Part shown: positions 1 to 64,000 of the stretch, in pieces
Numbering within the stretch: the stretch's first letter is position 1
Layout: every line of letters starts with the position of its first letter
Assembly (NCBI RefSeq): GCF_017356035.1
Contig: NZ_JAFIQX010000003.1
Location: 248,001 to 312,000, forward strand
Direction: 5' to 3'
Origin: Longitalea luteola
GTDB taxonomy: Bacteria; Bacteroidota; Bacteroidia; Chitinophagales; Chitinophagaceae
DNA length: 64,000 bases
Translations under genes and position numbers: made by a program
Notes under the pieces: generated by a model
What the model saw: the letters and a program-made list of their open reading frames with translations, nothing else
What the model was told of the DNA's origin: nothing
Databases searched by the model: none

Positions 1-371
1 TGGTGAACAAATACGGTTACACCGATAAAAATATTACTGATGCAGTGGTATATTACCGCATTCGCCAGGTAGACATAAGCGGTGCTGTCTTTTATTCTGC
101 CATCCGCTCCCTGCGTAATAGCGGAACCAGCCAGGTAGCTGACATCTATGCTTCATCCAACAAAACAGTTACCATCGACTTTAACAGCGATATAAAAGAT
201 AACGTTTCCATACAGTTGATAAACATGAGCGGGCAGGTGATCGTGCGTAAGGAATTTCACCAGGCTTCTTACCGGCTTGTCGTAAACGCGATGAGTGCCG
301 GCTCCGGTGTGTACGTTGTACGGGTTAGTGATAACAAGGGCTGGAGCGAGGTTAAGAAAATAGCATTGTAG
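1..371 (+). CDS. C-terminal part of a secreted protein with T9SS type A sorting domain
   Basis: The reading frame is open from the left edge, so the protein starts outside the window; about 122 residues are visible. The first ~35 residues (VVYYRIRQVDISGAVFYSA) have the 'yYRiRqvD..G...yS' pattern that commonly precedes the sorting domain in Bacteroidota exported proteins. The last ~75 residues form a small beta-sandwich with the signatures IQLINMSGQVI, GVYVVRVSD and a basic end (VKKIAL), typical of a type A C-terminal T9SS domain. In this family the domain directs export across the outer membrane and is then removed. The catalytic or binding part is not visible, so the function is unknown. A strong terminator follows 36 bp after the stop. 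Confidence 0.85.
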   Translation, partial: VNKYGYTDKNITDAVVYYRIRQVDISGAVFYSAIRSLRNSGTSQVADIYASSNKTVTIDFNSDIKDNVSIQLINMSGQVIVRKEFHQASYRLVVNAMSAGSGVYVVRVSDNKGWSEVKKIAL

Positions 372-406
372 GTTTAAATGGTCCTCATATTAGGTAAACA
401 GTAATG

Positions 407-437
407 GTTCCGCTGTGTCTACAGCGGAACTTTTTTT
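407..437 (+). terminator. Rho-independent terminator after the T9SS cargo gene
   Basis: A perfect 9-bp stem (GTTCCGCTG with CAGCGGAAC) has a 6-nt loop and is followed directly by seven T. Confidence 0.9.
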
Positions 438-581
438 GTATCTATTGCGTATATTTTTCTAACGTAACCAGCACAGTTACAGCTGATTTGGTCTATTATC
501 TGCCCAGGGTATGGATTATTACCTATACATGTATTATATTCACCGCGTTAAGTCACTATCTTTAAAGGGAATTGCTTTGTC

Positions 582-1196
582 ATGTCCGCATTTGACCCGG
601 AACGTCATATTACCAATGTAGACTACAAGATTGTAGCCGCTTTGGAAAAAATTTCTGAAGTATTCAGGGTTTTGTTATGGACAGAAGCCAAGGAACATAA
701 GCTGAGTCCGATACAGATGCAGCTGTTGATCTTTATCAAATACCATAACTCCGATAAACAGCGCCGCATCGCTTCCATGGCGCGGGAGTTCAATCTTACC
801 AAAGCCACTATCAGTGACTCCATTAAAGTGCTGGAACTAAAAGGATTGATAAAACGGTCAGACGATGTGCTGGATTCCCGCAGTTTTAATTTTTCGCTTA
901 CTGAGCAGGGTATGAAGCTCACCGGCATGATAGAGAATTTCACCTTGCCCCTCGATGGCGCCATCGCTACCTTATCGCCGCTGCAAAAAGAGCAGTTTCT
1001 GATGGCGATACTTGAACTTATCTACCGCCTCAATCAGAATGGCATCATTTCTACCCAGCGCATGTGTTATAATTGTTTCTATTATAATGGCGACCGCCAA
1101 CAGGTGCACTATTGCAACCTGATGCAAAAGGCGCTGGTCATTGATGAATTGCGCATTGAATGCCCCGAGCATAAGACAACAAGCAATAGACAATAG
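582..1196 (+). CDS. MarR-family winged-helix regulator with C-terminal cysteine cluster
   Basis: A 204-residue DNA-binding protein. Residues ~20-150 form a MarR fold, with a winged helix-turn-helix around LTKATISDSIKVLELKGLI (72-90) and the wing at DDVLDSRSFNFSLT. MarR proteins act as dimers that usually repress neighbouring genes and respond to small molecules. After the fold comes an extra tail with four cysteines, C162, C165, C178 and C194, plus H176 and H197, spaced CX2C-X12-C-X15-C. This looks like a metal or Fe-S site and would make the protein a redox or metal sensor (inference). A possible -7 box, TATCTTTA, lies at 557-564. The stop codon sits inside a repeat arm, so the last ~8 residues (KTTSNRQ) appear to be repeat-encoded. 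The target genes are not evident. Confidence 0.85.
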   Translation: MSAFDPERHITNVDYKIVAALEKISEVFRVLLWTEAKEHKLSPIQMQLLIFIKYHNSDKQRRIASMAREFNLTKATISDSIKVLELKGLIKRSDDVLDSRSFNFSLTEQGMKLTGMIENFTLPLDGAIATLSPLQKEQFLMAILELIYRLNQNGIISTQRMCYNCFYYNGDRQQVHYCNLMQKALVIDELRIECPEHKTTSNRQ

Positions 1197-1297
1197 ACAA
1201 AAGGCAATGCGCTCGTATGGCGGGGTGTTTGATTGCTAACAAGCTGATTGCAGATAGGGTGCTTTGTCAATTGCCAATTGTCAATTGCCTATTGATC
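1180..1297. repeat. Two-armed word repeat between MarR and mce (CAATTG/CAATAG type)
   Basis: The left arm (1180-1210) repeats CAATAGACAATAGACAA. The right arm (1262-1297) repeats TCAATTGCCAATTG and ends CCTATTGATCC, so the arms are loosely inverted (CAATAGGCAATTG read backwards). About 50 bp of unrelated sequence separates them. Both flanking genes end inside the arms: the MarR TAG is at 1194-1196 and the mce TAG at 1291-1289, each within the word CAATAG. Confidence 0.75.
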
Positions 1298-1693
1298 CTT
1301 CATTTCCATACAGAGTTCAATCAACACGCCATTTGTTCCTTTTGGATGTAAAAAACAAACCAGTTTGTTGTCGGCACCGCGTTTGGGTTTATCATTGAGC
1401 AGCACAAAACCCGCATCCACCAGCCGCTTCATTTCTGCTTCAATATCGGCCACCTCAAAAGCAATGTGATGGATCCCTTCGCCCTTTTTATCAATATACC
1501 GGGCAATCACCCCTTCGGCACTGCTGCTTTCGAGCAGTTCAATTTTTGAATCACCGGTTTTAAAAAAAGCAGTAGTTACCTGTTCACTTTCCACCTGTTC
1601 CGTTTTGTAACAAGGCGTATTCAGCAGTTTTTCAAACAGGGGTATCGATTGCGATAACTCGCGAACGGCAATGCCTATGTGTTCAATTTTCAT
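1289..1693 (-). CDS. mce: Methylmalonyl-CoA epimerase
   Basis: A 134-residue glyoxalase/VOC-superfamily protein, the usual length for methylmalonyl-CoA epimerase. The enzyme interconverts (S)- and (R)-methylmalonyl-CoA in the cytoplasm, between propionyl-CoA carboxylase and the B12-dependent mutase. Two beta-alpha-beta-beta-beta halves are visible: EHIGIAVREL near the start and IHHIAFEVADIEAEMKRL from residue 74. The expected divalent-metal ligands are present: H5, H75/H76 and E126 in GVLIELC. The start MKIEHIGIAV fits the family exactly. No partner is adjacent, but a separate B12-binding subunit of the mutase type lies at 15.4 kb. A possible -7 box (TAACTTTC, minus strand, 1718-1725) precedes it. 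Confidence 0.93.
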   Translation of the reverse strand: MKIEHIGIAVRELSQSIPLFEKLLNTPCYKTEQVESEQVTTAFFKTGDSKIELLESSSAEGVIARYIDKKGEGIHHIAFEVADIEAEMKRLVDAGFVLLNDKPKRGADNKLVCFLHPKGTNGVLIELCMEMKDQ

Positions 1694-1756
1694 TTAATTG
1701 ATAAGTTGATAGGTTGGAAAGTTAATAAGTAATCTCAAGTTGGCAGTTTGCAAATT

Positions 1757-1866
1757 GTTACAGGTTACAAGTAACAGGTTTCAAGGCTTTTAAATTTGTG
1801 AACCCTGTCTGCTATACAGCCTTCCGGCGCTGAGGCCCTGTAACCTGAAACACGGAACCTGTAACC
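1757..1866. repeat. Two-armed word repeat upstream of iscS (ACAGGTTACAAG type)
   Basis: The left arm (1757-1786) carries TTACAGGTTACAAGTAACAG and related words. The right arm (1836-1866) carries CCTGTAACCTGAAAC and GGAACCTGTAACC, largely the reverse complement. The arms are about 50 bp apart and could fold into an imperfect hairpin. Confidence 0.75.
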
Positions 1867-1907
1867 ACTGTTTTTATTAACCGGCAACCAAAGAGAACCA
1901 TTATGAT

Positions 1908-1915
1908 TAATTTTG
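1908..1915 (+). promoter_or_regulatory. Promoter -7 box of the cysteine desulfurase gene
   Basis: TAATTTTG matches the Bacteroidota -7 consensus TAnnTTTG. It lies 13 bp before the ATG at 1928 and overlaps a possible TTG start at 1913, which argues for the ATG. No clear -33 box was found. Confidence 0.65.
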
Positions 1916-1927
1916 TGTTCACATATC

Positions 1928-3091
1928 ATGCTGAAACTGCCAATCTATCTCGATCATAATGCTACCACGCCCTGCGACCCGCGGGTAATGGAAGTGATGT
2001 TGCCTTTTTTTACCGAACAGTTTGGTAATGCCGCCAGTCGCAGCCACTCATTTGGCTGGCAGGCCGAAGAAGCCGTAGATTATGCCCGCGAACAGGTAGC
2101 CAGGCTTATAGGGGCAGAACCTAAAGAGATCATTTTCACCTCCGGCGCCACCGAAGGCGATAACCTGGCCATAAAAGGCGTGTTTGAAATGTATGCAGGC
2201 AAGGGCAATCACATCATTACCTGTGTTACAGAACACAAGGCCGTGCTGGACACCTGTAAACATATTGAGAAATTGGGTGGGGAAGTAACCTATCTGCCGG
2301 TCAATAAAGAAGGACTGATAGACGTGCAGCAGCTTGAAGCCGCGATCACGCCGCGCACCATCCTGATAGCCATCATGTATGCCAATAACGAAACAGGCAC
2401 TATTCAACCGGTGAAAGCGATCGGGGCATTGGCCAAAAAGCACAACGTATTGTTTTTTACGGATGCCACGCAGGCCGTTGGCAAAATACCGGTAGATGTT
2501 ATAAAAGATGATATTGATCTGCTTACCTGCAGCGCCCATAAGATGTATGGACCCAAAGGGGTGGGCGCCCTGTATGTACGAAGAAAGAATCCGCGGGTGC
2601 GGCTAACCGCCCAGCTGGATGGGGGCGGCCATGAACGAGGCATGCGCAGCGGCACCCTGAACGTGCCAGGCATTGCCGGTTTTGGCAAAGCCGCCGACAT
2701 TTGCCGCCAGGATCTGCAGGCAGATACGGAACGGATGAGCCGGTTGCGCGACAAACTTGAAAATGCCCTGTTGCAACTGGATGCCACCTTTGTCAATGGC
2801 AGCCGAACCAGCCGCTTACCCCACGTTGCCAATATCTCGTTTAACTTTGTAAATGGCGACGGATTAATGATGGGATTGAATAAAGAAGTGGCCCTGTCCT
2901 CTGGCGCCGCCTGTACCAGCGCTTCCATGGAACCGAGTTATGTGTTGAAAGCGCTGGGTGTGGAAGACGACCTGGCCCACAGCTCCTTGCGGTTTTCCAT
3001 TGGGCGGTACACAACTTCTGAGGAAATTGATTTTGTTATAGAAAAAGTTACCAATACAGTGAATGAACTGAGAGCAATGAAAACAATTTGA
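1928..3091 (+). CDS. iscS: Cysteine desulfurase, IscS/NifS type
   Basis: A 387-residue, fold-type I pyridoxal-phosphate enzyme that converts cysteine to alanine and passes the sulfur, as persulfide, to Fe-S cluster assembly. It begins LPIYLDHNATTPCDPRV, the family hallmark. The PLP lysine is K205 in CSAHKMYGPKG and the sulfur-carrying cysteine is C329 in SSGAACTSASMEPSYVL, a short group I-type loop. The ATG at 1928 is chosen because a -7 promoter box covers the alternative TTG at 1913. The next gene, 154 bp downstream, encodes an IscA-type carrier, so the two form a minimal Fe-S assembly pair. No IscU or SUF genes are in view. The stop codon touches the left arm of an AT-rich inverted repeat. 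Confidence 0.94.
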   Translation: MLKLPIYLDHNATTPCDPRVMEVMLPFFTEQFGNAASRSHSFGWQAEEAVDYAREQVARLIGAEPKEIIFTSGATEGDNLAIKGVFEMYAGKGNHIITCVTEHKAVLDTCKHIEKLGGEVTYLPVNKEGLIDVQQLEAAITPRTILIAIMYANNETGTIQPVKAIGALAKKHNVLFFTDATQAVGKIPVDVIKDDIDLLTCSAHKMYGPKGVGALYVRRKNPRVRLTAQLDGGGHERGMRSGTLNVPGIAGFGKAADICRQDLQADTERMSRLRDKLENALLQLDATFVNGSRTSRLPHVANISFNFVNGDGLMMGLNKEVALSSGAACTSASMEPSYVLKALGVEDDLAHSSLRFSIGRYTTSEEIDFVIEKVTNTVNELRAMKTI

Positions 3092-3096
3092 AAATT

Positions 3097-3244
3097 AGAT
3101 AATTCGATAATGTGATAATTGAAATACAGGAAGTTATATTGAATGAATACGCATAAATTGGCTAATTTTAAACAAATGAGCCCGAAAGGCGTTATATCGT
3201 AGAGTTTTTGAGTTTATCAAATTATCACATTATCACATTGATTA
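3097..3244. repeat. AT-rich inverted repeat between iscS and the IscA-type gene
   Basis: A perfect 15-bp inverted repeat: GATAATGTGATAATT at 3106-3120 and its reverse complement at 3220-3234. Each arm contains further degenerate copies (left 3097-3122, right 3212-3244) of the word GATAAT/TGTGATAAT, with about 90 bp between arms. The architecture matches the other word repeats of the window but with a different word. Confidence 0.8.
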
Positions 3245-3245
3245 T

Positions 3246-3578
3246 ATGATTTACGTTAGCGATAAAGCAAAAGAGAAAGTACATAAACTGATGGAGGAGA
3301 GCAACTATTCCACCGATGCCGGCTATTTTCTGCGGGTATCTGTAGTGGGCGGCGGCTGTTCCGGCCTCAGCTATAAAATGGATTTTGATAACCAGTCAAA
3401 ACCCGGGGACCAGGTTTTTGAAGACAATGGCATAAAAGTGGTCACTGACCTCAAAAGCTTTTTATACCTGGTGAATACCACCCTGGAGTTTTCAGAAGGG
3501 CTTAATGGGAAAGGGTTTTATTTCAACAATCCCAATGCCAGCCGTACCTGCGCCTGCGGTGAAAGTTTCTCGGTGTAA
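3246..3578 (+). CDS. IscA/ErpA-type iron-sulfur cluster carrier (HesB family)
   Basis: A 110-residue HesB-like domain protein, full length for the family. These proteins accept and deliver Fe-S clusters to target enzymes in the cytoplasm. The three conserved cysteines are present: C38 in VVGGGCSGLSY, and C102 and C104 in the C-terminal CACGESF. The ATG at 3246 gives the usual start (IYVSDKAKEKVHKLM). It follows the cysteine desulfurase in the same direction and ends with a strong terminator 22 bp after the stop. The choice between IscA, ErpA and SufA cannot be made from sequence alone. Confidence 0.92.
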   Translation: MIYVSDKAKEKVHKLMEESNYSTDAGYFLRVSVVGGGCSGLSYKMDFDNQSKPGDQVFEDNGIKVVTDLKSFLYLVNTTLEFSEGLNGKGFYFNNPNASRTCACGESFSV

Positions 3579-3600
3579 TCAACATTTTTATATAGGGAAG

Positions 3601-3630
3601 GCCCCACTCTCAACCGGGAGTGGGGCTTTG
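3601..3630 (+). terminator. Terminator of the Fe-S gene pair
   Basis: A 9-bp G/C stem (GCCCCACTC with GAGTGGGGC, 3601-3609/3618-3626) is followed by TTTG. Confidence 0.8.
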
Positions 3631-3632
3631 TC

Positions 3633-3807
3633 GTATCTGGTTCGTACCAGATTCGGGTTAGCGTTTGGTATGTGTCGATGGTGACACATCTGTTTTACGT
3701 AGGTGTTCCGTACATGTCTCGTCTCTTTAAAGGAACGGGATATAAACGAGACATATACGAGACATCCACGGAATATGTACGAAACATGGGCGAAGCTGAC
3801 CAGATAC
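3633..3807. other. Hairpin-rich stretch, candidate structured RNA or decayed palindromic element
   Basis: A nested set of inverted repeats. The outer pair is GTATCTGGT (3633-3641) with ACCAGATAC (3799-3807). A competing local hairpin is TCTGGT-tcgt-ACCAGA (3636-3651). A small hairpin is ATGTGTC/GACACAT (3670-3689). A long central hairpin pairs 3706-3722 with 3757-3773 (15 of 17 positions) and continues imperfectly outward. No convincing coding region or consensus promoter was found. The stretch lies between two terminators (3601-3630 and 3943-3973). Confidence 0.5.
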
Positions 3808-3842
3808 AAACCCGGTCCCGGGCTTGATCACAACAGGTAGTG

Positions 3843-3902
3843 GCGGAGGTCGGAAATCCGAAGTCGGAGGTTAGAAGTTAGAAGTCGGCAGTCAGAAGTG
3901 GG
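3843..3902. repeat. GAAGTCGG-type word repeat
   Basis: Imperfect direct copies of GAAGTCGG/GAAGTTAG/GCAGTCAGAAGT. Similar words recur inside the gltX gene at 16355-16387. No inverted second arm was seen here. Confidence 0.6.
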
Positions 3903-3910
3903 ATTAACTG

Positions 3911-3937
3911 CTTCCCCTTTAGGGGGCTGGGGGGTAA
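3911..3937 (+). repeat. C/G-rich intergenic element, copy 1
   Basis: The core is CCCCTTTAGGGGGCTGGGGG. Close copies occur at 55889-55915 (plus) and 55599-55622 (minus), and a shortened one at 53230-53254. Confidence 0.75.
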
Positions 3938-3942
3938 AATAA

Positions 3943-3973
3943 AAATCCCCCGTTATTACGGGGGGACTTTTTA
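3943..3973. terminator. Terminator, possibly bidirectional
   Basis: A stem of TCCCCCG with CGGGGGGA has a 6-nt loop, preceded by AAAATAAAAA and followed by CTTTTTA. It could stop transcription in both directions, isolating the stretch on its left from gldF. Confidence 0.7.
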
Positions 3974-4135
3974 TGCAGTAGGTTTCGGCTATTTATAATT
4001 GAACTAGAGAAAATAGACGGTAACCGGATAGATCAATTTTTCATGGATAGTTAAAAGTGTACACGCAATATAATAAAATTGCTGAAACGTGCGTCATAGA
4101 GCCGCATCTTTTATTAACATATACTTATAATCACT

Positions 4136-4143
4136 TATTTTCG
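4136..4143 (+). promoter_or_regulatory. Possible -7 box of gldFG
   Basis: TATTTTCG, one mismatch from TAnnTTTG, lies 5 bp before the gldF ATG. No -33 box is obvious. Confidence 0.35.
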
Positions 4144-4148
4144 CTCTC

Positions 4149-4874
4149 ATGTGGTCTGTTTGTAAAAAGGAATTCCGGCAATTTTTCAGCAGCCTGACCG
4201 GCTATATTGCCATCATCGTATTCCTACTGTTAAATGGATTGTTCCTGTTCGTATTCCCTGATACCAATATCCTGGACTATGGCTTTGCCACCCTTGACAA
4301 ATTCTTCGAGCTGGCCCCCTGGATCTTGTTATTGCTGATACCTGCCATTACTATGCGCAGTTTTGCCGACGAATTCAAAGGCGGCACCTTCGAGATCTTA
4401 CAAACCAAGCCGCTTAGCCGATGGCAACTCGTTTCCGGAAAATACTTCGGGTCGCTGGGCGTAGTGCTTATTGCCCTCATCCCCACTATCATATATCCCA
4501 TCAGCGTGCAGCAGCTGGCCGCCACCGGCGGTGGTATCGATCTGGGTGGAACCATCGGTTCTTACATCGGCCTTATTTTCCTGGCCGGCGTTTTTGTGGC
4601 CATTGGCATAGCCTGCAGCAGTTTAACCAATAATGCGGTGGTGGCCTTCATAACCGGCGCTTTCCTTTGCTTTGTATTGTACAGCGGCTTTAACGCCGTT
4701 AGCCGCATACCGGCCCTGCAGGCAGGCGCCGATTATTATATTGAAATGCTTGGCATCGACTTCCACTACCGCAGCGTAAGCAGGGGAGTGGTGGATAGCC
4801 GCGATATTATTTATTTTCTCAGCGTTATTCTGTTCTTCCTCATTGTTACCAATCGCAATTTGTTGAAACGATAA
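4149..4874 (+). CDS. gldF: Gliding-motility ABC transporter permease GldF
   Basis: A 241-residue inner-membrane permease of the ABC-2 type. It begins MWSVCKKEFRQFFSSLTGYIAIIVFLLLNGLFL, the standard GldF amino end, and has about six membrane segments. The conserved cytosolic segment MRSFADEFKGGTFEILQTKPLSRWQLVSGKYFG follows the second helix. In the family, GldF pairs with GldG and the ATPase GldA to form a transporter needed for gliding in Flavobacterium; its substrate is unknown. gldG follows after 14 bp, so the two are co-transcribed. GldA is not in the window, as is common because it is usually encoded elsewhere. Confidence 0.92.
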   Translation: MWSVCKKEFRQFFSSLTGYIAIIVFLLLNGLFLFVFPDTNILDYGFATLDKFFELAPWILLLLIPAITMRSFADEFKGGTFEILQTKPLSRWQLVSGKYFGSLGVVLIALIPTIIYPISVQQLAATGGGIDLGGTIGSYIGLIFLAGVFVAIGIACSSLTNNAVVAFITGAFLCFVLYSGFNAVSRIPALQAGADYYIEMLGIDFHYRSVSRGVVDSRDIIYFLSVILFFLIVTNRNLLKR

Positions 4875-4888
4875 TCCGGAAATACACC

Positions 4889-6598
4889 ATGAACAAATTA
4901 TTGTCCTCGAAACTATGGTGGTTGTTTTTGCTGATCGTACTGGTAGGTATCAATTACCTGGCATCAGTAGTGCATACCCGCGTTGATCTTACCCAGGAAA
5001 AAAGATATACCTTATCGCCTGCTACCAAAAAATTATTAAGAGGCTTACACGATAAAGTTTCCGTCACGGTATTGCTCACGGGCGATATGCCGGCCGGTTT
5101 CAAAAAACTATCCAACAGCACCCAGGAGATGTTGCAGGAATTCAAAGAACTCGCCGGCAGCAATCTTCAGTTTAAATTCGAAAAAGCCGGAGAAGGTCTG
5201 GACGATTCGGCCAGAGCGAAAATGCAATTGCATTTAGACAGCCTCGGCCTGAAACCAACCAACATTAAAGTAAAAGCAAAGGCCGGTGAAGCCCAGGAAG
5301 AACGGCTGGTATATCCGGGGGCACTGATCACATACAGGGATCGCGAAGTTGCCGTTGACCTGCTACAGGGCCAGGATATGACTGGTGGCGTGCAATCGCT
5401 GAATAATGCCGAAGCCTTACTGGAATATAAAATGGCCCGCTCCATTCAAAAGATCACGGCCGATACCGTTCCGGCGATCGGTTACCTGGTGGGCAATGGA
5501 CAACCGCTTACCTACAACGTGTACGACCTTATTGATCGCACGCTTCGCCAGGAATACCGCTTTGGATTTGTACCTATTGACAGTGTGCCGGTAATTCCGC
5601 CGGTGTTTGATGCCCTGGTGATCGTTAAACCTACTGAACCCTTCAGTGATCAGCAAAAGCTGAAGATCGATCAGTATATTATGAACGGCGGTAAGGTCTT
5701 CTGGCTTATTGATAAACTGTATGCCGAAATGGACAGCCTCATGCGTTCGCGCAGTGATTTTGTAGCGTATGACCGCAACCTGAACCTCGATGATCTGTTG
5801 TTCAAATACGGCGTGCGCATCAACGGCAACCTGGTGCAGGACCTGCAATGCGATAAAATTCCCCTGGTGGTAGGCAATTATGGCAACCAACCGCAGATGC
5901 AGCTGATACCCTGGCCTTATTTCCCGACATTATCGTCTTATTCGGGCCACCCGATTGCCAAGAACCTCGACAATGTATTATCCATCTTCCCCAATTCAAT
6001 CGATACGGTAAAAAATAATATCAGGAAAACGATCCTGCTGTCAACCTCAGAAAGTTCCCGCGTCATTAGTACGCCGGCCATTGTATCATTGAACAGTGTT
6101 AAAACCGAAGAGGACCTCAAGACATTCAACCAGGCTTTCATTCCCGTGGCGGTGCTTTTGGAAGGAAGATTTTCTTCATTGTACACGAACCGCCTGTCGA
6201 CCGGTACGCTCGATACCCTGGCGGGGATCTATAAACAACCGTTCCGGGCGGCTACCCAACAGGAAAGCAAAATGATCGTGGTGTCTGATGCCGACCTGGT
6301 AGCCAATGTGGTCACGGCGAATGAAGGGCCTCTTTTCATGGGGTATAACCAGTTCACCAATAACCAGTACGCTAACAAGGATTTCTTCCTCAATTGCATT
6401 CAATACCTTACCGATTCATCGGGAATTCTTGAAACGCGCGGCAAAGATTTCGCCCTGCGCCTGCTGGATACGAAAAGAACGGAAGAAGACCGGGTGCAAT
6501 GGCAGCTGATGAATATCGGGTTGCCGGTGGTGCTGGTGTTGTTGTTTGGAGTTGTATATCAGGCAGTAAGGAAGAGGAAGTACCAGGGGAAGAAATAG
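4889..6598 (+). CDS. gldG: Gliding-motility-associated ABC transporter substrate-binding protein GldG
   Basis: A 569-residue protein anchored at both ends. A membrane helix lies at ~9-29, a second at ~540-558, and a basic tail (RKRKYQGKK) ends the protein. The segment RVDLTQEKRYTLSPATKKLL just after the first helix is the GldG/ABC-2 auxiliary signature. The large central part is the DUF4350/GldG-type periplasmic domain, for example ALVIVKPTEPFSDQQKLKIDQYIMNGGKVFWLID near 230-270. It acts with GldF and GldA in gliding (family knowledge). It lies 14 bp after gldF. Its stop codon abuts a word repeat, with no hairpin terminator seen. Confidence 0.92.
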   Translation: MNKLLSSKLWWLFLLIVLVGINYLASVVHTRVDLTQEKRYTLSPATKKLLRGLHDKVSVTVLLTGDMPAGFKKLSNSTQEMLQEFKELAGSNLQFKFEKAGEGLDDSARAKMQLHLDSLGLKPTNIKVKAKAGEAQEERLVYPGALITYRDREVAVDLLQGQDMTGGVQSLNNAEALLEYKMARSIQKITADTVPAIGYLVGNGQPLTYNVYDLIDRTLRQEYRFGFVPIDSVPVIPPVFDALVIVKPTEPFSDQQKLKIDQYIMNGGKVFWLIDKLYAEMDSLMRSRSDFVAYDRNLNLDDLLFKYGVRINGNLVQDLQCDKIPLVVGNYGNQPQMQLIPWPYFPTLSSYSGHPIAKNLDNVLSIFPNSIDTVKNNIRKTILLSTSESSRVISTPAIVSLNSVKTEEDLKTFNQAFIPVAVLLEGRFSSLYTNRLSTGTLDTLAGIYKQPFRAATQQESKMIVVSDADLVANVVTANEGPLFMGYNQFTNNQYANKDFFLNCIQYLTDSSGILETRGKDFALRLLDTKRTEEDRVQWQLMNIGLPVVLVLLFGVVYQAVRKRKYQGKK

Positions 6599-6733
6599 TT
6601 GCCGGTTGCCGGTTGCCAGGCCTTGAATTTTTTAACTGTTACCTATTTTTCATGCATCCCGCAATAGGTGCCCGGTAACTGGTAAGCTGCACTACAGATT
6701 AAACTGGAAACTTGTAACCTGTAACCTGGGCCC
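6598..6733. repeat. Word repeat after gldG (GTTGCCGGTTGCC and GTAACCTG types)
   Basis: GTTGCCGGTTGCCGGTTGCC stands directly at the gldG stop (6598-6620). A middle piece CCCGGTAACTGGTAAG lies at 6671-6686, and a right part with CTTGTAACCTGTAACCTGG at 6710-6728. Left and right use related words in opposite sense. The right part lies about 30 bp before the terC promoter box. Confidence 0.65.
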
Positions 6734-6760
6734 TGTACGCCGTCACAACCTGTAAACGTG

Positions 6761-6768
6761 TATCTTTG
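6761..6768 (+). promoter_or_regulatory. Promoter -7 box of terC-murF/alr
   Basis: TATCTTTG matches TAnnTTTG exactly and lies 19 bp before the ATG at 6788. It overlaps the alternative GTG at 6758, so the ATG is the real start. Confidence 0.7.
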
Positions 6769-6787
6769 CCCACCATTTAATATTGAC

Positions 6788-7753
6788 ATGACAGCTGAGC
6801 AGATCACGTTTTTGACTTTTGGATGTTTATTAATCTTGGCATTGGCTTTTGACCTGGGATTACTGAGTAAAAAAGGTTCCCACATAACCATAAAAAAAGC
6901 TATATGGCAGACAGCCTTCTGGGTGACACTGGCCCTGCTTTTCTTTGGTTTCTTATGGATCGAGAACGGCCATGAAATTGCCATTAGTTATGTGAGCGCT
7001 TACCTGATGGAGTGGTCGCTAAGCATTGATAATATCTTCGTATTCATCCTGATCTTCGGTTTTTTCAAGGTCAAGGAGAAATTTTACGGGCGCGTGCTCC
7101 TGATCGGCATCCTGATGGCCATTTTCTTCAGAATTATATTTATTTCCATAGGTATCGGTCTTGTAAAGCAATTCCACTGGATCTTATACATCTTCGGAGC
7201 CGTTTTGGTGTACACCGGGATCTCCATGTTCCGGGCGAAACACGATGAAGAGGCCGACCTCGAAAATAACCGGGTGTACCGGTTGCTGAAACGCGTGCTG
7301 CCCCTCACCACGGATGACGGCGGTGGAAAATGGACCACGCGGATCAATGGCAAAAAATTTTACACCAGTCTGTTCGTGGTAGTAGTGATGCTGGCCACCA
7401 CCGATATTGTTTTTGCCCTGGATTCCATTCCGGCGGTATTTGCTATTTCGCCGGAACCGCTGGTGGTGTATACTTCCAACATCTTTGCCGTACTGGGTTT
7501 GCGCTCCCTGTTCTTTTTGCTGAAAGGCGCTGCCAATAAATTTGCCCATCTACAACAGGGTATTGCCATCGTTTTGATCTTTATCGGTCTAAAAATGCTG
7601 GTTGAATATTTTCATGTTGAAATCCCGGTTTATATTTCCCTGCTGGTGATCGTAACCTGCATTGTTGCTTCTATAATTTATTCTATCAACGTAAGTAACC
7701 GCGCCCTTGAAACCAAACCAACAGATGCAGGCATAGACCGGGAAATTCACTGA
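6788..7753 (+). CDS. TerC/Alx-family integral membrane protein
   Basis: A 321-residue protein with about nine membrane helices. The family signature SLSIDNIFVFILIFGFF stands in the third helix and a second acidic motif, DIVFALDSIPAVFAI, in a later one; these paired acidic residues are thought to bind metal. TerC/Alx proteins are linked to tellurite resistance and, in several bacteria, to manganese export. The start is set by the -7 box at 6761-6768. The gene is 13 bp upstream of murF-alr and is probably co-transcribed with it. A second, differently built TerC protein is encoded at 53.4 kb. Confidence 0.9.
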   Translation: MTAEQITFLTFGCLLILALAFDLGLLSKKGSHITIKKAIWQTAFWVTLALLFFGFLWIENGHEIAISYVSAYLMEWSLSIDNIFVFILIFGFFKVKEKFYGRVLLIGILMAIFFRIIFISIGIGLVKQFHWILYIFGAVLVYTGISMFRAKHDEEADLENNRVYRLLKRVLPLTTDDGGGKWTTRINGKKFYTSLFVVVVMLATTDIVFALDSIPAVFAISPEPLVVYTSNIFAVLGLRSLFFLLKGAANKFAHLQQGIAIVLIFIGLKMLVEYFHVEIPVYISLLVIVTCIVASIIYSINVSNRALETKPTDAGIDREIH

Positions 7754-7766
7754 TCAAATTAACCGG

Positions 7767-10262
7767 GTGAAATACTTTATTGACAATATTGCTTCCATTA
7801 TCAAGGGGCAGTGGCTGGCTCAGCACGACAATTCCTTAATAGAACAATTGCTGATCGACAGCCGCAAGCTGATCTTTCCGCACACTTCCTTGTTCTTTGC
7901 CCTGAAAGGGCCGCGCCGCGATGGCCATTCCTTTATTACGCAACTCTATAAAAAAGGCGTTCGCAATTTTGTGGTGAGCGAAGCGGTGGATATTACGCAG
8001 TTATCCGAAGCCAATATTATACAGGTCACCGATCCATTGCAGGCATTGCAAACCCTGGTGGCCTGGCACCGCAAACAATTCAATTTGCCGGTGATAGGCA
8101 TTACAGGTAGCAATGGAAAGACCATTGTAAAAGAATGGCTGAACCAGTTGCTGGATAAACGGTACACTATCATCAGGAGCCCCAAAAGCTATAATTCGCA
8201 AATTGGCGTACCGCTGAGTGTTTGGCCGCTCAATGAACAGCACGAACTGGCCATCTTTGAAGCCGGTATTTCGCAGCCCGGTGAAATGGAACAGCTGCAG
8301 AAGATCATTCAGCCCACCATTGGCATTTTTACCAATATTGGCGAAGCGCACAGCGAAGGCTTTGTGAACCTGCGGCAAAAAGTGAATGAGAAGCTGCAAC
8401 TCTTCAGGCATGTGCAAACACTGGTGTATTGCCAGGATGATCACGACATTAACAGCGGGGTGGCTGCCTTATGGCAACAGCTGCCCAACAATAAACGTTT
8501 TGAGATCTTCAGCTGGAGTATGGTGACGGAAGCCACCCTGCAGATCAGGCAGGTGGTAAAAGAAAATGGAAAGACCACCATTACCGCCATTTACCAGCAA
8601 GAAGAGATCAGTATTGTAATTCCCTTCACCGATAACGCTTCCCTCGAGAATGCCATTCATTGCTGGTGCGTGCTGCTGCATCTGCAGGTTCCGCAGGAAA
8701 TGATCAAACAGGAAATGGAACTGCTGGGACCGGTGGCCATGCGGCTGGAACTGAAAAAAGGCATTAACAATTGTTCCATCATCAACGACAGTTACAGCGC
8801 CGACCTGAGTTCATTTACCATCGCTTTGGATTTTTTAAGCCAGCAGGAACAGCATGGCCGCAAAACGGTCATTCTCTCCGATATCTTACAAAGCGGAAGA
8901 TCGGAAAAAGACCTGTATGCCGAAGTTGCGCGGCTATTGCAGCAACGCCAGGTGAACAGGTTGATAGGCATTGGCGAACGCATCTCACATCACCCGGCGG
9001 TTTTCCAGGCGGCTGGTATTCCCGAAATGGCGTTTTATTCGTCGGTAGACGCATTCATAAAAGAGCTCAAGAATCATATTCCCTTTAAGGACGAGACCAT
9101 TCTGTTAAAAGGCGCCCGCATTTTTGAATTGGAACAGATCGACCGGCTGTTACAGCAGAAAGTACATCAGACGGTACTTGAAATAGACCTTACGGCCGTA
9201 GCTCATAACCTGAAGCAGTATCAGCAGCTGCTGCAACCGGCTACCCGCATCATGGCCATGGTGAAAGCGTTTTCGTATGGCAGCGGTAGTTATGAGATCG
9301 CCAATGCGCTGCAGTTCCACCGGGTCGATTACCTGGCGGTGGCCTATGCCGATGAAGGCGTTGAATTGCGAAAGGCAGGTATTAATCTGCCCATCATGGT
9401 AATGAACCCCGAGGAATCAACGTTCGATGTGCTGGTACAATACAACCTGGAGCCCGACCTGTATTCGCCCGGCATCCTGGCATTGTTTGAAGATTTTGTT
9501 AAAAAGCAGGGCATTCAGCAGTTCCCTGTCCATATTGAACTGGAAACGGGCATGAACCGCCTGGGATTTTCCCTGGCTGAATTGCCTGCCGTAATACAAT
9601 CATTGCGCACGCCATTGTTTAAAGTGCAAACTGTGTTTACGCATCTGGCATCGAGCGAAGACCCGCAACACGATGCTTACACGGATCAGCAAGGTGCTTT
9701 ATATATGCAAATGGTTGAGCAGCTGCAGTCCGTTCTTAACTATCCGTTCATCAGGCATATAGTGAATACGGCCGGTATCATCCGTCATCCCCAATGGCAC
9801 CTGGATATGGTGCGCCTGGGTATTGGCCTGTACGGCGGCGACAGCAGCGGAGAAGGCGGTTTGGACCTGCGCGAGGTTTCTACCCTTAAATCGACCATTG
9901 CGCAGATAAAAGAGCTGAAAGAAGGGGAAACGGTGAGCTATGGCCGGAGAGGCGTGGTAACCAGTGATGCGCGGATTGCAACTGTGCGCATTGGTTATGC
10001 CGATGGTTATCCGCGGCTGTTGGGTAATGGCGCCGGAAAAATGCTGGTGAATGGGCACCTGGCACCTGTTATAGGATCTGTGTGTATGGATATGACGATG
10101 ATTGATATTACTAATATTTCACATGTTCATGAAGGCGATGAAGTGATCATTTTTGGCGGCGCATTACCGGTGAAACAGGTAGCCCATTGGGCGCAAACCA
10201 TTCCGTATGAACTGCTTGCCGGCATCTCGCACCGGGTAAAACGAATCTATTTTGAAGAGTAG
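7767..10262 (+). CDS. Bifunctional UDP-MurNAc-tripeptide D-Ala-D-Ala ligase / alanine racemase
   Basis: An 831-residue fusion of two peptidoglycan precursor enzymes. Residues 1-~465 are MurF: ATP-binding loop GITGSNGKTIVKEW (G114-T119), then the Mur central and C-terminal domains. It adds D-Ala-D-Ala to UDP-MurNAc-tripeptide. Residues ~470-831 are alanine racemase: LEIDLTAVAHNL opens the barrel, the PLP lysine is K500 in MVKAFSYGSG, and IRHPQWHLDMVRLGIGLYG and SVCMDMTMIDIT are also typical. It makes the D-alanine used by the ligase system. The fusion is well known in Bacteroidota. Translation starts at GTG 7767, 13 bp after terC. A 15-bp perfect hairpin follows the gene. Confidence 0.95.
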   Translation: MKYFIDNIASIIKGQWLAQHDNSLIEQLLIDSRKLIFPHTSLFFALKGPRRDGHSFITQLYKKGVRNFVVSEAVDITQLSEANIIQVTDPLQALQTLVAWHRKQFNLPVIGITGSNGKTIVKEWLNQLLDKRYTIIRSPKSYNSQIGVPLSVWPLNEQHELAIFEAGISQPGEMEQLQKIIQPTIGIFTNIGEAHSEGFVNLRQKVNEKLQLFRHVQTLVYCQDDHDINSGVAALWQQLPNNKRFEIFSWSMVTEATLQIRQVVKENGKTTITAIYQQEEISIVIPFTDNASLENAIHCWCVLLHLQVPQEMIKQEMELLGPVAMRLELKKGINNCSIINDSYSADLSSFTIALDFLSQQEQHGRKTVILSDILQSGRSEKDLYAEVARLLQQRQVNRLIGIGERISHHPAVFQAAGIPEMAFYSSVDAFIKELKNHIPFKDETILLKGARIFELEQIDRLLQQKVHQTVLEIDLTAVAHNLKQYQQLLQPATRIMAMVKAFSYGSGSYEIANALQFHRVDYLAVAYADEGVELRKAGINLPIMVMNPEESTFDVLVQYNLEPDLYSPGILALFEDFVKKQGIQQFPVHIELETGMNRLGFSLAELPAVIQSLRTPLFKVQTVFTHLASSEDPQHDAYTDQQGALYMQMVEQLQSVLNYPFIRHIVNTAGIIRHPQWHLDMVRLGIGLYGGDSSGEGGLDLREVSTLKSTIAQIKELKEGETVSYGRRGVVTSDARIATVRIGYADGYPRLLGNGAGKMLVNGHLAPVIGSVCMDMTMIDITNISHVHEGDEVIIFGGALPVKQVAHWAQTIPYELLAGISHRVKRIYFEE

Positions 10263-10355
10263 TGCAACCTGTAAGGTCCATCCCGGGGTTTTATTGAGTT
10301 AGAAAAGTCCGCTGCACCAGGCAGGTCGGTTCACCGTAACAGCCGCTCATCAAAA

Positions 10356-10407
10356 AGGTATGCCACACTTGCCTGGCGGCGCTAGCGAAAGTGTGGCATA
10401 CCTCTTT
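10356..10407 (+). terminator. Terminator of the terC-murF/alr unit
   Basis: A perfect 15-bp stem (10356-10370 with 10389-10403, AGGTATGCCACACTT) has an 18-nt loop and is followed by CTTTAAA. The T tract is short. Confidence 0.65.
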
Positions 10408-10415
10408 AAAAACCT

Positions 10416-10423
10416 TATCTTTG
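10416..10423 (+). promoter_or_regulatory. Promoter -7 box of lspA
   Basis: TATCTTTG matches TAnnTTTG and lies 19 bp upstream of the lspA GTG start. Confidence 0.65.
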
Positions 10424-10442
10424 GAAACTAAATTTTAGCATA

Positions 10443-11135
10443 GTGAAGATCAGAACTGTAGTCCTTTTAATACTGGCAATCATTATCGCCGACCAGGCTT
10501 TAAAAATATGGGTGAAAACCAGCATGAATTACGGCGAGCAGATCTTTTTGCTTGGCAGGTCGTTACGGCTGTATTTTATAGAGAACGAAGGAATGGCCTG
10601 GGGCTGGAAGTTCGGTGGCGAATGGGGTAAACTGGCGTTGACCATCTTTCGATTGATCGCCGTGATCTTTGGCGTTTATTATATCCGCAGTATTATACAA
10701 AAGAGATATCACCCGGGTTTTATTATCTGCGTATCGATGATCTTTGCCGGCGCACTCGGCAACCTGATCGATAGTATGTTCTACGGCATGATCTTCTCCC
10801 GCAGTGATGATGGATTACCACTGGCGCAAATGTTCCCAGCCGGTGGCGGTTATGCCGGTTTTCTGCATGGCAAAGTAGTGGACATGATCTATGCTCCCAT
10901 CATTGAGAATAAGGTCTTACCTGCATGGATACCTTTTTGGGGCGGTGAGCGGTTCACTTTCTTTTCACCCATCTTTAATATAGCCGATGCTTCTATTTCA
11001 GTAGGTGTTATTGCTATCCTGGTGTTCCAGAAAAGATTTTTCAGGAAAGAAATAATGGAAGGATCGGAAGCTCCGGTGAACATTAAGAAAGATGATCCCT
11101 TGAAAGATCCCGTGAAGGTTTATAGTGATCAGTAA
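10443..11135 (+). CDS. lspA: Lipoprotein signal peptidase (signal peptidase II)
   Basis: A 230-residue aspartyl protease of the inner membrane that cleaves the signal peptide of lipidated prolipoproteins. Four membrane helices are visible. The conserved elements are ADQALKIWVK in helix 1, the first catalytic aspartate D110 in GALGNLIDS, and the second, D182, in FNIADASISVG. The stretch between them (~112-170) is longer than in E. coli, as is usual in Bacteroidota. The C-terminal ~35 residues are polar and probably cytoplasmic. GTG is the start; a -7 box lies 19 bp upstream. A terminator follows 25 bp after the stop, so the gene is probably transcribed alone. Confidence 0.94.
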   Translation: MKIRTVVLLILAIIIADQALKIWVKTSMNYGEQIFLLGRSLRLYFIENEGMAWGWKFGGEWGKLALTIFRLIAVIFGVYYIRSIIQKRYHPGFIICVSMIFAGALGNLIDSMFYGMIFSRSDDGLPLAQMFPAGGGYAGFLHGKVVDMIYAPIIENKVLPAWIPFWGGERFTFFSPIFNIADASISVGVIAILVFQKRFFRKEIMEGSEAPVNIKKDDPLKDPVKVYSDQ

Positions 11136-11160
11136 GAATAAATAAAGAACTATCAATAAA

Positions 11161-11195
11161 AAAATGTCGGGGTGAAATTACCTCGACATTTTTGT
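11161..11195 (+). terminator. Terminator of lspA
   Basis: A 10-bp stem (ATGTCGGGGT with ACCTCGACAT, one G-U pair) is followed by TTTTTGTTTT. Confidence 0.8.
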
Positions 11196-11224
11196 TTTAT
11201 AAGCCAGCAGTGGAAGTCGTCAAT

Positions 11225-11321
11225 TGTACGAAGTACGAAGACTGAGGTTAAAGAAAGAAGTAAGAGGTACGAAATACAGGATTATCTTACGTCCTACATC
11301 CTACTTCTTACTTCACATACC
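11225..11321. repeat. Two-armed word repeat between lspA and fumC (GTACGAAG / GAAGTAAG type)
   Basis: The left arm (11225-11280) repeats GTACGAAGTACGAAG and GAAGTAAGAGGTACGAAATAC. The right arm (11287-11321) carries GTCCTACATCCTACTTCTTACTTC, the reverse-complement sense of the same words. Confidence 0.7.
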
Positions 11322-11356
11322 TATTTCCGGGGACACACTTTACAAGATAGACCTCG

Positions 11357-12754
11357 TTATATCTTTCCCACCATGTCTTTAGGAACCACCCACTCGTCGA
11401 ATTGCTCGGGGGTAACATAGCCGAGTTTCACGGCCATTTCTTTGAGGGTAGTGCCTTCTTTATGTGCTTTCTGCGCGATCTCGGCAGCCTTGTAATAACC
11501 GATCCTGGTATTGAGCGAGGTCACCAGCATGAGTGAATTATCAACGTGCTTTTTGATATTTGCTTCAATAGGTTCAATACCTACAGCACATTTGTCATTG
11601 AAGCTTACACAACCATCGCCGATCAGGCGGGCGCTGTGCAGAAAGTTATAGATCATTACGGGCTTGAACACGTTCAGTTCAAAATGACCGGTGGCGCCGC
11701 CGATATTGATGGCAACATCATTACCCATTACCTGTGCAGCGATCATGGTCAATGCCTCACACTGGGTGGGGTTCACTTTACCAGGCATGATAGATGAACC
11801 GGGTTCGTTATCGGGGATGAACAATTCACCAATACCGCTGCGGGGGCCGGAAGACAACATGCGGATGTCGTTGGCGATCTTCATGAGGCTTACCGCAACT
11901 GTCTTCAAAGCACCATGGGCTTCCACGATAGCATCGTGCGCAGCCAGGGCCTCGAATTTATTTTCAGCCGTAACAAAAGGCAAACCGGTGAGGGCTGCAA
12001 TATGTTTGGCAACGTTCTCAGCATAGTTAGGCGGCGTGTTGATGCCGGTTCCTACGGCAGTACCACCCAATGCCAGTTCGCTCAGGTGCGCCAACGTATT
12101 TTTGATAGCGCGTAAACCATGATCGAGCTGTGAAACATAGCCACTGAACTCCTGGCCAACGGTAAGCGGTGTAGCATCCATAAAATGCGTACGGCCGATC
12201 TTTACCACATTCATATATTTTTTGCTTTTTTCAGCCAGGGTGTTGCGTAATTTTTCAATACCCGGAATGGTAACTTCAACCAGTATTTTATATGCCGCAA
12301 TGTGCATGGCGGTAGGGAAGGTGTCGTTCGAAGACTGCGACTTATTTACATCGTCATTCGGATGGAGGAACTTTTCTTTATCGGTCAGTTTACCACCTTT
12401 GATCAAGTGTCCGCGGTAAGCAACTACTTCATTTACGTTCATGTTGCTTTGGGTACCGGAACCGGTTTGCCAAACTACCAGGGGAAAATAGGCGTCTAAT
12501 TTGCCTTCCAGGATCTCGTCACATACCTGGCCAATTACATCGCTTTTTTCTTTGGGCAGAACACCGGCCTCAAAATTGGTAATGGCGGCTGCTTTTTTCA
12601 GGTAAGCAAATGCCCGGATGATCTCTTTCGGCATTTTATTGATATCCTGTGCAATCCTGAAATTATCAATACTGCGCTGAGTTTGTGCGCCATACAGGGC
12701 ATCGGCAGGCACCTGTACTTCTCCCATGGTATCTTTTTCTATCCGGAATTCCAT
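11357..12754 (-). CDS. fumC: Class II fumarate hydratase
   Basis: A 465-residue, cofactor-free fumarase that interconverts fumarate and malate in the TCA cycle. It begins [28 protein letters not shown], as in FumC proteins. The superfamily signature [15 protein letters not shown] is present, as are the active-site regions [14 protein letters not shown] and [15 protein letters not shown]. The longest open frame reaches 12862, but a perfect -7 box on the minus strand (12777-12770) lies inside it and fixes the ATG at 12754. The open tail upstream is therefore untranslated. It is flanked by word repeats on both sides and appears to be transcribed alone. Confidence 0.95.
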
Positions 12755-12769
12755 ATTGTAAAATTTGCG

Positions 12770-12777
12770 CAAAAATA
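12770..12777 (-). promoter_or_regulatory. Promoter -7 box of fumC
   Basis: TATTTTTG on the minus strand, 15 bp upstream of the fumC ATG. Confidence 0.65.
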
Positions 12778-12855
12778 CATGGTTTCGGGTTACCGGATGC
12801 CCGGTCCCGGGTTTCAATGCCCATAAATGCGTGAAGTTATCGGTGGAGATCAGCT

Positions 12856-12967
12856 GTTGCAAGTTTCAGGTTGGAGGTTACACGGCCACAAATATTTGGC
12901 ACCTCGTCAACATTCAACCCGCTGCAGGTAAAAGCCCTGAACCCTGCGACTTGTAACCTGTAACTCA
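12856..12967. repeat. Two-armed word repeat between fumC and the LacI gene (GCAAGTTTCAGGTT type)
   Basis: The left arm (12856-12884) carries GTTGCAAGTTTCAGG and GGAGGTTACA. The right arm (12935-12967) carries CCCTGCGACTTGTAACCTG and TAACTC, mostly the reverse complement. Confidence 0.7.
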
Positions 12968-13005
12968 TTAAAAGAAATAGCACCTCTTAACTGGTAGCGT
13001 TTTAC

Positions 13006-14019
13006 CTAACGAATAATGAGCTCACTTTTTAAAACAATATTTTCGTAAGGCGCTTCCTGGCGGGCGGTTTTTTTGTCGATCAGGCGGAACAGCAACTCGG
13101 TGGCGCTCACGCCCTGGTCGTAGGGAAACTGTTCTACAGAGGCCAGCGGGGGATATTCGACATACTGAGTCACCGGCACGTTGGCATAACTTACAAAACA
13201 CACGTCTTTATTGATGGTCAGTTTCTTTTGCCGGGCGTAATGGATAGCGTCGAGGGTAACATAGTCGTTAAAAGAAAGAATAGCGGTAGGCCGTTTCTTG
13301 AGCTGCATCAAAGCATCAAATGCCTTTTTAGTGCCTTCGACCGACAGATCGGTACTTACGATCAGCGATTCATCAACGGGAAGTTTATGTTTTTTATGAG
13401 CTTCGATATAACCGTCGAGCCGTTCGTTCTTCATGTTCAGCGTAGGCGGTCCCTGCAAATAGCCAATGCGTTTATGTCCTTTTTTTATCAGCCACTCCAC
13501 CGCTTCTACCGAGCTGTCGTACAAATTGCAGCTTACGGAATGAATGTCCCTGGCATCGGGCACCCGGTCGAAGAACACCACGGGAATATCGTAATTCTTC
13601 ATTTGTTCAAAGTGCTCGATGTGGGTAGTGCTGCTGCTGATAGAGGCAATGATGCCATCAACCCGGTGGTTCTTCATGCTTTCCACGAGCTTTTGCTCGC
13701 GGGCCAGGTCATCGTGGCTCTGGCCGATCAGTACAATGTAATTATGATCCATTGCTACATCTTCAATGCCGTTGATGGCGGCTGAAAAGAATTCCTCGCG
13801 CAGGTTAGGTAATACCAGTCCGATGGTAAAGGTTTTGCGCTGCTTGAAGAAGATGGCTGTCTGGTTGGGTTCATAATTAAGTTCGGCAGCCAGTTTTTTC
13901 ACCGCCATTTTGGTGCGCAGGCCAATACTCGGATGATCGTGTAGGGCACGTGATACGGTAGAGGCTGAGATATTCAGGCGGCGGGCTATTTCCTTTATGG
14001 TGGGGAGTTTCTTTTCCAT
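13006..14019 (-). CDS. LacI-family transcriptional regulator
   Basis: A 337-residue repressor-type protein. The helix-turn-helix and hinge lie at residues ~6-60 (TIKEIARRLNISASTVSRAL, then NYEPNQTA). A periplasmic-binding-protein-like sensor domain follows (residues ~62-337: IGLVLPNLREEFFSAAINGIE, DGIIASISSST, DIPVVFFDRV, GHKRIGYLQGP, AILSFNDYVTLDA). Family members bind palindromic operators and are released or recruited by a sugar or nucleoside. A perfect 12-bp palindrome, GCAAACGTTTGC, lies 46 bp upstream of its ATG beside a possible -7 box, suggesting autoregulation. No sugar-utilisation genes are adjacent, so the ligand is unknown. Confidence 0.9.
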   Translation of the reverse strand: MEKKLPTIKEIARRLNISASTVSRALHDHPSIGLRTKMAVKKLAAELNYEPNQTAIFFKQRKTFTIGLVLPNLREEFFSAAINGIEDVAMDHNYIVLIGQSHDDLAREQKLVESMKNHRVDGIIASISSSTTHIEHFEQMKNYDIPVVFFDRVPDARDIHSVSCNLYDSSVEAVEWLIKKGHKRIGYLQGPPTLNMKNERLDGYIEAHKKHKLPVDESLIVSTDLSVEGTKKAFDALMQLKKRPTAILSFNDYVTLDAIHYARQKKLTINKDVCFVSYANVPVTQYVEYPPLASVEQFPYDQGVSATELLFRLIDKKTARQEAPYENIVLKSELIIR

Positions 14020-14064
14020 AATGTATTGAACCGAAGTTAATCATTGTACCGTAACAAAGTGTAA

Positions 14065-14076
14065 GCAAACGTTTGC
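14065..14076. promoter_or_regulatory. Palindromic operator upstream of the LacI gene
   Basis: GCAAACGTTTGC is a perfect 12-bp palindrome with the central CG typical of LacI-family operators. On the minus strand it directly precedes TTACACTTTG, a probable -7 region. It is the most likely binding site for the LacI regulator itself. Confidence 0.65.
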
Positions 14077-14087
14077 GGAAAACAGGC

Positions 14088-14178
14088 CGGGTTACCAGTT
14101 ACCAGTCGCCAGTTACAGGTTGTTGCAAACAGTTTTGGTTCTCGAAATTAAGGACCCGGTAACCGGTGACTGGTAACA
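14088..14178. repeat. Two-armed word repeat (GTTACCAGT type)
   Basis: The left arm (14088-14122) repeats GGTTACCAGTTACCAGTCGCC. The right arm (14154-14178) carries CCCGGTAACCGGTGACTGGTAAC, the reverse-complement sense. They are 31 bp apart. Confidence 0.75.
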
Positions 14179-14212
14179 TTTCCATGGTTTGAAGCCGTGG
14201 CATGCTCCGAAA

Positions 14213-14989
14213 TTACTTACCTGCAAAATTTGGTTTTCTTTTTTCAAGGAAGGCATTGGTGCCTTCAATCATATCCTGGGTAGAAAAACATTCGCCGAAC
14301 AGGTTCACTTCTTCTGTAAAGCCATCTTTGGAATGATCGAACACGGCATTGGCGGCTTTGATACAACGGCCAACGGCCAGTGGCGCCCTGGTATTTACCA
14401 GTTCCAATATAGATCTGGCTTTATTCAGTAACTCATCTTGTGGCACTACATAGTTTACAAGTCCGTACTGAAGCGCAGCAGCGGCGTCGAGCATATTGCC
14501 GGTAATGAGCAGTTCAATGGCCCTGCCTTTGCCGATCAGTTGCGTGAGTCGCTGGGTGCCGCCATAACCGGGGATCAGGCCCAGGTTTACTTCCGGCTGG
14601 CCAAAACGGGCGTTGTCTGAAGCCAGTCTGAAATGACAGGCCATAGCGAGTTCACAACCGCCGCCCAATGCAAATCCGTTTACTGCGGCTATAATGGGTT
14701 TGGGGGCGTCTTCAATTTTTTTGAAAATGTACTGGCCTTTATGCGCCAGGTCCATGCCTTCATTGTGTTTCAATCCCTGGAATTCGCTGATATCGGCGCC
14801 TGCTACAAATGCTTTGGCGCCCGCACCTGTGATGATCGCCGATCGGATCGCATTATTGTTATACACTTCATCGATGGCGCTGTTTAATTCATCGAGTACG
14901 GTTTTGTTCAATGCATTCATTTTGTCGGGCCGGTTGATCGTAATGAGCAGAATAGCATTTTCTAAAGATGTAGTTATGGCAGAATACAT
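14213..14989 (-). CDS. Enoyl-CoA hydratase/isomerase family protein
   Basis: A 258-residue crotonase-fold enzyme, full length. The oxyanion-hole segments are AFVAGADISEF (~61-71) and NGFALGGGCELAMACHFRLA (~107-126). The catalytic region QPEVNLGLIPGYGGTQRLTQLIG (~136-158) keeps the glutamates of true hydratases. It most likely hydrates trans-2-enoyl-CoA in beta-oxidation or a similar acyl-CoA route in the cytoplasm. It is transcribed alone. Whether the physiological substrate is crotonyl-CoA or a longer chain cannot be told. A hairpin with a minus-strand T tract lies about 170 bp upstream. Confidence 0.9.
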   Translation of the reverse strand: MYSAITTSLENAILLITINRPDKMNALNKTVLDELNSAIDEVYNNNAIRSAIITGAGAKAFVAGADISEFQGLKHNEGMDLAHKGQYIFKKIEDAPKPIIAAVNGFALGGGCELAMACHFRLASDNARFGQPEVNLGLIPGYGGTQRLTQLIGKGRAIELLITGNMLDAAAALQYGLVNYVVPQDELLNKARSILELVNTRAPLAVGRCIKAANAVFDHSKDGFTEEVNLFGECFSTQDMIEGTNAFLEKRKPNFAGK

Positions 14990-15157
14990 GTTACAGGTTT
15001 TAATTCAATTTTCGAATTATTTTATTTACCTATCATGGTGGCACACCTGCACCAGGTTTGATGGTATTGTAAATCTAAAGTAAATAGGTGAATTTGGCCC
15101 GCCTGCGCTAAAGCTTCGGCCTTGCTTCGCCGAAGCTTCGGGAAGGCGCAGCGCGTA

Positions 15158-15187
15158 AAAAAAATGCAGCCTTTGGAAAAAGGCTGC
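15158..15187 (-). terminator. Terminator-like hairpin on the minus strand with no clear gene upstream
   Basis: The stem is GCAGCCTTT with AAAGGCTGC (15166-15174/15179-15187). Eight A before it become a U tract on the minus-strand transcript. The transcript it would end starts between about 15190 and 15400, or the hairpin is an attenuator ahead of the enoyl-CoA hydratase gene. Confidence 0.65.
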
Positions 15188-15403
15188 CTATTCTGATAAG
15201 AGAACCTGTCCTGTTAATATGTTAAGATATCTCTGGTATGGTGGGGGTGGATATCGTTTTTGTTTATTTGACCCGTCAAAAATGCAAATAAAACCGGCCC
15301 GACAAAAGCGTCTCTGGTTGTAATGTGTAAAAGGGGTGCTGAAATGTAATTATCCAATAATGAAGCGTTTCGGCGGTGACCGTCAATGTATGGCAAAGAA
15401 CCG

Positions 15404-15411
15404 TATTTTTG
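15404..15411 (+). promoter_or_regulatory. Promoter -7 box of the B12-binding subunit gene
   Basis: TATTTTTG, an exact TAnnTTTG match, lies 18 bp before the ATG at 15430. Confidence 0.65.
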
Positions 15412-15429
15412 AAGCTAAAAGTTGCTTGC

Positions 15430-15849
15430 ATGACTCAGAAAGTAAATCGCCCGTTACGGGTGCTGGTAGCTAAGGTTGGACTGGATGGGCACGACCGGGG
15501 CGCCAAGGTAATTGCTACTGCCTTGCGCGATGCCGGCATGGAAGTTATTTATACCGGACTTCGGCAAACCCCTGAAATGGTGGTCAATGCGGCCTTGCAG
15601 GAAGATGTGGACGCCATTGGAATCAGTATTCTCTCCGGGGCTCATATGACCGTTTTCCCCAAGGTGGTAGCCCTGATGAAGGAAAAAGGGATGGACGATG
15701 TATTATTAACCGGCGGCGGCATTATTCCGGAAGAAGACATGCAGCAATTAAATGCGCTGGGGGTTGGAAAATTATTTGCGCCCGGAACACCTACTACCGA
15801 GATCGCAGATTATATTGCCAACTGGGTCGTTACACATAGAAGCTTCTAA
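15430..15849 (+). CDS. Free-standing B12-binding subunit, methylmalonyl-CoA mutase type
   Basis: A 139-residue protein that is only the cobalamin-binding domain of methylmalonyl-CoA mutase. The B12-ligating motif DxHxxG is seen as VGLDGHDRG near residue 20. It is followed by [25 protein letters not shown], a serine in ISILSGAHM, and [16 protein letters not shown], the Rossmann-like fold of this class. In organisms with a split mutase, this small subunit carries adenosylcobalamin for a large catalytic subunit. No large subunit lies in the window, so the partner is encoded elsewhere. The ATG at 15430 is supported by the -7 box 18 bp upstream and by the typical start. It ends in a bidirectional terminator shared with gltX. 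Confidence 0.88.
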
Positions 15850-15860
15850 CCATAATAAAG

Positions 15861-15900
15861 AAAAAGAGGGTCACCTGTTACAGCTGACCCTCATTTTTAT
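15861..15900. terminator. Bidirectional terminator between the B12 subunit gene and gltX
   Basis: The 12-bp stem GAGGGTCACCTG / CAGCTGACCCTC has one mismatch, with AAAGAAAAA before and ATTTTTATTTT after. It therefore has a U tract on both strands and serves both convergent genes. Confidence 0.85.
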
Positions 15901-15931
15901 TTTGGTAGACCTGTTTGTATTTATTATTTCT

Positions 15932-17467
15932 CTACAATTGCTCCAATACTCTTTTTATTCTGTTAACCGTTTCGTCTTTGCCAATAATGCCGGCTATCTC
16001 AAAAACGCCCGGACCAAACTTACCACCTACCAGCATTATACGCAGCGGCAACAATACATCACCGGGTTTTATTTGTTTGGCAGCAGCCAGCTCTTTGAAA
16101 CCCTGCTCAAGCTCCGTTGGCACCCAGCTGGTTTGTTGTTGCAGGTAATTGATCACGTCGGTAAAAAATGCCTGCTTCGCTTCATTCCATTTTGGTTTGA
16201 TGGCTGCGAGATCCCACTGTTCCGGTGTTTCGAAAAAGAAACGTGCCTGATCTACAAAATCAGGGATCAAGGTACAGCGCTCTTTAACGAGCGCAATCAC
16301 TGTTTCAAGTTTTGTTTCATCAGTTATTGAAATGCCCTGGAGCTCCATGGCTTTTCTGACCTCAGACTTCAGGCTTCCGGCTTCAGACCTCTTTATCCAT
16401 TCATGGTTGAACCATTTGGCTTTTTCGAAATCGAATTTGGCGCCGCCTTTGTGCACACGGTCAATAGAGAATTTTTCGATCAGTTCATCCAGCGTGAACA
16501 GTTCCTGGTCGGTACCGTCATTCCAGCCCAGCATGGCCAGCATATTTATAAATGCTTCAGGCAAAAAGCCCATTTCCCGGAAGCCCTTGGTTAACTCGGT
16601 ACTGCCGTCTTCCTTCCTGGTGGTCCAGTTCATGGCAAAGACCGGGAAGCCTAAGCGATCTCCATCGCGTTTACTTAGTTTACCATTGCCATCGGGTTTT
16701 AATATCAATGGCAGGTGCGCCCATTGCGGCATTTGTGCCGACCAGCCTAAATATTTCCACAGCAAAATATGAACCGGTGAACTGGGCAGCCATTCCTCGC
16801 CTCTGAAGGCATGGGTTATCTTCATAAGGTAATCGTCTACTACCACTGCCAGGTGATAGGTGGGCATACCATCAGCCTTCAATAATACTTTATCATCGAC
16901 CAGGCCGGTATTGAAACTGACTTCACCCCGGATCATATCGGTGAAGGTCACCGTTTCATTTTCCGGCATTCTGATGCGAATAACATGCGGAACACCATCG
17001 GCCAGCAACCGCTCTGTTTCTTCAAATGTGAGGGCGCATGAGTTGCGCATCTGCTGCCGCACTTTGTGATCGTATTGGGGAGAAGGATTTTCGGCTGTTT
17101 TAAACCGTTCACGCATCGACTCCAGTTCTTCGGGCCGGTCGAAAGCATAATAAGCTTTTCCTTCCTGCACTAAAAATTCAGCATACTGCCTGTACAGCTC
17201 TTTACGTTCGCTTTGGCGGTAAGGCGCGTAGGGGCCACCGGCCTGAGGGCTCTCGTCCGGTTGAAGTCCGCACCATTGTAAGCATTCATAAATATATTCT
17301 TCGGCGCCCGGAACGTAGCGGCTTTGGTCGGTATCTTCAATACGCAACACAAAGTCACCGCCCTGCTGGCGGGCAAACAAATAATTGTATAGAACAGTTC
17401 TTACTCCTCCTAAATGGAGACCGCCGGTTGGACTGGGCGCGAATCGTACCCGTACTTTTTCTGCCAT
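15932..17467 (-). CDS. gltX: Glutamyl-tRNA synthetase
   Basis: A 511-residue class I aminoacyl-tRNA synthetase that charges tRNA-Glu in the cytoplasm. The ATP-binding HIGH-type motif is seen in VRFAPSPTGGLHLGGVRT and the KMSKS-type motif in DGNGKLSKRDGD. The C-terminal half is the anticodon-binding helical domain. The ATG at 17467 gives MAEKVRVRFAPSPTG; an upstream TATCTTTG box (17481-17474) rules out the longer frame. An 11-residue stretch (SEAGSLKSEVR, DNA 16355-16387), just after KWFNHEWIKR at the start of the anticodon domain, is built from the same words as the intergenic GAAGTCGG repeat and looks like an in-frame insertion. Confidence 0.95.
   Translation of the reverse strand: MAEKVRVRFAPSPTGGLHLGGVRTVLYNYLFARQQGGDFVLRIEDTDQSRYVPGAEEYIYECLQWCGLQPDESPQAGGPYAPYRQSERKELYRQYAEFLVQEGKAYYAFDRPEELESMRERFKTAENPSPQYDHKVRQQMRNSCALTFEETERLLADGVPHVIRIRMPENETVTFTDMIRGEVSFNTGLVDDKVLLKADGMPTYHLAVVVDDYLMKITHAFRGEEWLPSSPVHILLWKYLGWSAQMPQWAHLPLILKPDGNGKLSKRDGDRLGFPVFAMNWTTRKEDGSTELTKGFREMGFLPEAFINMLAMLGWNDGTDQELFTLDELIEKFSIDRVHKGGAKFDFEKAKWFNHEWIKRSEAGSLKSEVRKAMELQGISITDETKLETVIALVKERCTLIPDFVDQARFFFETPEQWDLAAIKPKWNEAKQAFFTDVINYLQQQTSWVPTELEQGFKELAAAKQIKPGDVLLPLRIMLVGGKFGPGVFEIAGIIGKDETVNRIKRVLEQL
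16355..16387 (-). repeat. Repeat-derived in-frame segment inside gltX
   Basis: 33 bp (11 codons) made of the words TCTGAAGCCGGAAGC, CTGAAGTCTGAGGTC on the coding strand. They match the style of the word repeat at 3843-3902. The length is a multiple of three, so the frame is kept. Confidence 0.55.
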
Positions 17468-17473
17468 AGTGCG

Positions 17474-17481
17474 CAAAGATA
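17474..17481 (-). promoter_or_regulatory. Promoter -7 box of gltX
   Basis: TATCTTTG on the minus strand ends 6 bp before the gltX ATG. A TTTG lies 17 bp upstream (17499-17502). The transcript would have almost no leader. Confidence 0.65.
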
Positions 17482-17676
17482 AGATAATGGCCAATGTGCA
17501 AAATGCCAGCCCGCGACTAAAGTCGGGGCAGTTGTGATAATGTGCTTATGGAAGCCTGCCCGGCAGGCAGATGGGCAAGTTAACAGGTTCACTGCAATTA
17601 ATAGTGAAAAGCTTCGCCAGTATTAGCAAATTTGCACATTTTCACATTAGCTCATTCTGCTTCGTATCTTTATTGC

Positions 17677-18612
17677 ATGCCAAAGAAACTGGTTTTCCTG
17701 TGTCTTTTATTTATATATAAATTGGTTCCGGCCCAGTTAACGTACCAGACCCTGTATGTGGATTATGATAGTGCATGGACGTACAAAAATTTGAAAATAA
17801 TTCCCATCAGGCCCAAAGGTATGGGCGGGCAGGCCCAGGCATTACCGGGAATAATTTCGTTAAGCCAGGGATTGGCCAATGGAAGCATAGTGGTTAGCGA
17901 ACGCGGTACCGCTGCTACGGAAAACGTGCATTGGCTGCGGATAAACAATAATGGACAGCAACCGGTTTATATAGGTTCAGGAGAAATTATTCTCGGCGGC
18001 CGTCAGGACCGCATGGTTTCAAAAGATACGATACTACCGCCTTCCCAAAAAGATCAGTACATACCGGTAATGTGTGTAGAGGAAGGGCGATGGAGTGAAA
18101 AAGTAAAGAAATTCCAGTATAACAATTATGCTGATCCCTCTTTACGTAAAGTGCTTGATCAGTCGAAGAACCAGGTGCTGGTATGGAAAGAGATCTTTAC
18201 ACAGTTAGAAAAAAGCAGCACCAAATCTTCTACGCTGGCCTATCTGGCACGCCGCAACGACAAAAAGTATACGCCGGAACAGGATGCTTATTTGCGTTAC
18301 TTCAGCGATAAACTCAAGAGCAGCGACAGTTCCATCACTGGGTTTGTTTGTATGAGCGGTGACAAAGTGATAGGCTGTGATATATACGCCGGCAACAATT
18401 TATTTTATGGTGAATGGCAGCCATTGTTGCACGGATATATAGAAGAAGCGATCAGTTTTGGCAGCACGCCTGTTATTGCGGATGACAAGGTGAAAGCGTA
18501 TCTCGATCCTATACTTGCCGATGAAGCATCGCAGGAAGCTTATCTTAAAAAAAACGGTAAGGTGTATAAGTACAAACAGAAAGTAGTGCACATTACCGGC
18601 TACGCACAGTAA
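17677..18612 (+). CDS. Exported protein with ARPP-1-like (DUF6569) domain
   Basis: A 311-residue protein with an N-terminal signal peptide (MPKKLVFLCLLFIYKLVPAQ, cleavage probably after AQ) and therefore exported. The rest resembles the ARPP-1 domain ('ARG and rhodanese-phosphatase-superfamily-associated'): YKNLKIIPIRPKG, then ISLSQGLANGSIVVSERG, then NGQQPVYIGSGEIILGGRQDRMVSKDTILPPSQKDQYIPVMCVEEGRW. The biochemical role of this domain is unknown. The ATG at 17677 starts the signal peptide; a TATCTTTA box (17665-17672) ends only 4 bp before it. The polysaccharide deacetylase gene begins 33 bp after its stop but has its own -7 box in that gap. The family assignment is from recognised motifs, not from a search. 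Confidence 0.72.
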   Translation: MPKKLVFLCLLFIYKLVPAQLTYQTLYVDYDSAWTYKNLKIIPIRPKGMGGQAQALPGIISLSQGLANGSIVVSERGTAATENVHWLRINNNGQQPVYIGSGEIILGGRQDRMVSKDTILPPSQKDQYIPVMCVEEGRWSEKVKKFQYNNYADPSLRKVLDQSKNQVLVWKEIFTQLEKSSTKSSTLAYLARRNDKKYTPEQDAYLRYFSDKLKSSDSSITGFVCMSGDKVIGCDIYAGNNLFYGEWQPLLHGYIEEAISFGSTPVIADDKVKAYLDPILADEASQEAYLKKNGKVYKYKQKVVHITGYAQ

Positions 18613-18619
18613 TTTCAGT

Positions 18620-18627
18620 TATTTTTG
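18620..18627 (+). promoter_or_regulatory. Promoter -7 box of the polysaccharide deacetylase gene
   Basis: TATTTTTG matches TAnnTTTG. It covers the alternative TTG at 18625, leaving ATG 18646 as the start. Confidence 0.6.
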
Positions 18628-18645
18628 TTGCAGAGGATAGATAGC

Positions 18646-19287
18646 ATGCTGTATTTTGTAAAAACTCCCTGGTGGCTTAAAAGGCTATATCCGCGTTGTG
18701 TTTGGGACATTCCGGTCAAAGAAAAAATTTTGTATCTCACATTTGACGATGGTCCACACCCGGTAGTTACTCCATTTGTGTTGGATCAGTTACAGCACTA
18801 TAATGCAAAGGCCACTTTTTTCTGCATTGGTAAAAACGTTGCCGCACATCCTGAGGTATATCGCAGGATGTTGGAAGAAGGGCATCGCGCCGGCAATCAT
18901 ACATTCAATCATTTAAATGGCTGGAAGGTGACCGATGAGCTGTATATGCGAAATATCCTGGCTGCCGGAAAACATATCGACTCCAATCTGTTTCGCCCAC
19001 CATACGGAAGGATCACCCGCTTTCAGGTGAAATTGCTAACGGGTATCCGAAATTCACCGGTGAACAATAACTTCAGTATAATAATGTGGGATGTGCTAAG
19101 TGGTGATTTTGATGTTGCACTATCAGGTGAAGCCTGTACATTGAATGTCATCAGGAATGCACAACCGGGTTCAGTGATCGTCTTTCATGACAGTGAGAAA
19201 GCTTTCCCCCGGTTAAAGGAAGCACTGCCAAAAACGCTGCAATATTTGAGTGAAAAGGGGTACCGTTTCGAAGCGATAAATCTGTAA
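18646..19287 (+). CDS. Polysaccharide deacetylase (NodB-type) family protein
   Basis: A 213-residue protein dominated by a NodB homology domain. Motif 1 is TFDDGPHPVVTPFVL (metal and catalytic aspartates). Motif 2 is HRAGNHTFNH with the two metal-binding histidines. Motif 3 is FRPPYGRITRFQ. A late GSVIVFHDSEKAFPRL contains the catalytic histidine region. Such enzymes remove acetyl groups from N-acetylglucosamine polymers such as peptidoglycan or chitin-like glycans. The N-terminus (MLYFVKTPWWLKRLYP) is not a clear signal peptide, so the location is uncertain. The start is the ATG after the -7 box. A terminator lies about 60 bp downstream. Confidence 0.9.
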   Translation: MLYFVKTPWWLKRLYPRCVWDIPVKEKILYLTFDDGPHPVVTPFVLDQLQHYNAKATFFCIGKNVAAHPEVYRRMLEEGHRAGNHTFNHLNGWKVTDELYMRNILAAGKHIDSNLFRPPYGRITRFQVKLLTGIRNSPVNNNFSIIMWDVLSGDFDVALSGEACTLNVIRNAQPGSVIVFHDSEKAFPRLKEALPKTLQYLSEKGYRFEAINL

Positions 19288-19349
19288 AAAAAGGAATAAA
19301 TGAGGGTGAAAATACCCTGCATTTGCGACAGTATGTCCTTAAAAAAAGT

Positions 19350-19381
19350 TGGGCCTGGGTAGACACCCTGGCCCGTTTTTA
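19350..19381 (+). terminator. Terminator after the polysaccharide deacetylase gene
   Basis: The stem GGGCCTGGG / CCCTGGCCC has one mismatch and a 6-nt loop, followed by GTTTTT. Confidence 0.75.
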
Positions 19382-19426
19382 ATCCGTACCCTATGAAAAC
19401 TGAATTAAAGGTATAAACTTTTTTGA

Positions 19427-20305
19427 TTAATGCAAAGTAATTTCCTTAACCTGGCCATTTACTGAAAAACTTGCTTTGTTTTCGCAGGTCCCCGACCCGT
19501 AGTCGAGCACTGCCACTGCGTCATTTCCTTTCTTCAGGGCCAGGGTGCCCCGGGAGATCCACCGGCAATTAAATCTTTTAATGAGTGGGGTGTTAACAGC
19601 GGTTGACCATTGAAAATACTTGTTATTTATCTGAGCCGCTCCGTTTGCCAGGCCGGTTAGCGTATAAACATCGTCGAGGCCCAGCAGGAGCGTTGCTCCG
19701 CCTTCGGTTTGTGTTACTGTTTTTTCGCTATTCCATTGAATATAATTGCCATTGGAGGTGCTTAGCCGGGCGTTGGAAACCCGCGATGTGTAGCTTTTCT
19801 TATCGGGTGTACCTGCATTGGTAAGCGTATAAGTGCCTTCAACTTTGAGATCATCCAGGTAATATCCTTCGAAGACAGTAGTTGCCGAGTTGCCTGATAT
19901 AAAGAGATGACCGGTATATACGATATTGATCCTGCCTTTGCGAACCCTTCCATCGCGGCCAACACAGCCGGAACCAAAATCTATAGTAATATTTAAAGGG
20001 AAGCGGGTGTTATTGTTCAACTGTTTGGTAATCACTGTATAGCAGGTAGTCGTATCAGTTCCTTCGATTCGTCCGAAGATACCCGTGCCGCCTATTCCAA
20101 CTTCCGTACTTACACCCATAACATTGTTGAAGACATCATCGAAAACCACTTCCGCCCGGGCATCAGCTACGGAGGCGATGGCAGCAAATTCTTCGCGGCC
20201 TGCAGGTCCTGAAGATGCGTCGTCCTGTTTTTTACAGGCGGAAAAAGCCAGCGCAGTAACTATAATTGTTTGTAAAACTGCGGTAAGTGGGGAAATAGTT
20301 TTCAT
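19427..20305 (-). CDS. Predicted lipoprotein of unknown function
   Basis: A 292-residue protein. The N-terminus has a lipoprotein-type signal: a hydrophobic stretch, then ALAFSACKKQDD, with cysteine 24 as the probable lipidation site. A low-complexity spacer (DDASSGPAG) follows. The body is a repetitive beta-rich domain with alternating motifs (ITIDFGSGCVGRDGRVRKGRINIVYTG, VEGTYTLTNAG, ISRGTLALKKGNDAVAVLDYGSG). Similar lipoproteins are common and uncharacterised in Bacteroidota. It would sit on the periplasmic side or the cell surface. It is transcribed towards the deacetylase gene and divergently from tatD. I assign no function. Confidence 0.75.
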   Translation of the reverse strand: MKTISPLTAVLQTIIVTALAFSACKKQDDASSGPAGREEFAAIASVADARAEVVFDDVFNNVMGVSTEVGIGGTGIFGRIEGTDTTTCYTVITKQLNNNTRFPLNITIDFGSGCVGRDGRVRKGRINIVYTGHLFISGNSATTVFEGYYLDDLKVEGTYTLTNAGTPDKKSYTSRVSNARLSTSNGNYIQWNSEKTVTQTEGGATLLLGLDDVYTLTGLANGAAQINNKYFQWSTAVNTPLIKRFNCRWISRGTLALKKGNDAVAVLDYGSGTCENKASFSVNGQVKEITLH

Positions 20306-20411
20306 AAAACAAATTAACGCTAATTATGATGAACCACGATCCGGGGTTATGACGACGCCGTGTTTAAATAGTTTAACAGATTCATAATTTTTTGGGAATT
20401 TTGCGGCCGAT

Positions 20412-21185
20412 ATGAATCTACAATTAATTGATACTCACTGCCATTTATACGGTAAGGATTTTTCCACAGATATTCAGGCTGTCATCGGACGCGCTGAAAA
20501 TGAAGGGGTTCAGCGGTTTTACCTGCCCGCCATTGACAGCGAAGTGATAGACGCCATGCTGCAACTGGAGCAGGATTTCCCGGGCAAATGTTTCGCAATG
20601 ATGGGGCTGCATCCCTGTTCGGTAAAAGAAGATTATGAACAAGAGCTGGCCGTAGTAGGCGAATGGCTGGCCAAACGGCCGTTCAAAGCGGTAGGTGAGA
20701 TCGGACTGGATTATTACTGGGATAAAACATTTATAGATGCCCAGCATAAAGCTTTTCACAAACAGATAGAATGGGCGTTGCACTACGGGTTGCCGATCGT
20801 GATCCATTCGCGGGATTCCATGGCCGACAGCATTCGCATCGTTCAGGAACACCAAAAAGGACAGTTGCGGGGCATTTTCCATTGCTTTACCGGCACACTG
20901 GCCGAGGCTCAACAGATCATTGACCTCGGTTTTTACCTCGGCATCGGGGGCGTGATAACTTATAAAAATACCCATTTACGCGAAGTGCTAAAAGCGGTTT
21001 CCATGGACAAAATTGTGCTTGAAACCGATGCGCCCTACCTTACACCGGTACCTTTCAGGGGAAAAAGGAATGAGAGCAGCTATTTAAAATATATTGTGGA
21101 AAAGGTGGCGGAGGTAAAAGAAATAGGGGTAGAAGAAGCGGCTGCGATCACTACAGCCAATGCAAAAAAAATTTTCGGGGACTAA
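20412..21185 (+). CDS. TatD-family metal-dependent hydrolase
   Basis: A 257-residue TIM-barrel hydrolase. The metal ligands are visible in order: [11 protein letters not shown] (H10, H12), [11 protein letters not shown] (glutamate), [14 protein letters not shown] and [17 protein letters not shown] (aspartate). TatD proteins have been described as 3'-5' DNA exonucleases or D-aminoacyl-tRNA-type quality-control enzymes in different bacteria, so the exact role is uncertain. The length and start ([12 protein letters not shown]) fit the family. tRNA-Ser lies 36 bp downstream in the same direction and may be read through from this gene. Confidence 0.9.
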
Positions 21186-21221
21186 CGATTTGAAAATGTA
21201 AATTTGCTGCCCTTTTGAAAC

Positions 21222-21308
21222 GGAGACTTGTCCGAGTGGTTGAAGGAGCACGCCTGGAAAGTGTGTATACGGGAAACCGTATCGAGGGTTCGAATCCCTC
21301 AGTCTCCG
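21222..21308 (+). tRNA. tRNA-Ser (anticodon GGA)
   Basis: A complete cloverleaf with a long variable arm, as in serine tRNAs. The acceptor GGAGACT pairs with AGTCTCC. The D arm has GAGTGGTTGAAGGAG. The anticodon loop is CTGGAAA with GGA. The T arm has GGGTTCGAATCCC. The discriminator base is G, as serine tRNAs require. CCA is not encoded. A strong hairpin terminator follows 17 bp downstream. Confidence 0.96.
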
Positions 21309-21325
21309 CAAACAGAAAACAGCGC

Positions 21326-21351
21326 TCCCCCGATGCATCGGGGGATTTTTT
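21326..21351 (+). terminator. Terminator of tRNA-Ser
   Basis: The palindromic stem TCCCCCGAT-gc-ATCGGGGGA is followed by six T. Confidence 0.9.
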
Positions 21352-21463
21352 ATTTCGGTGGGGCCGGTATCTGCCTTCAGGTATTACAGACTGCTTTAAC
21401 TATTTATAGGGAAGGTTCTTTAGAAATAAAAGATACCTTTAACCGTTTAACCTAAAAATTATA

Positions 21464-22546
21464 ATGTCGAAAGCCGTCTTCAATAACAAAAATGCCGTCT
21501 TCTTTCCTTCTTTGAAAATGGCGATAGACAAATATTTTAAAGAGAATAACTTAAAAACAACAGGTTCCTGGAGGCTGTATTATAAGACCATCGTATTGAT
21601 CGTTGCAGTAAGTGCTTTATATGTCCTTGCAATTAGTTTTTCACTCCCGGTATCTATTACTGTAATAACAGGTGTTCTTTTAGGATTCTTATCGGCATGC
21701 ATAGGTTTTAATGTAATGCACGATGCCAATCACGGCAGCTATTCTTCCAGAAAATGGGTGAACAATACCCTCGGTTTAACCATAAATGCGCTGGGCGGTA
21801 ACAGCTTTATCTGGCGGCATAAACACAATATAATCCACCACACGTATACAAATGTCGATGGAATAGATGATGATATTGCCAAAACGCCATTTATAAGAAT
21901 GTGCAGTTCTCAACATTGGGTTCCCATGCACAGGCTTCAGCATTTGTATACACCTTTTTTGTATGCGATCAGCTCAATGATCTGGATATTGTTCCAGGAT
22001 TTCGAAAAATACTTCAAAAGGAAAGTGCACAATACTGAGCTGCAGAAAATGAAAGTAAAAGATCATGTTGTTTTCTGGGTCAGCAAATTGTTGTACATAT
22101 TATTTTATATCATACTGCCTATATGGCTTACCGGCTGGCAACAGTGGCTGGTATTTTTTGTAAGCCTGCACGTTGGTTTAGGTTTTACCCTGGCAATAGT
22201 ATTTCAACTGGCCCATGTAGTAGAAGAAACTGAATTTGTATTTGCGCCTTTACAGGAAACAACCGTCATCGAGAATGAGTGGGCGATCCACCAGTTAAAG
22301 ACCACCTCCAATTTTTCACCGCATAATAAGTTGATCTGCTGGTTTGCCGGTGGGTTGAATTACCAGGTAGAACATCATCTTTTCCCTCGCATTAGTCATA
22401 TCCATTATCCGGCATTAAGCAGTATTGTAAAATTGAAATGCGAAGAGTTCAATGTTCCTTATAACAGCATTCCTTCTTTTAATCAGGCGGTTAGATCCCA
22501 TTTCCGGTTTATAAAAGCGTTAGGCAAAAGACCGGCTGACTATTAA
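21464..22546 (+). CDS. Membrane fatty acid desaturase (acyl-lipid/acyl-CoA type)
   Basis: A 360-residue di-iron membrane desaturase that introduces a double bond into fatty acyl chains. The three histidine boxes are present: HDANHG (~86-91), HKHNIIHH (~108-115) and QVEHHLFP (~304-311). Four or more membrane helices lie between them (for example YYKTIVLIVAVSALYVLAISF and YILFYIILPIWLTGWQQWLVFFV). The spacing of the boxes resembles the linoleoyl-CoA/Delta-6 front-end class, though no cytochrome b5 domain is fused. It probably adjusts membrane fluidity. The gene is convergent with the next one and about 110 bp after the tRNA terminator. Confidence 0.9.
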   Translation: MSKAVFNNKNAVFFPSLKMAIDKYFKENNLKTTGSWRLYYKTIVLIVAVSALYVLAISFSLPVSITVITGVLLGFLSACIGFNVMHDANHGSYSSRKWVNNTLGLTINALGGNSFIWRHKHNIIHHTYTNVDGIDDDIAKTPFIRMCSSQHWVPMHRLQHLYTPFLYAISSMIWILFQDFEKYFKRKVHNTELQKMKVKDHVVFWVSKLLYILFYIILPIWLTGWQQWLVFFVSLHVGLGFTLAIVFQLAHVVEETEFVFAPLQETTVIENEWAIHQLKTTSNFSPHNKLICWFAGGLNYQVEHHLFPRISHIHYPALSSIVKLKCEEFNVPYNSIPSFNQAVRSHFRFIKALGKRPADY

Positions 22547-22572
22547 CAAAAAAAACGATCATACATACAAGG

Positions 22573-23088
22573 TTATGCCCGTAACCATTTAATCATATGC
22601 GGATATGAAGGAATGTTGAGGCGGCGGGCATGCTTTTCATTAGCTGTCATTCCGATCTTTTCCAGCATGGAAAGCCCTATATAATTTTTTTCGCGGCAGC
22701 TGCCGGTTATATATTCCCGGCCGCCACGGTATCCCTGTTCGTGAAAAACAAAAAACGGGTCAATGAATAAATGAATGCAGGCTGCATAAGACCATGCAAT
22801 GGCCATGATCTCTTCTGATTCCCGGTCTTTTCTGTTGATGATATTCCTTTCAGATAAACCATGCCGGTCAATAGCCGGGACTACTGCTATATGGCCGGCT
22901 TCGTGCAAAATATCACCGGGATGTTCCAAAGCATCTTTATCTATTATGATCATTCCTTTATTGATCAAAAGACCAGGCAGAAAGCTTTTATTGCCAATTT
23001 TTCTGAATGTGGTCTCAATACCAATGTTATTCAGAAATCCAATACATTTTTGAAGCAGAACCATTTCGTCAGCATCAATATCCTTCAT
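22573..23088 (-). CDS. Small putative zinc metallopeptidase-like protein (HEAGH motif)
   Basis: A 171-residue protein with no signal peptide or membrane helix. A zinc-binding HExxH motif is seen as DILHEAGHIAVVPAI (~60-74). Upstream is a short beta-rich part, LPGLLINKGMIIIDKDALEHPG, an arrangement that recalls IrrE/ImmA-type or minigluzincin domains. A possible third ligand (E92, or E93 of RESEEIMA) follows. The C-terminal half (GREYITGSCREKNYIGLSMLEKIGM) is unfamiliar. I do not recognise a named family. It is convergent with the desaturase gene (26 bp apart) and has no toxin or phage neighbours. Confidence 0.7.
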   Translation of the reverse strand: MKDIDADEMVLLQKCIGFLNNIGIETTFRKIGNKSFLPGLLINKGMIIIDKDALEHPGDILHEAGHIAVVPAIDRHGLSERNIINRKDRESEEIMAIAWSYAACIHLFIDPFFVFHEQGYRGGREYITGSCREKNYIGLSMLEKIGMTANEKHARRLNIPSYPHMIKWLRA

Positions 23089-23199
23089 TAATAAGGGAGT
23101 TGAAAGTCGTAAATGGTGAATGTACGATTATTTATATTTCCCGCCTGTTATAATATTTGGCCTCAGAAACGTCGGACGGGCTGCTGTGAATTTTTTCAG

Positions 23200-24360
23200 T
23201 TATACTTCTACGCCTGCTTCCTGTCTTGCTATCACCCGTAGAGGCTTTTTAGCCGCTTTTGCTTTTCGTTTTTTTCTACCCACCAGGTAAATGACAAAAC
23301 CGGTTATGGGTAAGCTGAAGGCTACCATGGCGGCGATCAATGCGATTATCTGCGTTGGCAGTCCGTATAATTTTCCGGTATGAATGGGATAAACCATCCG
23401 GCGGATCTTATTTCCGGCAGAAGAGTTTTTAAACAATTTTTCTTTCAGGAGACGGCCAGTGCCTTTTTCAAAATACAGGACATCCGTCACGTTGTTCTCG
23501 GCCACTTCATGGTTCATTTTATTTACAGTTACCGCGAGGCTGTCATTAGTGGGCAGTAACATGGCAATGCGGCCTTTATAGGGAAGCCTGTTATTCGTTT
23601 GCTGGTATAACGATTCGTAAAATCCTGCCTGAATGGGTTGCTTAACAACGTTGGCTGGCGCTTCGATCTTTTGCATGGGTTTGCCATCGGCTATCAGATA
23701 AATGGCATTATTGAACCAGTCATACGCCCAGGTAAGCCCTGTTAAGGAAATAGCCAGCAGTACGAGGTGTACATAAAAACCACCTACAGCGTGAAGGTCC
23801 CAGTTCAACCGTTTCCATCTGGAGCTCCATGCAATGCGGGTTCGTTGTTTAAGTAAGTGCCAGCGTTTGGGCCACCATAGCACAATTCCGGTAATGATCA
23901 TTATTACAAAAATGAGACAGGAGGCCCCGGTAATGGCTAATCCCACTTCGTTCATACACAGGTGACGGTGCAGGTTCAGCACAACACCAAAAAAGCGTTT
24001 GTTAAACTCCCGTGCTTCTATCAACTGACCGGTATATGGATTCACCGCAAGGTGCCAGGTGTACTTCTTGTTCTTTTTCGCCATGAAGATCACCGAGCGC
24101 CCGGGCGCCTGGGTCTCTATGTAAATGCGGGTTACTTTGATCTCCGGATTATATGCGACTGCTGTATGGTACAGGCTGTCTACCGGCAGACGTTGTGCAT
24201 TTTGCGGCACTGACACAAAGTAGAAATCATGATTGGCCCATTCATCCAACTCATCTTCAAACACCAGCAGAATGCCGGTGCCGGCAACGATCAACACCAC
24301 CAGCCCTGATGCCAGTCCCAACCATAAATGCAGTTTGCCAAAAATCTGTTTCAACGTCAT
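23200..24360 (-). CDS. PepSY-associated membrane protein (iron-regulated type)
   Basis: A 386-residue inner-membrane protein of the PepSY-TM family. Four helices are visible: WLGLASGLVVLIVAGTGILLVFE (~12-35), VGLAITGASCLIFVIMIITGIVLWWP (~140-165), VGGFYVHLVLLAISLTGLTWAYDW (~190-215) and IIALIAAMVAFSLPITGFVIYLV (~340-365). A large periplasmic loop between the last two contains the PepSY region. Relatives are often linked to siderophore or heme uptake and may reduce ferric complexes (family knowledge, not shown). The C-terminus is strongly basic (GRKKRKAKAAKK). The 469-bp upstream gap carries three copies of a 13-bp word and a hairpin with a T tract 27 bp before the ATG. Confidence 0.85.
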   Translation of the reverse strand: MTLKQIFGKLHLWLGLASGLVVLIVAGTGILLVFEDELDEWANHDFYFVSVPQNAQRLPVDSLYHTAVAYNPEIKVTRIYIETQAPGRSVIFMAKKNKKYTWHLAVNPYTGQLIEAREFNKRFFGVVLNLHRHLCMNEVGLAITGASCLIFVIMIITGIVLWWPKRWHLLKQRTRIAWSSRWKRLNWDLHAVGGFYVHLVLLAISLTGLTWAYDWFNNAIYLIADGKPMQKIEAPANVVKQPIQAGFYESLYQQTNNRLPYKGRIAMLLPTNDSLAVTVNKMNHEVAENNVTDVLYFEKGTGRLLKEKLFKNSSAGNKIRRMVYPIHTGKLYGLPTQIIALIAAMVAFSLPITGFVIYLVGRKKRKAKAAKKPLRVIARQEAGVEV

Positions 24361-24381
24361 TGCTCCCTATTGTAATAAATA

Positions 24382-24407
24382 AAAATAGTCCCGCCACTGG
24401 CGGGACT
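24382..24407 (-). terminator. Terminator or attenuator ahead of the PepSY gene
   Basis: The stem GTCCCGCC / GGCGGGAC (24388-24395/24399-24406) is followed on the minus strand by ATTTTTATTTATT. It could end the EamA transcript or act as an attenuator in the PepSY leader. Confidence 0.7.
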
Positions 24408-24600
24408 TCAACTAATCAGCGCCTTAACACCTGGTTGTATTACTTACCAGTATATACAACCGGGTATAGGCTATTTAACGACAATATAAGTTCCATCAAA
24501 ACCGGTAAACTGCAAAATAATAAGCGGATGGTTTACTCGGTATAAATAAAACCCTTATACCCGTCTAACTGTGTACACTCATGTAAAGAACTGGTCGCGT

Positions 24601-24677
24601 TTTTGCGTAAAGGTTGTCGCCGTGAAAGGTCTTTTCAGGGTCGTTTTAACTTTTTTGCGCAAAGGTTTTGCGCAAAG
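24601..24677. promoter_or_regulatory. Three copies of a TTTTGCGCAAAGG word, possible operators
   Basis: TTTTGCGTAAAGG (24601-24613), TTTTGCGCAAAGG (24653-24665) and TTTTGCGCAAAG (24666-24677). The last two are in direct tandem, and each contains the 10-bp palindrome TTTGCGCAAA. They lie 240-320 bp upstream of the PepSY gene. Confidence 0.45.
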
Positions 24678-24829
24678 TTCTCCGAAAACAGCCATTCTGG
24701 TTTACGGAATCGGAAACAGCGTTTACGCGATCGGGAAAAGTAAAAGTCCTCAGGCGTACCCGCCTGGGGGCCTGGAAAGCAAAGAGGTGAGTCTCAGTTG
24801 CAAATGCGTTTAGCGAACGGTTGGTAGTT

Positions 24830-25738
24830 TTATTCCGATTTATATTTTTGAACCAGGTACAAGCCGGATAAAGTCAATAACATGCCGGTAATGGTAAAAA
24901 AACTGATGGGTTCGTTCATCATTATTCCGGCAATTACAAATCCGAATACCGGACAAAGGAATAACCAGAAAGAGGCTTTTACAGCATTGTCTTTTAACAG
25001 GTAAAGCCAAAGCTGAACGCCTAAGATGGATACAGGAATGGCGAGCCACAAGATGGGCGCCAGCATATTGAAGCCCCAGTTATTTTTTGCGGGGTTGTAG
25101 GTAGCTATCACTGCCGGTACCAGGAATACACCGCCCAGCAGCGTTTGCCAGCCATTGATAGTGAGTATATGCAGATCGCCCCAGTTCTGTCTTGAAAAAT
25201 AAATGACACCGGCCGAATAAATGACCATACACAGCATTAACAGGCTGATGCCGCCGGGAGTCGCATAACTATGCGTGAACAGGGGCCAGGCGGCCAGTAA
25301 TACACCGGTCATGCACAACACCAAACTTATAATGGTAATGATGCGTAACCGGTGGCCAAAGATGAGCGAAGCCATTAGATTGATGAGCACCGGATTGGTA
25401 GCGATGGCCAGAGAGCCCAGACCGGCTGACACATTTCTCATTGCCAGTACATACAGGCCCAGGTACAGCGAAATATTGAGAAGGCCATATATAGCGAGTT
25501 GTTTCCATTCGTTCTTTTGCGGAAGCCGCTTGCGCAAAACGCCATGCGCAAGTAATAACATTAATAAACCGGCAATAAAAAAACGAAGGATACAGATCAC
25601 GAAAGGCTGTGCATGCTGTAAACCAAACTTGGTCGCTACTGCAGCTGAAGGCCAGAGTATTGCAAAGCCTGTTCCTGTTAAAAACCATAACCAGCCTGTA
25701 GATCTTTTCTTGATTCCGGAGTCCTCTTGCTGCTTCAA
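24830..25738 (-). CDS. EamA/DMT-family transporter
   Basis: A drug/metabolite-transporter superfamily protein with ten membrane helices in two EamA repeats. The first repeat starts at WLWFLTGTGFAILWPSAAVATKFGL and ends near VLCMTGVLLAAWPLF. The second starts at GISLLMLCMVIYSAGVIYF and ends at TGMLLTLSGLYLVQK. Such proteins export or import small metabolites; the substrate is unknown. The frame is open to 25801, but a TTG-N19-TAATTTTG promoter (25788-25759) lies inside it, so translation must begin further in. The TTG at 25738 (302 residues) is the best candidate; there is no ATG before the first helix. The start is therefore uncertain. Confidence 0.85.
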   Translation of the reverse strand: MKQQEDSGIKKRSTGWLWFLTGTGFAILWPSAAVATKFGLQHAQPFVICILRFFIAGLLMLLLAHGVLRKRLPQKNEWKQLAIYGLLNISLYLGLYVLAMRNVSAGLGSLAIATNPVLINLMASLIFGHRLRIITIISLVLCMTGVLLAAWPLFTHSYATPGGISLLMLCMVIYSAGVIYFSRQNWGDLHILTINGWQTLLGGVFLVPAVIATYNPAKNNWGFNMLAPILWLAIPVSILGVQLWLYLLKDNAVKASFWLFLCPVFGFVIAGIMMNEPISFFTITGMLLTLSGLYLVQKYKSE

Positions 25739-25758
25739 TGATTGGATTTTTTGAAGGG

Positions 25759-25788
25759 CAAAATTACCCCTAACTCTTGAAACAGCAA
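25759..25788 (-). promoter_or_regulatory. Two-box promoter of the EamA gene
   Basis: Minus strand: TTG (25788-25786), 19-bp spacer, TAATTTTG (25766-25759). It fits the Bacteroidota consensus in both boxes and spacing. Confidence 0.75.
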
Positions 25789-25829
25789 TCATGAATGACA
25801 AATGTGAAATTTCAGTGCGCGATCAACAA

Positions 25830-25884
25830 ATCGACAATCGTGAATCGACAATCGTCAGGCGTTAATCGTGAATCGTCAATCGGC
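25830..25884. repeat. AATCGTGAATCG word repeat
   Basis: A 12-bp word, AATCGTGAATCG, occurs twice (25836-25847 and 25864-25875) among degenerate copies (ATCGACAATCG). A near-identical word (11 of 12) lies inside pyrD at 55056-55067. Confidence 0.7.
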
Positions 25885-25891
25885 AGTATAA

Positions 25892-25938
25892 GGAAAAAAA
25901 ACAGGAAGTACGGGTTTCAAATCCGTACTTCCTGTTTT
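25892..25938 (-). terminator. Terminator of the subtilase gene
   Basis: A perfect 16-bp stem (25898-25913/25923-25938) with a 9-nt loop is followed on the minus strand by an eight-T tract. Confidence 0.9.
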
Positions 25939-25956
25939 CCTACTTTTTATTTCGTT

Positions 25957-28900
25957 CTATTCTACAAACAGTTTTTCAATTTTTGAACCGCTGTCGGTAA
26001 TTACGGTTACAAAGTACAGGCCTTTGTTAAGCTGGTCAACAGGCAGGGTATGCTGCATGCCTGTAACTGACATCGTTTTGATCAGCCGGCCTACAGCATC
26101 CCGTAGCTCTATACGGTTACTGTTTACCGAACTATTTATAGTGACCACGCCTTTTGTTGCCGGGTTGGGCTGCAGTGTAATGGTAAGATCATTGTCTGCA
26201 TTATTAAGCGAACGTACCGGCGACAAGGAGGACTTTGCATCTTTATCTATTGTTTTAATGCGATAGTAATTGATACCATTGGCCATTTCGGCATCGGTGA
26301 ACTGGTATTTCTTAACCGAACCCGAATTGCCCGCAGCGGCTACTGTTCCAATCGCTGTATAGCTACTGCCATCGATGCTTTTTTCAATGATGAACCTGCT
26401 GGTATTGGTTTCCTGCAAAGTGGTCCATTGTAATAAAGCGGCCTTGTTATTTTTTGTAACCGTGAACTGTCCTAATACGATGGGCAGCGGTTGGGTATGT
26501 GATGGTCCGCCCCCATTGATCCAGAATTCAGAGAAGCTGTTTACCTGGTATTCGGCATAATAACCATTGTCGTATGGAATAACCTGCACATTTGAAGGCG
26601 TTATAAAGCTGGGGACGCCGCTTGCATTATCAGCCAGGCTTCCGTTCTCTTCGGCCGGTAAACCGCTGTATTGCGTAATTCCGGCAGCAAAAGCGTCGCT
26701 GATGGTGGTGCAGGTTCCGCAGCCCGTGGCAGTGATCAGTTTGTTGGCTTCCGTATTTAAGAAATAAAAGCGAACGCTTACGGGACTGGCAGGGGCATTG
26801 GCCGGTTGAATAACAATATTTCTGTCGAGATAATATTGCGATCCGTCGTTGCGAATTGTGCCTCCATTGATGTATACTTTTACCTCTGTATTGCCCAGGT
26901 CCTGGCCATGCGGATTTATAGAAGCGATGCGATTGCCGCCCGAAGTGAAATGTATCCAGTTATTGCCGCTAACCGGCTGGGTGAGCCCGCTCGTAACATT
27001 CGATCCACTGTAAATCGCTGCTCTATCGAAGATATGGATATCATCGATGCCCACGCCTTCATAGGTTACGCCCGGATCACTGAAAAAGACGATCCTGAAC
27101 CGCACCGGGCCGGTCAGAGATGTTGGAATATTATGGCTGGTCACATGCCAGCGGGTGTTGGAGAATCGCCAAACCTGGAACGGAACATTGTCATACCAGT
27201 TGGTGCCGCCGCTGGTGCTGCCCAGCTTGGTCCAGCTTACGCCGTCGGTGCTGTATTCTACCCAATGCAGGTCACAGGTACAATTGTCTTCTGTTCTGTA
27301 GATGTGGCTGAACGATAACACGGGCTGTGTTAAACCGGTCAGATCAAAACAGGGTGAATACAGGTACGATTGTTCATTGTTGTTGTGGTTGCCATTTAAA
27401 TTAGTGACCCAGGCATTTGTTCCGTTGGCCGCTTTGTTGATGATGGTACCGGCCGGTGCACCCCATTCCCAGCTGCTGTTAATGCCACCGGTATACCAGT
27501 CGCCCTCGTTATTTTCAAAACCTTCGTGGTAAGGAAAACTGGTGATAAGCGGTTTCGTGCGGAAGCTGGTGGTGATGGTATCATTCACCCGGTAGTTATC
27601 CGTAGCCAGGTGAACATAGGTGGTCAGGGTGTATTGTTTAAAAGCTGATAGGTTGGCCGTTTGGGTAAACGTATAGTTTATGGTCTGGCCGCCAGCGATG
27701 GACGGAATAGATTCTGTAACTACCGGTCCATTATCAACCTGGTACGAAACCGGTACATTGGTGAGCGTATTGGCGCTATAGTTCTTTACCTGGATGGTTA
27801 CTGGTTCGGTACCACTTAAAGCACAAACATTATTGGTTGCCGGCGCCTGCAGCTGAACCAGGGTCAGATCGTCGTTTGTAAGGGTAATGGTGATATCATC
27901 AAATGTATAACCATCATCAAGATTACCATTTACAATAACCGAGTTGGTAGAGCGGTAACCATGCTCGCCGAACTTTATCTGAAAGCTGCTGCTAACCGTT
28001 TGCGCAGGCACCGCGTTCGCCAGTGTTTCGGTGATGTTAACAGGGGGAACAGCGCGGTATACACCAAACTCTGCAGCGTTGGTAGGCAGTGTAAATACCT
28101 GGACCCAGGCATCATTCTCACTTCCCCTGATCCAAACACGGTTATTGGCGGCCGTGAAATCAATTCCCTGGTTCTGGTAATAGAATGACAGCCATAACTG
28201 GTGTGAAGCATTATAATTAGCCAGGTTAAAGGTAGTGATAAGACTGTCGGCCTGCAGGATGCCGAGATTTGCTTTTTGATCCAGTGTTATCGCCCGGTTA
28301 CCGGTTCGCGCTATACCTGAGTTTACGAATGTACGGGCGCGGCCATTACTGCTGCCGGCGAAGAAATCGCAGCGGTCGAGCCCATTAAAGCCGCGGGTGC
28401 CCGTAGCATAGCTTTGCACGACGGCGCTTTCGAAGCCTTCCGTGAAAGAAGGGCTTAATGTAATGGGATCGTTTTGCAAATGCTTTACAATGGTTACCAG
28501 GGTATCGTTCAACTTTTTGGTATCACTGCCAAAATCAACCCAGGCTTTTACGGTATAGGTGCCGGTTGCAGAGAAATCGTATGTTGATGCGAACGTGTGT
28601 GTATAGGTACTGTTGGCGGTTATGGATTGTGCAATGACTTCTGTTACCGGTGTACCACCATTTACCTGGTACGTAATGTTAAATGTGCCGGTAGCGGTGA
28701 TTGTGCCAATGTTCCTGATTCGAAACTGCGGCGCAGCCGTGCCCAGTTGCGACAAAGTATGTTGCCGGCCGGTGACCGGTGCTACGAGCAGATCGGCTGC
28801 AATGTCGTTATCAAAGTCGGGTGATGGACAGGGGCCGCCGGAAGGGATAATGCTTTTGGCAATGGCGCGGCGGCCGGGAATGGCGCCTATTAAGGGCCGG

Positions 28901-31257
28901 ACTGTTAGCCAGTAGGTGCTGTCTTTATTCAGTCCTTCCAGCATATAACCGGTGCCGGTAGTATTGGCCACAACGCTCATTTCACTTCCTTTCAACATCA
29001 TGACATCATAACTTGTTGCTGATGGTACGGCGGTCCAGCTCATGTAGGCATAACCTACGCAGGTATCGTCCACTTGTACTGTTGGCTGGCCCATAACAGC
29101 AAAACTATGATCGCTTACGTCGCTGGTTCCTGTACCATTACGCGTAACACGGATCAGCGCTGCATTGGTGGCAGTGGCAGGCACCGACCAATAATATACA
29201 CGGCTGCTGCCCGGTACACTGTTGTCGATGGTAGTCCAGTTGCCGCCATTATCGGTAGAATATTCAATGGTAAACGTGTTGGCGCTGCCGTCAAAAGCGC
29301 TCCACCTGATGAATTCGTTCTCGCCGGTCACCAGCGTTTCTTCCCCTGATGGGTAGGTTACTGTTATCGTGGGGGCAATTACCTGGTACGCTACCACATA
29401 ATCCTGCGGGCCCTGGGGTACATTGGTGCCGTTTACCCGAACGGTAAAATCACCGGCCGGCGGGTTATTGATAACCACCTGTTCAATATTGTTGCGGCTG
29501 TCAAGGCCTTCAACGGCTACATCGGTTACATTGGTTGCCGCCGGATTGAGTATTAAGGAGCGGTGAATGGTTGCATCGGGGGCAGTAACAGCCAGATCGA
29601 GGTTATTTACAAGGGCAGATGCCGCATAAGGTGTTCCGGAGGGGTCGTTCCAGTATAACAGGATCTTCACCTGCGCAGTTCCGGCAGGTACGCCTGTAAT
29701 GGTAAAGGTTTGGGAACTGCCCTGGTTGGCAGTAGCATTGAAGTAGGTATGGTTCTCGAGTGCTTCAACAGCGTTGAGGGTATTCAGGCTACCGAAACCG
29801 TAGGTAAAATCCGGTCCGGGGTTACCGAGGTCATCGGCACCATTACAAGTCACCGCTTTTATCAATGCAGCTGTTGGGTTGGCGCCGCCATGCAACTGGC
29901 GATAGCGTTCATATAAAAGCGCCACGGAACCGGCAACGGCTGGCGATGCCAGGCTGGTTCCCCATTGAGTCGTATAGCTGTTATTAATGGCAGTGGTTCC
30001 AATGGCATCTCCGCCGGCAACAATTTCAGGTTTTAAACGGCCATCATCAACCGGACCGCGGCTAAAGATATTACTGAAATTTGAAGTGCTGATCCCACCT
30101 ACCGTAAGGACGTTCTTACCGGTTTGGAAACCTGATTTGATATTTCCATACGCCTGTGGAAAGGGGGAACAGGTGTACCCGCCATCGTTTCCTGCTGCAA
30201 ACACTTGCAATAAGGAAGGATAGGCACTGGCCAGATCGTCTACATACCGGCTCAGCACGTCATAATCGCCCTGGCCCGCGCAGCCGTTGGCGGCAGAAGC
30301 GTAGGAATTATTCGTAACCACCATGCCAAAATCGGCTACATAAAAGGGTGTGTTTACAATAATGTCGCTGAAATACTGACCGATCATGGTGGCTTTTGGC
30401 GCCATGCCTTTATACCTCGGATTTAAAATACCCGCACCGCCCATACAGCCCATGGTAAGCGTTGCATGTCCACCATTTGCAATAGGGTTCCTGTTGATCA
30501 CCCGTCCTGCGAAATCAATGTGGGCGCTGGCATCGCCATCATCACCAATGCCTAACACGACGCCGCTGCCATGCAGGTTACGGCCCGATGCAGCGCTTAG
30601 GATATTAATGCTATGTGCTGCGCGGTTATTAAAATTCAGGGGTACCGGTTTAATATGCTGACTGCTTACATAAGCTACAAATGGCAGGGCTGCTATTTTT
30701 TCTACTACAGTGGCTGAGGCTTTTACAAAAACCACGTGTGCAGGCTGTATTTTGGTTTCAGCGATCTGCGCCCCGGCCTGTTTCAGTTCAGCGATTGCCG
30801 TGGCTTTATCGAGATGCCCATAAAAACTTACCGCTATCAGCTTATCAGGGTCGGGCAGGGATGCACTTAATTCCTTTTTGAGCGTCGATGAGATCTTATT
30901 CTTTGCATTCAATGTATATACGCCGCCGATCGAATTCTTTTTAAGCAAAGCCGGGCTGACCTTATCGGTTATTTCCGCCAGGAAGGTATTATCGGGAATA
31001 TAATCATACAGTAAAATGCCTTCCCGTGCCAGCGCCTGGCGCTCCGCAGCATCAGGTAATTGGGTGAACTGAAGCATCGCGTAGCATTTGCTCCTGAAAC
31101 GGTATTTGAGTAATGAATCGGTAAGATGGGATTCATTACGCAGGTTTTTAAACCTCGTAAGCGTGCCGCTTTTCAACTGGATGGGGCGAATGATCTCCTG
31201 GGCAGAACTTTTAATGGCCACAAAAAGTGAAAAGGCTGCGAATAAAGGGTATTTCAT
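25957..31257 (-). CDS. Large secreted subtilisin-like (S8) peptidase with T9SS sorting domain
   Basis: A 1766-residue multidomain exoprotein. Residues 1-19 are a signal peptide ending SSAQ, and ~25-205 a propeptide-like region. The S8 peptidase domain (~215-485) has the catalytic set D239/D240 (GIGDDGD), H264 (NGGHATLTMG), oxyanion asparagine near 316-317 (VVTNNSYAS) and S435 (WGTSLASPAVAGS). A jelly-roll domain follows (ILLYWNDPSGTPYAASALVNNLDLAV), then a fibronectin III-like module, two CARDB-like modules and a MAM-like module (FEN..GDWYTGG). It ends in a type A T9SS domain (LQPNPATKGVVTINS ... GLYFVTVITDSGSKIEKLFVE). It probably degrades extracellular protein. It is transcribed alone with a 16-bp terminator. 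Confidence 0.93.
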   Translation of the reverse strand: MKYPLFAAFSLFVAIKSSAQEIIRPIQLKSGTLTRFKNLRNESHLTDSLLKYRFRSKCYAMLQFTQLPDAAERQALAREGILLYDYIPDNTFLAEITDKVSPALLKKNSIGGVYTLNAKNKISSTLKKELSASLPDPDKLIAVSFYGHLDKATAIAELKQAGAQIAETKIQPAHVVFVKASATVVEKIAALPFVAYVSSQHIKPVPLNFNNRAAHSINILSAASGRNLHGSGVVLGIGDDGDASAHIDFAGRVINRNPIANGGHATLTMGCMGGAGILNPRYKGMAPKATMIGQYFSDIIVNTPFYVADFGMVVTNNSYASAANGCAGQGDYDVLSRYVDDLASAYPSLLQVFAAGNDGGYTCSPFPQAYGNIKSGFQTGKNVLTVGGISTSNFSNIFSRGPVDDGRLKPEIVAGGDAIGTTAINNSYTTQWGTSLASPAVAGSVALLYERYRQLHGGANPTAALIKAVTCNGADDLGNPGPDFTYGFGSLNTLNAVEALENHTYFNATANQGSSQTFTITGVPAGTAQVKILLYWNDPSGTPYAASALVNNLDLAVTAPDATIHRSLILNPAATNVTDVAVEGLDSRNNIEQVVINNPPAGDFTVRVNGTNVPQGPQDYVVAYQVIAPTITVTYPSGEETLVTGENEFIRWSAFDGSANTFTIEYSTDNGGNWTTIDNSVPGSSRVYYWSVPATATNAALIRVTRNGTGTSDVSDHSFAVMGQPTVQVDDTCVGYAYMSWTAVPSATSYDVMMLKGSEMSVVANTTGTGYMLEGLNKDSTYWLTVRPLIGAIPGRRAIAKSIIPSGGPCPSPDFDNDIAADLLVAPVTGRQHTLSQLGTAAPQFRIRNIGTITATGTFNITYQVNGGTPVTEVIAQSITANSTYTHTFASTYDFSATGTYTVKAWVDFGSDTKKLNDTLVTIVKHLQNDPITLSPSFTEGFESAVVQSYATGTRGFNGLDRCDFFAGSSNGRARTFVNSGIARTGNRAITLDQKANLGILQADSLITTFNLANYNASHQLWLSFYYQNQGIDFTAANNRVWIRGSENDAWVQVFTLPTNAAEFGVYRAVPPVNITETLANAVPAQTVSSSFQIKFGEHGYRSTNSVIVNGNLDDGYTFDDITITLTNDDLTLVQLQAPATNNVCALSGTEPVTIQVKNYSANTLTNVPVSYQVDNGPVVTESIPSIAGGQTINYTFTQTANLSAFKQYTLTTYVHLATDNYRVNDTITTSFRTKPLITSFPYHEGFENNEGDWYTGGINSSWEWGAPAGTIINKAANGTNAWVTNLNGNHNNNEQSYLYSPCFDLTGLTQPVLSFSHIYRTEDNCTCDLHWVEYSTDGVSWTKLGSTSGGTNWYDNVPFQVWRFSNTRWHVTSHNIPTSLTGPVRFRIVFFSDPGVTYEGVGIDDIHIFDRAAIYSGSNVTSGLTQPVSGNNWIHFTSGGNRIASINPHGQDLGNTEVKVYINGGTIRNDGSQYYLDRNIVIQPANAPASPVSVRFYFLNTEANKLITATGCGTCTTISDAFAAGITQYSGLPAEENGSLADNASGVPSFITPSNVQVIPYDNGYYAEYQVNSFSEFWINGGGPSHTQPLPIVLGQFTVTKNNKAALLQWTTLQETNTSRFIIEKSIDGSSYTAIGTVAAAGNSGSVKKYQFTDAEMANGINYYRIKTIDKDAKSSLSPVRSLNNADNDLTITLQPNPATKGVVTINSSVNSNRIELRDAVGRLIKTMSVTGMQHTLPVDQLNKGLYFVTVITDSGSKIEKLFVE

Positions 31258-31483
31258 CTACGGATTTTTTAGTAGGATAGTGGTTCTCAGCGATTATTGA
31301 ATCATCGGGTCGAAAGGAACAGCTATATAAACGGAAATAACAGGTGTTTATTATTGCGAAGGATCTTGTGTAAATCGCTTTTAATCAGTTTGTTACATTT
31401 GGTTTGGAAACTAATGGGTTCCCGTTTTTCACCCTATGTGATTTCATGTAGAAAGGCTCATGCTGAGAACGGATCATTCCGGT

Positions 31484-31514
31484 TTTGATAACCGGAGAGT
31501 TACGCATAATTTTG
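31484..31514 (+). promoter_or_regulatory. Two-box promoter of the ArsR gene
   Basis: TTTG (31484-31487), an exact 19-bp spacer, then TAATTTTG (31507-31514). A textbook Bacteroidota promoter, 28 bp before the ATG. Confidence 0.82.
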
Positions 31515-31542
31515 CAACCGAACAGTTACATAAACAAGTTGT

Positions 31543-31848
31543 ATGCGTCGTGACGTATTTCAGGCAATTGCCGACCCTACCCGGCGGGAGATCATTGGCT
31601 TACTGGCAAAAAAGAGCCTCACCCTGAATGGCGTGGCAGAAAATTTTGCGGTAAGCCGGCCTGCTATTTCAAAACATATCAAGATCCTGACGCAGTGCGG
31701 ACTGGTTGTGATCAAACAGCAGGGGCGGGAAAGGTATTGTAATGTAGACTTTAATAAACTAAAGGAAGTATCTGACTGGATAACGCAGTATGATGGTTTC
31801 TGGAACCGGAAGCTGGATGCTTTGGGCAATTTTTTAGAGAGCAAATAA
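31543..31848 (+). CDS. ArsR-family winged-helix regulator
   Basis: A 101-residue regulator, full length for small ArsR proteins. It opens MRRDVFQAIADPTRREIIGLLAKKSLTLN, followed by the recognition helix region VSRPAISKHIKILTQCGLV and the wing QQGRERYCNVD. There is no cysteine metal site of the arsenic type (only isolated C57 and C70). It belongs to the subgroup usually followed by an SRPBCC/Aha1 domain gene, which binds hydrophobic ligands. Here no such gene follows: a 12-bp terminator stands 47 bp after the stop. The role is therefore unclear. It is expressed from the consensus promoter just upstream. Confidence 0.9.
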   Translation: MRRDVFQAIADPTRREIIGLLAKKSLTLNGVAENFAVSRPAISKHIKILTQCGLVVIKQQGRERYCNVDFNKLKEVSDWITQYDGFWNRKLDALGNFLESK

Positions 31849-31895
31849 CAAAAACGACAGGGGCTAACACTCAAAGACAACAACAAATTACATAA

Positions 31896-31938
31896 GCGAG
31901 ACCCGGATCAATGATCATTGTCCGGGTCTCGCTTTTTA
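31896..31938 (+). terminator. Terminator of the ArsR gene
   Basis: A perfect 12-bp stem (31896-31907/31921-31932, GCGAGACCCGGA) is followed by TTTTTATT. Confidence 0.9.
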
Positions 31939-31958
31939 TTAGTACTAACTATTATCTA

Positions 31959-33338
31959 TTAATGATGGTGGTGCTGGTGTTTTTCGGCTTCTTTCGTGAA
32001 TTCTTCTACAGTGACCGGCTTTTCAACAGCGTTCACTTTAGATTCTGCCAGGTCAAACACTTTCTCGGTTTGAATGCGATGGAAGGCATCTTCAACAAAC
32101 TTACGGTCTTTCATCATGCGGGTGATGTATTCAGCAATCCAGGGTTGCTCATCTTCCTGCATGCTCATACCCATATAACCGAATAACTGTTGTTTGGCGA
32201 AGGCTTCAATGTCTTCATTCTTTACTTCGATATTGTTTTCCTGCACCAGTTTCTCAACGATCAAAGTCCATTTAAGCTGATTGGCAAAAGTGGGGAACTC
32301 GTGTTCTACTTCTTCCTGGGTTTTCGGTTGCTCGCCGCCGGTTTGCATCCAGCGTTTCAGGAATGACTCAGGAAATTCGATCTTTGTATGATCTACCAGT
32401 ACGTGATAAATTTCGTGCTGTAAATGATTTTTCGTTTGTTTATCCCAGTAGCCCTGGATCTCTTCTTTTATTTCATTGCGGAAATCGGCTTCGGTCTTGA
32501 TCTCTTTTTTGGGATATACGGCTTTGAAAAATTCTTCGTTCAATTCAGCTTTCTCTACCAGGCCAACTTTGGTGATGGTCATGTTGAAGAATTTAGCGGC
32601 TGCAGCTTCATCGTGTTTGTCTAAACCGAGGTCGCCCAGGATCCACTCTCTTTCTTTTTCGTCGAAAGCTTTATTTAACTGGATGTTCAGTACGTCGTCT
32701 TTTTTCTTGCCGGTAAGGTTAGGGCGGTAGGCTTCAGCAAAATATTTTACCAGGAAAGAATTGTCTTTTTTAATACCGCCTTCTATTACATTACCGCTGG
32801 CATCAGTTTCAGTGAAGGTTACGTTCAGTACGTTCTCATCTTCAGTTACTGCATCGCGATCAGAAAGTTTTCCATGACGCAGCTGTAAGCGGTTCATTTC
32901 TTCAGTGATCATTTCTTCGGTCACCGTAACCTTATAGCGGGTCATTGTTTGTTTCGAAAGGTCGGCTACTTCAAATGAAGGTTTTAACCCTACTTCAAAA
33001 TCGAACACATACTCAGTTGGGTTATTCATATCTAATTTGGGGCCTTCATTTTGAGCAAGCGGCAAAGGCTGGGCAAAGATCTGCAGGTTCTCATTGTTCA
33101 TGTAGTTGCTCAGTTCTTTCTCCACGGTTCTGATGACCTCATCGGCAAAAACTGACTGACCGTGCATTTTTTTGATCATGCCGGTAGGTACCATGCCTTT
33201 ACGGAAACCAGGTATATTGGCTTGTTTGCTGTAGTTCTTGAGTGCTTTTTCAAAAGAAGGCAGATAATCTGCTCCGGCTACTTTTATGGTAATCTTATCA
33301 TTCAGCAGTCCGATATTCTCTCTGGTTACTGTTGCCAT
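31959..33338 (-). CDS. tig: Trigger factor (ribosome-associated chaperone)
   Basis: A 459-residue chaperone that binds near the ribosome exit tunnel and folds nascent chains. The ribosome-binding region contains the signature IPGFRKGMVPTGMIKK (~45-60; usually GFRxGxxP). A divergent PPIase-like middle part and a long helical C-terminal arm follow (RWMQTGGEQPKTQEEVEHEF). The start ATG 33338 (MATVTRENIG) is set by the TACCTTTG box at 33370-33363, which lies inside the longer open frame. The protein ends EKHQHHHH, a natural histidine-rich tail that could bind metal. It is transcribed alone. Confidence 0.94.
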   Translation of the reverse strand: MATVTRENIGLLNDKITIKVAGADYLPSFEKALKNYSKQANIPGFRKGMVPTGMIKKMHGQSVFADEVIRTVEKELSNYMNNENLQIFAQPLPLAQNEGPKLDMNNPTEYVFDFEVGLKPSFEVADLSKQTMTRYKVTVTEEMITEEMNRLQLRHGKLSDRDAVTEDENVLNVTFTETDASGNVIEGGIKKDNSFLVKYFAEAYRPNLTGKKKDDVLNIQLNKAFDEKEREWILGDLGLDKHDEAAAAKFFNMTITKVGLVEKAELNEEFFKAVYPKKEIKTEADFRNEIKEEIQGYWDKQTKNHLQHEIYHVLVDHTKIEFPESFLKRWMQTGGEQPKTQEEVEHEFPTFANQLKWTLIVEKLVQENNIEVKNEDIEAFAKQQLFGYMGMSMQEDEQPWIAEYITRMMKDRKFVEDAFHRIQTEKVFDLAESKVNAVEKPVTVEEFTKEAEKHQHHHH

Positions 33339-33362
33339 AGCGCTTTTTTTTAAATTGGGTTG

Positions 33363-33394
33363 CAAAGGTAAGGCAAACAGTCAAATCGGTCAAA
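33363..33394 (-). promoter_or_regulatory. Two-box promoter of tig
   Basis: Minus strand: TTTG (33394-33391), 20-bp spacer, TACCTTTG (33370-33363). It ends 24 bp before the ATG at 33338. Confidence 0.75.
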
Positions 33395-33416
33395 ACCAGT
33401 AACAGAGTATATTCCG

Positions 33417-34238
33417 TTAATCTTTATCCTGTAAAATTAACAAAGGAACATGGGTTTCGTAGGCCATGTGGGTGGTGTGGTTCTTCGAAAAAACCCTTTC
33501 AAGAAAAGTATGTTTATGCGCCACCATTACCAGCAGTTCGCTCGACTGTTGTTTCAAATACTTGCTAATGCCATGATTTACAGATGGTTCCTCAATTATT
33601 ACGTATTCGTGATCGAGCCCCTGGAAAATGATCTCGTTGCTTCTTTTACCCGTCAGTTCGAGTTCTGAATTGCCGCCATGGCTTTGCCTGATGAACAGAA
33701 TATGGGTCCTGGCATTAAAGGTGCGGGCCAGCTGCAGAAGGGGTTTGAACAGCTCGGGGCTGGTCCTGTATGAAAAATCGCTGGCGTAGGTAATGTGTTT
33801 AATAGGGGTGTAGGTGGTGTTGTGGGGAACTACCAGTACCGGTGTCTTTACCTTACGGGCCACATTGGTAGTGGTGCTGCCGATGATCTTATCGAGGCCG
33901 CCGGCGCCCTTCATGCCCATTACGATGAGGTCTATGGGCCGCTCTTTGGTCAGGGTTTTTATTTCGTCAGATGCAATACCGATGCGAACCAGCTTTTCTA
34001 CCTCCAGCCCGTACTCGTTGTGCAGCCAGTCAGCCTCTTTTTTAATCTGTTCCTCGTTCTCTTTCTGCAGGTTATCTACGGTAACCATGGCGTAAGGCAC
34101 CTCGCTGATGGGGGTGGGCAGCATGTATGCGTGGAAGAGGAGCAGCCTGGTTTGAAGTGCTTTAGCCAGTTCTGCTGCAAAAGCCGCCGCATTGCGGGAT
34201 GCTGGCGAAAAATCCACCGGCACAAGAATGGTATTCAT
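33417..34238 (-). CDS. Universal stress protein (two UspA domains)
   Basis: A 273-residue protein with two Usp folds in tandem. Domain 1 (~1-140) starts MNTILVPVDFSPASRNAAAFAAELA and ends with the ATP-binding motif GMKGAGGLDKIIGSTTTNVARKVKTPVLVVP (the G-2X-G-9X-G-S/T pattern). Domain 2 (~145-273) starts HITYASDFSYRTSP and is degenerate: the nucleotide motif is replaced by HKHTFLERVFSKNHTTHMAYETHVPLLIL. Such proteins help survival under stress, but direct functions are mostly unknown. It is transcribed alone, just upstream of tig on the same strand. Confidence 0.9.
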   Translation of the reverse strand: MNTILVPVDFSPASRNAAAFAAELAKALQTRLLLFHAYMLPTPISEVPYAMVTVDNLQKENEEQIKKEADWLHNEYGLEVEKLVRIGIASDEIKTLTKERPIDLIVMGMKGAGGLDKIIGSTTTNVARKVKTPVLVVPHNTTYTPIKHITYASDFSYRTSPELFKPLLQLARTFNARTHILFIRQSHGGNSELELTGKRSNEIIFQGLDHEYVIIEEPSVNHGISKYLKQQSSELLVMVAHKHTFLERVFSKNHTTHMAYETHVPLLILQDKD

Positions 34239-34451
34239 ACATTTAAAAGTTAAGGCTATATAAAGTTAGCAAGTTTGGGTATGTTACGAAGGAAAGAATA
34301 ATGATGGTTAATAGCTTTTTCATGGAATAAAGTTTACAAATACAGGTTTTATAAGTAAAAACTGTCTGTGCCTTAATTTCCTGAAGCCATGTTTGGTGTT
34401 TTAGGCTGGGGATAGCCGGAGAACGAATTTACCGATTTCGCCAGTTGCCAT

Positions 34452-34498
34452 AAAAGAAAAAGGTGAATCATCCTATCGTCTAAGATGATCCACCTTTT
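34452..34498 (-). terminator. Terminator of tRNA-Leu
   Basis: The stem AAAAGGTGAATCATC / GATGATCCACCTTTT (one G-U pair) lies just downstream of the tRNA on the minus strand, followed there by TTTTCTTTTA. Confidence 0.85.
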
Positions 34499-34510
34499 GC
34501 CCTTCTTCGG

Positions 34511-34592
34511 TGCGCATGGAGGGACTCGAACCCCCACACCTCGCGGCATCAGATCCTAAGTCTGACGTGTCTACCAATTTCACCACATGCGC
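34511..34592 (-). tRNA. tRNA-Leu (anticodon UAG)
   Basis: A complete cloverleaf on the minus strand. The acceptor GCGCATG pairs with CATGCGC. The anticodon loop CTTAGGA gives UAG (reads CUA and CUN codons). It has a long variable arm (ATGCCGCGAGGTGT region), T arm GGGGGTTCGAGTCCC and discriminator A, as leucine tRNAs require. CCA is not encoded. A hairpin terminator follows. Confidence 0.95.
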
Positions 34593-34601
34593 TTTTGATT
34601 A

Positions 34602-34699
34602 GTTCATAGTTTTCAGTTCAAAGTTTAGAATTTACAGTTTCGGTACCTGGAGTTTCAGATATCCTGAAACTTTAAACTAAGAACTTTGAACAGCGAACC
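34602..34699. repeat. Two-armed word repeat upstream of tRNA-Leu (GTTCAAAGTTTAGAA type)
   Basis: The left arm (34602-34658) repeats AGTTCATAGTTTTCAGTTCAAAG and AGTTTCAG. The right arm (34664-34699) carries CCTGAAACTTTAAACTAAG and AACTTTGAACAG, the reverse-complement sense. The arms meet in a short hairpin, GTTTCAG/CTGAAAC. Confidence 0.75.
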
Positions 34700-34755
34700 T
34701 ACCCGGCTGATTTGGGGTTGCAAACATAGGGCATTTTTACGTAAATTCGTTAACT

Positions 34756-36984
34756 ATGGATTCTGTTGCCGCGATACCGAAATATAATTTGAATGAAGAG
34801 CAGGAAAAAAAGCTGATCCTCCGTGAATACCGGGCCCTGTTACGCGTTTTGAAACCCAAATTGAAACCGGGTGATAAGGAATTGCTCCGCCGTGCCTTTG
34901 AAATAGCTGCCGAAGCGCATAAGACCATGCGCCGGAAAAGCGGAGAACCTTATATTCTGCACCCTCTGGCCGTAGCCCGCATAGGCGTTGAGGAGATCGG
35001 CCTGGGTGTACGTTCCACGATTTGCTCACTTTTGCACGATACTGTTGAAGATACCGATGTAACCCTGGAAGATATTGAAAGGGCATTTGGCAGCGAAATA
35101 GCGCGCATTGTTGATGGATTAACGAAAATTGCTAATATCATTGACGTCAATGCATCGGCGCAGGCAGAGAATTTTAAAAAAATACTGCTTACCCTCACCG
35201 ATGACCCGCGGGTGATCCTGATTAAACTGGCCGACCGGTTGCATAACATGCGTACCCTCGATAGTATGAAGCGGGAAAAGCAGCTCAAGATCTCTTCTGA
35301 AACGGTGTATGTATATGCGCCTCTCTCGCACCGCATGGGTTTGTATACCATAAAGACCGAGCTGGAAGACCTGGCGATGAAATACCTGGAGCCGGAAGCC
35401 TATAAAGAGATTGCCCGGAAACTGGCGGAAACAAAACGCGAGCGGTCGAGGTATATTAATGAGTTCATCAAGCCGATAAAAGAAAAGCTCGATAAAACCG
35501 GCTACGAATTTGAGATCTACGGCCGGCCCAAAAGCATTCACTCCATCTGGAACAAAATGAAAAAGAAAGGAGTGGCTTTTGAGGAAGTATATGACCTGTT
35601 TGCTATCCGGGTTATTTTGAACATTCCCCTGGAACAGGAAAAAGAGGGTTGCTGGAAAGTGTATTCGGTGATCACCGATGAATATACGCCCTCGCCTGAA
35701 CGTTTGCGCGACTGGTTGAGCAATCCAAAATCGAACGGCTACGAAGCCCTGCATACCACGGTGATGGGACCTCAGGGAAAATGGGTGGAGGTGCAGGTGC
35801 GTACCCGCCGCATGAATGAAATAGCTGAGAAAGGACTTGCCGCTCACTGGAAATATAAAGAAGGGACGGCCGATGAAAGCCGCTTCGATAAATGGTTCCA
35901 GCAGATCAGGGAAGTACTCAATAATCAGGACAGCGATTCCATCGACTTCTTACACGACTTCAAGACCAGTTTTCTGGCTGAAGAAATATATGTGTATACA
36001 CCCAAAGGCGATGTAAAAATGCTGCCCGTTGACAGCACGGCGCTCGATTTTGCCTTTGCCATTCACAGTGCGGTGGGCTCACAATGTATTGGCGCCAAAA
36101 TAAACCACAAGCTGGTGCCCATCAGCCATAAACTGCGCAGCGGCGACCAGGTGGAGATCATTACATCGGCCAAGCAAAAGCCGAATGAAGACTGGTTGAA
36201 TATTGTAGTAACTGCGAAAGCAAAGAGCAAGATCAAGGATGCGCTGAAAGAAGAAAAAAGAAAAGTGGCCGATGAAGGTAAATATGTGTTGCAGCGCAAG
36301 CTGGAGCACATGGGTGCCGCATTTAACCAGCATAACGTAGATATTCTCGCTTCTTTTTATAAATTATCGTCACCGCTCGACCTGTATTACCAGATCTCTA
36401 TAAAGGCACTTGACCTGAAAGAGCTGAGCGAGTTTCACGTATTGGGCGATAAACTGGAGCCGCCCAAACCCATTCGTCCGGAAATAAAACATGATCCGGT
36501 GCATGCATTGCCTAAAAAGGATGCGGAGCTGATCATTTTTGGCGAAAGCAGCGACAAGATCGTTTACAACCTGGCCAATTGTTGTAAACCCATTCCGGGC
36601 GATGATGTATTCGGTTTTGTGAGCACCGGAAAGGGCCTTACCATTCACCGCACCAATTGTCCGAATGCCGCCCGTTTGCTGGCCAACTATGGGCACCGGG
36701 TAGTAAAAACAAAGTGGGCAAAAAATAAAGAAATTTCCTTCCTTACCGGTTTAAAGATCGTTGGCCTCGATGATGTGGGCGTCATTCACAAGATCACCAA
36801 CCTGATCTCCGGTGAAATGAAGATCAACATCAACGCCATGACCATTGAAGCGCGGGAAGGATTATTTCATGGAAATATCAGGGTGTATGTGCATGACAAG
36901 GAAGAGTTGGATGAACTGGTGAACCGGCTTAAAAAGCTGCCTGGCATTGAAACGGTTGACCGCTACGATACGGAACAACAGTAA
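34756..36984 (+). CDS. Bifunctional (p)ppGpp synthetase/hydrolase, Rel/SpoT type
   Basis: A 742-residue stringent-response enzyme. The N-terminal HD hydrolase domain shows KSGEPYILHPLAVARIG and LLHDTVEDTDVTLEDIERAFG (the HD pair at ~98-99). The synthetase domain shows YGRPKSIHSIWNKMKKKG, VYDLFAIRVIL and NGYEALHTTVMGPQGKWVEVQVRT. A TGS domain starts near VYTPKGDVKMLPVDSTALDFAFAIHS, followed by a helical region and a C-terminal ACT domain (GLDDVGVIHKITNLISGEMKINI). It makes and degrades the alarmone (p)ppGpp. Both catalytic domains look intact, as expected where it is the main Rel protein. It is transcribed alone, followed by a long AT-rich inverted repeat. Confidence 0.95.
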   Translation: MDSVAAIPKYNLNEEQEKKLILREYRALLRVLKPKLKPGDKELLRRAFEIAAEAHKTMRRKSGEPYILHPLAVARIGVEEIGLGVRSTICSLLHDTVEDTDVTLEDIERAFGSEIARIVDGLTKIANIIDVNASAQAENFKKILLTLTDDPRVILIKLADRLHNMRTLDSMKREKQLKISSETVYVYAPLSHRMGLYTIKTELEDLAMKYLEPEAYKEIARKLAETKRERSRYINEFIKPIKEKLDKTGYEFEIYGRPKSIHSIWNKMKKKGVAFEEVYDLFAIRVILNIPLEQEKEGCWKVYSVITDEYTPSPERLRDWLSNPKSNGYEALHTTVMGPQGKWVEVQVRTRRMNEIAEKGLAAHWKYKEGTADESRFDKWFQQIREVLNNQDSDSIDFLHDFKTSFLAEEIYVYTPKGDVKMLPVDSTALDFAFAIHSAVGSQCIGAKINHKLVPISHKLRSGDQVEIITSAKQKPNEDWLNIVVTAKAKSKIKDALKEEKRKVADEGKYVLQRKLEHMGAAFNQHNVDILASFYKLSSPLDLYYQISIKALDLKELSEFHVLGDKLEPPKPIRPEIKHDPVHALPKKDAELIIFGESSDKIVYNLANCCKPIPGDDVFGFVSTGKGLTIHRTNCPNAARLLANYGHRVVKTKWAKNKEISFLTGLKIVGLDDVGVIHKITNLISGEMKININAMTIEAREGLFHGNIRVYVHDKEELDELVNRLKKLPGIETVDRYDTEQQ

Positions 36985-36998
36985 TTATTTCTGATTGC

Positions 36999-37210
36999 TT
37001 GATTTTGGGATTTCGAGATTTCAAGAATTTGAGATTTTTAGAAAAATCTTAAATTCTATGACTTTATTGGTCCGGTTTTGAATTTGCTCGAAACGGGGGC
37101 TCATAAAATCTAAAAATCTTAAATGCGGGCGCAAGGTTTGATCCTGATGCTGTGAAAAATTAAGATCTGGAAATCTCAAAATTTCAAAATCCCAAAATCT
37201 CAAAATCTCT
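36999..37210. repeat. AT-rich two-armed word repeat between rel and purA
   Basis: A perfect 13-bp inverted pair, GATTTTGGGATTT (37001-37013) and its reverse complement (37187-37199), lies within longer imperfect arms (36999-37042 and 37160-37210) made of the word GAGATTT/GATTTTGAGA. About 120 bp separate the arms. Confidence 0.8.
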
Positions 37211-37224
37211 TTGTGATTTTAACC

Positions 37225-37232
37225 TATTTTTG
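37225..37232 (+). promoter_or_regulatory. Promoter -7 box of purA
   Basis: TATTTTTG matches TAnnTTTG, 35 bp before the purA ATG. The -33 region would fall in the arm of the AT-rich repeat. Confidence 0.6.
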
Positions 37233-37267
37233 CCCCCGTTTCCTACAAATTATTCAAAAATTTAATA

Positions 37268-38533
37268 ATGGTTGATGTTTTATTAGGTCTTCAATGGGGC
37301 GATGAAGGCAAAGGAAAGATCGTTGATTACTTTGCTCCCGGTTATGATGTCATTGCCCGCTTTCAGGGCGGTCCCAATGCAGGCCATACGTTATATGTAA
37401 ACGATAAAAAGGTTGTGCTGCATCAAATTCCTTCCGGTATTTTTCACGAGAATACAGTGAACCTTATTGGTAATGGTGTAGTGCTTGATCCGGTAACCTT
37501 GAAAAGAGAATGCGAAACGGTTAAAGCGTTTGGCATCGACTACCGGAAGAACTTGTTTATATCAGAAAGAACACACCTGATATTGCCAACGCACCGTGCA
37601 TTGGATAAAGCTTCTGAATTATCAAAAGGAAACGATAAGATCGGTTCTACGTTAAAAGGTATTGGACCGGCTTATATGGATAAAACAGGCCGTAATGGTT
37701 TGCGTGTTGGTGATCTGTTAGATAAAAGCTTTACAACGCAATACATCCGACTGCGGTTGAAGCACCAGAAACTGCTCGACAGCCTTAATTTCCATGAAGA
37801 TATTTCTGCATGGGAAGAAGAGTTCTTTGAAGCGCTCGAATTCATGAAAGAATTCAAGATCGTAAGCGGCGAATATTTTATCAATGAAAAGATAAGCCAG
37901 GGCAAAAAGGTTTTGGCCGAAGGTGCTCAGGGAAGTATGCTCGATGTTGATTTCGGAACATTCCCATTTGTAACTTCATCAAATACGATCTCTGCGGGCG
38001 TGTGTACCGGTTTGGGTGTAGCACCGCAAAAGATCAGGGAAGTGATTGGTGTTACAAAAGCCTATTGCACCCGCGTAGGTAGTGGACCGTTCCCAACTGA
38101 GTTGCATGATGAGACCGGTGAAGAGCTGCGTCGCATTGGTAATGAATTTGGAGCTACTACAGGCCGTCCCAGACGTTGTGGCTGGATTGACCTGGTAGCA
38201 TTGCGTTTTGCCTGCATGGTGAATGGTGTAACTAAACTGGTTATGACCAAAGCCGACGTACTGGACGCTTTTGAAGAGCTAAAAGTATGTACGTCTTACA
38301 TGGTTGGAGATAAAAAGACAGATGCTATTCCGTTCCAGATGACGAGGTTGGAAATAACCCCTGAACTGAAAAGCTTTAAGGGCTGGAAAACAGGCATCGA
38401 TACCTTCAGGTCGGCCAGCCAGCTGCCAGCTGCCATGACGGAATATGTATCGTTTATTAATTCATATTTAGGTGTGAATATAAATTATATTTCAAATGGT
38501 CCCGGACGTGAACAATTGATAGAAATTCAGTAG
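37268..38533 (+). CDS. purA: Adenylosuccinate synthetase
   Basis: A 421-residue GTP-dependent enzyme that joins IMP and aspartate to form adenylosuccinate, the first committed step to AMP. It begins MVDVLLGLQWGDEGKGKIVDYF, containing the P-loop-like GDEGKGK and the catalytic aspartate. FQGGPNAGHTLYV follows, then GIGPAYMDKTGRNGLRVGD, QGSMLDVDFGTFPFVTSSN, and TTGRPRRCGWIDLVALR in the IMP- and GTP-binding regions. Length and start are normal for the family. A downstream gene for an acidic protein starts 94 bp after the stop. Confidence 0.96.
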   Translation: MVDVLLGLQWGDEGKGKIVDYFAPGYDVIARFQGGPNAGHTLYVNDKKVVLHQIPSGIFHENTVNLIGNGVVLDPVTLKRECETVKAFGIDYRKNLFISERTHLILPTHRALDKASELSKGNDKIGSTLKGIGPAYMDKTGRNGLRVGDLLDKSFTTQYIRLRLKHQKLLDSLNFHEDISAWEEEFFEALEFMKEFKIVSGEYFINEKISQGKKVLAEGAQGSMLDVDFGTFPFVTSSNTISAGVCTGLGVAPQKIREVIGVTKAYCTRVGSGPFPTELHDETGEELRRIGNEFGATTGRPRRCGWIDLVALRFACMVNGVTKLVMTKADVLDAFEELKVCTSYMVGDKKTDAIPFQMTRLEITPELKSFKGWKTGIDTFRSASQLPAAMTEYVSFINSYLGVNINYISNGPGREQLIEIQ

Positions 38534-38627
38534 TTTTCACTTCGGATTTTTGATTGAAAAATTATTTTAAAAAATTTGGCGGATTAAAAACTTCGCTGAA
38601 ATTTTACAAACACAATCTTACCAGACA

Positions 38628-39089
38628 ATGGCAGCAAAATCTGACAAGGAAAAAAAGACCGGCGGAAACTCTGCACCAAAGTCTTCTAAGGAAACTCCGA
38701 AAAAAGCCTCATCAAAACCTAAGAAAGAAGAAGATGAGGATGATGAAGACATGGAAGATGATGAGTTAGAAACGCCGAAGAACGCAAAAAAAGCAGGCAA
38801 AGCTTCTTCTAAGAAATCCGATGAAGACGAAGATGATGATGACGATGAAGATCTGGATGATGAGGTAGATGATTGGGATAAACCGGAAGAAGAAGAAGAC
38901 TGGGACCCTGACTTCGAAGAATTTGATTTACCAAAATCAAAAGGAAAGAAAGTTAGTGGTGGAGGCACCGGAAGTGGTAAAAAAGGCAAAGGCGGCGAAG
39001 ATGACGACGATCTTGGCCTCGATGATGAATTCAAGGACCTTGACCTCTTCAACGACCGCGGCTTCGACGACGACGAGGAGGACTTTTAG
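38628..39089 (+). CDS. Highly acidic low-complexity protein of unknown function
   Basis: A 153-residue protein with no recognisable fold. The first ~45 residues are lysine/serine-rich (KKTGGNSAPKSSKETPKKASSKPKK). The rest alternates runs of Asp/Glu (EEDEDDEDMEDDELE, DEDEDDDDDEDLDDE) with short basic patches and a Gly-rich linker (SGGGTGSGKKGKGG). It resembles histone-chaperone-like or RNA-polymerase-delta-like acidic tails, but only in composition. No signal peptide is present. The stop codon overlaps the GTG start of pabB by one base (TAGTG), so the two are translationally coupled. The coding frame is believable because it is uninterrupted and ends exactly at the next gene. Confidence 0.72.
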   Translation: MAAKSDKEKKTGGNSAPKSSKETPKKASSKPKKEEDEDDEDMEDDELETPKNAKKAGKASSKKSDEDEDDDDDEDLDDEVDDWDKPEEEEDWDPDFEEFDLPKSKGKKVSGGGTGSGKKGKGGEDDDDLGLDDEFKDLDLFNDRGFDDDEEDF

Positions 39090-40414
39090 TGGTTACTTCT
39101 ATTACTGCTCACCCTGTTTCCACAGTGCGCAGACAATACATATCATTTCCCATCGCTGATTTTCAGCGAACCAAGTCACAAATGTTGAACTGGGCCAACC
39201 AGTTCAACATTTGTTGTTTTCTCGACAACCAGCATTATAATTTACCACATCATAGTTTTGAATGTATGGCTGCGGCAGGGGCTGTGCAAACCCTTGCAAC
39301 TGCGGCTGGCACTGCATTTCACCAGTTGCAGCAATTGTATGAACAGCACCATGACTGGCTATTCGGGCATTTAAGTTATGATCTCAAGAATGAAACGGAA
39401 GACCTGGCCAGTCATAATACCGACCGCATTGGTTTCCCCGACCTTTGTTTTTTTATTCCTGACGTTTTACTGCAGTTAAGCGAACATGAGCTGGTGATCG
39501 GCACATTCGATGGCCGCCATGAAACCGTTTTTCACGAGATCCGTAGTACTAAACCGGTGAATGAAGCGGGGCAGCACCTGGCAACCCCCATCCATAACCG
39601 CATCAGCAAAGCCGATTACATTCACATCATTCAGCAGCTGCAGCAGCATATTTTGCGCGGTGATTGTTATGAGATCAATTTCTGCCAGGAGTTCTTTGCC
39701 GAGCAGGTAGCGATAGATCCTTTGCAGGTATATTGTTCGCTGAGCAACACATCGCCCAATCCCTTTTCAGCGTATTATAAAACAGGACAGCAATATTTGC
39801 TCTGTGCGAGCCCCGAGCGCTATCTTAAGAAGGAGGGGAGCCGCATATATTCACAACCCATCAAAGGAACTTCCCAGCGTAACCTGAACGATGCAGGGGA
39901 AGATGTGAAACATAAAGAACATTTGTATAACAGTGCCAAGGATCGTTCGGAAAATGTAATGATCGTTGATCTTGTGCGCAACGATCTGTCGAAGATCTGT
40001 GAGGAAGCATCGGTACAGGTAGATGAATTGTTTGGTATTTACAGCTTTCCGCAGGTTCATCAGATGATCTCCACTGTTAGTGGCCAGCTGCGCAGCGATA
40101 TTCATTTTATAGAGGCCATTAAAGCTACATTCCCCATGGGTTCCATGACCGGCGCCCCGAAGCGAAGGGTGATGGAACTGATTGAACAGTATGAACAAAC
40201 CAGGCGCGGCATTTTCTCCGGCGCCGTTGGGTATCTTACCCCGGAAGGCGATTTCGATTTTAATGTGGTGATCCGGAGCATTATGTACAATGCTGCGAGC
40301 CGGTATCTCTCCTTTCAGGCCGGTTCGGCCATTACGTTTTACAGCGATCCCGAGAAAGAATATGAAGAATGCCTTTTAAAAGCCGCTGCGATAAAGAAGG
40401 TATTAGGAAGTTAG
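39089..40414 (+). CDS. pabB: Aminodeoxychorismate synthase component I
   Basis: A 441-residue chorismate-utilising enzyme that makes 4-amino-4-deoxychorismate for folate. The motif PIKGTSQRN contains the lysine that distinguishes PabB from anthranilate synthase TrpE (PIAGT). Other family motifs are KDRSENVMIVDLVRNDLSKIC, FPQVHQMISTVSGQL, FPMGSMTGAPKRRVMELIEQYE, GIFSGAVGYLTPEGDFDFNVVIRSI and the C-terminal FQAGSAITFYSDPEKEYEECLLKA. The first ~90 residues are less conserved. A GTG start overlaps the preceding stop by one base, suggesting coupled translation. The glutamine amidotransferase partner (PabA) is not in the window. Confidence 0.92.
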   Translation: MVTSITAHPVSTVRRQYISFPIADFQRTKSQMLNWANQFNICCFLDNQHYNLPHHSFECMAAAGAVQTLATAAGTAFHQLQQLYEQHHDWLFGHLSYDLKNETEDLASHNTDRIGFPDLCFFIPDVLLQLSEHELVIGTFDGRHETVFHEIRSTKPVNEAGQHLATPIHNRISKADYIHIIQQLQQHILRGDCYEINFCQEFFAEQVAIDPLQVYCSLSNTSPNPFSAYYKTGQQYLLCASPERYLKKEGSRIYSQPIKGTSQRNLNDAGEDVKHKEHLYNSAKDRSENVMIVDLVRNDLSKICEEASVQVDELFGIYSFPQVHQMISTVSGQLRSDIHFIEAIKATFPMGSMTGAPKRRVMELIEQYEQTRRGIFSGAVGYLTPEGDFDFNVVIRSIMYNAASRYLSFQAGSAITFYSDPEKEYEECLLKAAAIKKVLGS

Positions 40415-40423
40415 CTTTATGTG

Positions 40424-40522
40424 GGCAGTTGGCGGTTAGCGGCTAAAAAAACTCAGGCGGCCCCACATTAATCGGGCCGCCTGAAATGGCGAGATAACTC
40501 CCAATTGGCAACTGCCAATTGA
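40424..40522. repeat. Two-armed word repeat between pabB and the lytic transglycosylase gene
   Basis: The left arm (40424-40444) carries GGCAGTTGGCGGTTAGCGG. The right arm (40501-40522) carries CCAATTGGCAACTGCCAATTG. They share an 8-bp inverted word (GGCAGTTG at 40424-40431, CAACTGCC at 40509-40516). A terminator stands between the arms. Confidence 0.65.
40445..40484 (-). terminator. Terminator of the lytic transglycosylase gene
   Basis: A perfect 11-bp stem (TCAGGCGGCCC / GGGCCGCCTGA, 40453-40463/40474-40484) is followed on the minus strand by seven T. Confidence 0.85.
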
Positions 40523-41614
40523 TTACTTTATTACTGTAGCGCCGCTTAATAACATCTGAACAGATTCGTTCAGGATAATGTATTTATTAGCTATAAACAA
40601 GTCCATTTTATCAGCCGGCAGTTTCAGCTCATAGGCATTATCATTACTGGCCATAATGGCGTCAAAGTCGGGATTGTACCGGTTAAACTCTGCCAGGTCC
40701 ATCATAATGTTCTTGACAATAGCGGCAGAATAATATTTACCAGATACCTCCATGCTTTTGGCATTGGCCTGCTCGGCGGTAGTTAACCGGCGATTGATGA
40801 GGTGCGTGGCGGTAACCCCCAGTTGTTCGGTAACTTCTGCTTTGGTAAGGGTGGTTACACTGCCCTGGCCTTCAAAAATATAATGCGTGCCAATGAATTT
40901 CTTTACGTGCATGCGGGTTTCGGCCGGTAAAAAGTTCTGGATCTTCCAGAAGTTCCGGCTGCCCTGGCTTCTTTTAATGGCATTATAAACATTCACCGGC
41001 CCGCCATTGTAGGCGGCGATCACCAGCAGCCAGTCGCCAAACTCCCTGTACAGATCCCGCAGGTACTTGGCGGCAGCATGGGTGCTTTTTGTATAGCTCT
41101 TCCGTTCATCCACAGCGCGGTTCACTTTCAGGCCCAGGTCTCGTGCGGTTTGGGGCATGAGTTGCCAGGGACCTACAGCGCCTGCCCAGGAGGTGGCGGT
41201 AGATTTCAATTCCGATTCAATAACTGCGAGGTATTTCAATTCTGAAGGAAGTCCGTATTTCAGTAATATATTGTCTATCGTTTTGAAATACGGTGTAGCC
41301 CAGCTCTTCATTTTACGAAGGTCTTCGCCATTTCTTTCCATGTAATCCTGCACAAATTGAATAGCGCGGGGGTTCAATCGAATGCCATTTGATTCGTTGT
41401 AACCCAGCTCAAATGCGTGGGTTATGTCTTCTTCCTGGGGGTCTGCGGAGTCATTATTTACTTTTCCAGGGAATTCGAATTGTTGCGAAAGAACAAAACG
41501 GTTCAGCTTTTTTTCACTCTTAACAGGATTCTTAGCTATTCCGTGGTCAGTGCTATATGCCATGCATAACCATCCCAGGCCTAAAATACCCGAAATAAAA
41601 AGTTTTCGTTTCAT
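40523..41614 (-). CDS. Lytic transglycosylase (SLT domain)
   Basis: A 363-residue exported murein hydrolase. A hydrophobic N-terminal segment (LFISGILGLGWLCMAYS) acts as signal peptide or anchor. The SLT domain (~110-260) has the catalytic glutamate in LAVIESELKSTATSWAGAVGPWQLMPQTARDLGL, then KSTHAAAKYLRDLYREFGDWLLVIAAYNGGPVNVYNAI with the conserved AYNGG. This is the MltD-like/family 1 type. It cleaves glycan strands with formation of 1,6-anhydro ends. No LysM domain is present; the C-terminal ~100 residues are of unknown fold (VTEQLGVTATHLINRRL...). It is transcribed alone and ends in an 11-bp terminator. Confidence 0.9.
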   Translation of the reverse strand: MKRKLFISGILGLGWLCMAYSTDHGIAKNPVKSEKKLNRFVLSQQFEFPGKVNNDSADPQEEDITHAFELGYNESNGIRLNPRAIQFVQDYMERNGEDLRKMKSWATPYFKTIDNILLKYGLPSELKYLAVIESELKSTATSWAGAVGPWQLMPQTARDLGLKVNRAVDERKSYTKSTHAAAKYLRDLYREFGDWLLVIAAYNGGPVNVYNAIKRSQGSRNFWKIQNFLPAETRMHVKKFIGTHYIFEGQGSVTTLTKAEVTEQLGVTATHLINRRLTTAEQANAKSMEVSGKYYSAAIVKNIMMDLAEFNRYNPDFDAIMASNDNAYELKLPADKMDLFIANKYIILNESVQMLLSGATVIK

Positions 41615-41763
41615 TTTCGTTAGTTAAAACTAATAATGATCGACCCGGGGGTATGGATTGTACTTAAGTTAACACAGGATGGAATCGGATGAAGTTTTCT
41701 TAGGATCTGTTGGAGTAACAGAGCAGCATATAAGCCGGGGGTCGAAGGGGTTTGGGCTTTTCA

Positions 41764-43209
41764 TTAGCCGGCATGTCTGAACTGTTGCATCCACAACTGG
41801 GATAGCTGGAGCAAATATAATTCGGAAAACTGGTTCGTCATAATCTGCACGCCATAAGGCATACCATTACTGTGCCAAAAAAGCGGGATTGATATGGTGG
41901 GAATACCGGTGAGGTTGGAAAATACTGTAAAAATGTCAGCTAAATACATGGAAATGGGGTCTTCCGTCTTTTCGCCGATCCTGAACGCCGTAGACGGAGC
42001 CGTGGGTAATAGAATCGTGTCGAACTGGCTGAAGATCAGGTTGATCTTATCGACAAGGAGTTTACGTACCTGCTGTGCTTTAGTGAAATAGGCATCGTAG
42101 TAACCAGCGCTTAATACAAAGGTTCCCAGCATAATGCGTCTTTTCACTTCCCAGCCGAATCCTTCTGACCGGGTGGCACAATAAAAATCTGTTAAAGAAT
42201 TGTTTTTAGCCAGGTTACGGTGTCCATATTTCACCCCATCATACCTGGAAAGGTTGGAAGAGGCTTCCGCTGTGGTCAAAATATAGTAGGCAGGAACGAT
42301 AAAATCGAGGTATTCAAACTCAACAGGCGCTACGGTATGGCCGTCGGCCTGCAGTTTGGCGGCGAATTCCAGGATGGATTGCCGGATCTCATTATCGAGC
42401 GCCGGGCTTTCCAGGGCTTCTTTAAAATAAGCGATCCTGAGTGGTTTGGCGGGCAGCGGGGTAAGGTTGCTGTATGCATCTACCGGTTGCAAAGCGCCCG
42501 TGCTGTCGAAATCATCGGGGCCTGCAATCACTTCCAATACCAGGGCCACATCGGGTACATTGGCGGCAAAGATGCCTATCTGATCGAAGGAAGAGGCATA
42601 GGCGATGAGTCCGTGCCGGGAAATGCGTCCGTAAGTGGGTTTAAGGCCCACAACGCCGCAGAAATCGGCCGGTTGGCGAACAGAGCCGCCTGTATCGCTA
42701 CCAAGGCTGACCATACACAGGCCGGCCTGAACGGCTACGGCCGAACCGCCGGAAGAGCCGCCGGGCACCCTGGTTTCGTCCAGGGCATTCAACACCTTAC
42801 CATACGATGAGTTTTCATTGGTTGAACCCATGGCAAACTCATCGCAGTTGGTGTGACCTATTATAATAGCTTCTTCGGCCAGTAATCTGTCAACGGCCGT
42901 TGCATTAAAAACAGGATTGAATCCTTCAAGTATCTTCGAGGCGGCAGTAAGCGGATGGTCTTTGTAGGCAATTACATCTTTCAATGCTATCACTACACCA
43001 TGCAGTTTGCCGGTTGGTTTTCCGGCTTTTCGGCTGGCATCGAGTTCCGCGGCCCGTTTCAGCGCTTCTCCGCCATACGTATTTACATACGCATTCAGGT
43101 GCCTGCGGGCATCGATCTGTTGCAGGTAGTGTTGTACCGCTTCAACACATGATGTAGTGCCGGTAAGCAGGTCCTGGTGATATTGCGCTATTGAATGATA
43201 CTTAAACAA
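41764..43209 (-). CDS. gatA: Glutamyl-tRNA(Gln) amidotransferase subunit A (amidase family)
   Basis: An amidase-signature protein of about 481 residues. The Ser-cisSer-Lys catalytic set is visible: lysine in GVVIALKDVIAYK, the cis-serine in VPGGSSGGSAVAVQAG and the nucleophile serine in GSDTGGSVRQPADFCGVVGLKPTYG. In GatCAB it releases ammonia from glutamine to convert misacylated Glu-tRNA(Gln) to Gln-tRNA(Gln). The start is uncertain: no ATG is available, and TTG at 43209 (MFKYHSIAQYH) or TTG at 43239 is possible; I prefer 43209 by family length. It follows tatA on the same strand. GatB and GatC are not in the window. Confidence 0.88.
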   Translation of the reverse strand: MFKYHSIAQYHQDLLTGTTSCVEAVQHYLQQIDARRHLNAYVNTYGGEALKRAAELDASRKAGKPTGKLHGVVIALKDVIAYKDHPLTAASKILEGFNPVFNATAVDRLLAEEAIIIGHTNCDEFAMGSTNENSSYGKVLNALDETRVPGGSSGGSAVAVQAGLCMVSLGSDTGGSVRQPADFCGVVGLKPTYGRISRHGLIAYASSFDQIGIFAANVPDVALVLEVIAGPDDFDSTGALQPVDAYSNLTPLPAKPLRIAYFKEALESPALDNEIRQSILEFAAKLQADGHTVAPVEFEYLDFIVPAYYILTTAEASSNLSRYDGVKYGHRNLAKNNSLTDFYCATRSEGFGWEVKRRIMLGTFVLSAGYYDAYFTKAQQVRKLLVDKINLIFSQFDTILLPTAPSTAFRIGEKTEDPISMYLADIFTVFSNLTGIPTISIPLFWHSNGMPYGVQIMTNQFSELYLLQLSQLWMQQFRHAG

Positions 43210-43275
43210 GAGTTGGTTGTTACCGGCTTTGAGATACAAATCGGTTATAGGAAAAAGATATGTAAGGTCTGGGAA

Positions 43276-43515
43276 TTAGCGGGCAGTAGAAGAGGAAGCC
43301 TGTGTTTGTTTGCTGTCCTTTTCGTTAATGCCGTCTTCGATCTCTTTCTTCACGTTGTTCTTGGCATCGTTAAATTCCCTGATACCACGGCCGATACCGC
43401 GCATGAACTCAGGTATTTTACGTCCACCGAACAAAACCAATACGGCCAGCACGATCAGCAACCACTCACTACCACCAGGCATTGAGATGAACAACAGGTT
43501 TACAATACTTAACAT
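43276..43515 (-). CDS. tatA: Twin-arginine translocase subunit TatA/TatE
   Basis: A 79-residue protein. It has a single N-terminal membrane helix (SEWLLIVLAVLVLFGGRKIPEFMRGIGRGI) with the FGG/K-P hinge that defines TatA. An amphipathic helix and a charged, low-complexity tail (EDGINEKDSKQTQASSSTAR) follow. TatA multimerises to let folded proteins cross the inner membrane. TatC is not in the window. It stands 66 bp upstream of gatA on the same strand and is probably co-transcribed. A -7 box lies 28 bp before the ATG. Confidence 0.93.
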   Translation of the reverse strand: MLSIVNLLFISMPGGSEWLLIVLAVLVLFGGRKIPEFMRGIGRGIREFNDAKNNVKKEIEDGINEKDSKQTQASSSTAR

Positions 43516-43542
43516 GATAAACTTTTTAAATAGTTAGGAATA

Positions 43543-43550
43543 CAAAATTA
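43543..43550 (-). promoter_or_regulatory. Promoter -7 box of tatA-gatA
   Basis: TAATTTTG on the minus strand, 27 bp before the tatA ATG. No clear -33 box. Confidence 0.6.
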
Positions 43551-43643
43551 CGCTCTTTTGCAACGTAAAACGCGAATATACAGCGCAAATTACATGAACC
43601 TAACGGTAAAATGGGCCTTTTTGCCGATGCTTAACAAACCAGT

Positions 43644-43676
43644 TAATAAAAAAGCGGAATCTACTGACCCCGCTTT
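43644..43676 (-). terminator. Terminator of rplS
   Basis: The 7-bp stem AAAGCGG / CCGCTTT has a 12-nt loop and a following minus-strand TTTTTATT tract. Confidence 0.7.
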
Positions 43677-43698
43677 AAATAGTTTTATGTACAGGTGG

Positions 43699-44076
43699 TT
43701 ACTGAGCCACTGCAGTAGCTGCTGTGTTAACGCGTTTTTCTTTAATTCTGGCGCTTTTACCGCTCCGTTCGCGGAGGAAGTAAAGTTTAGCACGACGAAC
43801 GAGACCTGTTTTATTCAGCTCAATAGACTCGATATTGGGCGAATAAATAGGAAATGTTCTTTCAACACCTACACCATCGGAGATCTTACGAACTGTAAAG
43901 GTGGCTGTATGGCCCTGGCCCTGGCGTTTAATTACATCGCCACGAAAGCTCTGGATACGCTCTTTACCGCCTTCGATGATCTTATAGTTCACAGTTATAT
44001 TGTCACCCGCTTTAAACTTCGGGAACTCTTTTTTTCCTGTCAACTGCTCATGTACAAATTGAACTGCTGCATTCAT
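43699..44076 (-). CDS. rplS: 50S ribosomal protein L19
   Basis: A 125-residue protein. L19 sits at the interface of the ribosomal subunits. The typical order is seen: [35 protein letters not shown], then [56 protein letters not shown]. The ATG at 44076 ([12 protein letters not shown]) is preferred over an upstream in-frame TTG because it gives the family start. A -7 box (44106-44099) lies 22 bp upstream. The C-terminal tail ([10 protein letters not shown]) is short and uncharged. rplS is alone here; trmD and rimM, its partners in many bacteria, are absent. Confidence 0.96.
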
Positions 44077-44098
44077 GACATTCAAATTTTGGGGGAGG

Positions 44099-44106
44099 CA
44101 AAGGTA
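44099..44106 (-). promoter_or_regulatory. Promoter -7 box of rplS
   Basis: TACCTTTG on the minus strand, an exact TAnnTTTG match, 22 bp before the ATG. Confidence 0.65.
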
Positions 44107-44169
44107 ATTAATATTTCGAATTATTAACTATTAATTTCCCAAACCGCCCGGTTTTCCTAGATTTTTTTC

Positions 44170-45735
44170 CTATTTGGCCACATTTACGGCTCTTTTCTCC
44201 CTGATAACGGTCACTTTGATCTGCCCGGGATAGGTCATTTCGGTCTGAATTTTCTGGGCAATATCAAAAGAAAGCTTATCTGAATCGTTATCGGTCACTT
44301 TTTCTGCTTCTACAATTACCCGGAGTTCGCGGCCGGCCTGAATGGCGTAGGCTTTTTCAACCCCCTGGTAGCTCAGGGCCAGGTTTTCCAGCTCCTTGAT
44401 ACGTTGTAAGTATTGCTGCATGATCTCCCTGCGGGCACCGGGGCGGGCGCCGCTGATGGCGTCGCAGGCCTGTACAATGGGAGAGATCACATACTGCATT
44501 TCCATTTCATCGTGGTGGGCGCCGATCGCATTCACAACGGCCGGGTTCTCACCATATTTTTCAGCCAGTTTGGCTCCCAACAGGGCGTGGCTCAGTTCAG
44601 ATTCCTCATCGGGCACTTTACCTATATCGTGTAATAAGCCGGCGCGTTTGGCCAGTTTAGGGTTCAGGCCGAGTTCGGCTGCCATGATACCGCACAGGTT
44701 GGCCACTTCACGGCTGTGCATGAGCAGGTTTTGGCCGTAAGAAGAACGGAAACGCATTTTACCAACAATGCGCACCAGCTCTTTATGTAAACCGTGGATG
44801 CCTAATTCAATGACAGTACGTTCGCCAATTTCAACCACCTGTTCTTCGATCTGGCGGCGGGTCTTTTCTACCACTTCTTCGATACGGGCCGGGTGAATAC
44901 GGCCATCGGCAACCAGTCGCTGCAAGCTTAAACGGGCAATTTCGCGGCGCAGGGGATCGAATGAAGAAAGGATGATGGCTTCCGGGGTATCGTCAACGAT
45001 GAGGTCGACACCGGTAGCGGCTTCAATGGCGCGGATGTTACGGCCTTCGCGACCGATGATCTGGCCTTTTATTTCATCGCTTTCGAGGTTGAATACGGTG
45101 ATGGAGTTTTCGATAGCCTGCTCAGCGGCGGTACGCTGAATGGTTTGAATGATGATCTTGCGGGCTTCTTTATTGGCTTTCTGGCGGGCGTCATCTACTA
45201 TTTCCTGCTGCAGAGCCAGGGCCTGGGTGTGCGCTTCCTGTTTTAAACTTTCAACTAATTGTTTCTTAGCTTCATCTGCGGTTAATCCAGCGATCTTTTC
45301 GAGGCGGCGGATATGTTCTTCCTGGTGTTTTTCGAGCTCGGTGCGCTTCAGGTTCACTACTTCTATCTGCCGGTTCAGGTTATCTTTTATCGCTTCGTTC
45401 TCCTTGATCTGCTTATCCAGCTGGCTCTCTTTCTGATTGATGGATTGCTCTTTCTGACGGGCGCGGTTCTCCACTTCACTGAGTTTGCGGTTGCGCTCCA
45501 TTACCTCTTTGTCATGTTCGGCTTTCAGGGCCAGGAACTTTTCTTTTGCTTCGAGCTGTTTTTGTTGTTTAATGGTTTCGGCATTCGTTTGGGCGTCAGC
45601 GACGATCTTGCGGGCCTGATTTTCGGCCTCTTCAATTTTTTGCTTAGTGTTTTTGGCAAAAATGAATTTGCCCGCTACTATACCTGCCAGTAGCGCCACT
45701 AATCCTATTATAGCGGTTAACATACTCTGATCCAT
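44170..45735 (-). CDS. rny: Ribonuclease Y
   Basis: A 521-residue membrane-anchored endoribonuclease of the RNA-decay machinery. The N-terminal anchor is [22 protein letters not shown] long coiled coil (~30-200, Glu/Lys/Gln-rich) follows. The KH domain has [30 protein letters not shown] (~217-246). The HD domain has [40 protein letters not shown] and [11 protein letters not shown] with the metal histidines and aspartate. It cleaves single-stranded RNA and starts mRNA turnover. It is transcribed downstream of zapA on the same strand across a 292-bp gap that holds a word repeat. Confidence 0.95.
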
Positions 45736-45925
45736 TGTGTTTTACATGTTTAAAGAATTCTACATTATCTCTCCCTCTCTATGTGTCTCGGGTTTACCAT
45801 AGTGAGATGTGAATGTGCGAAAATACAAAAAAAGAGGCAGCGGCGCTGCAAGCATTTTGAAGTCAGTTGTTTGTAAATGGGGAATTTGGTGATATGGGTT
45901 GTGTCCGGATTACGGGTTCTGGGAT

Positions 45926-46030
45926 AGGGTTTCAGGGTACAGGTTACAAGTTGCAGGGTCAAAATGGCTCGTATCGGTTGGCAATTTCGAGTAAAAGCCA
46001 TGTAACCTGGAACCTGGCACCTGCAACTCA
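45926..46030. repeat. Two-armed word repeat between zapA and rny (CAGGTTACAAGTTGCAG type)
   Basis: The left arm (45926-45960) carries TTTCAGGGTACAGGTTACAAGTTGCAGGG. The right arm (46000-46030) carries TGTAACCTGGAACCTGG and CACCTGCAACTCA. Inverted words are CAGGTTACA (45940-45948) with TGTAACCTG (46001-46009), and AGTTGCAG (45949-45956) with CTGCAACT (46021-46028). The zapA stop codon (46030-46028) lies in the right arm. Confidence 0.7.
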
Positions 46031-46318
46031 CTCATGCAATATCCTATCTAATAATTTTTCGATAGCTCCCAATTGTTCGCCGGTCTGGTTATCAATGAGC
46101 GGCTGACTGTCGCCTGCTTTTTGCTGGGTGGCGTACCAGAGCACCACCATGGCCACATAGTCCTGCATATCCTTGCCGGCAAAAGTGGTTTTGAACTCGA
46201 GGATCTTGTCGTTGATGAGCTTTAATGTCTTTCGTACCACCTCTTCATCGGTTGGGGCTATACGAATGCGGTAGGTTCTGTCGCCTATTAAAACATTTAT
46301 GGGAATTAATTCTTCCAT
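46028..46318 (-). CDS. zapA: Cell division protein ZapA
   Basis: A 96-residue protein starting at ATG 46318 (MEELIPINVLIGDRTYRIRIAPTDEE). The N-terminal strand pair and the C-terminal helical coiled coil (VRKTLKLINDKILEFKTTFAG, then YVAMVVLWYATQ) match ZapA, which tetramerises and cross-links FtsZ filaments at midcell. The gene next upstream on this strand (46725-47048) encodes a small coiled-coil protein that could be the ZapB-like partner. The longer open frame to 46360 adds residues not seen in the family. Its stop codon is in a repeat arm. Confidence 0.85.
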   Translation of the reverse strand: MEELIPINVLIGDRTYRIRIAPTDEEVVRKTLKLINDKILEFKTTFAGKDMQDYVAMVVLWYATQQKAGDSQPLIDNQTGEQLGAIEKLLDRILHE

Positions 46319-46433
46319 GGGCTTGCAATTTTGAAAAGCTTGTTCTATTTTTATCCACACACACTACACACAGGAATACTTCCCAGGCCTCAAAGGATCG
46401 TTTTGGATGGTAAAATGCAAATTATCGCATGCT

Positions 46434-46718
46434 ATGATTACTCACCAAAACCAAACGATTACCATGTTCGCTAAACTTAGGTCGAACGTCTTTATCGACG
46501 CGCTTACACTGGATATAATCCAGCCCATCCAGTCGAGCCTGAAAGCCATTCTACGCGATGAGCGGGGCTACGAATGCAGCCGGTTTGAAACCAACATTCC
46601 ACAAGGCGACAAATCAGTTACCTGGAAAGGCCTGAATGACCTGCCTTACGGGGTTTATACGCTTGAACTGTCCCAGGGTAACGATGAAATGAAAATGCGT
46701 CTTGTTAAGCGGGTTTAA
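46434..46718 (+). CDS. Small orphan protein resembling a lone T9SS sorting domain
   Basis: A 94-residue protein (M at 46434; M at 46464 also possible, 84 residues). The last ~75 residues have the pattern of a type A C-terminal T9SS domain: NVFIDALTLDIIQPIQSSLKAILRDERGYECSRF, then VTWKGLNDLPYGVYTLELSQGNDEMKMRLVKRV, with the G-x-Y-x-L strand and basic end. Yet there is no signal peptide and no cargo domain, so the protein would stay in the cytoplasm. The gene stands head to head with zapA and ends 6 bp from the 3' end of the coiled-coil gene on the other strand. It may be a domesticated domain or a regulator. The function is unknown. Confidence 0.65.
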   Translation: MITHQNQTITMFAKLRSNVFIDALTLDIIQPIQSSLKAILRDERGYECSRFETNIPQGDKSVTWKGLNDLPYGVYTLELSQGNDEMKMRLVKRV

Positions 46719-46724
46719 ACGGTC

Positions 46725-47048
46725 TTATTCACTTAATAAAGCGATGCACCGGTCAATTTCCCGGATGTAACGGTTGATCCTTTTTTCCACTTCTTTCTTT
46801 TCCGGTTCATTCAACTGGCCGGTTACGGTTTGCAGTGCCGTCATTTTCATTTCCAGCTCGTCAATACGTATCAACCTGGCTTTTTCCTTCTCACGCAACG
46901 CCGTCACTTCCCTGCTCAATTGCTCGTGCTCTTTTTGCAGCACCTGATAGCGATGTGCCACTTGCTGCAATTTTTCTGTGATCCGTGTTAGTTGTTCCTG
47001 TAATCCCTCCATTGAATAAATTTTAGCCTGGCCATTGAGCGGCATCAT
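46725..47048 (-). CDS. Small coiled-coil protein, possibly ZapB-like, coupled to pheT
   Basis: A 107-residue protein that is mostly coiled coil (LQEQLTRITEKLQQVAHRYQVLQKEHEQLSREVTALREKEKARLIRIDELEMKMTALQ), ending in a second helix (KKEVEKRINRYIREIDRCIALL). Its ATG overlaps the pheT stop codon in an ATGA arrangement (47048-47045), so translation is coupled. A second ATG at 47045 and M13 at 47012 are alternatives. The position between pheT and zapA recurs in Bacteroidota, and the coiled coil is compatible with a ZapB-like partner of ZapA; this is inference from context and composition only. No membrane segment is present. Confidence 0.75.
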   Translation of the reverse strand: MMPLNGQAKIYSMEGLQEQLTRITEKLQQVAHRYQVLQKEHEQLSREVTALREKEKARLIRIDELEMKMTALQTVTGQLNEPEKKEVEKRINRYIREIDRCIALLSE

Positions 47049-49477
47049 TTCCTGATCTCTGCCTGCAATGTTGTTTCCAGGGCATTCATAATTTTATTCA
47101 TCATACTGTCGATGTCTTTATCAGTGGGTGTTTTTTCCTCGTCGAGGAAAGTAAAACTTACGGCGAGGGACTTTTTGTCGGCCCCCAGCTTTTCACTTTC
47201 AAAAATATCGAACAGCTGTATTGACTGTAACTTGTCGAGTTTCACCTTTTTCACTGTGCTTTCAACGTCAGCAAAGGGCAGGGATTTAGGTACTACCATG
47301 GCCAGGTCGCGGCGAACGGGCAGCTGGCGCGGTAATTCTTTTGCTTTTATAGAGTTGGCGGAAATGTATTTCAGCATTAGTTCGAAGTCGAGATCGGCAT
47401 AAAAAACCGGTTGCCTGATATCGAAACGTTTTCCTTCCTGTGGCTTCACCTGGCCGAGCCGGGCTATAACATCTTTATTAATGGTGACCTGCAAGGCGTT
47501 CACCAGGTTGCCGCCGGCTGTCAGCGGCGCAAAGGCAGCTTTAGAGATGCCTGTCAGTTGCAATATCCTTGCCACTATGCCTTTCAGGTAAAAGATATCT
47601 GCCGCGGCGCCTTTGCCTTTCCAGGCGTCTTCCTGCACCTGGCCGGTTATGTACAGGCATACATGTTCATGCTCGCTGTATTTTCCGGGGCCTGATGTGC
47701 TGTAGGTTTTGCCAAATTCAAAGAAGCGCAGGTCGTTGTTTTTGCGGTTAAGGTTATGCGCTACCGCTTCGAGCCCCGTTTGCAGCATGGAAGGGCGCAT
47801 GATATTATGATCAGCGCTGAGGTTATTCAGCAGTTTAACCGTTGTGCTCAGCTCTTCTTCACTGAAATAAGCCGCATTGGTAATGGAATTGGTGAAGATC
47901 TCATTAAAACCCAGACCAACCAGGTAATCAGCTGTTTTTTCGCGATACACGAATTTACTGCGGTTGCTTTCAACGGAAGGAGAAATGGTAATGCCTTTGG
48001 GTATCTCCACATTGTCGAGGCCATCTATACGCATGATCTCTTCCACAATATCTGCCGGCAGGTGAATATCGGGTTTACTGTAGGGAGCTGTTGCCACCAC
48101 GTCGTCGGCACTTTCTTTCACTATTTCAAAACCCAGGCTCACCAGGATCTTTTTCACGGCATCGGCCGGATAATTTTTACCGCTCAGTTTACGCAGGAAA
48201 GAATATTTCAATTGCACCTGCGGCTGCGGTACGGGGTTGGGGTAGATATCAATTATATCTGAAGCGATTTCGCCACCACCCAGCTCTTTTATAAGCAGGG
48301 CTGCCCGCTTCAACACGTTTACGGTATTGCTGATGTCTACATTCTTTTCGAAACGGGTAGCTGCATCGGTACGCAAACCGTGGCGGAAAGAGGTTTTACG
48401 AATATCCACCGGGTTAAACCAGGCGCTTTCGAGGAATATATTTTTAGTAGCATTGGTTACACCGCTGTGCACACCGCCAAAAACGCCGGCAATACACATG
48501 CCTTCGCTGTTGCCGTTGCAAATCATCAGGTCTTCAGCGCTGAGTTTTCTTTCCTTTTCATCGAGCGTAGTAAAAGGTGTTCCTTCAGCCAGGTTCTTCA
48601 CCAGCACCTTGCGGCCTTTGATAGCGTCGGCATCGAAAGCGTGCAGAGGTTGCCCTGTTTCGTGCAGGATATAATTGGTAATGTCTACTATATTATTAAT
48701 TGATCTTGCTCCAATGGCGCGCAACTTGTCCTGCAGCCATTGGGGGCTTTCCTTTACAGTAACATTCGAAATGCTTACGCCGCTGTAGCGCTGGCAGGCG
48801 TTGGTATTTTCGATGGTCACTTCAATGGGAAGGGAAGTGTTCTCAACCTTAAAATCACCAACAGGCAGGGCTTTTACCCTTAGCTCTTTATTATCATGGT
48901 ATGATAAGTATGCGCATACGTCGCGGGCCACTCCGCGGTGACTCATGGCATCCATGCGGTTCGGCGTTAAACCGATCTCGTAGATCCAGTCGGTATATGG
49001 TTTGAAATAGTCGGCGGCGGGTAAACCAACTTTTACGTCGGCCGGTAACACCAGGATACCGGCATGGTCGTCGCTCAGGCCGATCTCGTCTTCGGCGCAG
49101 ATCATGCCATAACTTTCCACTCCGCGTATTTTGGCAATTTTCATCGTGAGCGGATCGCCATTTTTGGGATAAATGGTGGTGCCTACGGTGGCTACTACCA
49201 CTTTTTGACCAGCTGCAACATTGGGGGCGCCGCAAACAATTTGCAGGGGATCGCCCGATCCGATATTTACTTTGGTAACCGTTAATTTATCAGCATTGGG
49301 GTGTTTTTCGGCCGCCAGCACCTCTCCGATCACCAGTCCCTGCAACCCGCCTTTCAGGCTTTCGTACCGCTCGAGGCTTTCGACTTCCAGGCCCACTGAG
49401 GTCAATAACTTACTAAGACGTTCAGGATCAATTGTTACGGGTAAATAATCGTGCAACCAGTTATAGGAAATAGTCAT
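47045..49477 (-). CDS. pheT: Phenylalanyl-tRNA synthetase beta subunit
   Basis: An 810-residue subunit that acts with PheS to charge tRNA-Phe. Domains in order: N-terminal segment MTISYNWLHDYLPVTIDPERLSKLLTSVGLEVES; EMAP/tRNA-binding OB fold (GLVIGEVLAAEKHPNADKLTVTKVNIGSGDPLQIVCGAPNV, ~47-90); B3/B4 editing domain (ARSINNIVDITNYILHETGQPLHAFDADAI); B5 (IVEEIMRIDGLDNVEIP); a catalytic-core-like domain; and the C-terminal ferredoxin-fold anticodon-binding domain (LPRQLPVRRDLAMVVPKSLPFADVESTVKKV). It is co-transcribed with the coiled-coil gene (ATGA overlap). A two-box promoter stands 38 bp upstream within a word repeat. PheS is elsewhere. Confidence 0.96.
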   Translation of the reverse strand: MTISYNWLHDYLPVTIDPERLSKLLTSVGLEVESLERYESLKGGLQGLVIGEVLAAEKHPNADKLTVTKVNIGSGDPLQIVCGAPNVAAGQKVVVATVGTTIYPKNGDPLTMKIAKIRGVESYGMICAEDEIGLSDDHAGILVLPADVKVGLPAADYFKPYTDWIYEIGLTPNRMDAMSHRGVARDVCAYLSYHDNKELRVKALPVGDFKVENTSLPIEVTIENTNACQRYSGVSISNVTVKESPQWLQDKLRAIGARSINNIVDITNYILHETGQPLHAFDADAIKGRKVLVKNLAEGTPFTTLDEKERKLSAEDLMICNGNSEGMCIAGVFGGVHSGVTNATKNIFLESAWFNPVDIRKTSFRHGLRTDAATRFEKNVDISNTVNVLKRAALLIKELGGGEIASDIIDIYPNPVPQPQVQLKYSFLRKLSGKNYPADAVKKILVSLGFEIVKESADDVVATAPYSKPDIHLPADIVEEIMRIDGLDNVEIPKGITISPSVESNRSKFVYREKTADYLVGLGFNEIFTNSITNAAYFSEEELSTTVKLLNNLSADHNIMRPSMLQTGLEAVAHNLNRKNNDLRFFEFGKTYSTSGPGKYSEHEHVCLYITGQVQEDAWKGKGAAADIFYLKGIVARILQLTGISKAAFAPLTAGGNLVNALQVTINKDVIARLGQVKPQEGKRFDIRQPVFYADLDFELMLKYISANSIKAKELPRQLPVRRDLAMVVPKSLPFADVESTVKKVKLDKLQSIQLFDIFESEKLGADKKSLAVSFTFLDEEKTPTDKDIDSMMNKIMNALETTLQAEIRK

Positions 49478-49515
49478 GAAACAGTCTATGATTTTAAATA
49501 GTTCAACGATGGCAG

Positions 49516-49545
49516 CAAAGATAGGTTACCGGTTGCAGGTTACAA
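49516..49545 (-). promoter_or_regulatory. Two-box promoter of pheT inside a word repeat
   Basis: Minus strand: TTG (49545-49543), 19-bp spacer, TATCTTTG (49523-49516). The -33 box and spacer are made of repeat words, so the element contributes the promoter. Confidence 0.75.
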
Positions 49546-49716
49546 GTTGCAAGTTACAGGGCTCTGAAGGTATTTTCAGTTGCCGGTTTACCCGCTGCTG
49601 GTTTCCGGTTATCAGAAAATCCGTTACCGGTTGCAGGTTTCAGAAAGTAAAATACTGGGAGAGGTGTGTAAATGAAAGTATGCCCCGAAAACTGGAGACT
49701 GGTAACCGGGGACTGA
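49523..49716. repeat. Long word repeat upstream of pheT (GTTACCGGTTGCAGGTT type)
   Basis: A 17-bp word, GTTACCGGTTGCAGGTT, occurs twice in the same direction (49525-49541 and 49623-49639). Between and around it are degenerate copies (ACAAGTTGCAAGTTACAGG, TTGCCGGTTTACC, CTGGTTTCCGGTTATCAG). A reverse-sense end, ACTGGTAACCGGGGACT, lies near 49700-49716. Confidence 0.8.
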
Positions 49717-49718
49717 TT

Positions 49719-49967
49719 TTAGTTCTTACAAACAATAAAACAGAATGCGGGGATCTCGGCAGCGCTTAAAATGCGGTGAATGCGGCCGGGGCGTCGCTCT
49801 ATACGGCCATTTTGCAGTTTCATTACTTCAACGGCGTGCGAGAAGCTGATGGCATGGGCGGTGAGCAGGTCATAGCAAAGCCGTTCGTAGTACAGCAGGT
49901 GCTGCGCTTCTTTGCTATTTTCTTCAGGCATCATTACCTCATAATGCCGCAACTGGTATACACGCAT
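49719..49967 (-). CDS. Possible small protein of unknown function
   Basis: An 82-residue frame (ATG 49967). The sequence MRVYQLRHYEVMMPEENSKEAQHLLYYERL is followed by CYDLLTAHAISFSHAVEVMKLQNGRIERRPGRIHRILSAAEIPAFCFIVCKN. It has balanced composition and predicted helices, as in real small proteins, and no membrane segment. I do not recognise a family. It stands upstream of pheT on the same strand, separated by a word repeat. No clear -7 box is visible, only AT-rich sequence upstream. Confidence 0.45.
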   Translation of the reverse strand: MRVYQLRHYEVMMPEENSKEAQHLLYYERLCYDLLTAHAISFSHAVEVMKLQNGRIERRPGRIHRILSAAEIPAFCFIVCKN

Positions 49968-50702
49968 GGTCTCAATTAATATTAAAGAATCTAATTTACG
50001 GTACTCCGGTTAAATTTAAGGTCAGAACAACATCTTTTTATTTGAGGTTGTCTTTTTGACGTTCATTTATACCGGGTCCTTCATTTTTAATATACGCCAA
50101 TTTTGTGCCATTGGTTGAAAAAACAGGGCTGAAAAGTACGCGGGTGGCCAACTTCGGGGTTGAAGGGCGGCTGAAAGAACGGATCAGCCACGGTTTCAAT
50201 TATCCCATAACTGGAAAATGCTGTAGTGATAAGCGTTTTCACTAGCCGGATTTCGGAAATTCCCATCCTGCCTGCATCTTATTTTGCGGCCATTATCTCC
50301 AAATATTCACGGCATAATTCTTACACACATGATGTGTGAATTTCGTTTGAACAAGGGTGGCAAACTTTTGTAAATTGTGTATATATAGGTGGGAACTTGG
50401 GGATAAGTACCCTAATTTCGTGGATTCATGTGTGGATTGTTGTTATTAATTATAGAACAGCAATTCTTTTTTCCGGAATTGAGAGGAGTATATATTCGCC
50501 GTCCTGACCTAATGGGGTAACATTGCCGTAACAGTGCAATAATATTCTCGTAACAAACCTTAGCCTTAAAATAACCCTGAGTGTCATTGGTTGGCAGTAT
50601 TTCAGAAGTGGCACCGCACATCAGAAACACTTCAGCGCCTTGAGAGATCCTGTTTGTACTATTTTTCAAACCAATGGTTAAATTTTTGTAGACCAGTTAA
50701 CG
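49968..50702. other. 735-bp stretch without a convincing gene, upstream of dnaB
   Basis: No reading frame here has believable protein composition; an 85-codon minus-strand frame at 50412-50669 looks accidental. A possible -7-like box TAATTTCG (50413-50420) and an AT-rich approach to dnaB (AATTTTTG at 50681-50688) are visible. No terminator, tRNA or word repeat was recognised, which is unusual for a gap of this length in this window. Confidence 0.5.
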
Positions 50703-52283
50703 ATGGATTTAACAAATCTGAACAAAGACCGAAAACAACGCCGACGTAGTTCAATTGACCTGAGCACTATGGTGTACGGGAAAGTACCGCCACAGGCAAA
50801 AGACCTGGAGGAAGCCGTACTGGGCGCCATTATGCTCGAAAAGACTGCCTTTGACGTAGCCGTGGAAATTTTGAAAGCGGAGTGCTTTTATGTAGACGCT
50901 CATCAGCGTATTTACCGTGCCATGTTAAGCCTTCAGCAAAAAAGCCAGCCTATTGATATTTTGACAGTGGTGGAGGAGCTGAGGAGCAAAGAAGAACTGG
51001 AAATGGTGGGAGGTCCCTATTACGTAACCCGTTTAACGAATTCAGTTGTTTCTTCAGCCAATATTGAAGCACACGCAAAGATCATTCTGCAAAAATTCAT
51101 TCAACGCGAACTGATCCGTATCAGTGGTGAAATTATCAGTGATGCCTATGAAGACAGCGCCGACGTGTTCGACCTGCTCGATGAAGCGGAGGCAAAGCTG
51201 TTCGAGATCACGAATAACCACATGAAGAAGAACTATGACAGTATCGATACTGTGCTCGTACAAACGGTACAGCGTATAGAAGATATGCGTCACCGTACGG
51301 AAGATATTACCGGGGTGCCCAGTGGTTTTCCTTCACTCGATAAAGTGACCTATGGCTGGCAGAACTCCGATCTGATCATCCTCGCTGCCCGTCCTGCCGT
51401 GGGTAAAACGGCCTTCGCCCTTAACCTGGCGCGTAATGCCGCATTGAATACTGTTCGTCCCACGCCGATCGTATTCTTCAGCCTTGAGATGAGCTCGGCG
51501 CAGCTGGTAACACGTATCCTCAGCGCCGAAAGTGAGGTGTGGCTCGAAAAGATCTCGCGCGGCAAGATGGAAGACTATGAAATGAAGCAGTTGTATGCCA
51601 AGGGTATTCAAAAACTCGCGCAGGCGCCGATCTTTATCGACGACACCGCCGCCCTGAACGTATTTGAGCTGCGTGCCAAATGCCGCCGGTTGAAGACCAA
51701 ACACAACATCGGCCTTATTATCATCGACTATTTACAGCTGATGAGTGGCGCCGGTAACGGTAAGAACACCAACCGTGAGCAGGAGATCAGTACCATTTCG
51801 CGTAACCTGAAAATGCTGGCTAAGGAGTTGATGACGCCCATTATCGCCCTGTCGCAGTTAAGCCGTGCCGTGGAAACACGTAAAGATGGCAACAAGATGC
51901 CGCAGTTGAGTGACCTTCGTGAATCGGGTGCCATTGAGCAGGATGCCGACATGGTAATGTTCATTTACCGTCCCGAGTATTACGATATTACTTCCAATGA
52001 AATGGGAGAAAGCAATAAAGGAGAAACCCATGTACGTATAGCGAAACACCGTAACGGTTCGCTGGAAACCATCAGGCTGAAAGCCCAGCTGCATATTCAA
52101 AAGTTTGTTGAGTTTGAAGGGGATGATTTCAGTGGTTTGGGTATGCCGGGCGGTGGCAGTTGGAAACCGGTGCCCGATGGCGGCGCCGGAGCCGGTGGCG
52201 ATGATGGCGCCCGGTTGTACATACAAGCCGGCAGCAAAATGAACGATATGCCGTACGGTGACGATGACGAGGCCCCGTTTTAA
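50703..52283 (+). CDS. dnaB: Replicative DNA helicase DnaB
   Basis: A 526-residue hexameric 5'-3' helicase that unwinds DNA at the replication fork. The N-terminal DnaB domain (~28-130) includes PPQAKDLEEAVLGAIML. The RecA-like motor (~200-470) has Walker A AARPAVGKTAFALNLA (K235, T236), then FFSLEMSSAQLV, Walker B LIIIDYLQLMSG (~338-349) and LSQLSRAVETRKDGNKMPQLSDLRESGAIEQDADMV. The C-terminal ~45 residues are a Gly/Asp-rich tail. No intein is present. It is transcribed alone; a small hairpin follows the stop, and a 14-bp perfect terminator stands about 150 bp downstream. Confidence 0.96.
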   Translation: MDLTNLNKDRKQRRRSSIDLSTMVYGKVPPQAKDLEEAVLGAIMLEKTAFDVAVEILKAECFYVDAHQRIYRAMLSLQQKSQPIDILTVVEELRSKEELEMVGGPYYVTRLTNSVVSSANIEAHAKIILQKFIQRELIRISGEIISDAYEDSADVFDLLDEAEAKLFEITNNHMKKNYDSIDTVLVQTVQRIEDMRHRTEDITGVPSGFPSLDKVTYGWQNSDLIILAARPAVGKTAFALNLARNAALNTVRPTPIVFFSLEMSSAQLVTRILSAESEVWLEKISRGKMEDYEMKQLYAKGIQKLAQAPIFIDDTAALNVFELRAKCRRLKTKHNIGLIIIDYLQLMSGAGNGKNTNREQEISTISRNLKMLAKELMTPIIALSQLSRAVETRKDGNKMPQLSDLRESGAIEQDADMVMFIYRPEYYDITSNEMGESNKGETHVRIAKHRNGSLETIRLKAQLHIQKFVEFEGDDFSGLGMPGGGSWKPVPDGGAGAGGDDGARLYIQAGSKMNDMPYGDDDEAPF

Positions 52284-52330
52284 TGCCGACGTTTGCAGTC
52301 GGCATCCCGACAAGCAAAGCTTCGCCGGGA

Positions 52331-52422
52331 TCCAATATTGATATCGAATATTGAGTTGTAAAATTGAAGTGACGTAATTCGTCTTGAATCTTCAACGGAA
52401 ACTGGTGATTCAATATTTGATG
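52331..52422. repeat. Word repeat downstream of dnaB (CAATATTGA type)
   Basis: The left part (52331-52370) carries TCCAATATTGATATCGAATATTGAG and AAAATTGAAG. The right part (52384-52422) carries TTGAATCTTCAACGG and TTCAATATTTGATG. The structure is looser than in the other elements. Confidence 0.5.
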
Positions 52423-52432
52423 TTATTTACCA

Positions 52433-52470
52433 GGCCCTGTTTGCCAACTGGCAAACAGGGCCTTTTGTTT
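52433..52470 (+). terminator. Terminator downstream of dnaB
   Basis: A perfect 14-bp stem (GGCCCTGTTTGCCA / TGGCAAACAGGGCC) with a 2-nt loop is followed by TTTTGTTTT. Confidence 0.9.
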
Positions 52471-52517
52471 TACGGTATGGTACATAATATGCATTACTTT
52501 GCAGCAAAGAACCGCTC

Positions 52518-53246
52518 ATGAACCTGCCGCTTTTTTATATTTCGGATGTAGCTGCCGGACAGCCGGAGATTGAACTGGACGAAGACACGTCGAAACACGT
52601 AGTGAATGTATTACGCATGAAGAAAGGCGAACAGCTGCATTTGACCAATGGGAAAGGCTTTTTATTACTTACCTCCATTATAGACGATCATAAAAAGCGA
52701 TGCCGCGTAACTGTTTTGAACGAACAGTTTATATCGCCCGCCAGCCGTAAAACCAGTATCGCCATTTCCCTGATCAAAAACAGCAGCCGGTTCGAATGGT
52801 TCCTGGAAAAAGCCGCCGAGATCGGAATTTCCGAGATCATACCGATGTTATGTGACAGAACCGAAAAAGAACATTTCCGGTTCGACCGGATGCAGCAGAT
52901 CCTGGTGAGCGCCATGTTGCAATCACAACAGGTATGGCTGCCCGTTCTGCATCAGCCGGTTGGGTTTGGACAATTATTAAAACAGGAAGATATTATTGCC
53001 ACCACCCAAAAATTCATAGCCCACTGCATGCCCGGTTCAAAACAAAGCCTGGCGCAACTGGTGAATGCCTCTCTTCCTTCCCAGATCATTCTGATTGGGC
53101 CGGAAGGTGATTTTACACCCGAAGAAGTAGCTTTTGCTACGGAACACTTTTTCATTCCGGTAACCCTGGGTGAAACACGTCTGCGCAGTGAAACGGCCGG
53201 CATGGTAGCGGCCGTATTGTTGAAGACATACCCCCCTGCCTCTTAA
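52518..53246 (+). CDS. rsmE: 16S rRNA m3U1498 methyltransferase
   Basis: A 242-residue SPOUT-class enzyme that methylates U1498 of 16S rRNA using S-adenosylmethionine. The N-terminal PUA-like part has TSKHVVNVLRMKKGEQLHLTNGKG. The knotted SPOUT domain has KNSSRFEWFLEKAAEIGISEIIPMLCDRTEK, then LIGPEGDFTPEEVAFA and VTLGETRLRSETAGMVAAVLL, the deep-knot SAM site. It acts on the 30S subunit in the cytoplasm. The last residues (YPPAS) and the stop codon are encoded by a C/G-rich repeat, so the C-terminal tail is repeat-derived. Confidence 0.95.
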   Translation: MNLPLFYISDVAAGQPEIELDEDTSKHVVNVLRMKKGEQLHLTNGKGFLLLTSIIDDHKKRCRVTVLNEQFISPASRKTSIAISLIKNSSRFEWFLEKAAEIGISEIIPMLCDRTEKEHFRFDRMQQILVSAMLQSQQVWLPVLHQPVGFGQLLKQEDIIATTQKFIAHCMPGSKQSLAQLVNASLPSQIILIGPEGDFTPEEVAFATEHFFIPVTLGETRLRSETAGMVAAVLLKTYPPAS

Positions 53247-53254
53247 AGGGGGAG
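53230..53254 (+). repeat. C/G-rich intergenic element, short copy at the rsmE stop
   Basis: ACCCCCCTGCCTCTTAAAGG followed by GGGAG. It shares the C-run, central (T)TTAAA/AAAG and G-run with the other copies but lacks the second CAGCCCCC block. The rsmE TAA (53244-53246) is inside it. Confidence 0.55.
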
Positions 53255-53300
53255 AAAAGCAATAGACAATAGGCAAAAAGCAAATAGCAAAAGCAAAAGA
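53255..53300. repeat. CAATAGACAATAGG word repeat after rsmE
   Basis: Degenerate copies AGCAATAGACAATAGGC and AAGCAAATAGCAAAAGC, the same word type as at 1180-1210. Confidence 0.6.
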
Positions 53301-53312
53301 AGCTGGAAATAA

Positions 53313-53360
53313 AACAGGCCATAAGCGACCTTCATTTGCTTATGGCCTGTTACCGTTTTT
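53313..53360. terminator. Bidirectional terminator between rsmE and terC
   Basis: A perfect 14-bp stem (AACAGGCCATAAGC / GCTTATGGCCTGTT) has an 11-nt loop. TTTTATTT follows on the minus strand and, after ACCG, TTTTT on the plus strand. It serves both convergent genes. Confidence 0.85.
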
Positions 53361-53368
53361 AACTCTTA

Positions 53369-54160
53369 TTAATTATTTAATTTTTGCTCTTCTTTTTTAA
53401 CGATGGGTTCGTGCAGCTCAACCGGTTTCGACTTTTTACGCATCCACATATTCAGCATTTCAACGCCAAACGAGAAGGCCATGGCGAAGTAGATATATCC
53501 CTTTTGAATATGGCTTTCGTGTATGGGTTCAAGGCCTTCAAAGAACAGGCTGAAGCCTACCATTAACAGGAACGCCAGCGCCAGCATTTTGAGGGTAGGA
53601 TGTTTATGGATGAAATTGGCAATCTTGTCAGAAAAGAAGAACATGACGATCATGGCAATGATCACTGCAGTTATCATTACAGGTACATGCTGTGCAAGTC
53701 CCACTGCGGTAATGATACTGTCGAAAGAGAATACCATATCAATAAGGATGATCTGGAATATCACAGAGCCGAAGGATGCCTTACGCGGGTTGCCTTCATA
53801 CATTTCCTCATCGCCTTCCAGCTTATGATGGATCTCCTTAACTGTTTTATATAACAGGAACAGGCCCCCGGCAAGCATGATAAGGTTACGCAGCGTAAAA
53901 TCAGCGGCATGCCCCCTGAAGTCAAATCCGAACAGGCGGGAATTGCCATTTTTCACTAACCATCCAATACCCATCAATAGACAAACACGCACAGAAATAC
54001 CCGCGATCATCCAGATGCGGCGGGCTTTCAATTGTTGCTTCTTATCGAGCCGGCCCATTAAAATGGACACGAAGATCACGTTATCGATACCTAATACAAT
54101 TTCCAGCAGCGACAGGGTGAGTAAGCTGATTAATCCGTCTACAGTTAATAGTTCTTGCAT
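53369..54160 (-). CDS. TerC-family integral membrane protein (second copy)
   Basis: A 263-residue membrane protein with seven or more helices. The signature LTLSLLEIVLGIDNVIFVSILM lies near the start, and a second acidic helix motif is ILIDMVFSFDSIITAVGL. It is shorter than the TerC at 6.8 kb and belongs to the YceF/YoaE-like branch of the family. These proteins are linked to metal (manganese) homeostasis (family knowledge). A TTG-N19-TATTTTTG promoter at 54214-54185 lies inside the longer open frame and fixes the ATG at 54160. The C-terminus is charged (ELHEPIVKKEEQKLNN). Confidence 0.9.
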   Translation of the reverse strand: MQELLTVDGLISLLTLSLLEIVLGIDNVIFVSILMGRLDKKQQLKARRIWMIAGISVRVCLLMGIGWLVKNGNSRLFGFDFRGHAADFTLRNLIMLAGGLFLLYKTVKEIHHKLEGDEEMYEGNPRKASFGSVIFQIILIDMVFSFDSIITAVGLAQHVPVMITAVIIAMIVMFFFSDKIANFIHKHPTLKMLALAFLLMVGFSLFFEGLEPIHESHIQKGYIYFAMAFSFGVEMLNMWMRKKSKPVELHEPIVKKEEQKLNN

Positions 54161-54184
54161 GGTGGTCAGTAATAAAATGAAGGG

Positions 54185-54214
54185 CAAAAATAAGGCGGCG
54201 AAACCAATAGCCAA
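54185..54214 (-). promoter_or_regulatory. Two-box promoter of the second terC
   Basis: Minus strand: TTG (54214-54212), exact 19-bp spacer, TATTTTTG (54192-54185). The -33 side lies in a CAATAGCCAATATGCAATA word repeat (54204-54239). Confidence 0.78.
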
Positions 54215-54239
54215 TATGCAATACACAATAAGCAATGGT
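54204..54239. repeat. CAATAGCCAATATGCAATAC word repeat
   Basis: Degenerate copies of CAATAN, the same word family as at 1180-1210 and 53255-53300. It overlaps the -33 box of terC. Confidence 0.55.
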
Positions 54240-54315
54240 TAAGGCCTGTTTTTGCTTTAGTGCCTTATTAGTATCAAAAGATGCATGAATGTTTCAGGTA
54301 GTGTAAAAAAGAATT

Positions 54316-54426
54316 ACCGGTTACCAGTTACCGGTTGCCAGGCATTAATGGCTGCTTGCACTAAAATCGTACACCCCTGGCTGTTGTCAATTGCCCTCTT
54401 GCCAATCGTCAATTGCCAATTGATCA
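54316..54426. repeat. Word repeat after pyrD (GTTACCGGTTGCC plus CAATTGCC)
   Basis: The left part (54316-54342) carries CCGGTTACCAGTTACCGGTT. The right part (54385-54426) carries TGTCAATTGCC and GTCAATTGCCAATTGATC, almost the same words as the right arm at 1262-1297. The pyrD stop codon (54426-54424) lies in the last word. Confidence 0.75.
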
Positions 54427-55575
54427 AAGTCCGTTACAGATATTCTTTACAATGGTGGGACCTTCATAAATAAAGCCGGTCCATACCTGCACCAGGGAAG
54501 CCCCGGCCGCCAGTTTTTCGCAGGCATCTGCTGCGGTAAAAATACCACCCGAGGCAATGACGGGCAGCTGGCCTTTGGTCTTTTGATGAATGTATTGAAC
54601 GATCTCGGTAGACCGTTTGCGAACGGGCGCACCACTCAAGCCGCCGGCGCCAATGGATTCCAGCTGCTGGCCACTGGTATGCAACTGCTCGCGGCTGATG
54701 GTGGTGTTGGTGGCAACCAGTCCATCCAGTTTAATTTCCATGGCCAGGTCAATCACATCATCGATCTGTTGCGGCGTAAGATCGGGTGCTATCTTTAATA
54801 ATATGGGTTTGGGCTTGCGGTCTGTTTCCTGACCGCTTTCCTGCTGGTTGATGGTTTGCAGGTGCGATAATATTTTACGGAGCGAATCTTTTTCCTGTAA
54901 TTCCCGTAATCCCGGGGTATTGGGCGAGCTTACGTTCACCACAAAATAATCTACACAATCGAACAGGGCGCGAAAACAGATCTCATAATCTTTCCAGGCA
55001 TCCTCGTTGGGCGTGACCTTGTTTTTACCAATGTTACCGCCGATGATAAGCGGTGAATCGTGAATGGTCAATGGTGAATGGGAACCCTCATTTAAAGGAA
55101 GACTGCTGCTTTCGGCGGTTTGCAGTTTGCCCGTTGCCCATAGCCTGTTGTTTGTTGCCCTTTGCTTCTCCCGCCAGTCTTTAAGCCTTTGCGCCACTAC
55201 CTGTACGCCGTCGTTATTAAAGCCCATGCGGTTGATGAGCGCTTTATCTTTCGGCAGGCGGAATAAGCGCGGTTTATCATTACCGGCCTGGGGTTTGGGC
55301 GTTACCGTACCAATTTCAACAAAGCCAAAACCCAGCGCTTCCAGCTCGGTAAGGTACAGCGCGTTCTTATCGAAGCCGGCAGCGAGTCCAACCGGATTTT
55401 TAAACCGGAGGCCGAACAATTCTTTGGCTAATGAACCATTAGAAGGAGCACACTGCGCGGAAATGGACTTGCGGATAGCGCCTACGGAACAGCCCAGTTT
55501 CATCATATTCATGGAAAAATGATGGACCGTCTCAGTAGGAAAGCAAAACAACAGGCGGCGAAGTAAGTTGTACAT
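54424..55575 (-). CDS. pyrD: Dihydroorotate dehydrogenase (quinone, class 2)
   Basis: A 383-residue FMN enzyme of the inner membrane that oxidises dihydroorotate to orotate with quinone in pyrimidine synthesis. Conserved parts: FKNPVGLAAGFDKNALYL, FVEIGTVTPKPQAGNDKPRLFRLP, INRMGFNNDG, GGNIGKNKVTP, FVVNVSSPNTPGLRELQ, LLKIAPDLTPQQI, DGLVATNTTI and VIASGGIFTAADACEKLAAGASLVQVWTGFIYEGP. The protein is about 35-40 residues longer than usual. Residues ~139-174, between REKQRA and PLIIGGNIGKNK, have no counterpart in the family and are encoded by repeat words (55054-55161). This appears to be an in-frame insertion in a surface loop. Confidence 0.94.
   Translation of the reverse strand: MYNLLRRLLFCFPTETVHHFSMNMMKLGCSVGAIRKSISAQCAPSNGSLAKELFGLRFKNPVGLAAGFDKNALYLTELEALGFGFVEIGTVTPKPQAGNDKPRLFRLPKDKALINRMGFNNDGVQVVAQRLKDWREKQRATNNRLWATGKLQTAESSSLPLNEGSHSPLTIHDSPLIIGGNIGKNKVTPNEDAWKDYEICFRALFDCVDYFVVNVSSPNTPGLRELQEKDSLRKILSHLQTINQQESGQETDRKPKPILLKIAPDLTPQQIDDVIDLAMEIKLDGLVATNTTISREQLHTSGQQLESIGAGGLSGAPVRKRSTEIVQYIHQKTKGQLPVIASGGIFTAADACEKLAAGASLVQVWTGFIYEGPTIVKNICNGL
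55054..55161 (-). repeat. Repeat-derived in-frame insertion inside pyrD
   Basis: About 108 bp (36 codons). On the plus strand it opens with AATCGTGAATGGTCAATGGT and ends with words such as TTGCCCGTTGCCCATAG and TTGTTTGTTGCCC. AATCGTGAATGG differs at one base from the AATCGTGAATCG word at 25836-25847. The length is a multiple of three and the frame is open through it. Confidence 0.65.
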
Positions 55576-55598
55576 AATTCGGTGCGAAGATAATAAAT

Positions 55599-55622
55599 AC
55601 CCCCCAGCCCCCTAAACGGGCA
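55599..55622 (-). repeat. C/G-rich intergenic element, copy in minus orientation
   Basis: ACCCCCCAGCCCCCTAAACG followed by GGCA. CCCCCAGCCCCCTAAA is identical to the reverse complement of the copy at 55889-55915. Confidence 0.75.
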
Positions 55623-55681
55623 GCAATTTCCGGATTACAATTTTTAGGTTTCCCGGGCCGGTTACGGTTGCCTGAGCGAAT

Positions 55682-55712
55682 TTTGTATTCCACCAGCCAA
55701 TTCTTAACTTTG
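55682..55712 (+). promoter_or_regulatory. Two-box promoter in the pyrD-thiolase gap
   Basis: TTTG (55682-55685), exact 19-bp spacer, TAACTTTG (55705-55712). The start of transcription would be ~205 bp before the thiolase ATG, giving a long leader or a separate small RNA. Confidence 0.72.
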
Positions 55713-55888
55713 GTACAGAAAGTTGCATAAACAACTAGTGGCGTGGTCCGGGATGAAGTTTAGGTGTTCGCAAACTGAACGACGATAAGCGTAGTGATCT
55801 GGTTTGAAAAGACCATTGGAAAGCGTAAAATTTAAATTGCAATATTTATCTGTTGGATGTCTGTAAAATAATTTTAACCTGCTTCTTT

Positions 55889-55915
55889 CTCCCCCTTTTA
55901 GGGGGCTGGGGGCTA
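55889..55915 (+). repeat. C/G-rich intergenic element just upstream of the thiolase gene
   Basis: CCCCCTTTTAGGGGGCTGGG followed by GGCTAAA, 12 bp before the ATG. It can form a strong CCCCC/GGGGG hairpin near the ribosome-binding region. Confidence 0.75.
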
Positions 55916-55926
55916 AACTTTATAAT

Positions 55927-57102
55927 ATGGAAGCATATATAGTAGCTGGTTACCGCACTGCGGTAGGAAAAGCCAAAAAAGGTGGTTTCCGGTTTTACCG
56001 GCCCGATGATCTGGCCGTTGATGTGATCAAAGGATTGATGGCTTCTGTGCCGCAACTGGATGCAAAGCGGGTAGATGATGTGATCGTAGGCAACGCTGTA
56101 CCCGAAGCGGAACAGGGATTACAGGTGGGAAGGATCATTGCTGCGCGTGCACTGGGTTTTGATACGCCCGGCATGACGGTGAACCGGTACTGCGCTTCCG
56201 GATTGGAAACGATTGCCATTGCTACGGCTAAGATCCGCACCGGCCTGGCCGAGTGCATCATTGCCGGAGGTACTGAAAGTATGAGCCTGGTGCCAACGGC
56301 TGGCTGGAAGACCGTTCCTGCCTATTCCATTGCTAAAGATGAACCGGATTATTACCTGAGCATGGGCTTAACGGCAGAGGCGGTAGCCAAAGAATATAAT
56401 GTAAGCCGCGAGGACCAGGACCAGTTCTCTTATCAATCACACATGAAGGCCATCAATGCTATTTCAAATGGCTACTTTAAAAATGGCATCTTACCCATAA
56501 CTGTAGAAGAAGTATACCTCGATGAAAAGAACAAAAAGAAAACGAGGAGTTACGTGGTAGATACCGATGAAGGTCCGCGGAAAGATACCAGCATTGAAGT
56601 ATTGAATAAGCTGAAACCAGTGTTTGCAGCGAGCGGAACAGTAACGGCGGGCAACTCATCACAAACCAGTGATGGTGCTGCGTTCGTAATTGTAATGAGT
56701 GAAAGAATGGTGAATGAGCTGGGGCTAAAACCCATAGCCCGGTTGGTTGCGTGCGCTTCAGCGGGTGTGCATCCACGTATTATGGGAATTGGTCCGGTAG
56801 AAGCAGTGCCCAAAGTATTAAAGCAGGCTTCTATGAATCTGGGCCAGATCGATCTGGTTGAATTGAACGAAGCGTTTGCCTCGCAAGCGCTGGCTGTTAT
56901 CCGTAAGTTGGAGTTGAACCCTGATATCGTGAATATAAACGGTGGCGCTATTGCATTGGGACATCCATTAGGCTGTACCGGATGTAAACTAACCATACAG
57001 ATCACACATGATATGAAACGTTTGAATAAGAAATATGGTATTGTTACTGCATGTGTTGGTGGGGGTCAGGGTATAGCAGGAATTATAGAAAATATTAATT
57101 AG
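55927..57102 (+). CDS. Acetyl-CoA acyltransferase / thiolase
   Basis: A 391-residue thiolase-superfamily enzyme. The acyl-carrying cysteine is C89 in NRYCASGLETIA. The second active-site region is NGGAIALGHPLGCTG with the catalytic histidine, and the proton-donor cysteine is in TACVGGGQGIAGI. It begins MEAYIVAGYRTAVGKAKKGGFR, typical of beta-oxidation thiolases (FadA-like) that split 3-ketoacyl-CoA; a biosynthetic acetoacetyl-CoA role is less likely but possible. No FadB partner is adjacent. A C/G-rich hairpin lies 12 bp before the ATG and a consensus promoter ~215 bp upstream. It ends with a hairpin terminator. Confidence 0.92.
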   Translation: MEAYIVAGYRTAVGKAKKGGFRFYRPDDLAVDVIKGLMASVPQLDAKRVDDVIVGNAVPEAEQGLQVGRIIAARALGFDTPGMTVNRYCASGLETIAIATAKIRTGLAECIIAGGTESMSLVPTAGWKTVPAYSIAKDEPDYYLSMGLTAEAVAKEYNVSREDQDQFSYQSHMKAINAISNGYFKNGILPITVEEVYLDEKNKKKTRSYVVDTDEGPRKDTSIEVLNKLKPVFAASGTVTAGNSSQTSDGAAFVIVMSERMVNELGLKPIARLVACASAGVHPRIMGIGPVEAVPKVLKQASMNLGQIDLVELNEAFASQALAVIRKLELNPDIVNINGGAIALGHPLGCTGCKLTIQITHDMKRLNKKYGIVTACVGGGQGIAGIIENIN

Positions 57103-57123
57103 TAAAAATAGTTGTTATGTACA

Positions 57124-57155
57124 AAGCTGCCTCTCATTAGAGGCGGCTTTTTTTA
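57124..57155 (+). terminator. Terminator of the thiolase gene
   Basis: The 11-bp stem AAGCTGCCTCT / AGAGGCGGCTT (one G-U) is followed by TTTTTTA. A second small hairpin, TGCTCGTA/TACGAGCA, follows at 57156-57175. Confidence 0.88.
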
Positions 57156-57310
57156 TGCTCGTAAGAGTACGAGCAGCATATGAAAATGTACGTCAGTTAT
57201 CCCCAAATGACCAAGTGGCAACATTTTTGTTCAATCACCGTTCATTATAGGATTGACATCATGCAGTCAAAAGGCCGACTATATGAATGCAATCTCCCAA
57301 AATCAACCTT

Positions 57311-59002
57311 ATGGACAGAAGAGAATTCTTCACGCTTAAAAGAAGAGCCAAAGCTACTTCTCCCAAGCCCTATGCAGGCTTGCGACAAATTTACTCCGGA
57401 TTAGCACCTTACGCTGGCGCCTGGACAGAAAAAGAAGTCATACACTTATTGAAACGTACGATGTTCGGGGCCAAAAGAGCAGACATTGAACATTTTAAGA
57501 ATATGTCTCTTTCCCAGGCGGTTGATGAGTTGTTGAATGTACCCACTTCGCTGCCTGCTCCTCCAGTAAAAAATTACGACAATTCCGACATTGATGCTGC
57601 GGATGCCGATCTCACGGTAGCACCCGGCACTACCTGGGTGAACACCATTTCGAAGGATTTCACAGCCAACAGCAGGCGGATGAATTCATTAAAAGCGTGG
57701 TGGATCGGCAACATGATCAATCAGGACAGAAGCATACGTGAGAAAATGATCCTGTTCTGGCACAATCACTGGACAACCGAATCGCTCATGTATGATGAGA
57801 TAGGGACTTACGGCTATCGTTATCATTCGCTCCTGTGCGAAAGCGCCCTTGGCAATTTCAAGAAGCTGGTAAAAGATATGACGTTGAACGTTGCCATGCT
57901 GCGTTACCTCAACGGCTATTTGAACACCTATACCGCCCCCGATGAGAACTATGCCCGGGAGCTACAGGAGCTGTTCACCCTTGGTAAAGAGAACAATCCT
58001 AATTACACGGAAGATGATGTAATGACGGCTGCCCGTGTGCTGACCGGCTGGCGGATAAAACCCGAAGACGAATCGGTGTACTTCAAGCCGCAGGACCACG
58101 ATAAAAACAGCAAAACATTCTCTTCATTCTATAATGGAACCGTAATTGCCGGCCGCAGCGATGCCACCGGCGGTGAAGCCGAGCTGGATGACCTGATCAA
58201 TATGATCTTTGCGAAATCAGTAGAGGTTTCCGAGTTCATTGTAAAAAAACTGTACACATGGTTTGTTTATTACACTATTGGGCCCGATACGATCACCAAT
58301 GTCATAAAACCGCTGGCCCAGCAATTCCGCGATAGTGGCTGGGAAATAAAGCCGGTGCTGGCCACCTTGTTAAAAAGCGAGCATTTCTTCGATGCGAACA
58401 GCCAGGGCTGTTTGATCAAGAGTCCGCTGGATATGATCGTGGGATTGATACGCGAGTTTGATGTGGCGATGCCGCCGTCTTCTGATTATGTCAACTACTA
58501 TAATATGCTGGAGTTCCTGCACAACCAGTCGGTATTGATGCAGCAGAATATTGGCGACCCACCCGGTGTTTCGGGCTGGCCTGCTTACTACCAGCTTCCT
58601 CAGTTCTATGAAATGTGGATCAACCACGATACCATGCCCAAGCGTGAACGCTTTATTGATCAATTGATCACGACAGGGTATATGCGCGATAATGTTAAGC
58701 TGATCATCGATCCGGTAACCTTTACAAAGAACAGTTTTCCGCGCGCACTTGCGCGTGACCCAAATCTTTTGATAAATGCGATAGTTGAAGTACTGTACCG
58801 GGTGCCGATTTCTGACGCTTCCAAAGCCAGGATCAAAACGCAAATATTGCTGAGCGGGCAGGTGCAGGATTATTATTGGACCGATGAATGGGACCGGCTT
58901 TACGATGTTCCGGGTGATGCCGTCACCTATAATACGGTGTATACCCGCCTGCGGGATCTGTACAAATATCTAATGAACCTGGCCGAGTACCAATTAGCTT
59001 AA
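57311..59002 (+). CDS. DUF1800 domain protein, partner of the downstream DUF1501 protein
   Basis: A 563-residue protein of the DUF1800 family. Recognisable parts: WTEKEVIHLLKRTMFGAKRADIEHF, MNSLKAWWIGNMINQDRSIREKMILFWHNHWTTE, PDENYARELQELFTLGKENNPNYTEDDVMTAARVLTGWRI, and PLDMIVGLIREFDV. The start ATG 57311 gives MDRREFFTLKRR, a twin-arginine-like beginning, but no hydrophobic stretch follows, so export is not obvious. No T9SS domain is present. The DUF1501 gene follows after 17 bp. The pair is very common in Bacteroidota and Planctomycetota, and its function is not established. Confidence 0.9.
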   Translation: MDRREFFTLKRRAKATSPKPYAGLRQIYSGLAPYAGAWTEKEVIHLLKRTMFGAKRADIEHFKNMSLSQAVDELLNVPTSLPAPPVKNYDNSDIDAADADLTVAPGTTWVNTISKDFTANSRRMNSLKAWWIGNMINQDRSIREKMILFWHNHWTTESLMYDEIGTYGYRYHSLLCESALGNFKKLVKDMTLNVAMLRYLNGYLNTYTAPDENYARELQELFTLGKENNPNYTEDDVMTAARVLTGWRIKPEDESVYFKPQDHDKNSKTFSSFYNGTVIAGRSDATGGEAELDDLINMIFAKSVEVSEFIVKKLYTWFVYYTIGPDTITNVIKPLAQQFRDSGWEIKPVLATLLKSEHFFDANSQGCLIKSPLDMIVGLIREFDVAMPPSSDYVNYYNMLEFLHNQSVLMQQNIGDPPGVSGWPAYYQLPQFYEMWINHDTMPKRERFIDQLITTGYMRDNVKLIIDPVTFTKNSFPRALARDPNLLINAIVEVLYRVPISDASKARIKTQILLSGQVQDYYWTDEWDRLYDVPGDAVTYNTVYTRLRDLYKYLMNLAEYQLA

Positions 59003-59019
59003 CATTAAAAACCGATCTT

Positions 59020-60600
59020 ATGAAGCGCAGAGACTTTTTTAAACAAACATTGCCTGCATCTGTAACCCTGCCTGCATTACTGAACGGTTTTTCAGTAAAG
59101 GCCTTTACAGGCGCCTCTCCCCTGGTACAGGCCCTCATGGGTACCGCTACCGACACCGATAAGGTATTAGTGCTGATACAACTGAATGGAGGTAACGATG
59201 GATTGAACATGGTTATTCCCATTGACATTTATAGAGATTATTATAATGCCCGTTCAAATATTGCGATCCCACAGAACAAGATCCTGCCCCTGAATGGTAC
59301 TTCAAAGACCGGGTTACACCCCAGCATGACGGGTGTTCAAACCTTGTTTAATGAAAATAAAGTAGCCATTGTACAGGCTGTTGGTTATGATAAACCTAAC
59401 TTTTCCCACTTCCGGGCTACGGATATCTGGATGTCGGCATCAGACTCAGAGCAGGTGCTTTACACCGGATGGGTGGGCCGTTATCTGAACCTTGAATTCC
59501 CGAACTTCCCGCACGGTTATCCAACAGCGCAAATGCCCGATCCGCTGGCCATTCAGATTGGTTCAGTGGCATCGCTGGCATCACAGGGTTCCTTTCCGAT
59601 GGCTATGACTATCAGCGACCCTACCAGCATTTATGATTTCAATAACGTTGGCGACCCCGTGCCGTCCACGCCCTGGGGTAAAGAGCTGGAATATATCAGG
59701 ATGATCATGGGGCAAACGGAAGCATACGGCAATGTTATCAGGGCCGCTGCCGCCAGGGTTACTTCGCAGGGGTCTTATCCCAGTAACAATGACCTGGCCC
59801 AACAGCTGCGTATTGTGGCGCGGCTGGTGAAAGGCGGTTTAAAGACCAGGGTGTATATGGTAAGTACCGGTGGGTTCGATACGCATTCCAGCCAGGTAGA
59901 TACTGCCGATACAACAATTGGTACACATGCCAAACTGATGGCCCGCGTGTCGGACGCTATCAAATGTTTTATGGACGATCTGAAAGGTCTTGGTGTTGAT
60001 GACCGGGTGATCGGTATGACCTTCTCGGAGTTTGGCCGCCGTATTAAATCGAACGGAAGTTTTGGTACCGACCATGGCGCTGCCGCACCGGTAATTGTAT
60101 TTGGCAAACATGTACGGGGTGGTATCATTGGTACCAATCCAACCATTTCATCCAATGCACGGTTGAACGACAACGTTCCTTATCAATACGATTTCCGAAG
60201 TATTTATGCTTCTCTCCTGAGGCAATGGTTCTGCGTAAGCGATACCGATCTGAAAACTGTTATGCTGAAGGATTTCCCGAACATTCCATTATGTATCAAC
60301 GCAGCCTGTGGCGCCACCGGCATCGATGATGTGAGAAACGATGGGGAGCAGTTGATCATCAACTATCCGAACCCATTTGTTGAAAGAACTACCATCACCT
60401 TTAATACCAAAGGCGGACATACCATGGTACAGGTGCTGGATACAATGGGCAGGGTTATAAGAGTACTTACAGACAGAATATATACATCCGGTACCTATAC
60501 TGTAACCTTCGACGGGTATGGGCTTCCATTGGGTGTTTATTATGCCCGTTTCCAAAACGGCGCCACCCAGCAGGTAAGGCCCATGCTGAAAACGCGATGA
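59020..60600 (+). CDS. DUF1501 (sulfatase-like fold) exported protein with T9SS sorting domain
   Basis: A 526-residue protein. The N-terminus MKRRDFFKQTLPASVTLPALL is a probable Tat signal (RRDFF). The DUF1501 body (~45-430) has LVLIQLNGGNDGLNMVIPIDIYRDYY, VQAVGYDKPNFSHFRATDIWMSASD, VYMVSTGGFDTHSSQ and MTFSEFGRRIKSNGSFGTDHGAAAPVIVFGKHVRGG; such proteins are related to alkaline-phosphatase/sulfatase folds. A linker with two cysteines (C427 and C432 region) leads to a C-terminal type A T9SS domain (INYPNPFVERTTITFNTKGG ... LGVYYARFQNG). It is probably exported via Tat and then T9SS. It forms an operon with the DUF1800 gene and ends in a strong terminator. Confidence 0.92.
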   Translation: MKRRDFFKQTLPASVTLPALLNGFSVKAFTGASPLVQALMGTATDTDKVLVLIQLNGGNDGLNMVIPIDIYRDYYNARSNIAIPQNKILPLNGTSKTGLHPSMTGVQTLFNENKVAIVQAVGYDKPNFSHFRATDIWMSASDSEQVLYTGWVGRYLNLEFPNFPHGYPTAQMPDPLAIQIGSVASLASQGSFPMAMTISDPTSIYDFNNVGDPVPSTPWGKELEYIRMIMGQTEAYGNVIRAAAARVTSQGSYPSNNDLAQQLRIVARLVKGGLKTRVYMVSTGGFDTHSSQVDTADTTIGTHAKLMARVSDAIKCFMDDLKGLGVDDRVIGMTFSEFGRRIKSNGSFGTDHGAAAPVIVFGKHVRGGIIGTNPTISSNARLNDNVPYQYDFRSIYASLLRQWFCVSDTDLKTVMLKDFPNIPLCINAACGATGIDDVRNDGEQLIINYPNPFVERTTITFNTKGGHTMVQVLDTMGRVIRVLTDRIYTSGTYTVTFDGYGLPLGVYYARFQNGATQQVRPMLKTR

Positions 60601-60625
60601 CGTAGAAAATTTAGTCCGTATATGG

Positions 60626-60660
60626 AAAGCTTCCCGGCGTCTGCCGGGAGGCTTTTTTAT
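60626..60660 (+). terminator. Terminator of the DUF1800-DUF1501 operon
   Basis: A perfect or near-perfect 12-bp stem (AAGCTTCCCGGC / GCCGGGAGGCTT) with a 4-nt loop is followed by TTTTAT. Confidence 0.9.
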
Positions 60661-60912
60661 ATTTTATAGAATAAGCTGGTTACCGGCCGGCCGGGAGTTT
60701 CCTTTGCTAAAAGTGCTAAAAAGCGGAGCAAAAGAAGGAAACAGCAGTAATGAATGCGGCCATCATCAGCGAAAAGGCGCCATCCCATTAGCAAAAAGGA
60801 ATTTAAAAATGGGATCACTCCGTTTTTGTTATCCTACAGTAAATAGTTTTAATTTGCTTAGGATCGGTAAATAACCATTATACCTGAAAACTGACCGGTC
60901 TCCACATTAGCT
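60661..60912. other. Gap before the response-regulator gene
   Basis: No gene recognised. A weak hairpin (ATCCCATT near 60781 with AATGGGAT near 60810) is followed by CACTCCGTTTTT and may be a second terminator. I see no word repeat. Confidence 0.5.
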
Positions 60913-61554
60913 ATGAAGGTTTTTATTACAGATGACCATGAATTATACCTTGAGGGCCTGGTTTTATTGCTGAACAGGCAACCGGGCATTGAAGTGATCG
61001 GTTCTGCATTTACCGGTGAAAGCCTGTTGAACCAGTTACCGAACAACGAAATAGACATTCTGCTGCTGGACGTTCATTTACCTGATATTGGCGAAGAAGA
61101 ACTGTTGTTGAAGATCCGGGAGATCCAACCGGGATTGAAGATCCTATATCTCACGATCATGCGCGGCACCCGCTATATTCACAAGCTGTTGAAATACGAT
61201 ATTCAGGGTTATCTTTTGAAAAATACCAATATTGGCGAACTTACCAAAGCGCTGGAAGCAGTAGCGGGCGGCAATAAATACTTCAGTAAAGAGATCAACA
61301 TCCTGGACACTAACCAGGATTTCCGCAATACGGTTACCATTGAAGACAAAAAGGTAGACGAAATATTATCAAAAAGAGAAATAGAAGTACTCACTCTTAT
61401 CTGTAAAGAATACAGCAATTCAGAAATTGCCAAAAAACTGTTCTTAAGCGTAAGCACGGTAGAGACCCATCGTAAGAACCTGATCGCCAAACTGGGTGTA
61501 AACAATACCGTAGGGCTTGTAAAGTTCGCTTTAAAGAACAAGCTGATTGAATAA
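60913..61554 (+). CDS. NarL/FixJ-type response regulator
   Basis: A 213-residue two-component regulator. The receiver domain (~1-120) has the acidic pair DD at positions 7-8 (FITDDHELYLEG), the phosphorylation site D53 in LLLDVHLPD and the lysine region LLKNTN. A LuxR-type helix-turn-helix (~150-213) has LSKREIEVLTLICKEYSNSEIAKKLFLSVSTVETHRKNLIAKLGV. It binds DNA when phosphorylated. The TPR histidine kinase gene begins 121 bp downstream in the same direction and is the likely partner. Target genes cannot be read from the sequence. Confidence 0.93.
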   Translation: MKVFITDDHELYLEGLVLLLNRQPGIEVIGSAFTGESLLNQLPNNEIDILLLDVHLPDIGEEELLLKIREIQPGLKILYLTIMRGTRYIHKLLKYDIQGYLLKNTNIGELTKALEAVAGGNKYFSKEINILDTNQDFRNTVTIEDKKVDEILSKREIEVLTLICKEYSNSEIAKKLFLSVSTVETHRKNLIAKLGVNNTVGLVKFALKNKLIE

Positions 61555-61675
61555 TGCTTCCTGTCTTTTAAACATTTAATAATCAGGGCCCATTAGCACA
61601 TCTCTACTTAATTACAGCAATTACTTTACTTAATAAGTAAAAACCCTTAATTTGGTAGTATAATTCGGCATTCCG

Positions 61676-63514
61676 GTGAAATACTATCTGCTTATAGGGG
61701 CTTTGATTTCTTGCGTATGTTCCTTTGCACAGGTCGATACAACACGGTTGAAAAACCTGTACGACCGTTGCCTCGATTTCTCCGAAGAGAAGATAGATTC
61801 CATTCGTTACTACGCTGATTACATTTCAAAAGAAGCTGAACGGCTTAAATTCAATAAGGGCAATGTGCTCTCGCTGCGGTTGAAAGGCATATCCGAAGAC
61901 CTGAGCAATAATTATGAAAAGGCCATTGAATATTATCTGCAATCGTTACAGGCGGCCCGGTTAATACATGCGCCGGAATATGAACTGGCGGCATTAAGTG
62001 ATCTGGCCATTGCATATTTCGCCATCAGGGAACCGGAGAAGGCAAAAGAATTCTACTTACAATGCGCCCGCCTGTCGGAGGCCGATGGCAAAATACCGTC
62101 TCTCATCAATATGTATAACAACCTGGCGGTTATTTATACCCAGCTGAAGCAATACGACAGTTCGCATCTACTGTTACAAAAAGCGGTGCAATTGGGTAAA
62201 CCCCTGGAGCGCCGGGGGCTTATCAGTTTATCAAGTACTTATAATAACCTGGGCAATTTATATTTCAAGGAAAAAAAGTATGATGAAGCACTGCCGTATT
62301 TCAGGCAGAATCTTATTAAACATACGAGGGACAGCGATCTGAACGGATTATGGGTAGCGAGGCTGAACCTGGCTGACCTGTATATTGAAAAACGGTTGTT
62401 TGATTCAGCAGGCAAATATGCCGCAAGCGCCATGGAACTGGCGCAGCGCCTGGAGTCGAAAAGCAAGGAAGCTGATACTTATTCCATTTTTGCCAAGCTG
62501 GCCGAGTACCGCGGTAATTACAAGGAAGCCTATCAGTACATAAAAAAATGGTATTCGCTCGATACGGCTATTCTGCATAGTGATACCTATAAGACCATTG
62601 CAGCGCTGCAGGAACGTTTTCATGCGAGTGAGCGGGAAGCGGAGAACAAACTGTTACAGGAAAGGATAGAAAAGGAAACCATCCGTACCCGGGAGCTAAC
62701 GCTGGTGGCGGCCGCCCTGGGTATTATTGGGATACTGGTTGCCATTGGCTTTGTAATAAAACGGAATGCGAACCGGAGATTGCAGGCAACCAATGACCTG
62801 ATCATTCAGCAGAATGAAAAACTTTCCGAGCTGAACTATGAAAAGAATTCGCTTATCAGTATAGTGTCGCATGATCTGAACACCCCATTTGCCACGATAC
62901 AGATCTGGGGACAGGTATTTGAAAATGAAGCCGACCGGTTAACGCCGGAACAGCAAAAAGCCCTGAAACGCATATTGCAGGCCGGTGAATACGGTGAGCG
63001 ATTGATCAGGCAGATCCTCGATGTTGAACGGGCAGATATCGGTAACCATAAAATGCAGCTGGAAAAATTTGATCTGAGAGCTTTTGCAGAAGAAATGATC
63101 GACAACTTCAAACCCATGGCCAACAGAAAGAATATTCAACTGCATGCCGAGGTTACCGGCAAGAAGCTGTTTATCTTAAGCGACCGCTACCTGGTTAGCC
63201 GCATTTGTGAGAACCTGTTGTCGAATGCTATCAAATATACACCGCATGGCCGGCAGGTATGGATGAGCATTCATGATGAGCAGGATACCGTTGTTATAAA
63301 AGTTCGGGATGAAGGCGTTGGGATTGAAAAAGAAGAATTGCCTTTTCTCTTCTCTAAATACAGTAAGATCTCTTCCCGGCCTACAGACGGCGAAACTTCC
63401 AACGGACTGGGTCTTTCTATCGTAAAAAGGATCGTGGAAGAGATCAATGGCCGCATCAGTTGTGAGAGTGAACCAGGGAAAGGGTCTGTATTCACAGTTA
63501 CACTCAGAAAATAA
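61676..63514 (+). CDS. Membrane histidine kinase with TPR sensor domain
   Basis: A 612-residue sensor kinase. Residues 1-19 are a signal peptide ending CSFAQ. About 20-310 are tetratricopeptide repeats (YEKAIEYYLQSLQAARL, AIAYFAIREPEKAKEFYLQCARL, NLGNLYFKEKKYDEALPYFRQNL), predicted periplasmic. A membrane helix lies at ~341-362 (LTLVAAALGIIGILVAIGFVI), then a coiled-coil linker. The HisKA box has H399 in SIVSHDLNTPFATIQ. The ATPase domain has N box NLLSNAIKYTP, G1 VRDEGVGIEKEELPFLF and G2 GLGLSIVKRI. It starts with GTG at 61676. It probably phosphorylates the response regulator encoded just upstream. The signal sensed is unknown. Confidence 0.93.
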   Translation: MKYYLLIGALISCVCSFAQVDTTRLKNLYDRCLDFSEEKIDSIRYYADYISKEAERLKFNKGNVLSLRLKGISEDLSNNYEKAIEYYLQSLQAARLIHAPEYELAALSDLAIAYFAIREPEKAKEFYLQCARLSEADGKIPSLINMYNNLAVIYTQLKQYDSSHLLLQKAVQLGKPLERRGLISLSSTYNNLGNLYFKEKKYDEALPYFRQNLIKHTRDSDLNGLWVARLNLADLYIEKRLFDSAGKYAASAMELAQRLESKSKEADTYSIFAKLAEYRGNYKEAYQYIKKWYSLDTAILHSDTYKTIAALQERFHASEREAENKLLQERIEKETIRTRELTLVAAALGIIGILVAIGFVIKRNANRRLQATNDLIIQQNEKLSELNYEKNSLISIVSHDLNTPFATIQIWGQVFENEADRLTPEQQKALKRILQAGEYGERLIRQILDVERADIGNHKMQLEKFDLRAFAEEMIDNFKPMANRKNIQLHAEVTGKKLFILSDRYLVSRICENLLSNAIKYTPHGRQVWMSIHDEQDTVVIKVRDEGVGIEKEELPFLFSKYSKISSRPTDGETSNGLGLSIVKRIVEEINGRISCESEPGKGSVFTVTLRK

Positions 63515-63673
63515 AGCAAACGCAGGAGACACAAGGTTAAAGTGCCTAAGGCGGGCTTCCTGCATCAGCTTTTATATTAACTGTACTGCATTAAGGAGTT
63601 TGCGTAGATAAAATAATTTTTGTATCTTAACGTTATACCTTTACTTACTAACCCTTGATCATATATGTTTATA

Positions 63674-63705
63674 AGCCCTGACGGAACCGTCAGGGCTGTT
63701 TTTTT
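63674..63705 (+). terminator. Terminator downstream of the histidine kinase, overlapping the GH92 gene end
   Basis: An 11-bp stem AGCCCTGACGG / CCGTCAGGGCT (63674-63684/63687-63697) with a very short loop is followed by seven T. It lies directly next to the stop codon of the convergent GH92 gene and may act on both strands, though the U tract is on the plus strand. Confidence 0.8.
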
Positions 63706-64000
63706 ATTTGCCGGGTTTGGCCGACATATAGAACACAAGCGTACCACCTTTCAAAATGTCCTCATGGCTAATAACCGGTTGCGTAAGTTGTTTGCCATTG
63801 AGCAATACTTTCTGTACATACACATTTTTATCGCTTTGGTTAATAGCCTCTACCGTGAATCTGTTCCCATTCTCCAGTTGTATACTGGCCTTATTGATTG
63901 CCGGGCTGCCCAGCTGGTATTCAGCAGCACCGGGGGCAACCGGATAAAAGCCCAGTGTTGAGAAAAGATACCAGGCACTCATCTGGCCACAATCATCATT
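63704..64000 (-). CDS. C-terminal part of a GH92 family alpha-mannosidase-like glycosidase
   Basis: The gene enters from the right edge; about 98 C-terminal residues are visible. The sequence NDDCGQMSAWYLFSTLGFYPVAPG is the strongly conserved GH92 motif, the DD being part of the catalytic site region. AEYQLGSPAINKASIQLENGNRFTVEA and the beta-sandwich end (VYVQKVLLNGKQLTQPVISHEDILKGGTLVFYM) also match. GH92 enzymes are exo-acting, calcium-dependent alpha-mannosidases, usually exported in Bacteroidota and active on N-glycans or mannans. The N-terminus, signal peptide and any binding modules lie outside the window. Confidence 0.9.
   Translation of the reverse strand, partial: NDDCGQMSAWYLFSTLGFYPVAPGAAEYQLGSPAINKASIQLENGNRFTVEAINQSDKNVYVQKVLLNGKQLTQPVISHEDILKGGTLVFYMSAKPGK

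What the first reader, a model, noticed from the sequence alone, without database searches (positions are those of the whole stretch)
1180..54426. A family of two-armed intergenic elements whose 'word' changes from locus to locus
At least 14 gaps carry an element made of imperfect copies of one short word, often with a second arm in reverse-complement sense 30-120 bp away: 1180-1297, 1757-1866, 3097-3244, 6598-6733, 11225-11321, 12856-12967, 14088-14178, 34602-34699, 36999-37210, 40424-40522, 45926-46030, 49523-49716, 54316-54426, with simpler forms at 3843-3902, 25830-25884, 53255-53300 and 54204-54239. The words fall into classes (CAATTGCC, GGTTACAAG, GTTACCGGTTGCC, GAAGTCGG, AATCGTGAATCG, and AT-rich forms). 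The same architecture with different sequence suggests an active process that copies short words locally, rather than one transposon family. I do not know a described element of this kind.
Basis: partly seen in the sequence, partly recalled or inferred. Interest (0 to 1): 0.8.

Follow-up and report, generated by a model that had tools for sequence, protein, structure and literature searches.

The report
Word-armed mobile elements carrying IVP gene
The odd repeats between genes are two-armed elements built from 7- or 8-letter DNA words; related elements, in bacteria as distant as cyanobacteria, carry between their arms a small gene of unknown function (a 'four-helix bundle' protein), which suggests they are an overlooked kind of mobile DNA and may explain a repeat type known in cyanobacteria for decades.

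Summary
All 17 listed sites beat dinucleotide shuffles for period-7/8 arrays; the window has 22 arrays against 0.47 expected. Periods 7, 8 and 14 dominate. Arms are often complementary, share a word, and point inward (139 of 144). At the same gap in sister species whole elements are replaced by others with different words. One core (core A, 250 matches in 10 Niastella genomes) carries about 21 left words in 39 copies; its strand follows local GC skew in 15 of 15 copies, as expected for insertion through single-stranded DNA. Key result: genes of Pfam PF05635 (23S rRNA intervening-sequence protein, IVP) sit inside such elements: arrays on both sides of 8 of 10 Niastella genes (five loci), against 37 of 522 ordinary genes, and of 12 of 12 plasmid genes from six phyla (0 of 4 control stretches). 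I read the window's elements as gene-less members of IVP-carrying, word-armed mobile elements. Shown: anatomy, dispersal, presence/absence, association. Inferred: IVP recognises words; single-stranded intermediate. No enzyme was found.

The parts
1180..1297 (.). two-armed element, words CAATAGA / CAATTG; overlaps the stop codon at 1196
   Evidence: no shuffle reaches array or arm score; sequence
1698..1730 (.). extra octad array TTGATAAG, in the same gap as the next element
   Evidence: period 8, score 11; no such array in the syntenic gap of G007
1757..1866 (.). two-armed element, word GTTACAG; DNA hairpin z -2.9
   Evidence: orthologous gaps of several relatives hold GTTACAG-type elements
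3085..3244 (.). two-armed octad element, word GATAATNN, inner motif GAAATACAG just inside the left array
   Evidence: same octad in many Bacteroidota
3843..3902 (.). one-armed array, word GAAGTCG
   Evidence: array yes, no complementary arm (23% of shuffles)
6598..6733 (.). two-armed element, words GTTGCCG / GTAACCT, with dispersed core B (about 6616-6675); starts at the stop codon
   Evidence: arm complementarity itself not significant (6%); in G007 the gap is empty (51 bp), in G003 and G004 it holds a TTTGTTG element
11225..11321 (.). two-armed element, word GAAGTAA/GTACGAA, inner motif GAAATACAG
   Evidence: similar stretches at other loci of relatives
12781..12967 (.). GTTRCC array (12781-12812) plus two-armed element (12856-12967)
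14088..14178 (.). two-armed element, word GTTACCA; in G007 the same site holds an AATGTGCT element, in G003 and G005 AAGCTGT
   Evidence: z -3.1
15850..15931 (.). empty site: here G002, G003, G005, G009 carry a PF05635 gene between word arms (gap 508-609 bp against 82, 76, 129 and 58 bp in G000, G007, G001, G004)
25829..25885 (.). one-armed array, word AATCGTG/AATCGAC, before an intrinsic-terminator-like hairpin
34600..34699 (.). two-armed element, word AGTTTA; DNA hairpin z -4.3; next to the tRNA gene at 34511-34592
36992..37210 (.). two-armed octad element, word GATTTCGA, with a third inner array
   Evidence: similar elements at this gap in relatives
40421..40522 (.). arms around an intrinsic-terminator-like hairpin between convergent genes
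   Evidence: the four relatives compared have 53-68 bp gaps without arrays
45906..46030 (.). two-armed element, word GGTTACA
49523..49716 (.). GGTTACA/GTTGCC arrays, composite
53255..53300 (.). one-armed array, word CAATAGG
54204..54239 (.). short CAATANN array overlapping the end of a gene
54314..54426 (.). hetero-armed element: left GTTACCG, right CAATTGCC
   Evidence: arms not complementary beyond chance

Best explanation
These are mobile, mostly gene-less elements of a class whose gene-bearing members carry a four-helix-bundle protein gene of Pfam PF05635 (23S rRNA intervening-sequence protein, IVP, related to Avd of diversity-generating retroelements) between two arms. Each arm is a tandem array of one 7- or 8-nt word; the arms are usually complementary and face inward. 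Small copies (arms plus a short core, no gene) are scattered through intergenic DNA, often just behind stop codons. Most likely mechanism: IVP binds its own word array in the single-stranded, hairpin-forming element or its transcript, and the element enters the chromosome through single-stranded DNA at the lagging-strand template; each IVP clade serves its own word, so elements with other words replace one another at the same permissive gaps, and arms then lengthen, shorten and drift by slippage. Shown: anatomy, polarity, dispersal, word change on a common core, replacement and presence/absence between species, link to PF05635, replication-linked orientation of one core family. Inferred: word recognition by IVP, the single-stranded intermediate, descent of the small copies from gene-bearing ones. 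Unknown: the enzyme that cuts or copies.
For: (1) IVP link: arrays of score 10 or more within 130 nt on both sides of 8 of 10 PF05635-like genes in 1.94 Mb of Niastella DNA (five orthologous loci; 4 of 4 on contig C33) and of 2 of 2 in loci fetched by a word pattern, against 37 of 522 genes on C33; flanks complementary beyond the best of 50 shuffles in 11 of 12 (19-27 against 11-17); seven of the proteins were scanned and all are PF05635. In 12 of 12 plasmid PF05635 loci, picked for taxonomic spread before their flanks were read, from Cyanobacteriota (7), Bacteroidota, Pseudomonadota, Spirochaetota, Bacillota and Chloroflexota, 7-nt arrays lie on both sides and complementary arms bracket the gene (the bracketing pair of L307 and the 7-nt unit of L308 and L316 are read by eye); 0 of 4 control stretches of the same plasmids. 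(2) Word and protein clade go together in the few cases at hand: the GATAAT octad with one clade in Niastella, Ferruginibacter (L229) and Flavobacteriaceae (L225); AAGCY, GTTACC, AAGTTNT and GATTTCG words each with another clade, one locus each. (3) 6 of 12 gene-bearing elements have the inner motif AATACA seen at the inner end of small elements of several word families. (4) Presence/absence: window gap 15850-15931 and the aro gap. (5) Dispersal: core A, 250 matches in 10 genomes, 3 of 741 pairs orthologous, array at the left in 34 of 39 and at the right in 28 of 39 copies, control 1 of 39. (6) Core A strand agrees with local GC skew in 15 of 15.
Against: No IVP gene lies in the window itself, and most loops in the window have no detectable relative, so descent of these copies from gene-bearing elements rests on shared words, polarity and inner motif. 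Loops of same-word elements are mostly unrelated (8 of 372 pairs against 2 shuffled). Replication-linked orientation is strong only for core A; core B is 7 of 9 (three at one orthologous site), arms with AATACA 20 to 25, arms with TCGCGA 4 to 13, core A in 3-kb loci 22 of 30, and strand clustering is not significant in G002 (1437 of 20000 shuffles). PF05635 has no catalytic activity that I know of. Neighbouring arrays in a gap often carry different words (complementary at SW 0.5 or more in 32% of 121 pairs). The ten Niastella genes are only five independent loci, and L225 and L229 were fetched by a word pattern. The plasmid set is 12 of the records matched by two searches (28 and 25, partly the same) and includes two loci of one plasmid; the second six were chosen after the first six had been read. 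No target-site duplication was seen by eye.
Confidence: 0.72

Rival explanations
1. Host-function hairpins: the arms are selected bidirectional terminators or mRNA 3'-end stabilisers, recruited behind stop codons, and IVP genes merely like such places.
For: Arrays are densest in convergent gaps (3.46 per kb) and rarest in divergent ones (1.25); 54 of 188 arrays in tandem gaps lie within 20 nt of the upstream stop codon; constant unit positions differ less between G000 and G007 (7.0%) than other aligned intergenic bases (14.7%); complementarity is kept where words are replaced at some gaps.
Against: Does not explain arms bracketing IVP genes in six phyla, dispersed cores, one-armed arrays, or strand following replication. 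Free space behind stop codons would explain the placement as well (inference).
Confidence: 0.13
2. Pure mutation: replication slippage in 7-nt steps plus template switching between arms makes neutral repeats, without mobility.
For: Tandem homogeneous arrays, copy-number differences, known excess of 7-nt repeats in bacteria (Mrazek as cited in PMC4679880, passages seen).
Against: Fixed inward polarity 139 of 144, cross-family inner motif, the same octad in many lineages of one phylum, dispersed cores, IVP link.
Confidence: 0.05
3. REPIN-like elements moved by a Y1 (TnpA/RAYT) transposase, perhaps the conserved one between the aro genes.
For: Single-copy Y1 protein with HUH motif and Y---Q--HH motif in all 10 Niastella genomes, features of subclass 1.2 (PMC6006769, section 18 read); an element beside it in 9 of 10 species; lagging-strand-like orientation of core A.
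Against: Array density does not follow this protein outside the genus: 5.9 per 10 kb intergenic in 12 genomes with it, 3.2 in 8 without a match, 5.5 in 20 labelled other-Y1 (one of them, G055, was not searched for Y1), 38.3 in the genus; its tyrosine is F in 3 of 10 aligned homologues; the second, RAYT-like protein has no arrays beside it in the two loci read.
Confidence: 0.1

Closest known systems
23S rRNA intervening sequences (IVS) with IVP reading frame (Pfam PF05635)
   Same: same protein family between complementary ends; the rRNA setting of IVSs is recalled
   Different: here outside rRNA genes, arms are tandem 7/8-nt words, several word families, many gene-less copies
STRR heptanucleotide repeats of heterocystous cyanobacteria (recalled) and TAACTGA heptamer repeats (PMC4679880)
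   Same: intergenic 7-nt tandem arrays, Cyanobacteria plus Bacteroidota; PMC4679880 notes other heptamers nearby and relatives with shorter gaps without repeats (section 12 read)
   Different: there described as direct repeats of one word, with one inverted case, and no partner gene in the parts I read; here two inward arms, variable words, IVP gene
REPIN/RAYT systems
   Same: many short non-autonomous two-armed intergenic copies with fixed polarity; core A orientation like ssDNA insertion (recalled for IS200/IS605)
   Different: no GTAG-type fixed palindrome, arms are arrays, associated protein is PF05635 and is carried by several elements per genome
Avd of diversity-generating retroelements
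   Same: PF05635 is described as resembling Avd (PMC10053308, passage seen); one Niastella protein scores weakly, below cut-off, with bAvd PF22296
   Different: no reverse transcriptase is annotated beside the plasmid IVP genes read; not searched systematically in Niastella

Membership tests
REPIN / REP-RAYT | one conserved 20-40 nt palindrome with GTAG/CGTC tag | tested here: not met
   arms are 7/8-nt arrays of many words
REPIN / REP-RAYT | cognate RAYT/Y1 gene flanked by the repeats and co-distributed | tested here: not met
   density does not follow aro-Y1, though an element lies beside it in 9 of 10 Niastella; RAYT-like gene without arrays in 2 loci
classical MITE / IS derivative | constant terminal inverted repeat | tested here: not met
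   arm words vary between copies of one core
classical MITE / IS derivative | target-site duplication | tested here: inconclusive
   none seen by eye at the aro gap or gap 6599; no systematic test
STRR / heptamer repeats | tandem 7-nt intergenic units | tested here: met
STRR / heptamer repeats | the published cyanobacterial STRR words themselves | not tested
   no published STRR list was compared; cyanobacterial arms were only seen around IVP genes
IVP-bearing intervening sequence | PF05635 gene between complementary ends | tested here: met
   for gene-bearing elements; no gene in the window copies
IVP-bearing intervening sequence | location in 23S rRNA | tested here: not met
   annotated neighbours in the plasmid cases are protein genes; no annotation for L313
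IVP-bearing intervening sequence | excision from the transcript | not testable with these tools
   no RNA data
ssDNA-inserting element (IS200/IS605-like behaviour) | orientation follows replication direction | tested here: inconclusive
   core A 15 of 15, core B 7 of 9, AATACA arms 20 of 45

The most novel reading that the evidence does not exclude
A cross-phylum class of mobile elements without a transposase of their own, defined by a PF05635 four-helix-bundle protein that reads a tandem 7/8-nt word: each protein clade owns a word, elements invade gaps (even between cas1 and cas2, or hsdS and hsdR) through single-stranded DNA, and the heptad repeats seen for decades in cyanobacteria and Bacteroidota are their arms.
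Probability: 0.5. Interest if true: 0.92.

Novelty: new variant of a known kind. Interest (0 to 1): 0.85.

Why it matters
It gives one explanation for several separate puzzles: heptad repeats in cyanobacteria and Bacteroidota, the function of the widespread PF05635 'S23/four helix bundle' genes, and the many unexplained intergenic hairpins of Niastella (144 matched two-armed elements in 1.94 Mb). If IVP proteins each read one short word, they would be a natural set of sequence-reading modules, and a DNA element that spreads without its own transposase would be a new problem for mobile-DNA biology, directly testable by binding and mobility assays.

Tried and rejected
Local arm-to-arm copying: own arm only 0.61 against 0.57 for same-word arms elsewhere, no length correlation. 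Polarised growth of arrays at the core: 111 against 85 of 231, not clear. Loops as one family: 8 of 372. Window loops: of 15 searched in 3.39 Mb of held DNA only 6618-6700 has copies at other loci; weak single hits in G007 for two others. Y1/RAYT as the driver. Rho-type YC spacing in the C-rich arm was considered by eye and dropped because the G-rich arm is next to the stop codon. Core A and core C as one family: weak (8.4 against 6.6 shuffled, but 8.1 in the other direction). Rfam: two tRNAs in the window, nothing in eight core A loci. PF05635 relatives in viral contigs: none confirmed in three scans. Core A outside the genus: 0 of 145 other genomes of the family, with stricter filters. Literature: ten searches gave no description of this architecture or of arrays at PF05635 genes; I saw listings there, the library lacks most subscription journals and preprints.

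Rows dropped before counts: arrays with unclear polarity (score under 0.5); only same-period neighbours within 200 bp; gaps over 900 bp (33 of 34 used); single copies on a contig (58 of 59 in G004, 39 of 40 in G002); 63 tRNAs of G005 reduced by hand to 37 clusters. In one search words are read also from the copies without a clear array. The key words that set polarity came from elements seen earlier; one search is the leave-one-out check (54 of 59). G007:292367 counts as not two-sided although its reading frame runs through its own GATTTCG array.
Full report
Setting. The window is bases 248001-312000 of contig C33 of a 7.3-Mb genome.

Every one of the 17 sites has a period-7 or period-8 array reached by at most 2% of shuffles (none at 13 sites), and 11 of 14 testable sites have complementary arms. 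In 720 kb of the contig periods 7, 8 and 14 dominate, with a weak excess at 11 and 15, and only between genes. Gaps of 80 bp or more carry arrays in 109 of 251 tandem, 34 of 61 convergent and 23 of 76 divergent cases, often right behind a stop codon.

Anatomy. Neighbouring arrays in one gap are inverted relatives in 32% of 121 pairs against 3% for random pairs, direct relatives in 16.5% against 4.7%. A word reads toward the loop on the left and is complemented on the right: 54 of 59 in a leave-one-out test and 139 of 144 over 1.94 Mb of genus DNA. The inward strand is G-rich (skew 0.27). By eye words keep about five fixed positions and vary at two; between G000 and G007 fixed positions differ in 7.0%, variable ones in 23.5%, other aligned intergenic bases in 14.7%. 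A motif AATACA sits at the inner end of arrays of several word families (45 of 591 inner flanks, 37 of them at the array end; 28 of 591 outer flanks, unclustered).

Between species. In 225 orthologous gaps of G000 and G007, 126 have no array, 34 both with the same words, 12 partly, 20 with different words, 29 only in G000, 4 only in G007; both-occupied gaps are 66 against 29.6 expected by chance. The sequences show whole elements exchanged at one site. The aro gap is the clearest: five species share one loop with AATGG words, three carry another element with AATCG words whose core is dispersed elsewhere, G009 is empty; G007 has AATGG words and a loop not clearly related.

Dispersed cores. Starting from repeats that include the loop, core A was found at 16 places with different arm words and core B at 8 with GTTRCC words. 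A sequence model finds core A 250 times in the ten Niastella genomes (8 to 59 each) and in none of 145 other genomes of the family, there with stricter filters. In 39 distinct copies the core is 61% identical on average, arrays are present left in 34 and right in 28 (control 1 of 39), with about 21 left and 14 right words, and the two arms of a copy match better than shuffled pairings (7 of 500 permutations reach it). So the word does change on a common scaffold.

Orientation. Core A lies on the strand given by local GC skew in 15 of 15 copies inside large fetched regions, some with weak skew (0.01); in the complete chromosome G005 20 of 21 copies fit two opposite arcs of about equal length (borders fitted by eye), same-strand neighbours are 16 of 20 (48 of 20000 shuffles), in G004 41 of 50 (7 of 20000), in G002 22 of 30 (1437 of 20000, not significant); tRNA clusters in G005 agree with the arcs in only 21 of 37 and genes on C33 are 291 to 231. 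Genes flanking core A are oriented ++ 14, +- 11, -- 8, -+ 3 relative to it, so gene direction does not explain the bias. This is what insertion of single-stranded DNA at the lagging-strand template would give, as recalled for IS200/IS605. Core B (7 of 9) and AATACA arms (20 to 25) do not add to it.

The protein. Reading loops by eye, one 421-bp loop between GATAAT arms held a reading frame. Its relatives were sought in all fetched DNA: 12 genes, 10 with arrays on both sides; in Niastella DNA, where stretches were not chosen for words around these genes, 8 of 10 (five loci; 4 of 4 on C33) against 37 of 522 ordinary genes. Flanks are complementary beyond 50 shuffles in 11 of 12. Pfam names seven scanned proteins PF05635, 23S rRNA-intervening sequence protein; a solved relative is 2rld. 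Five clades go with five words, and the GATAAT clade is shared by Niastella, Ferruginibacter and a Flavobacteriaceae genome, the last two fetched by that word. Six of the 12 have the AATACA inner motif on one side or both. The window gap 15850-15931 is an empty site of such an element.

Independent test. tblastn of two proteins against plasmid records found 28 and 25 records, mostly cyanobacteria. Twelve loci were chosen for taxonomic spread before reading flanks, in two batches of six: seven cyanobacterial, one each from Bernardetia, Azospirillum, Treponema, Monoglobus and Chlorohelix. All twelve have 7-nt arrays on both sides, and complementary arms bracket the gene, the right arm often overlapping its 3' end (the pair in L307 and the unit in L308 and L316 by eye). 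Two sit inside cas gene clusters (cas6/cas4, cas2/cas1) and one between hsdS and hsdR. Four control stretches of the same plasmids show no arrays with complementary arms; one has an ordinary 24-nt hairpin.

Conclusion and limits. The window's elements are best read as gene-less members of PF05635-bearing, word-armed mobile elements. In the 80 loci polarity is 18 inward to 1, with 69 single. Recognition of words by the protein, the single-stranded intermediate and the missing enzyme are inference or unknown. Papers: PMC4679880 (abstract, passages, section 12), PMC6006769 (abstract, passages, section 18), PMC3733652, PMC5524665 and PMC10053308 (passages). STRR, rRNA IVS biology and IS200/IS605 strand preference are recalled.

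Noticed in passing
window 3690-3822: A different dispersed repeat of about 100-130 bp (GGTGTTCCGTACATGTCTCGT...), 75-86% identical at seven other places of the genome and at many places in relatives.
   Followed up: no
L060:10213-10668 (C39 of the same genome): A conserved single-copy Y1 (IS200-like) protein between the DAHP synthase/chorismate mutase gene and aroB (names by eye) in all 10 Niastella genomes and in other genera; its tyrosine is replaced by F in three homologues. It looks domesticated.
   Followed up: partly
L269, L270: A second, RAYT-like protein of about 200 aa (NHLH/NHMH, YIHENP motifs) in seven of the Niastella genomes, without arrays at its borders in the two loci read.
   Followed up: partly
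C33:161881-162004 and 647564-647687: A 124-bp intergenic repeat, 94% identical, rich in TTCGCAA motifs, unrelated to the arrays.
   Followed up: no
L310, L307: PF05635 genes inserted between cas2 and cas1 (Anabaena cylindrica plasmid) and between cas6 and cas4 (Pseudanabaena plasmid).
   Followed up: no
inner ends of arrays, several loci: Second inner motif TCGCGA/CTCGCG (TCGCGA in 26 of 591 inner flanks against 2.9 in shuffles), part of cores A and C; its arms lie 4 with and 13 against GC skew.
   Followed up: partly
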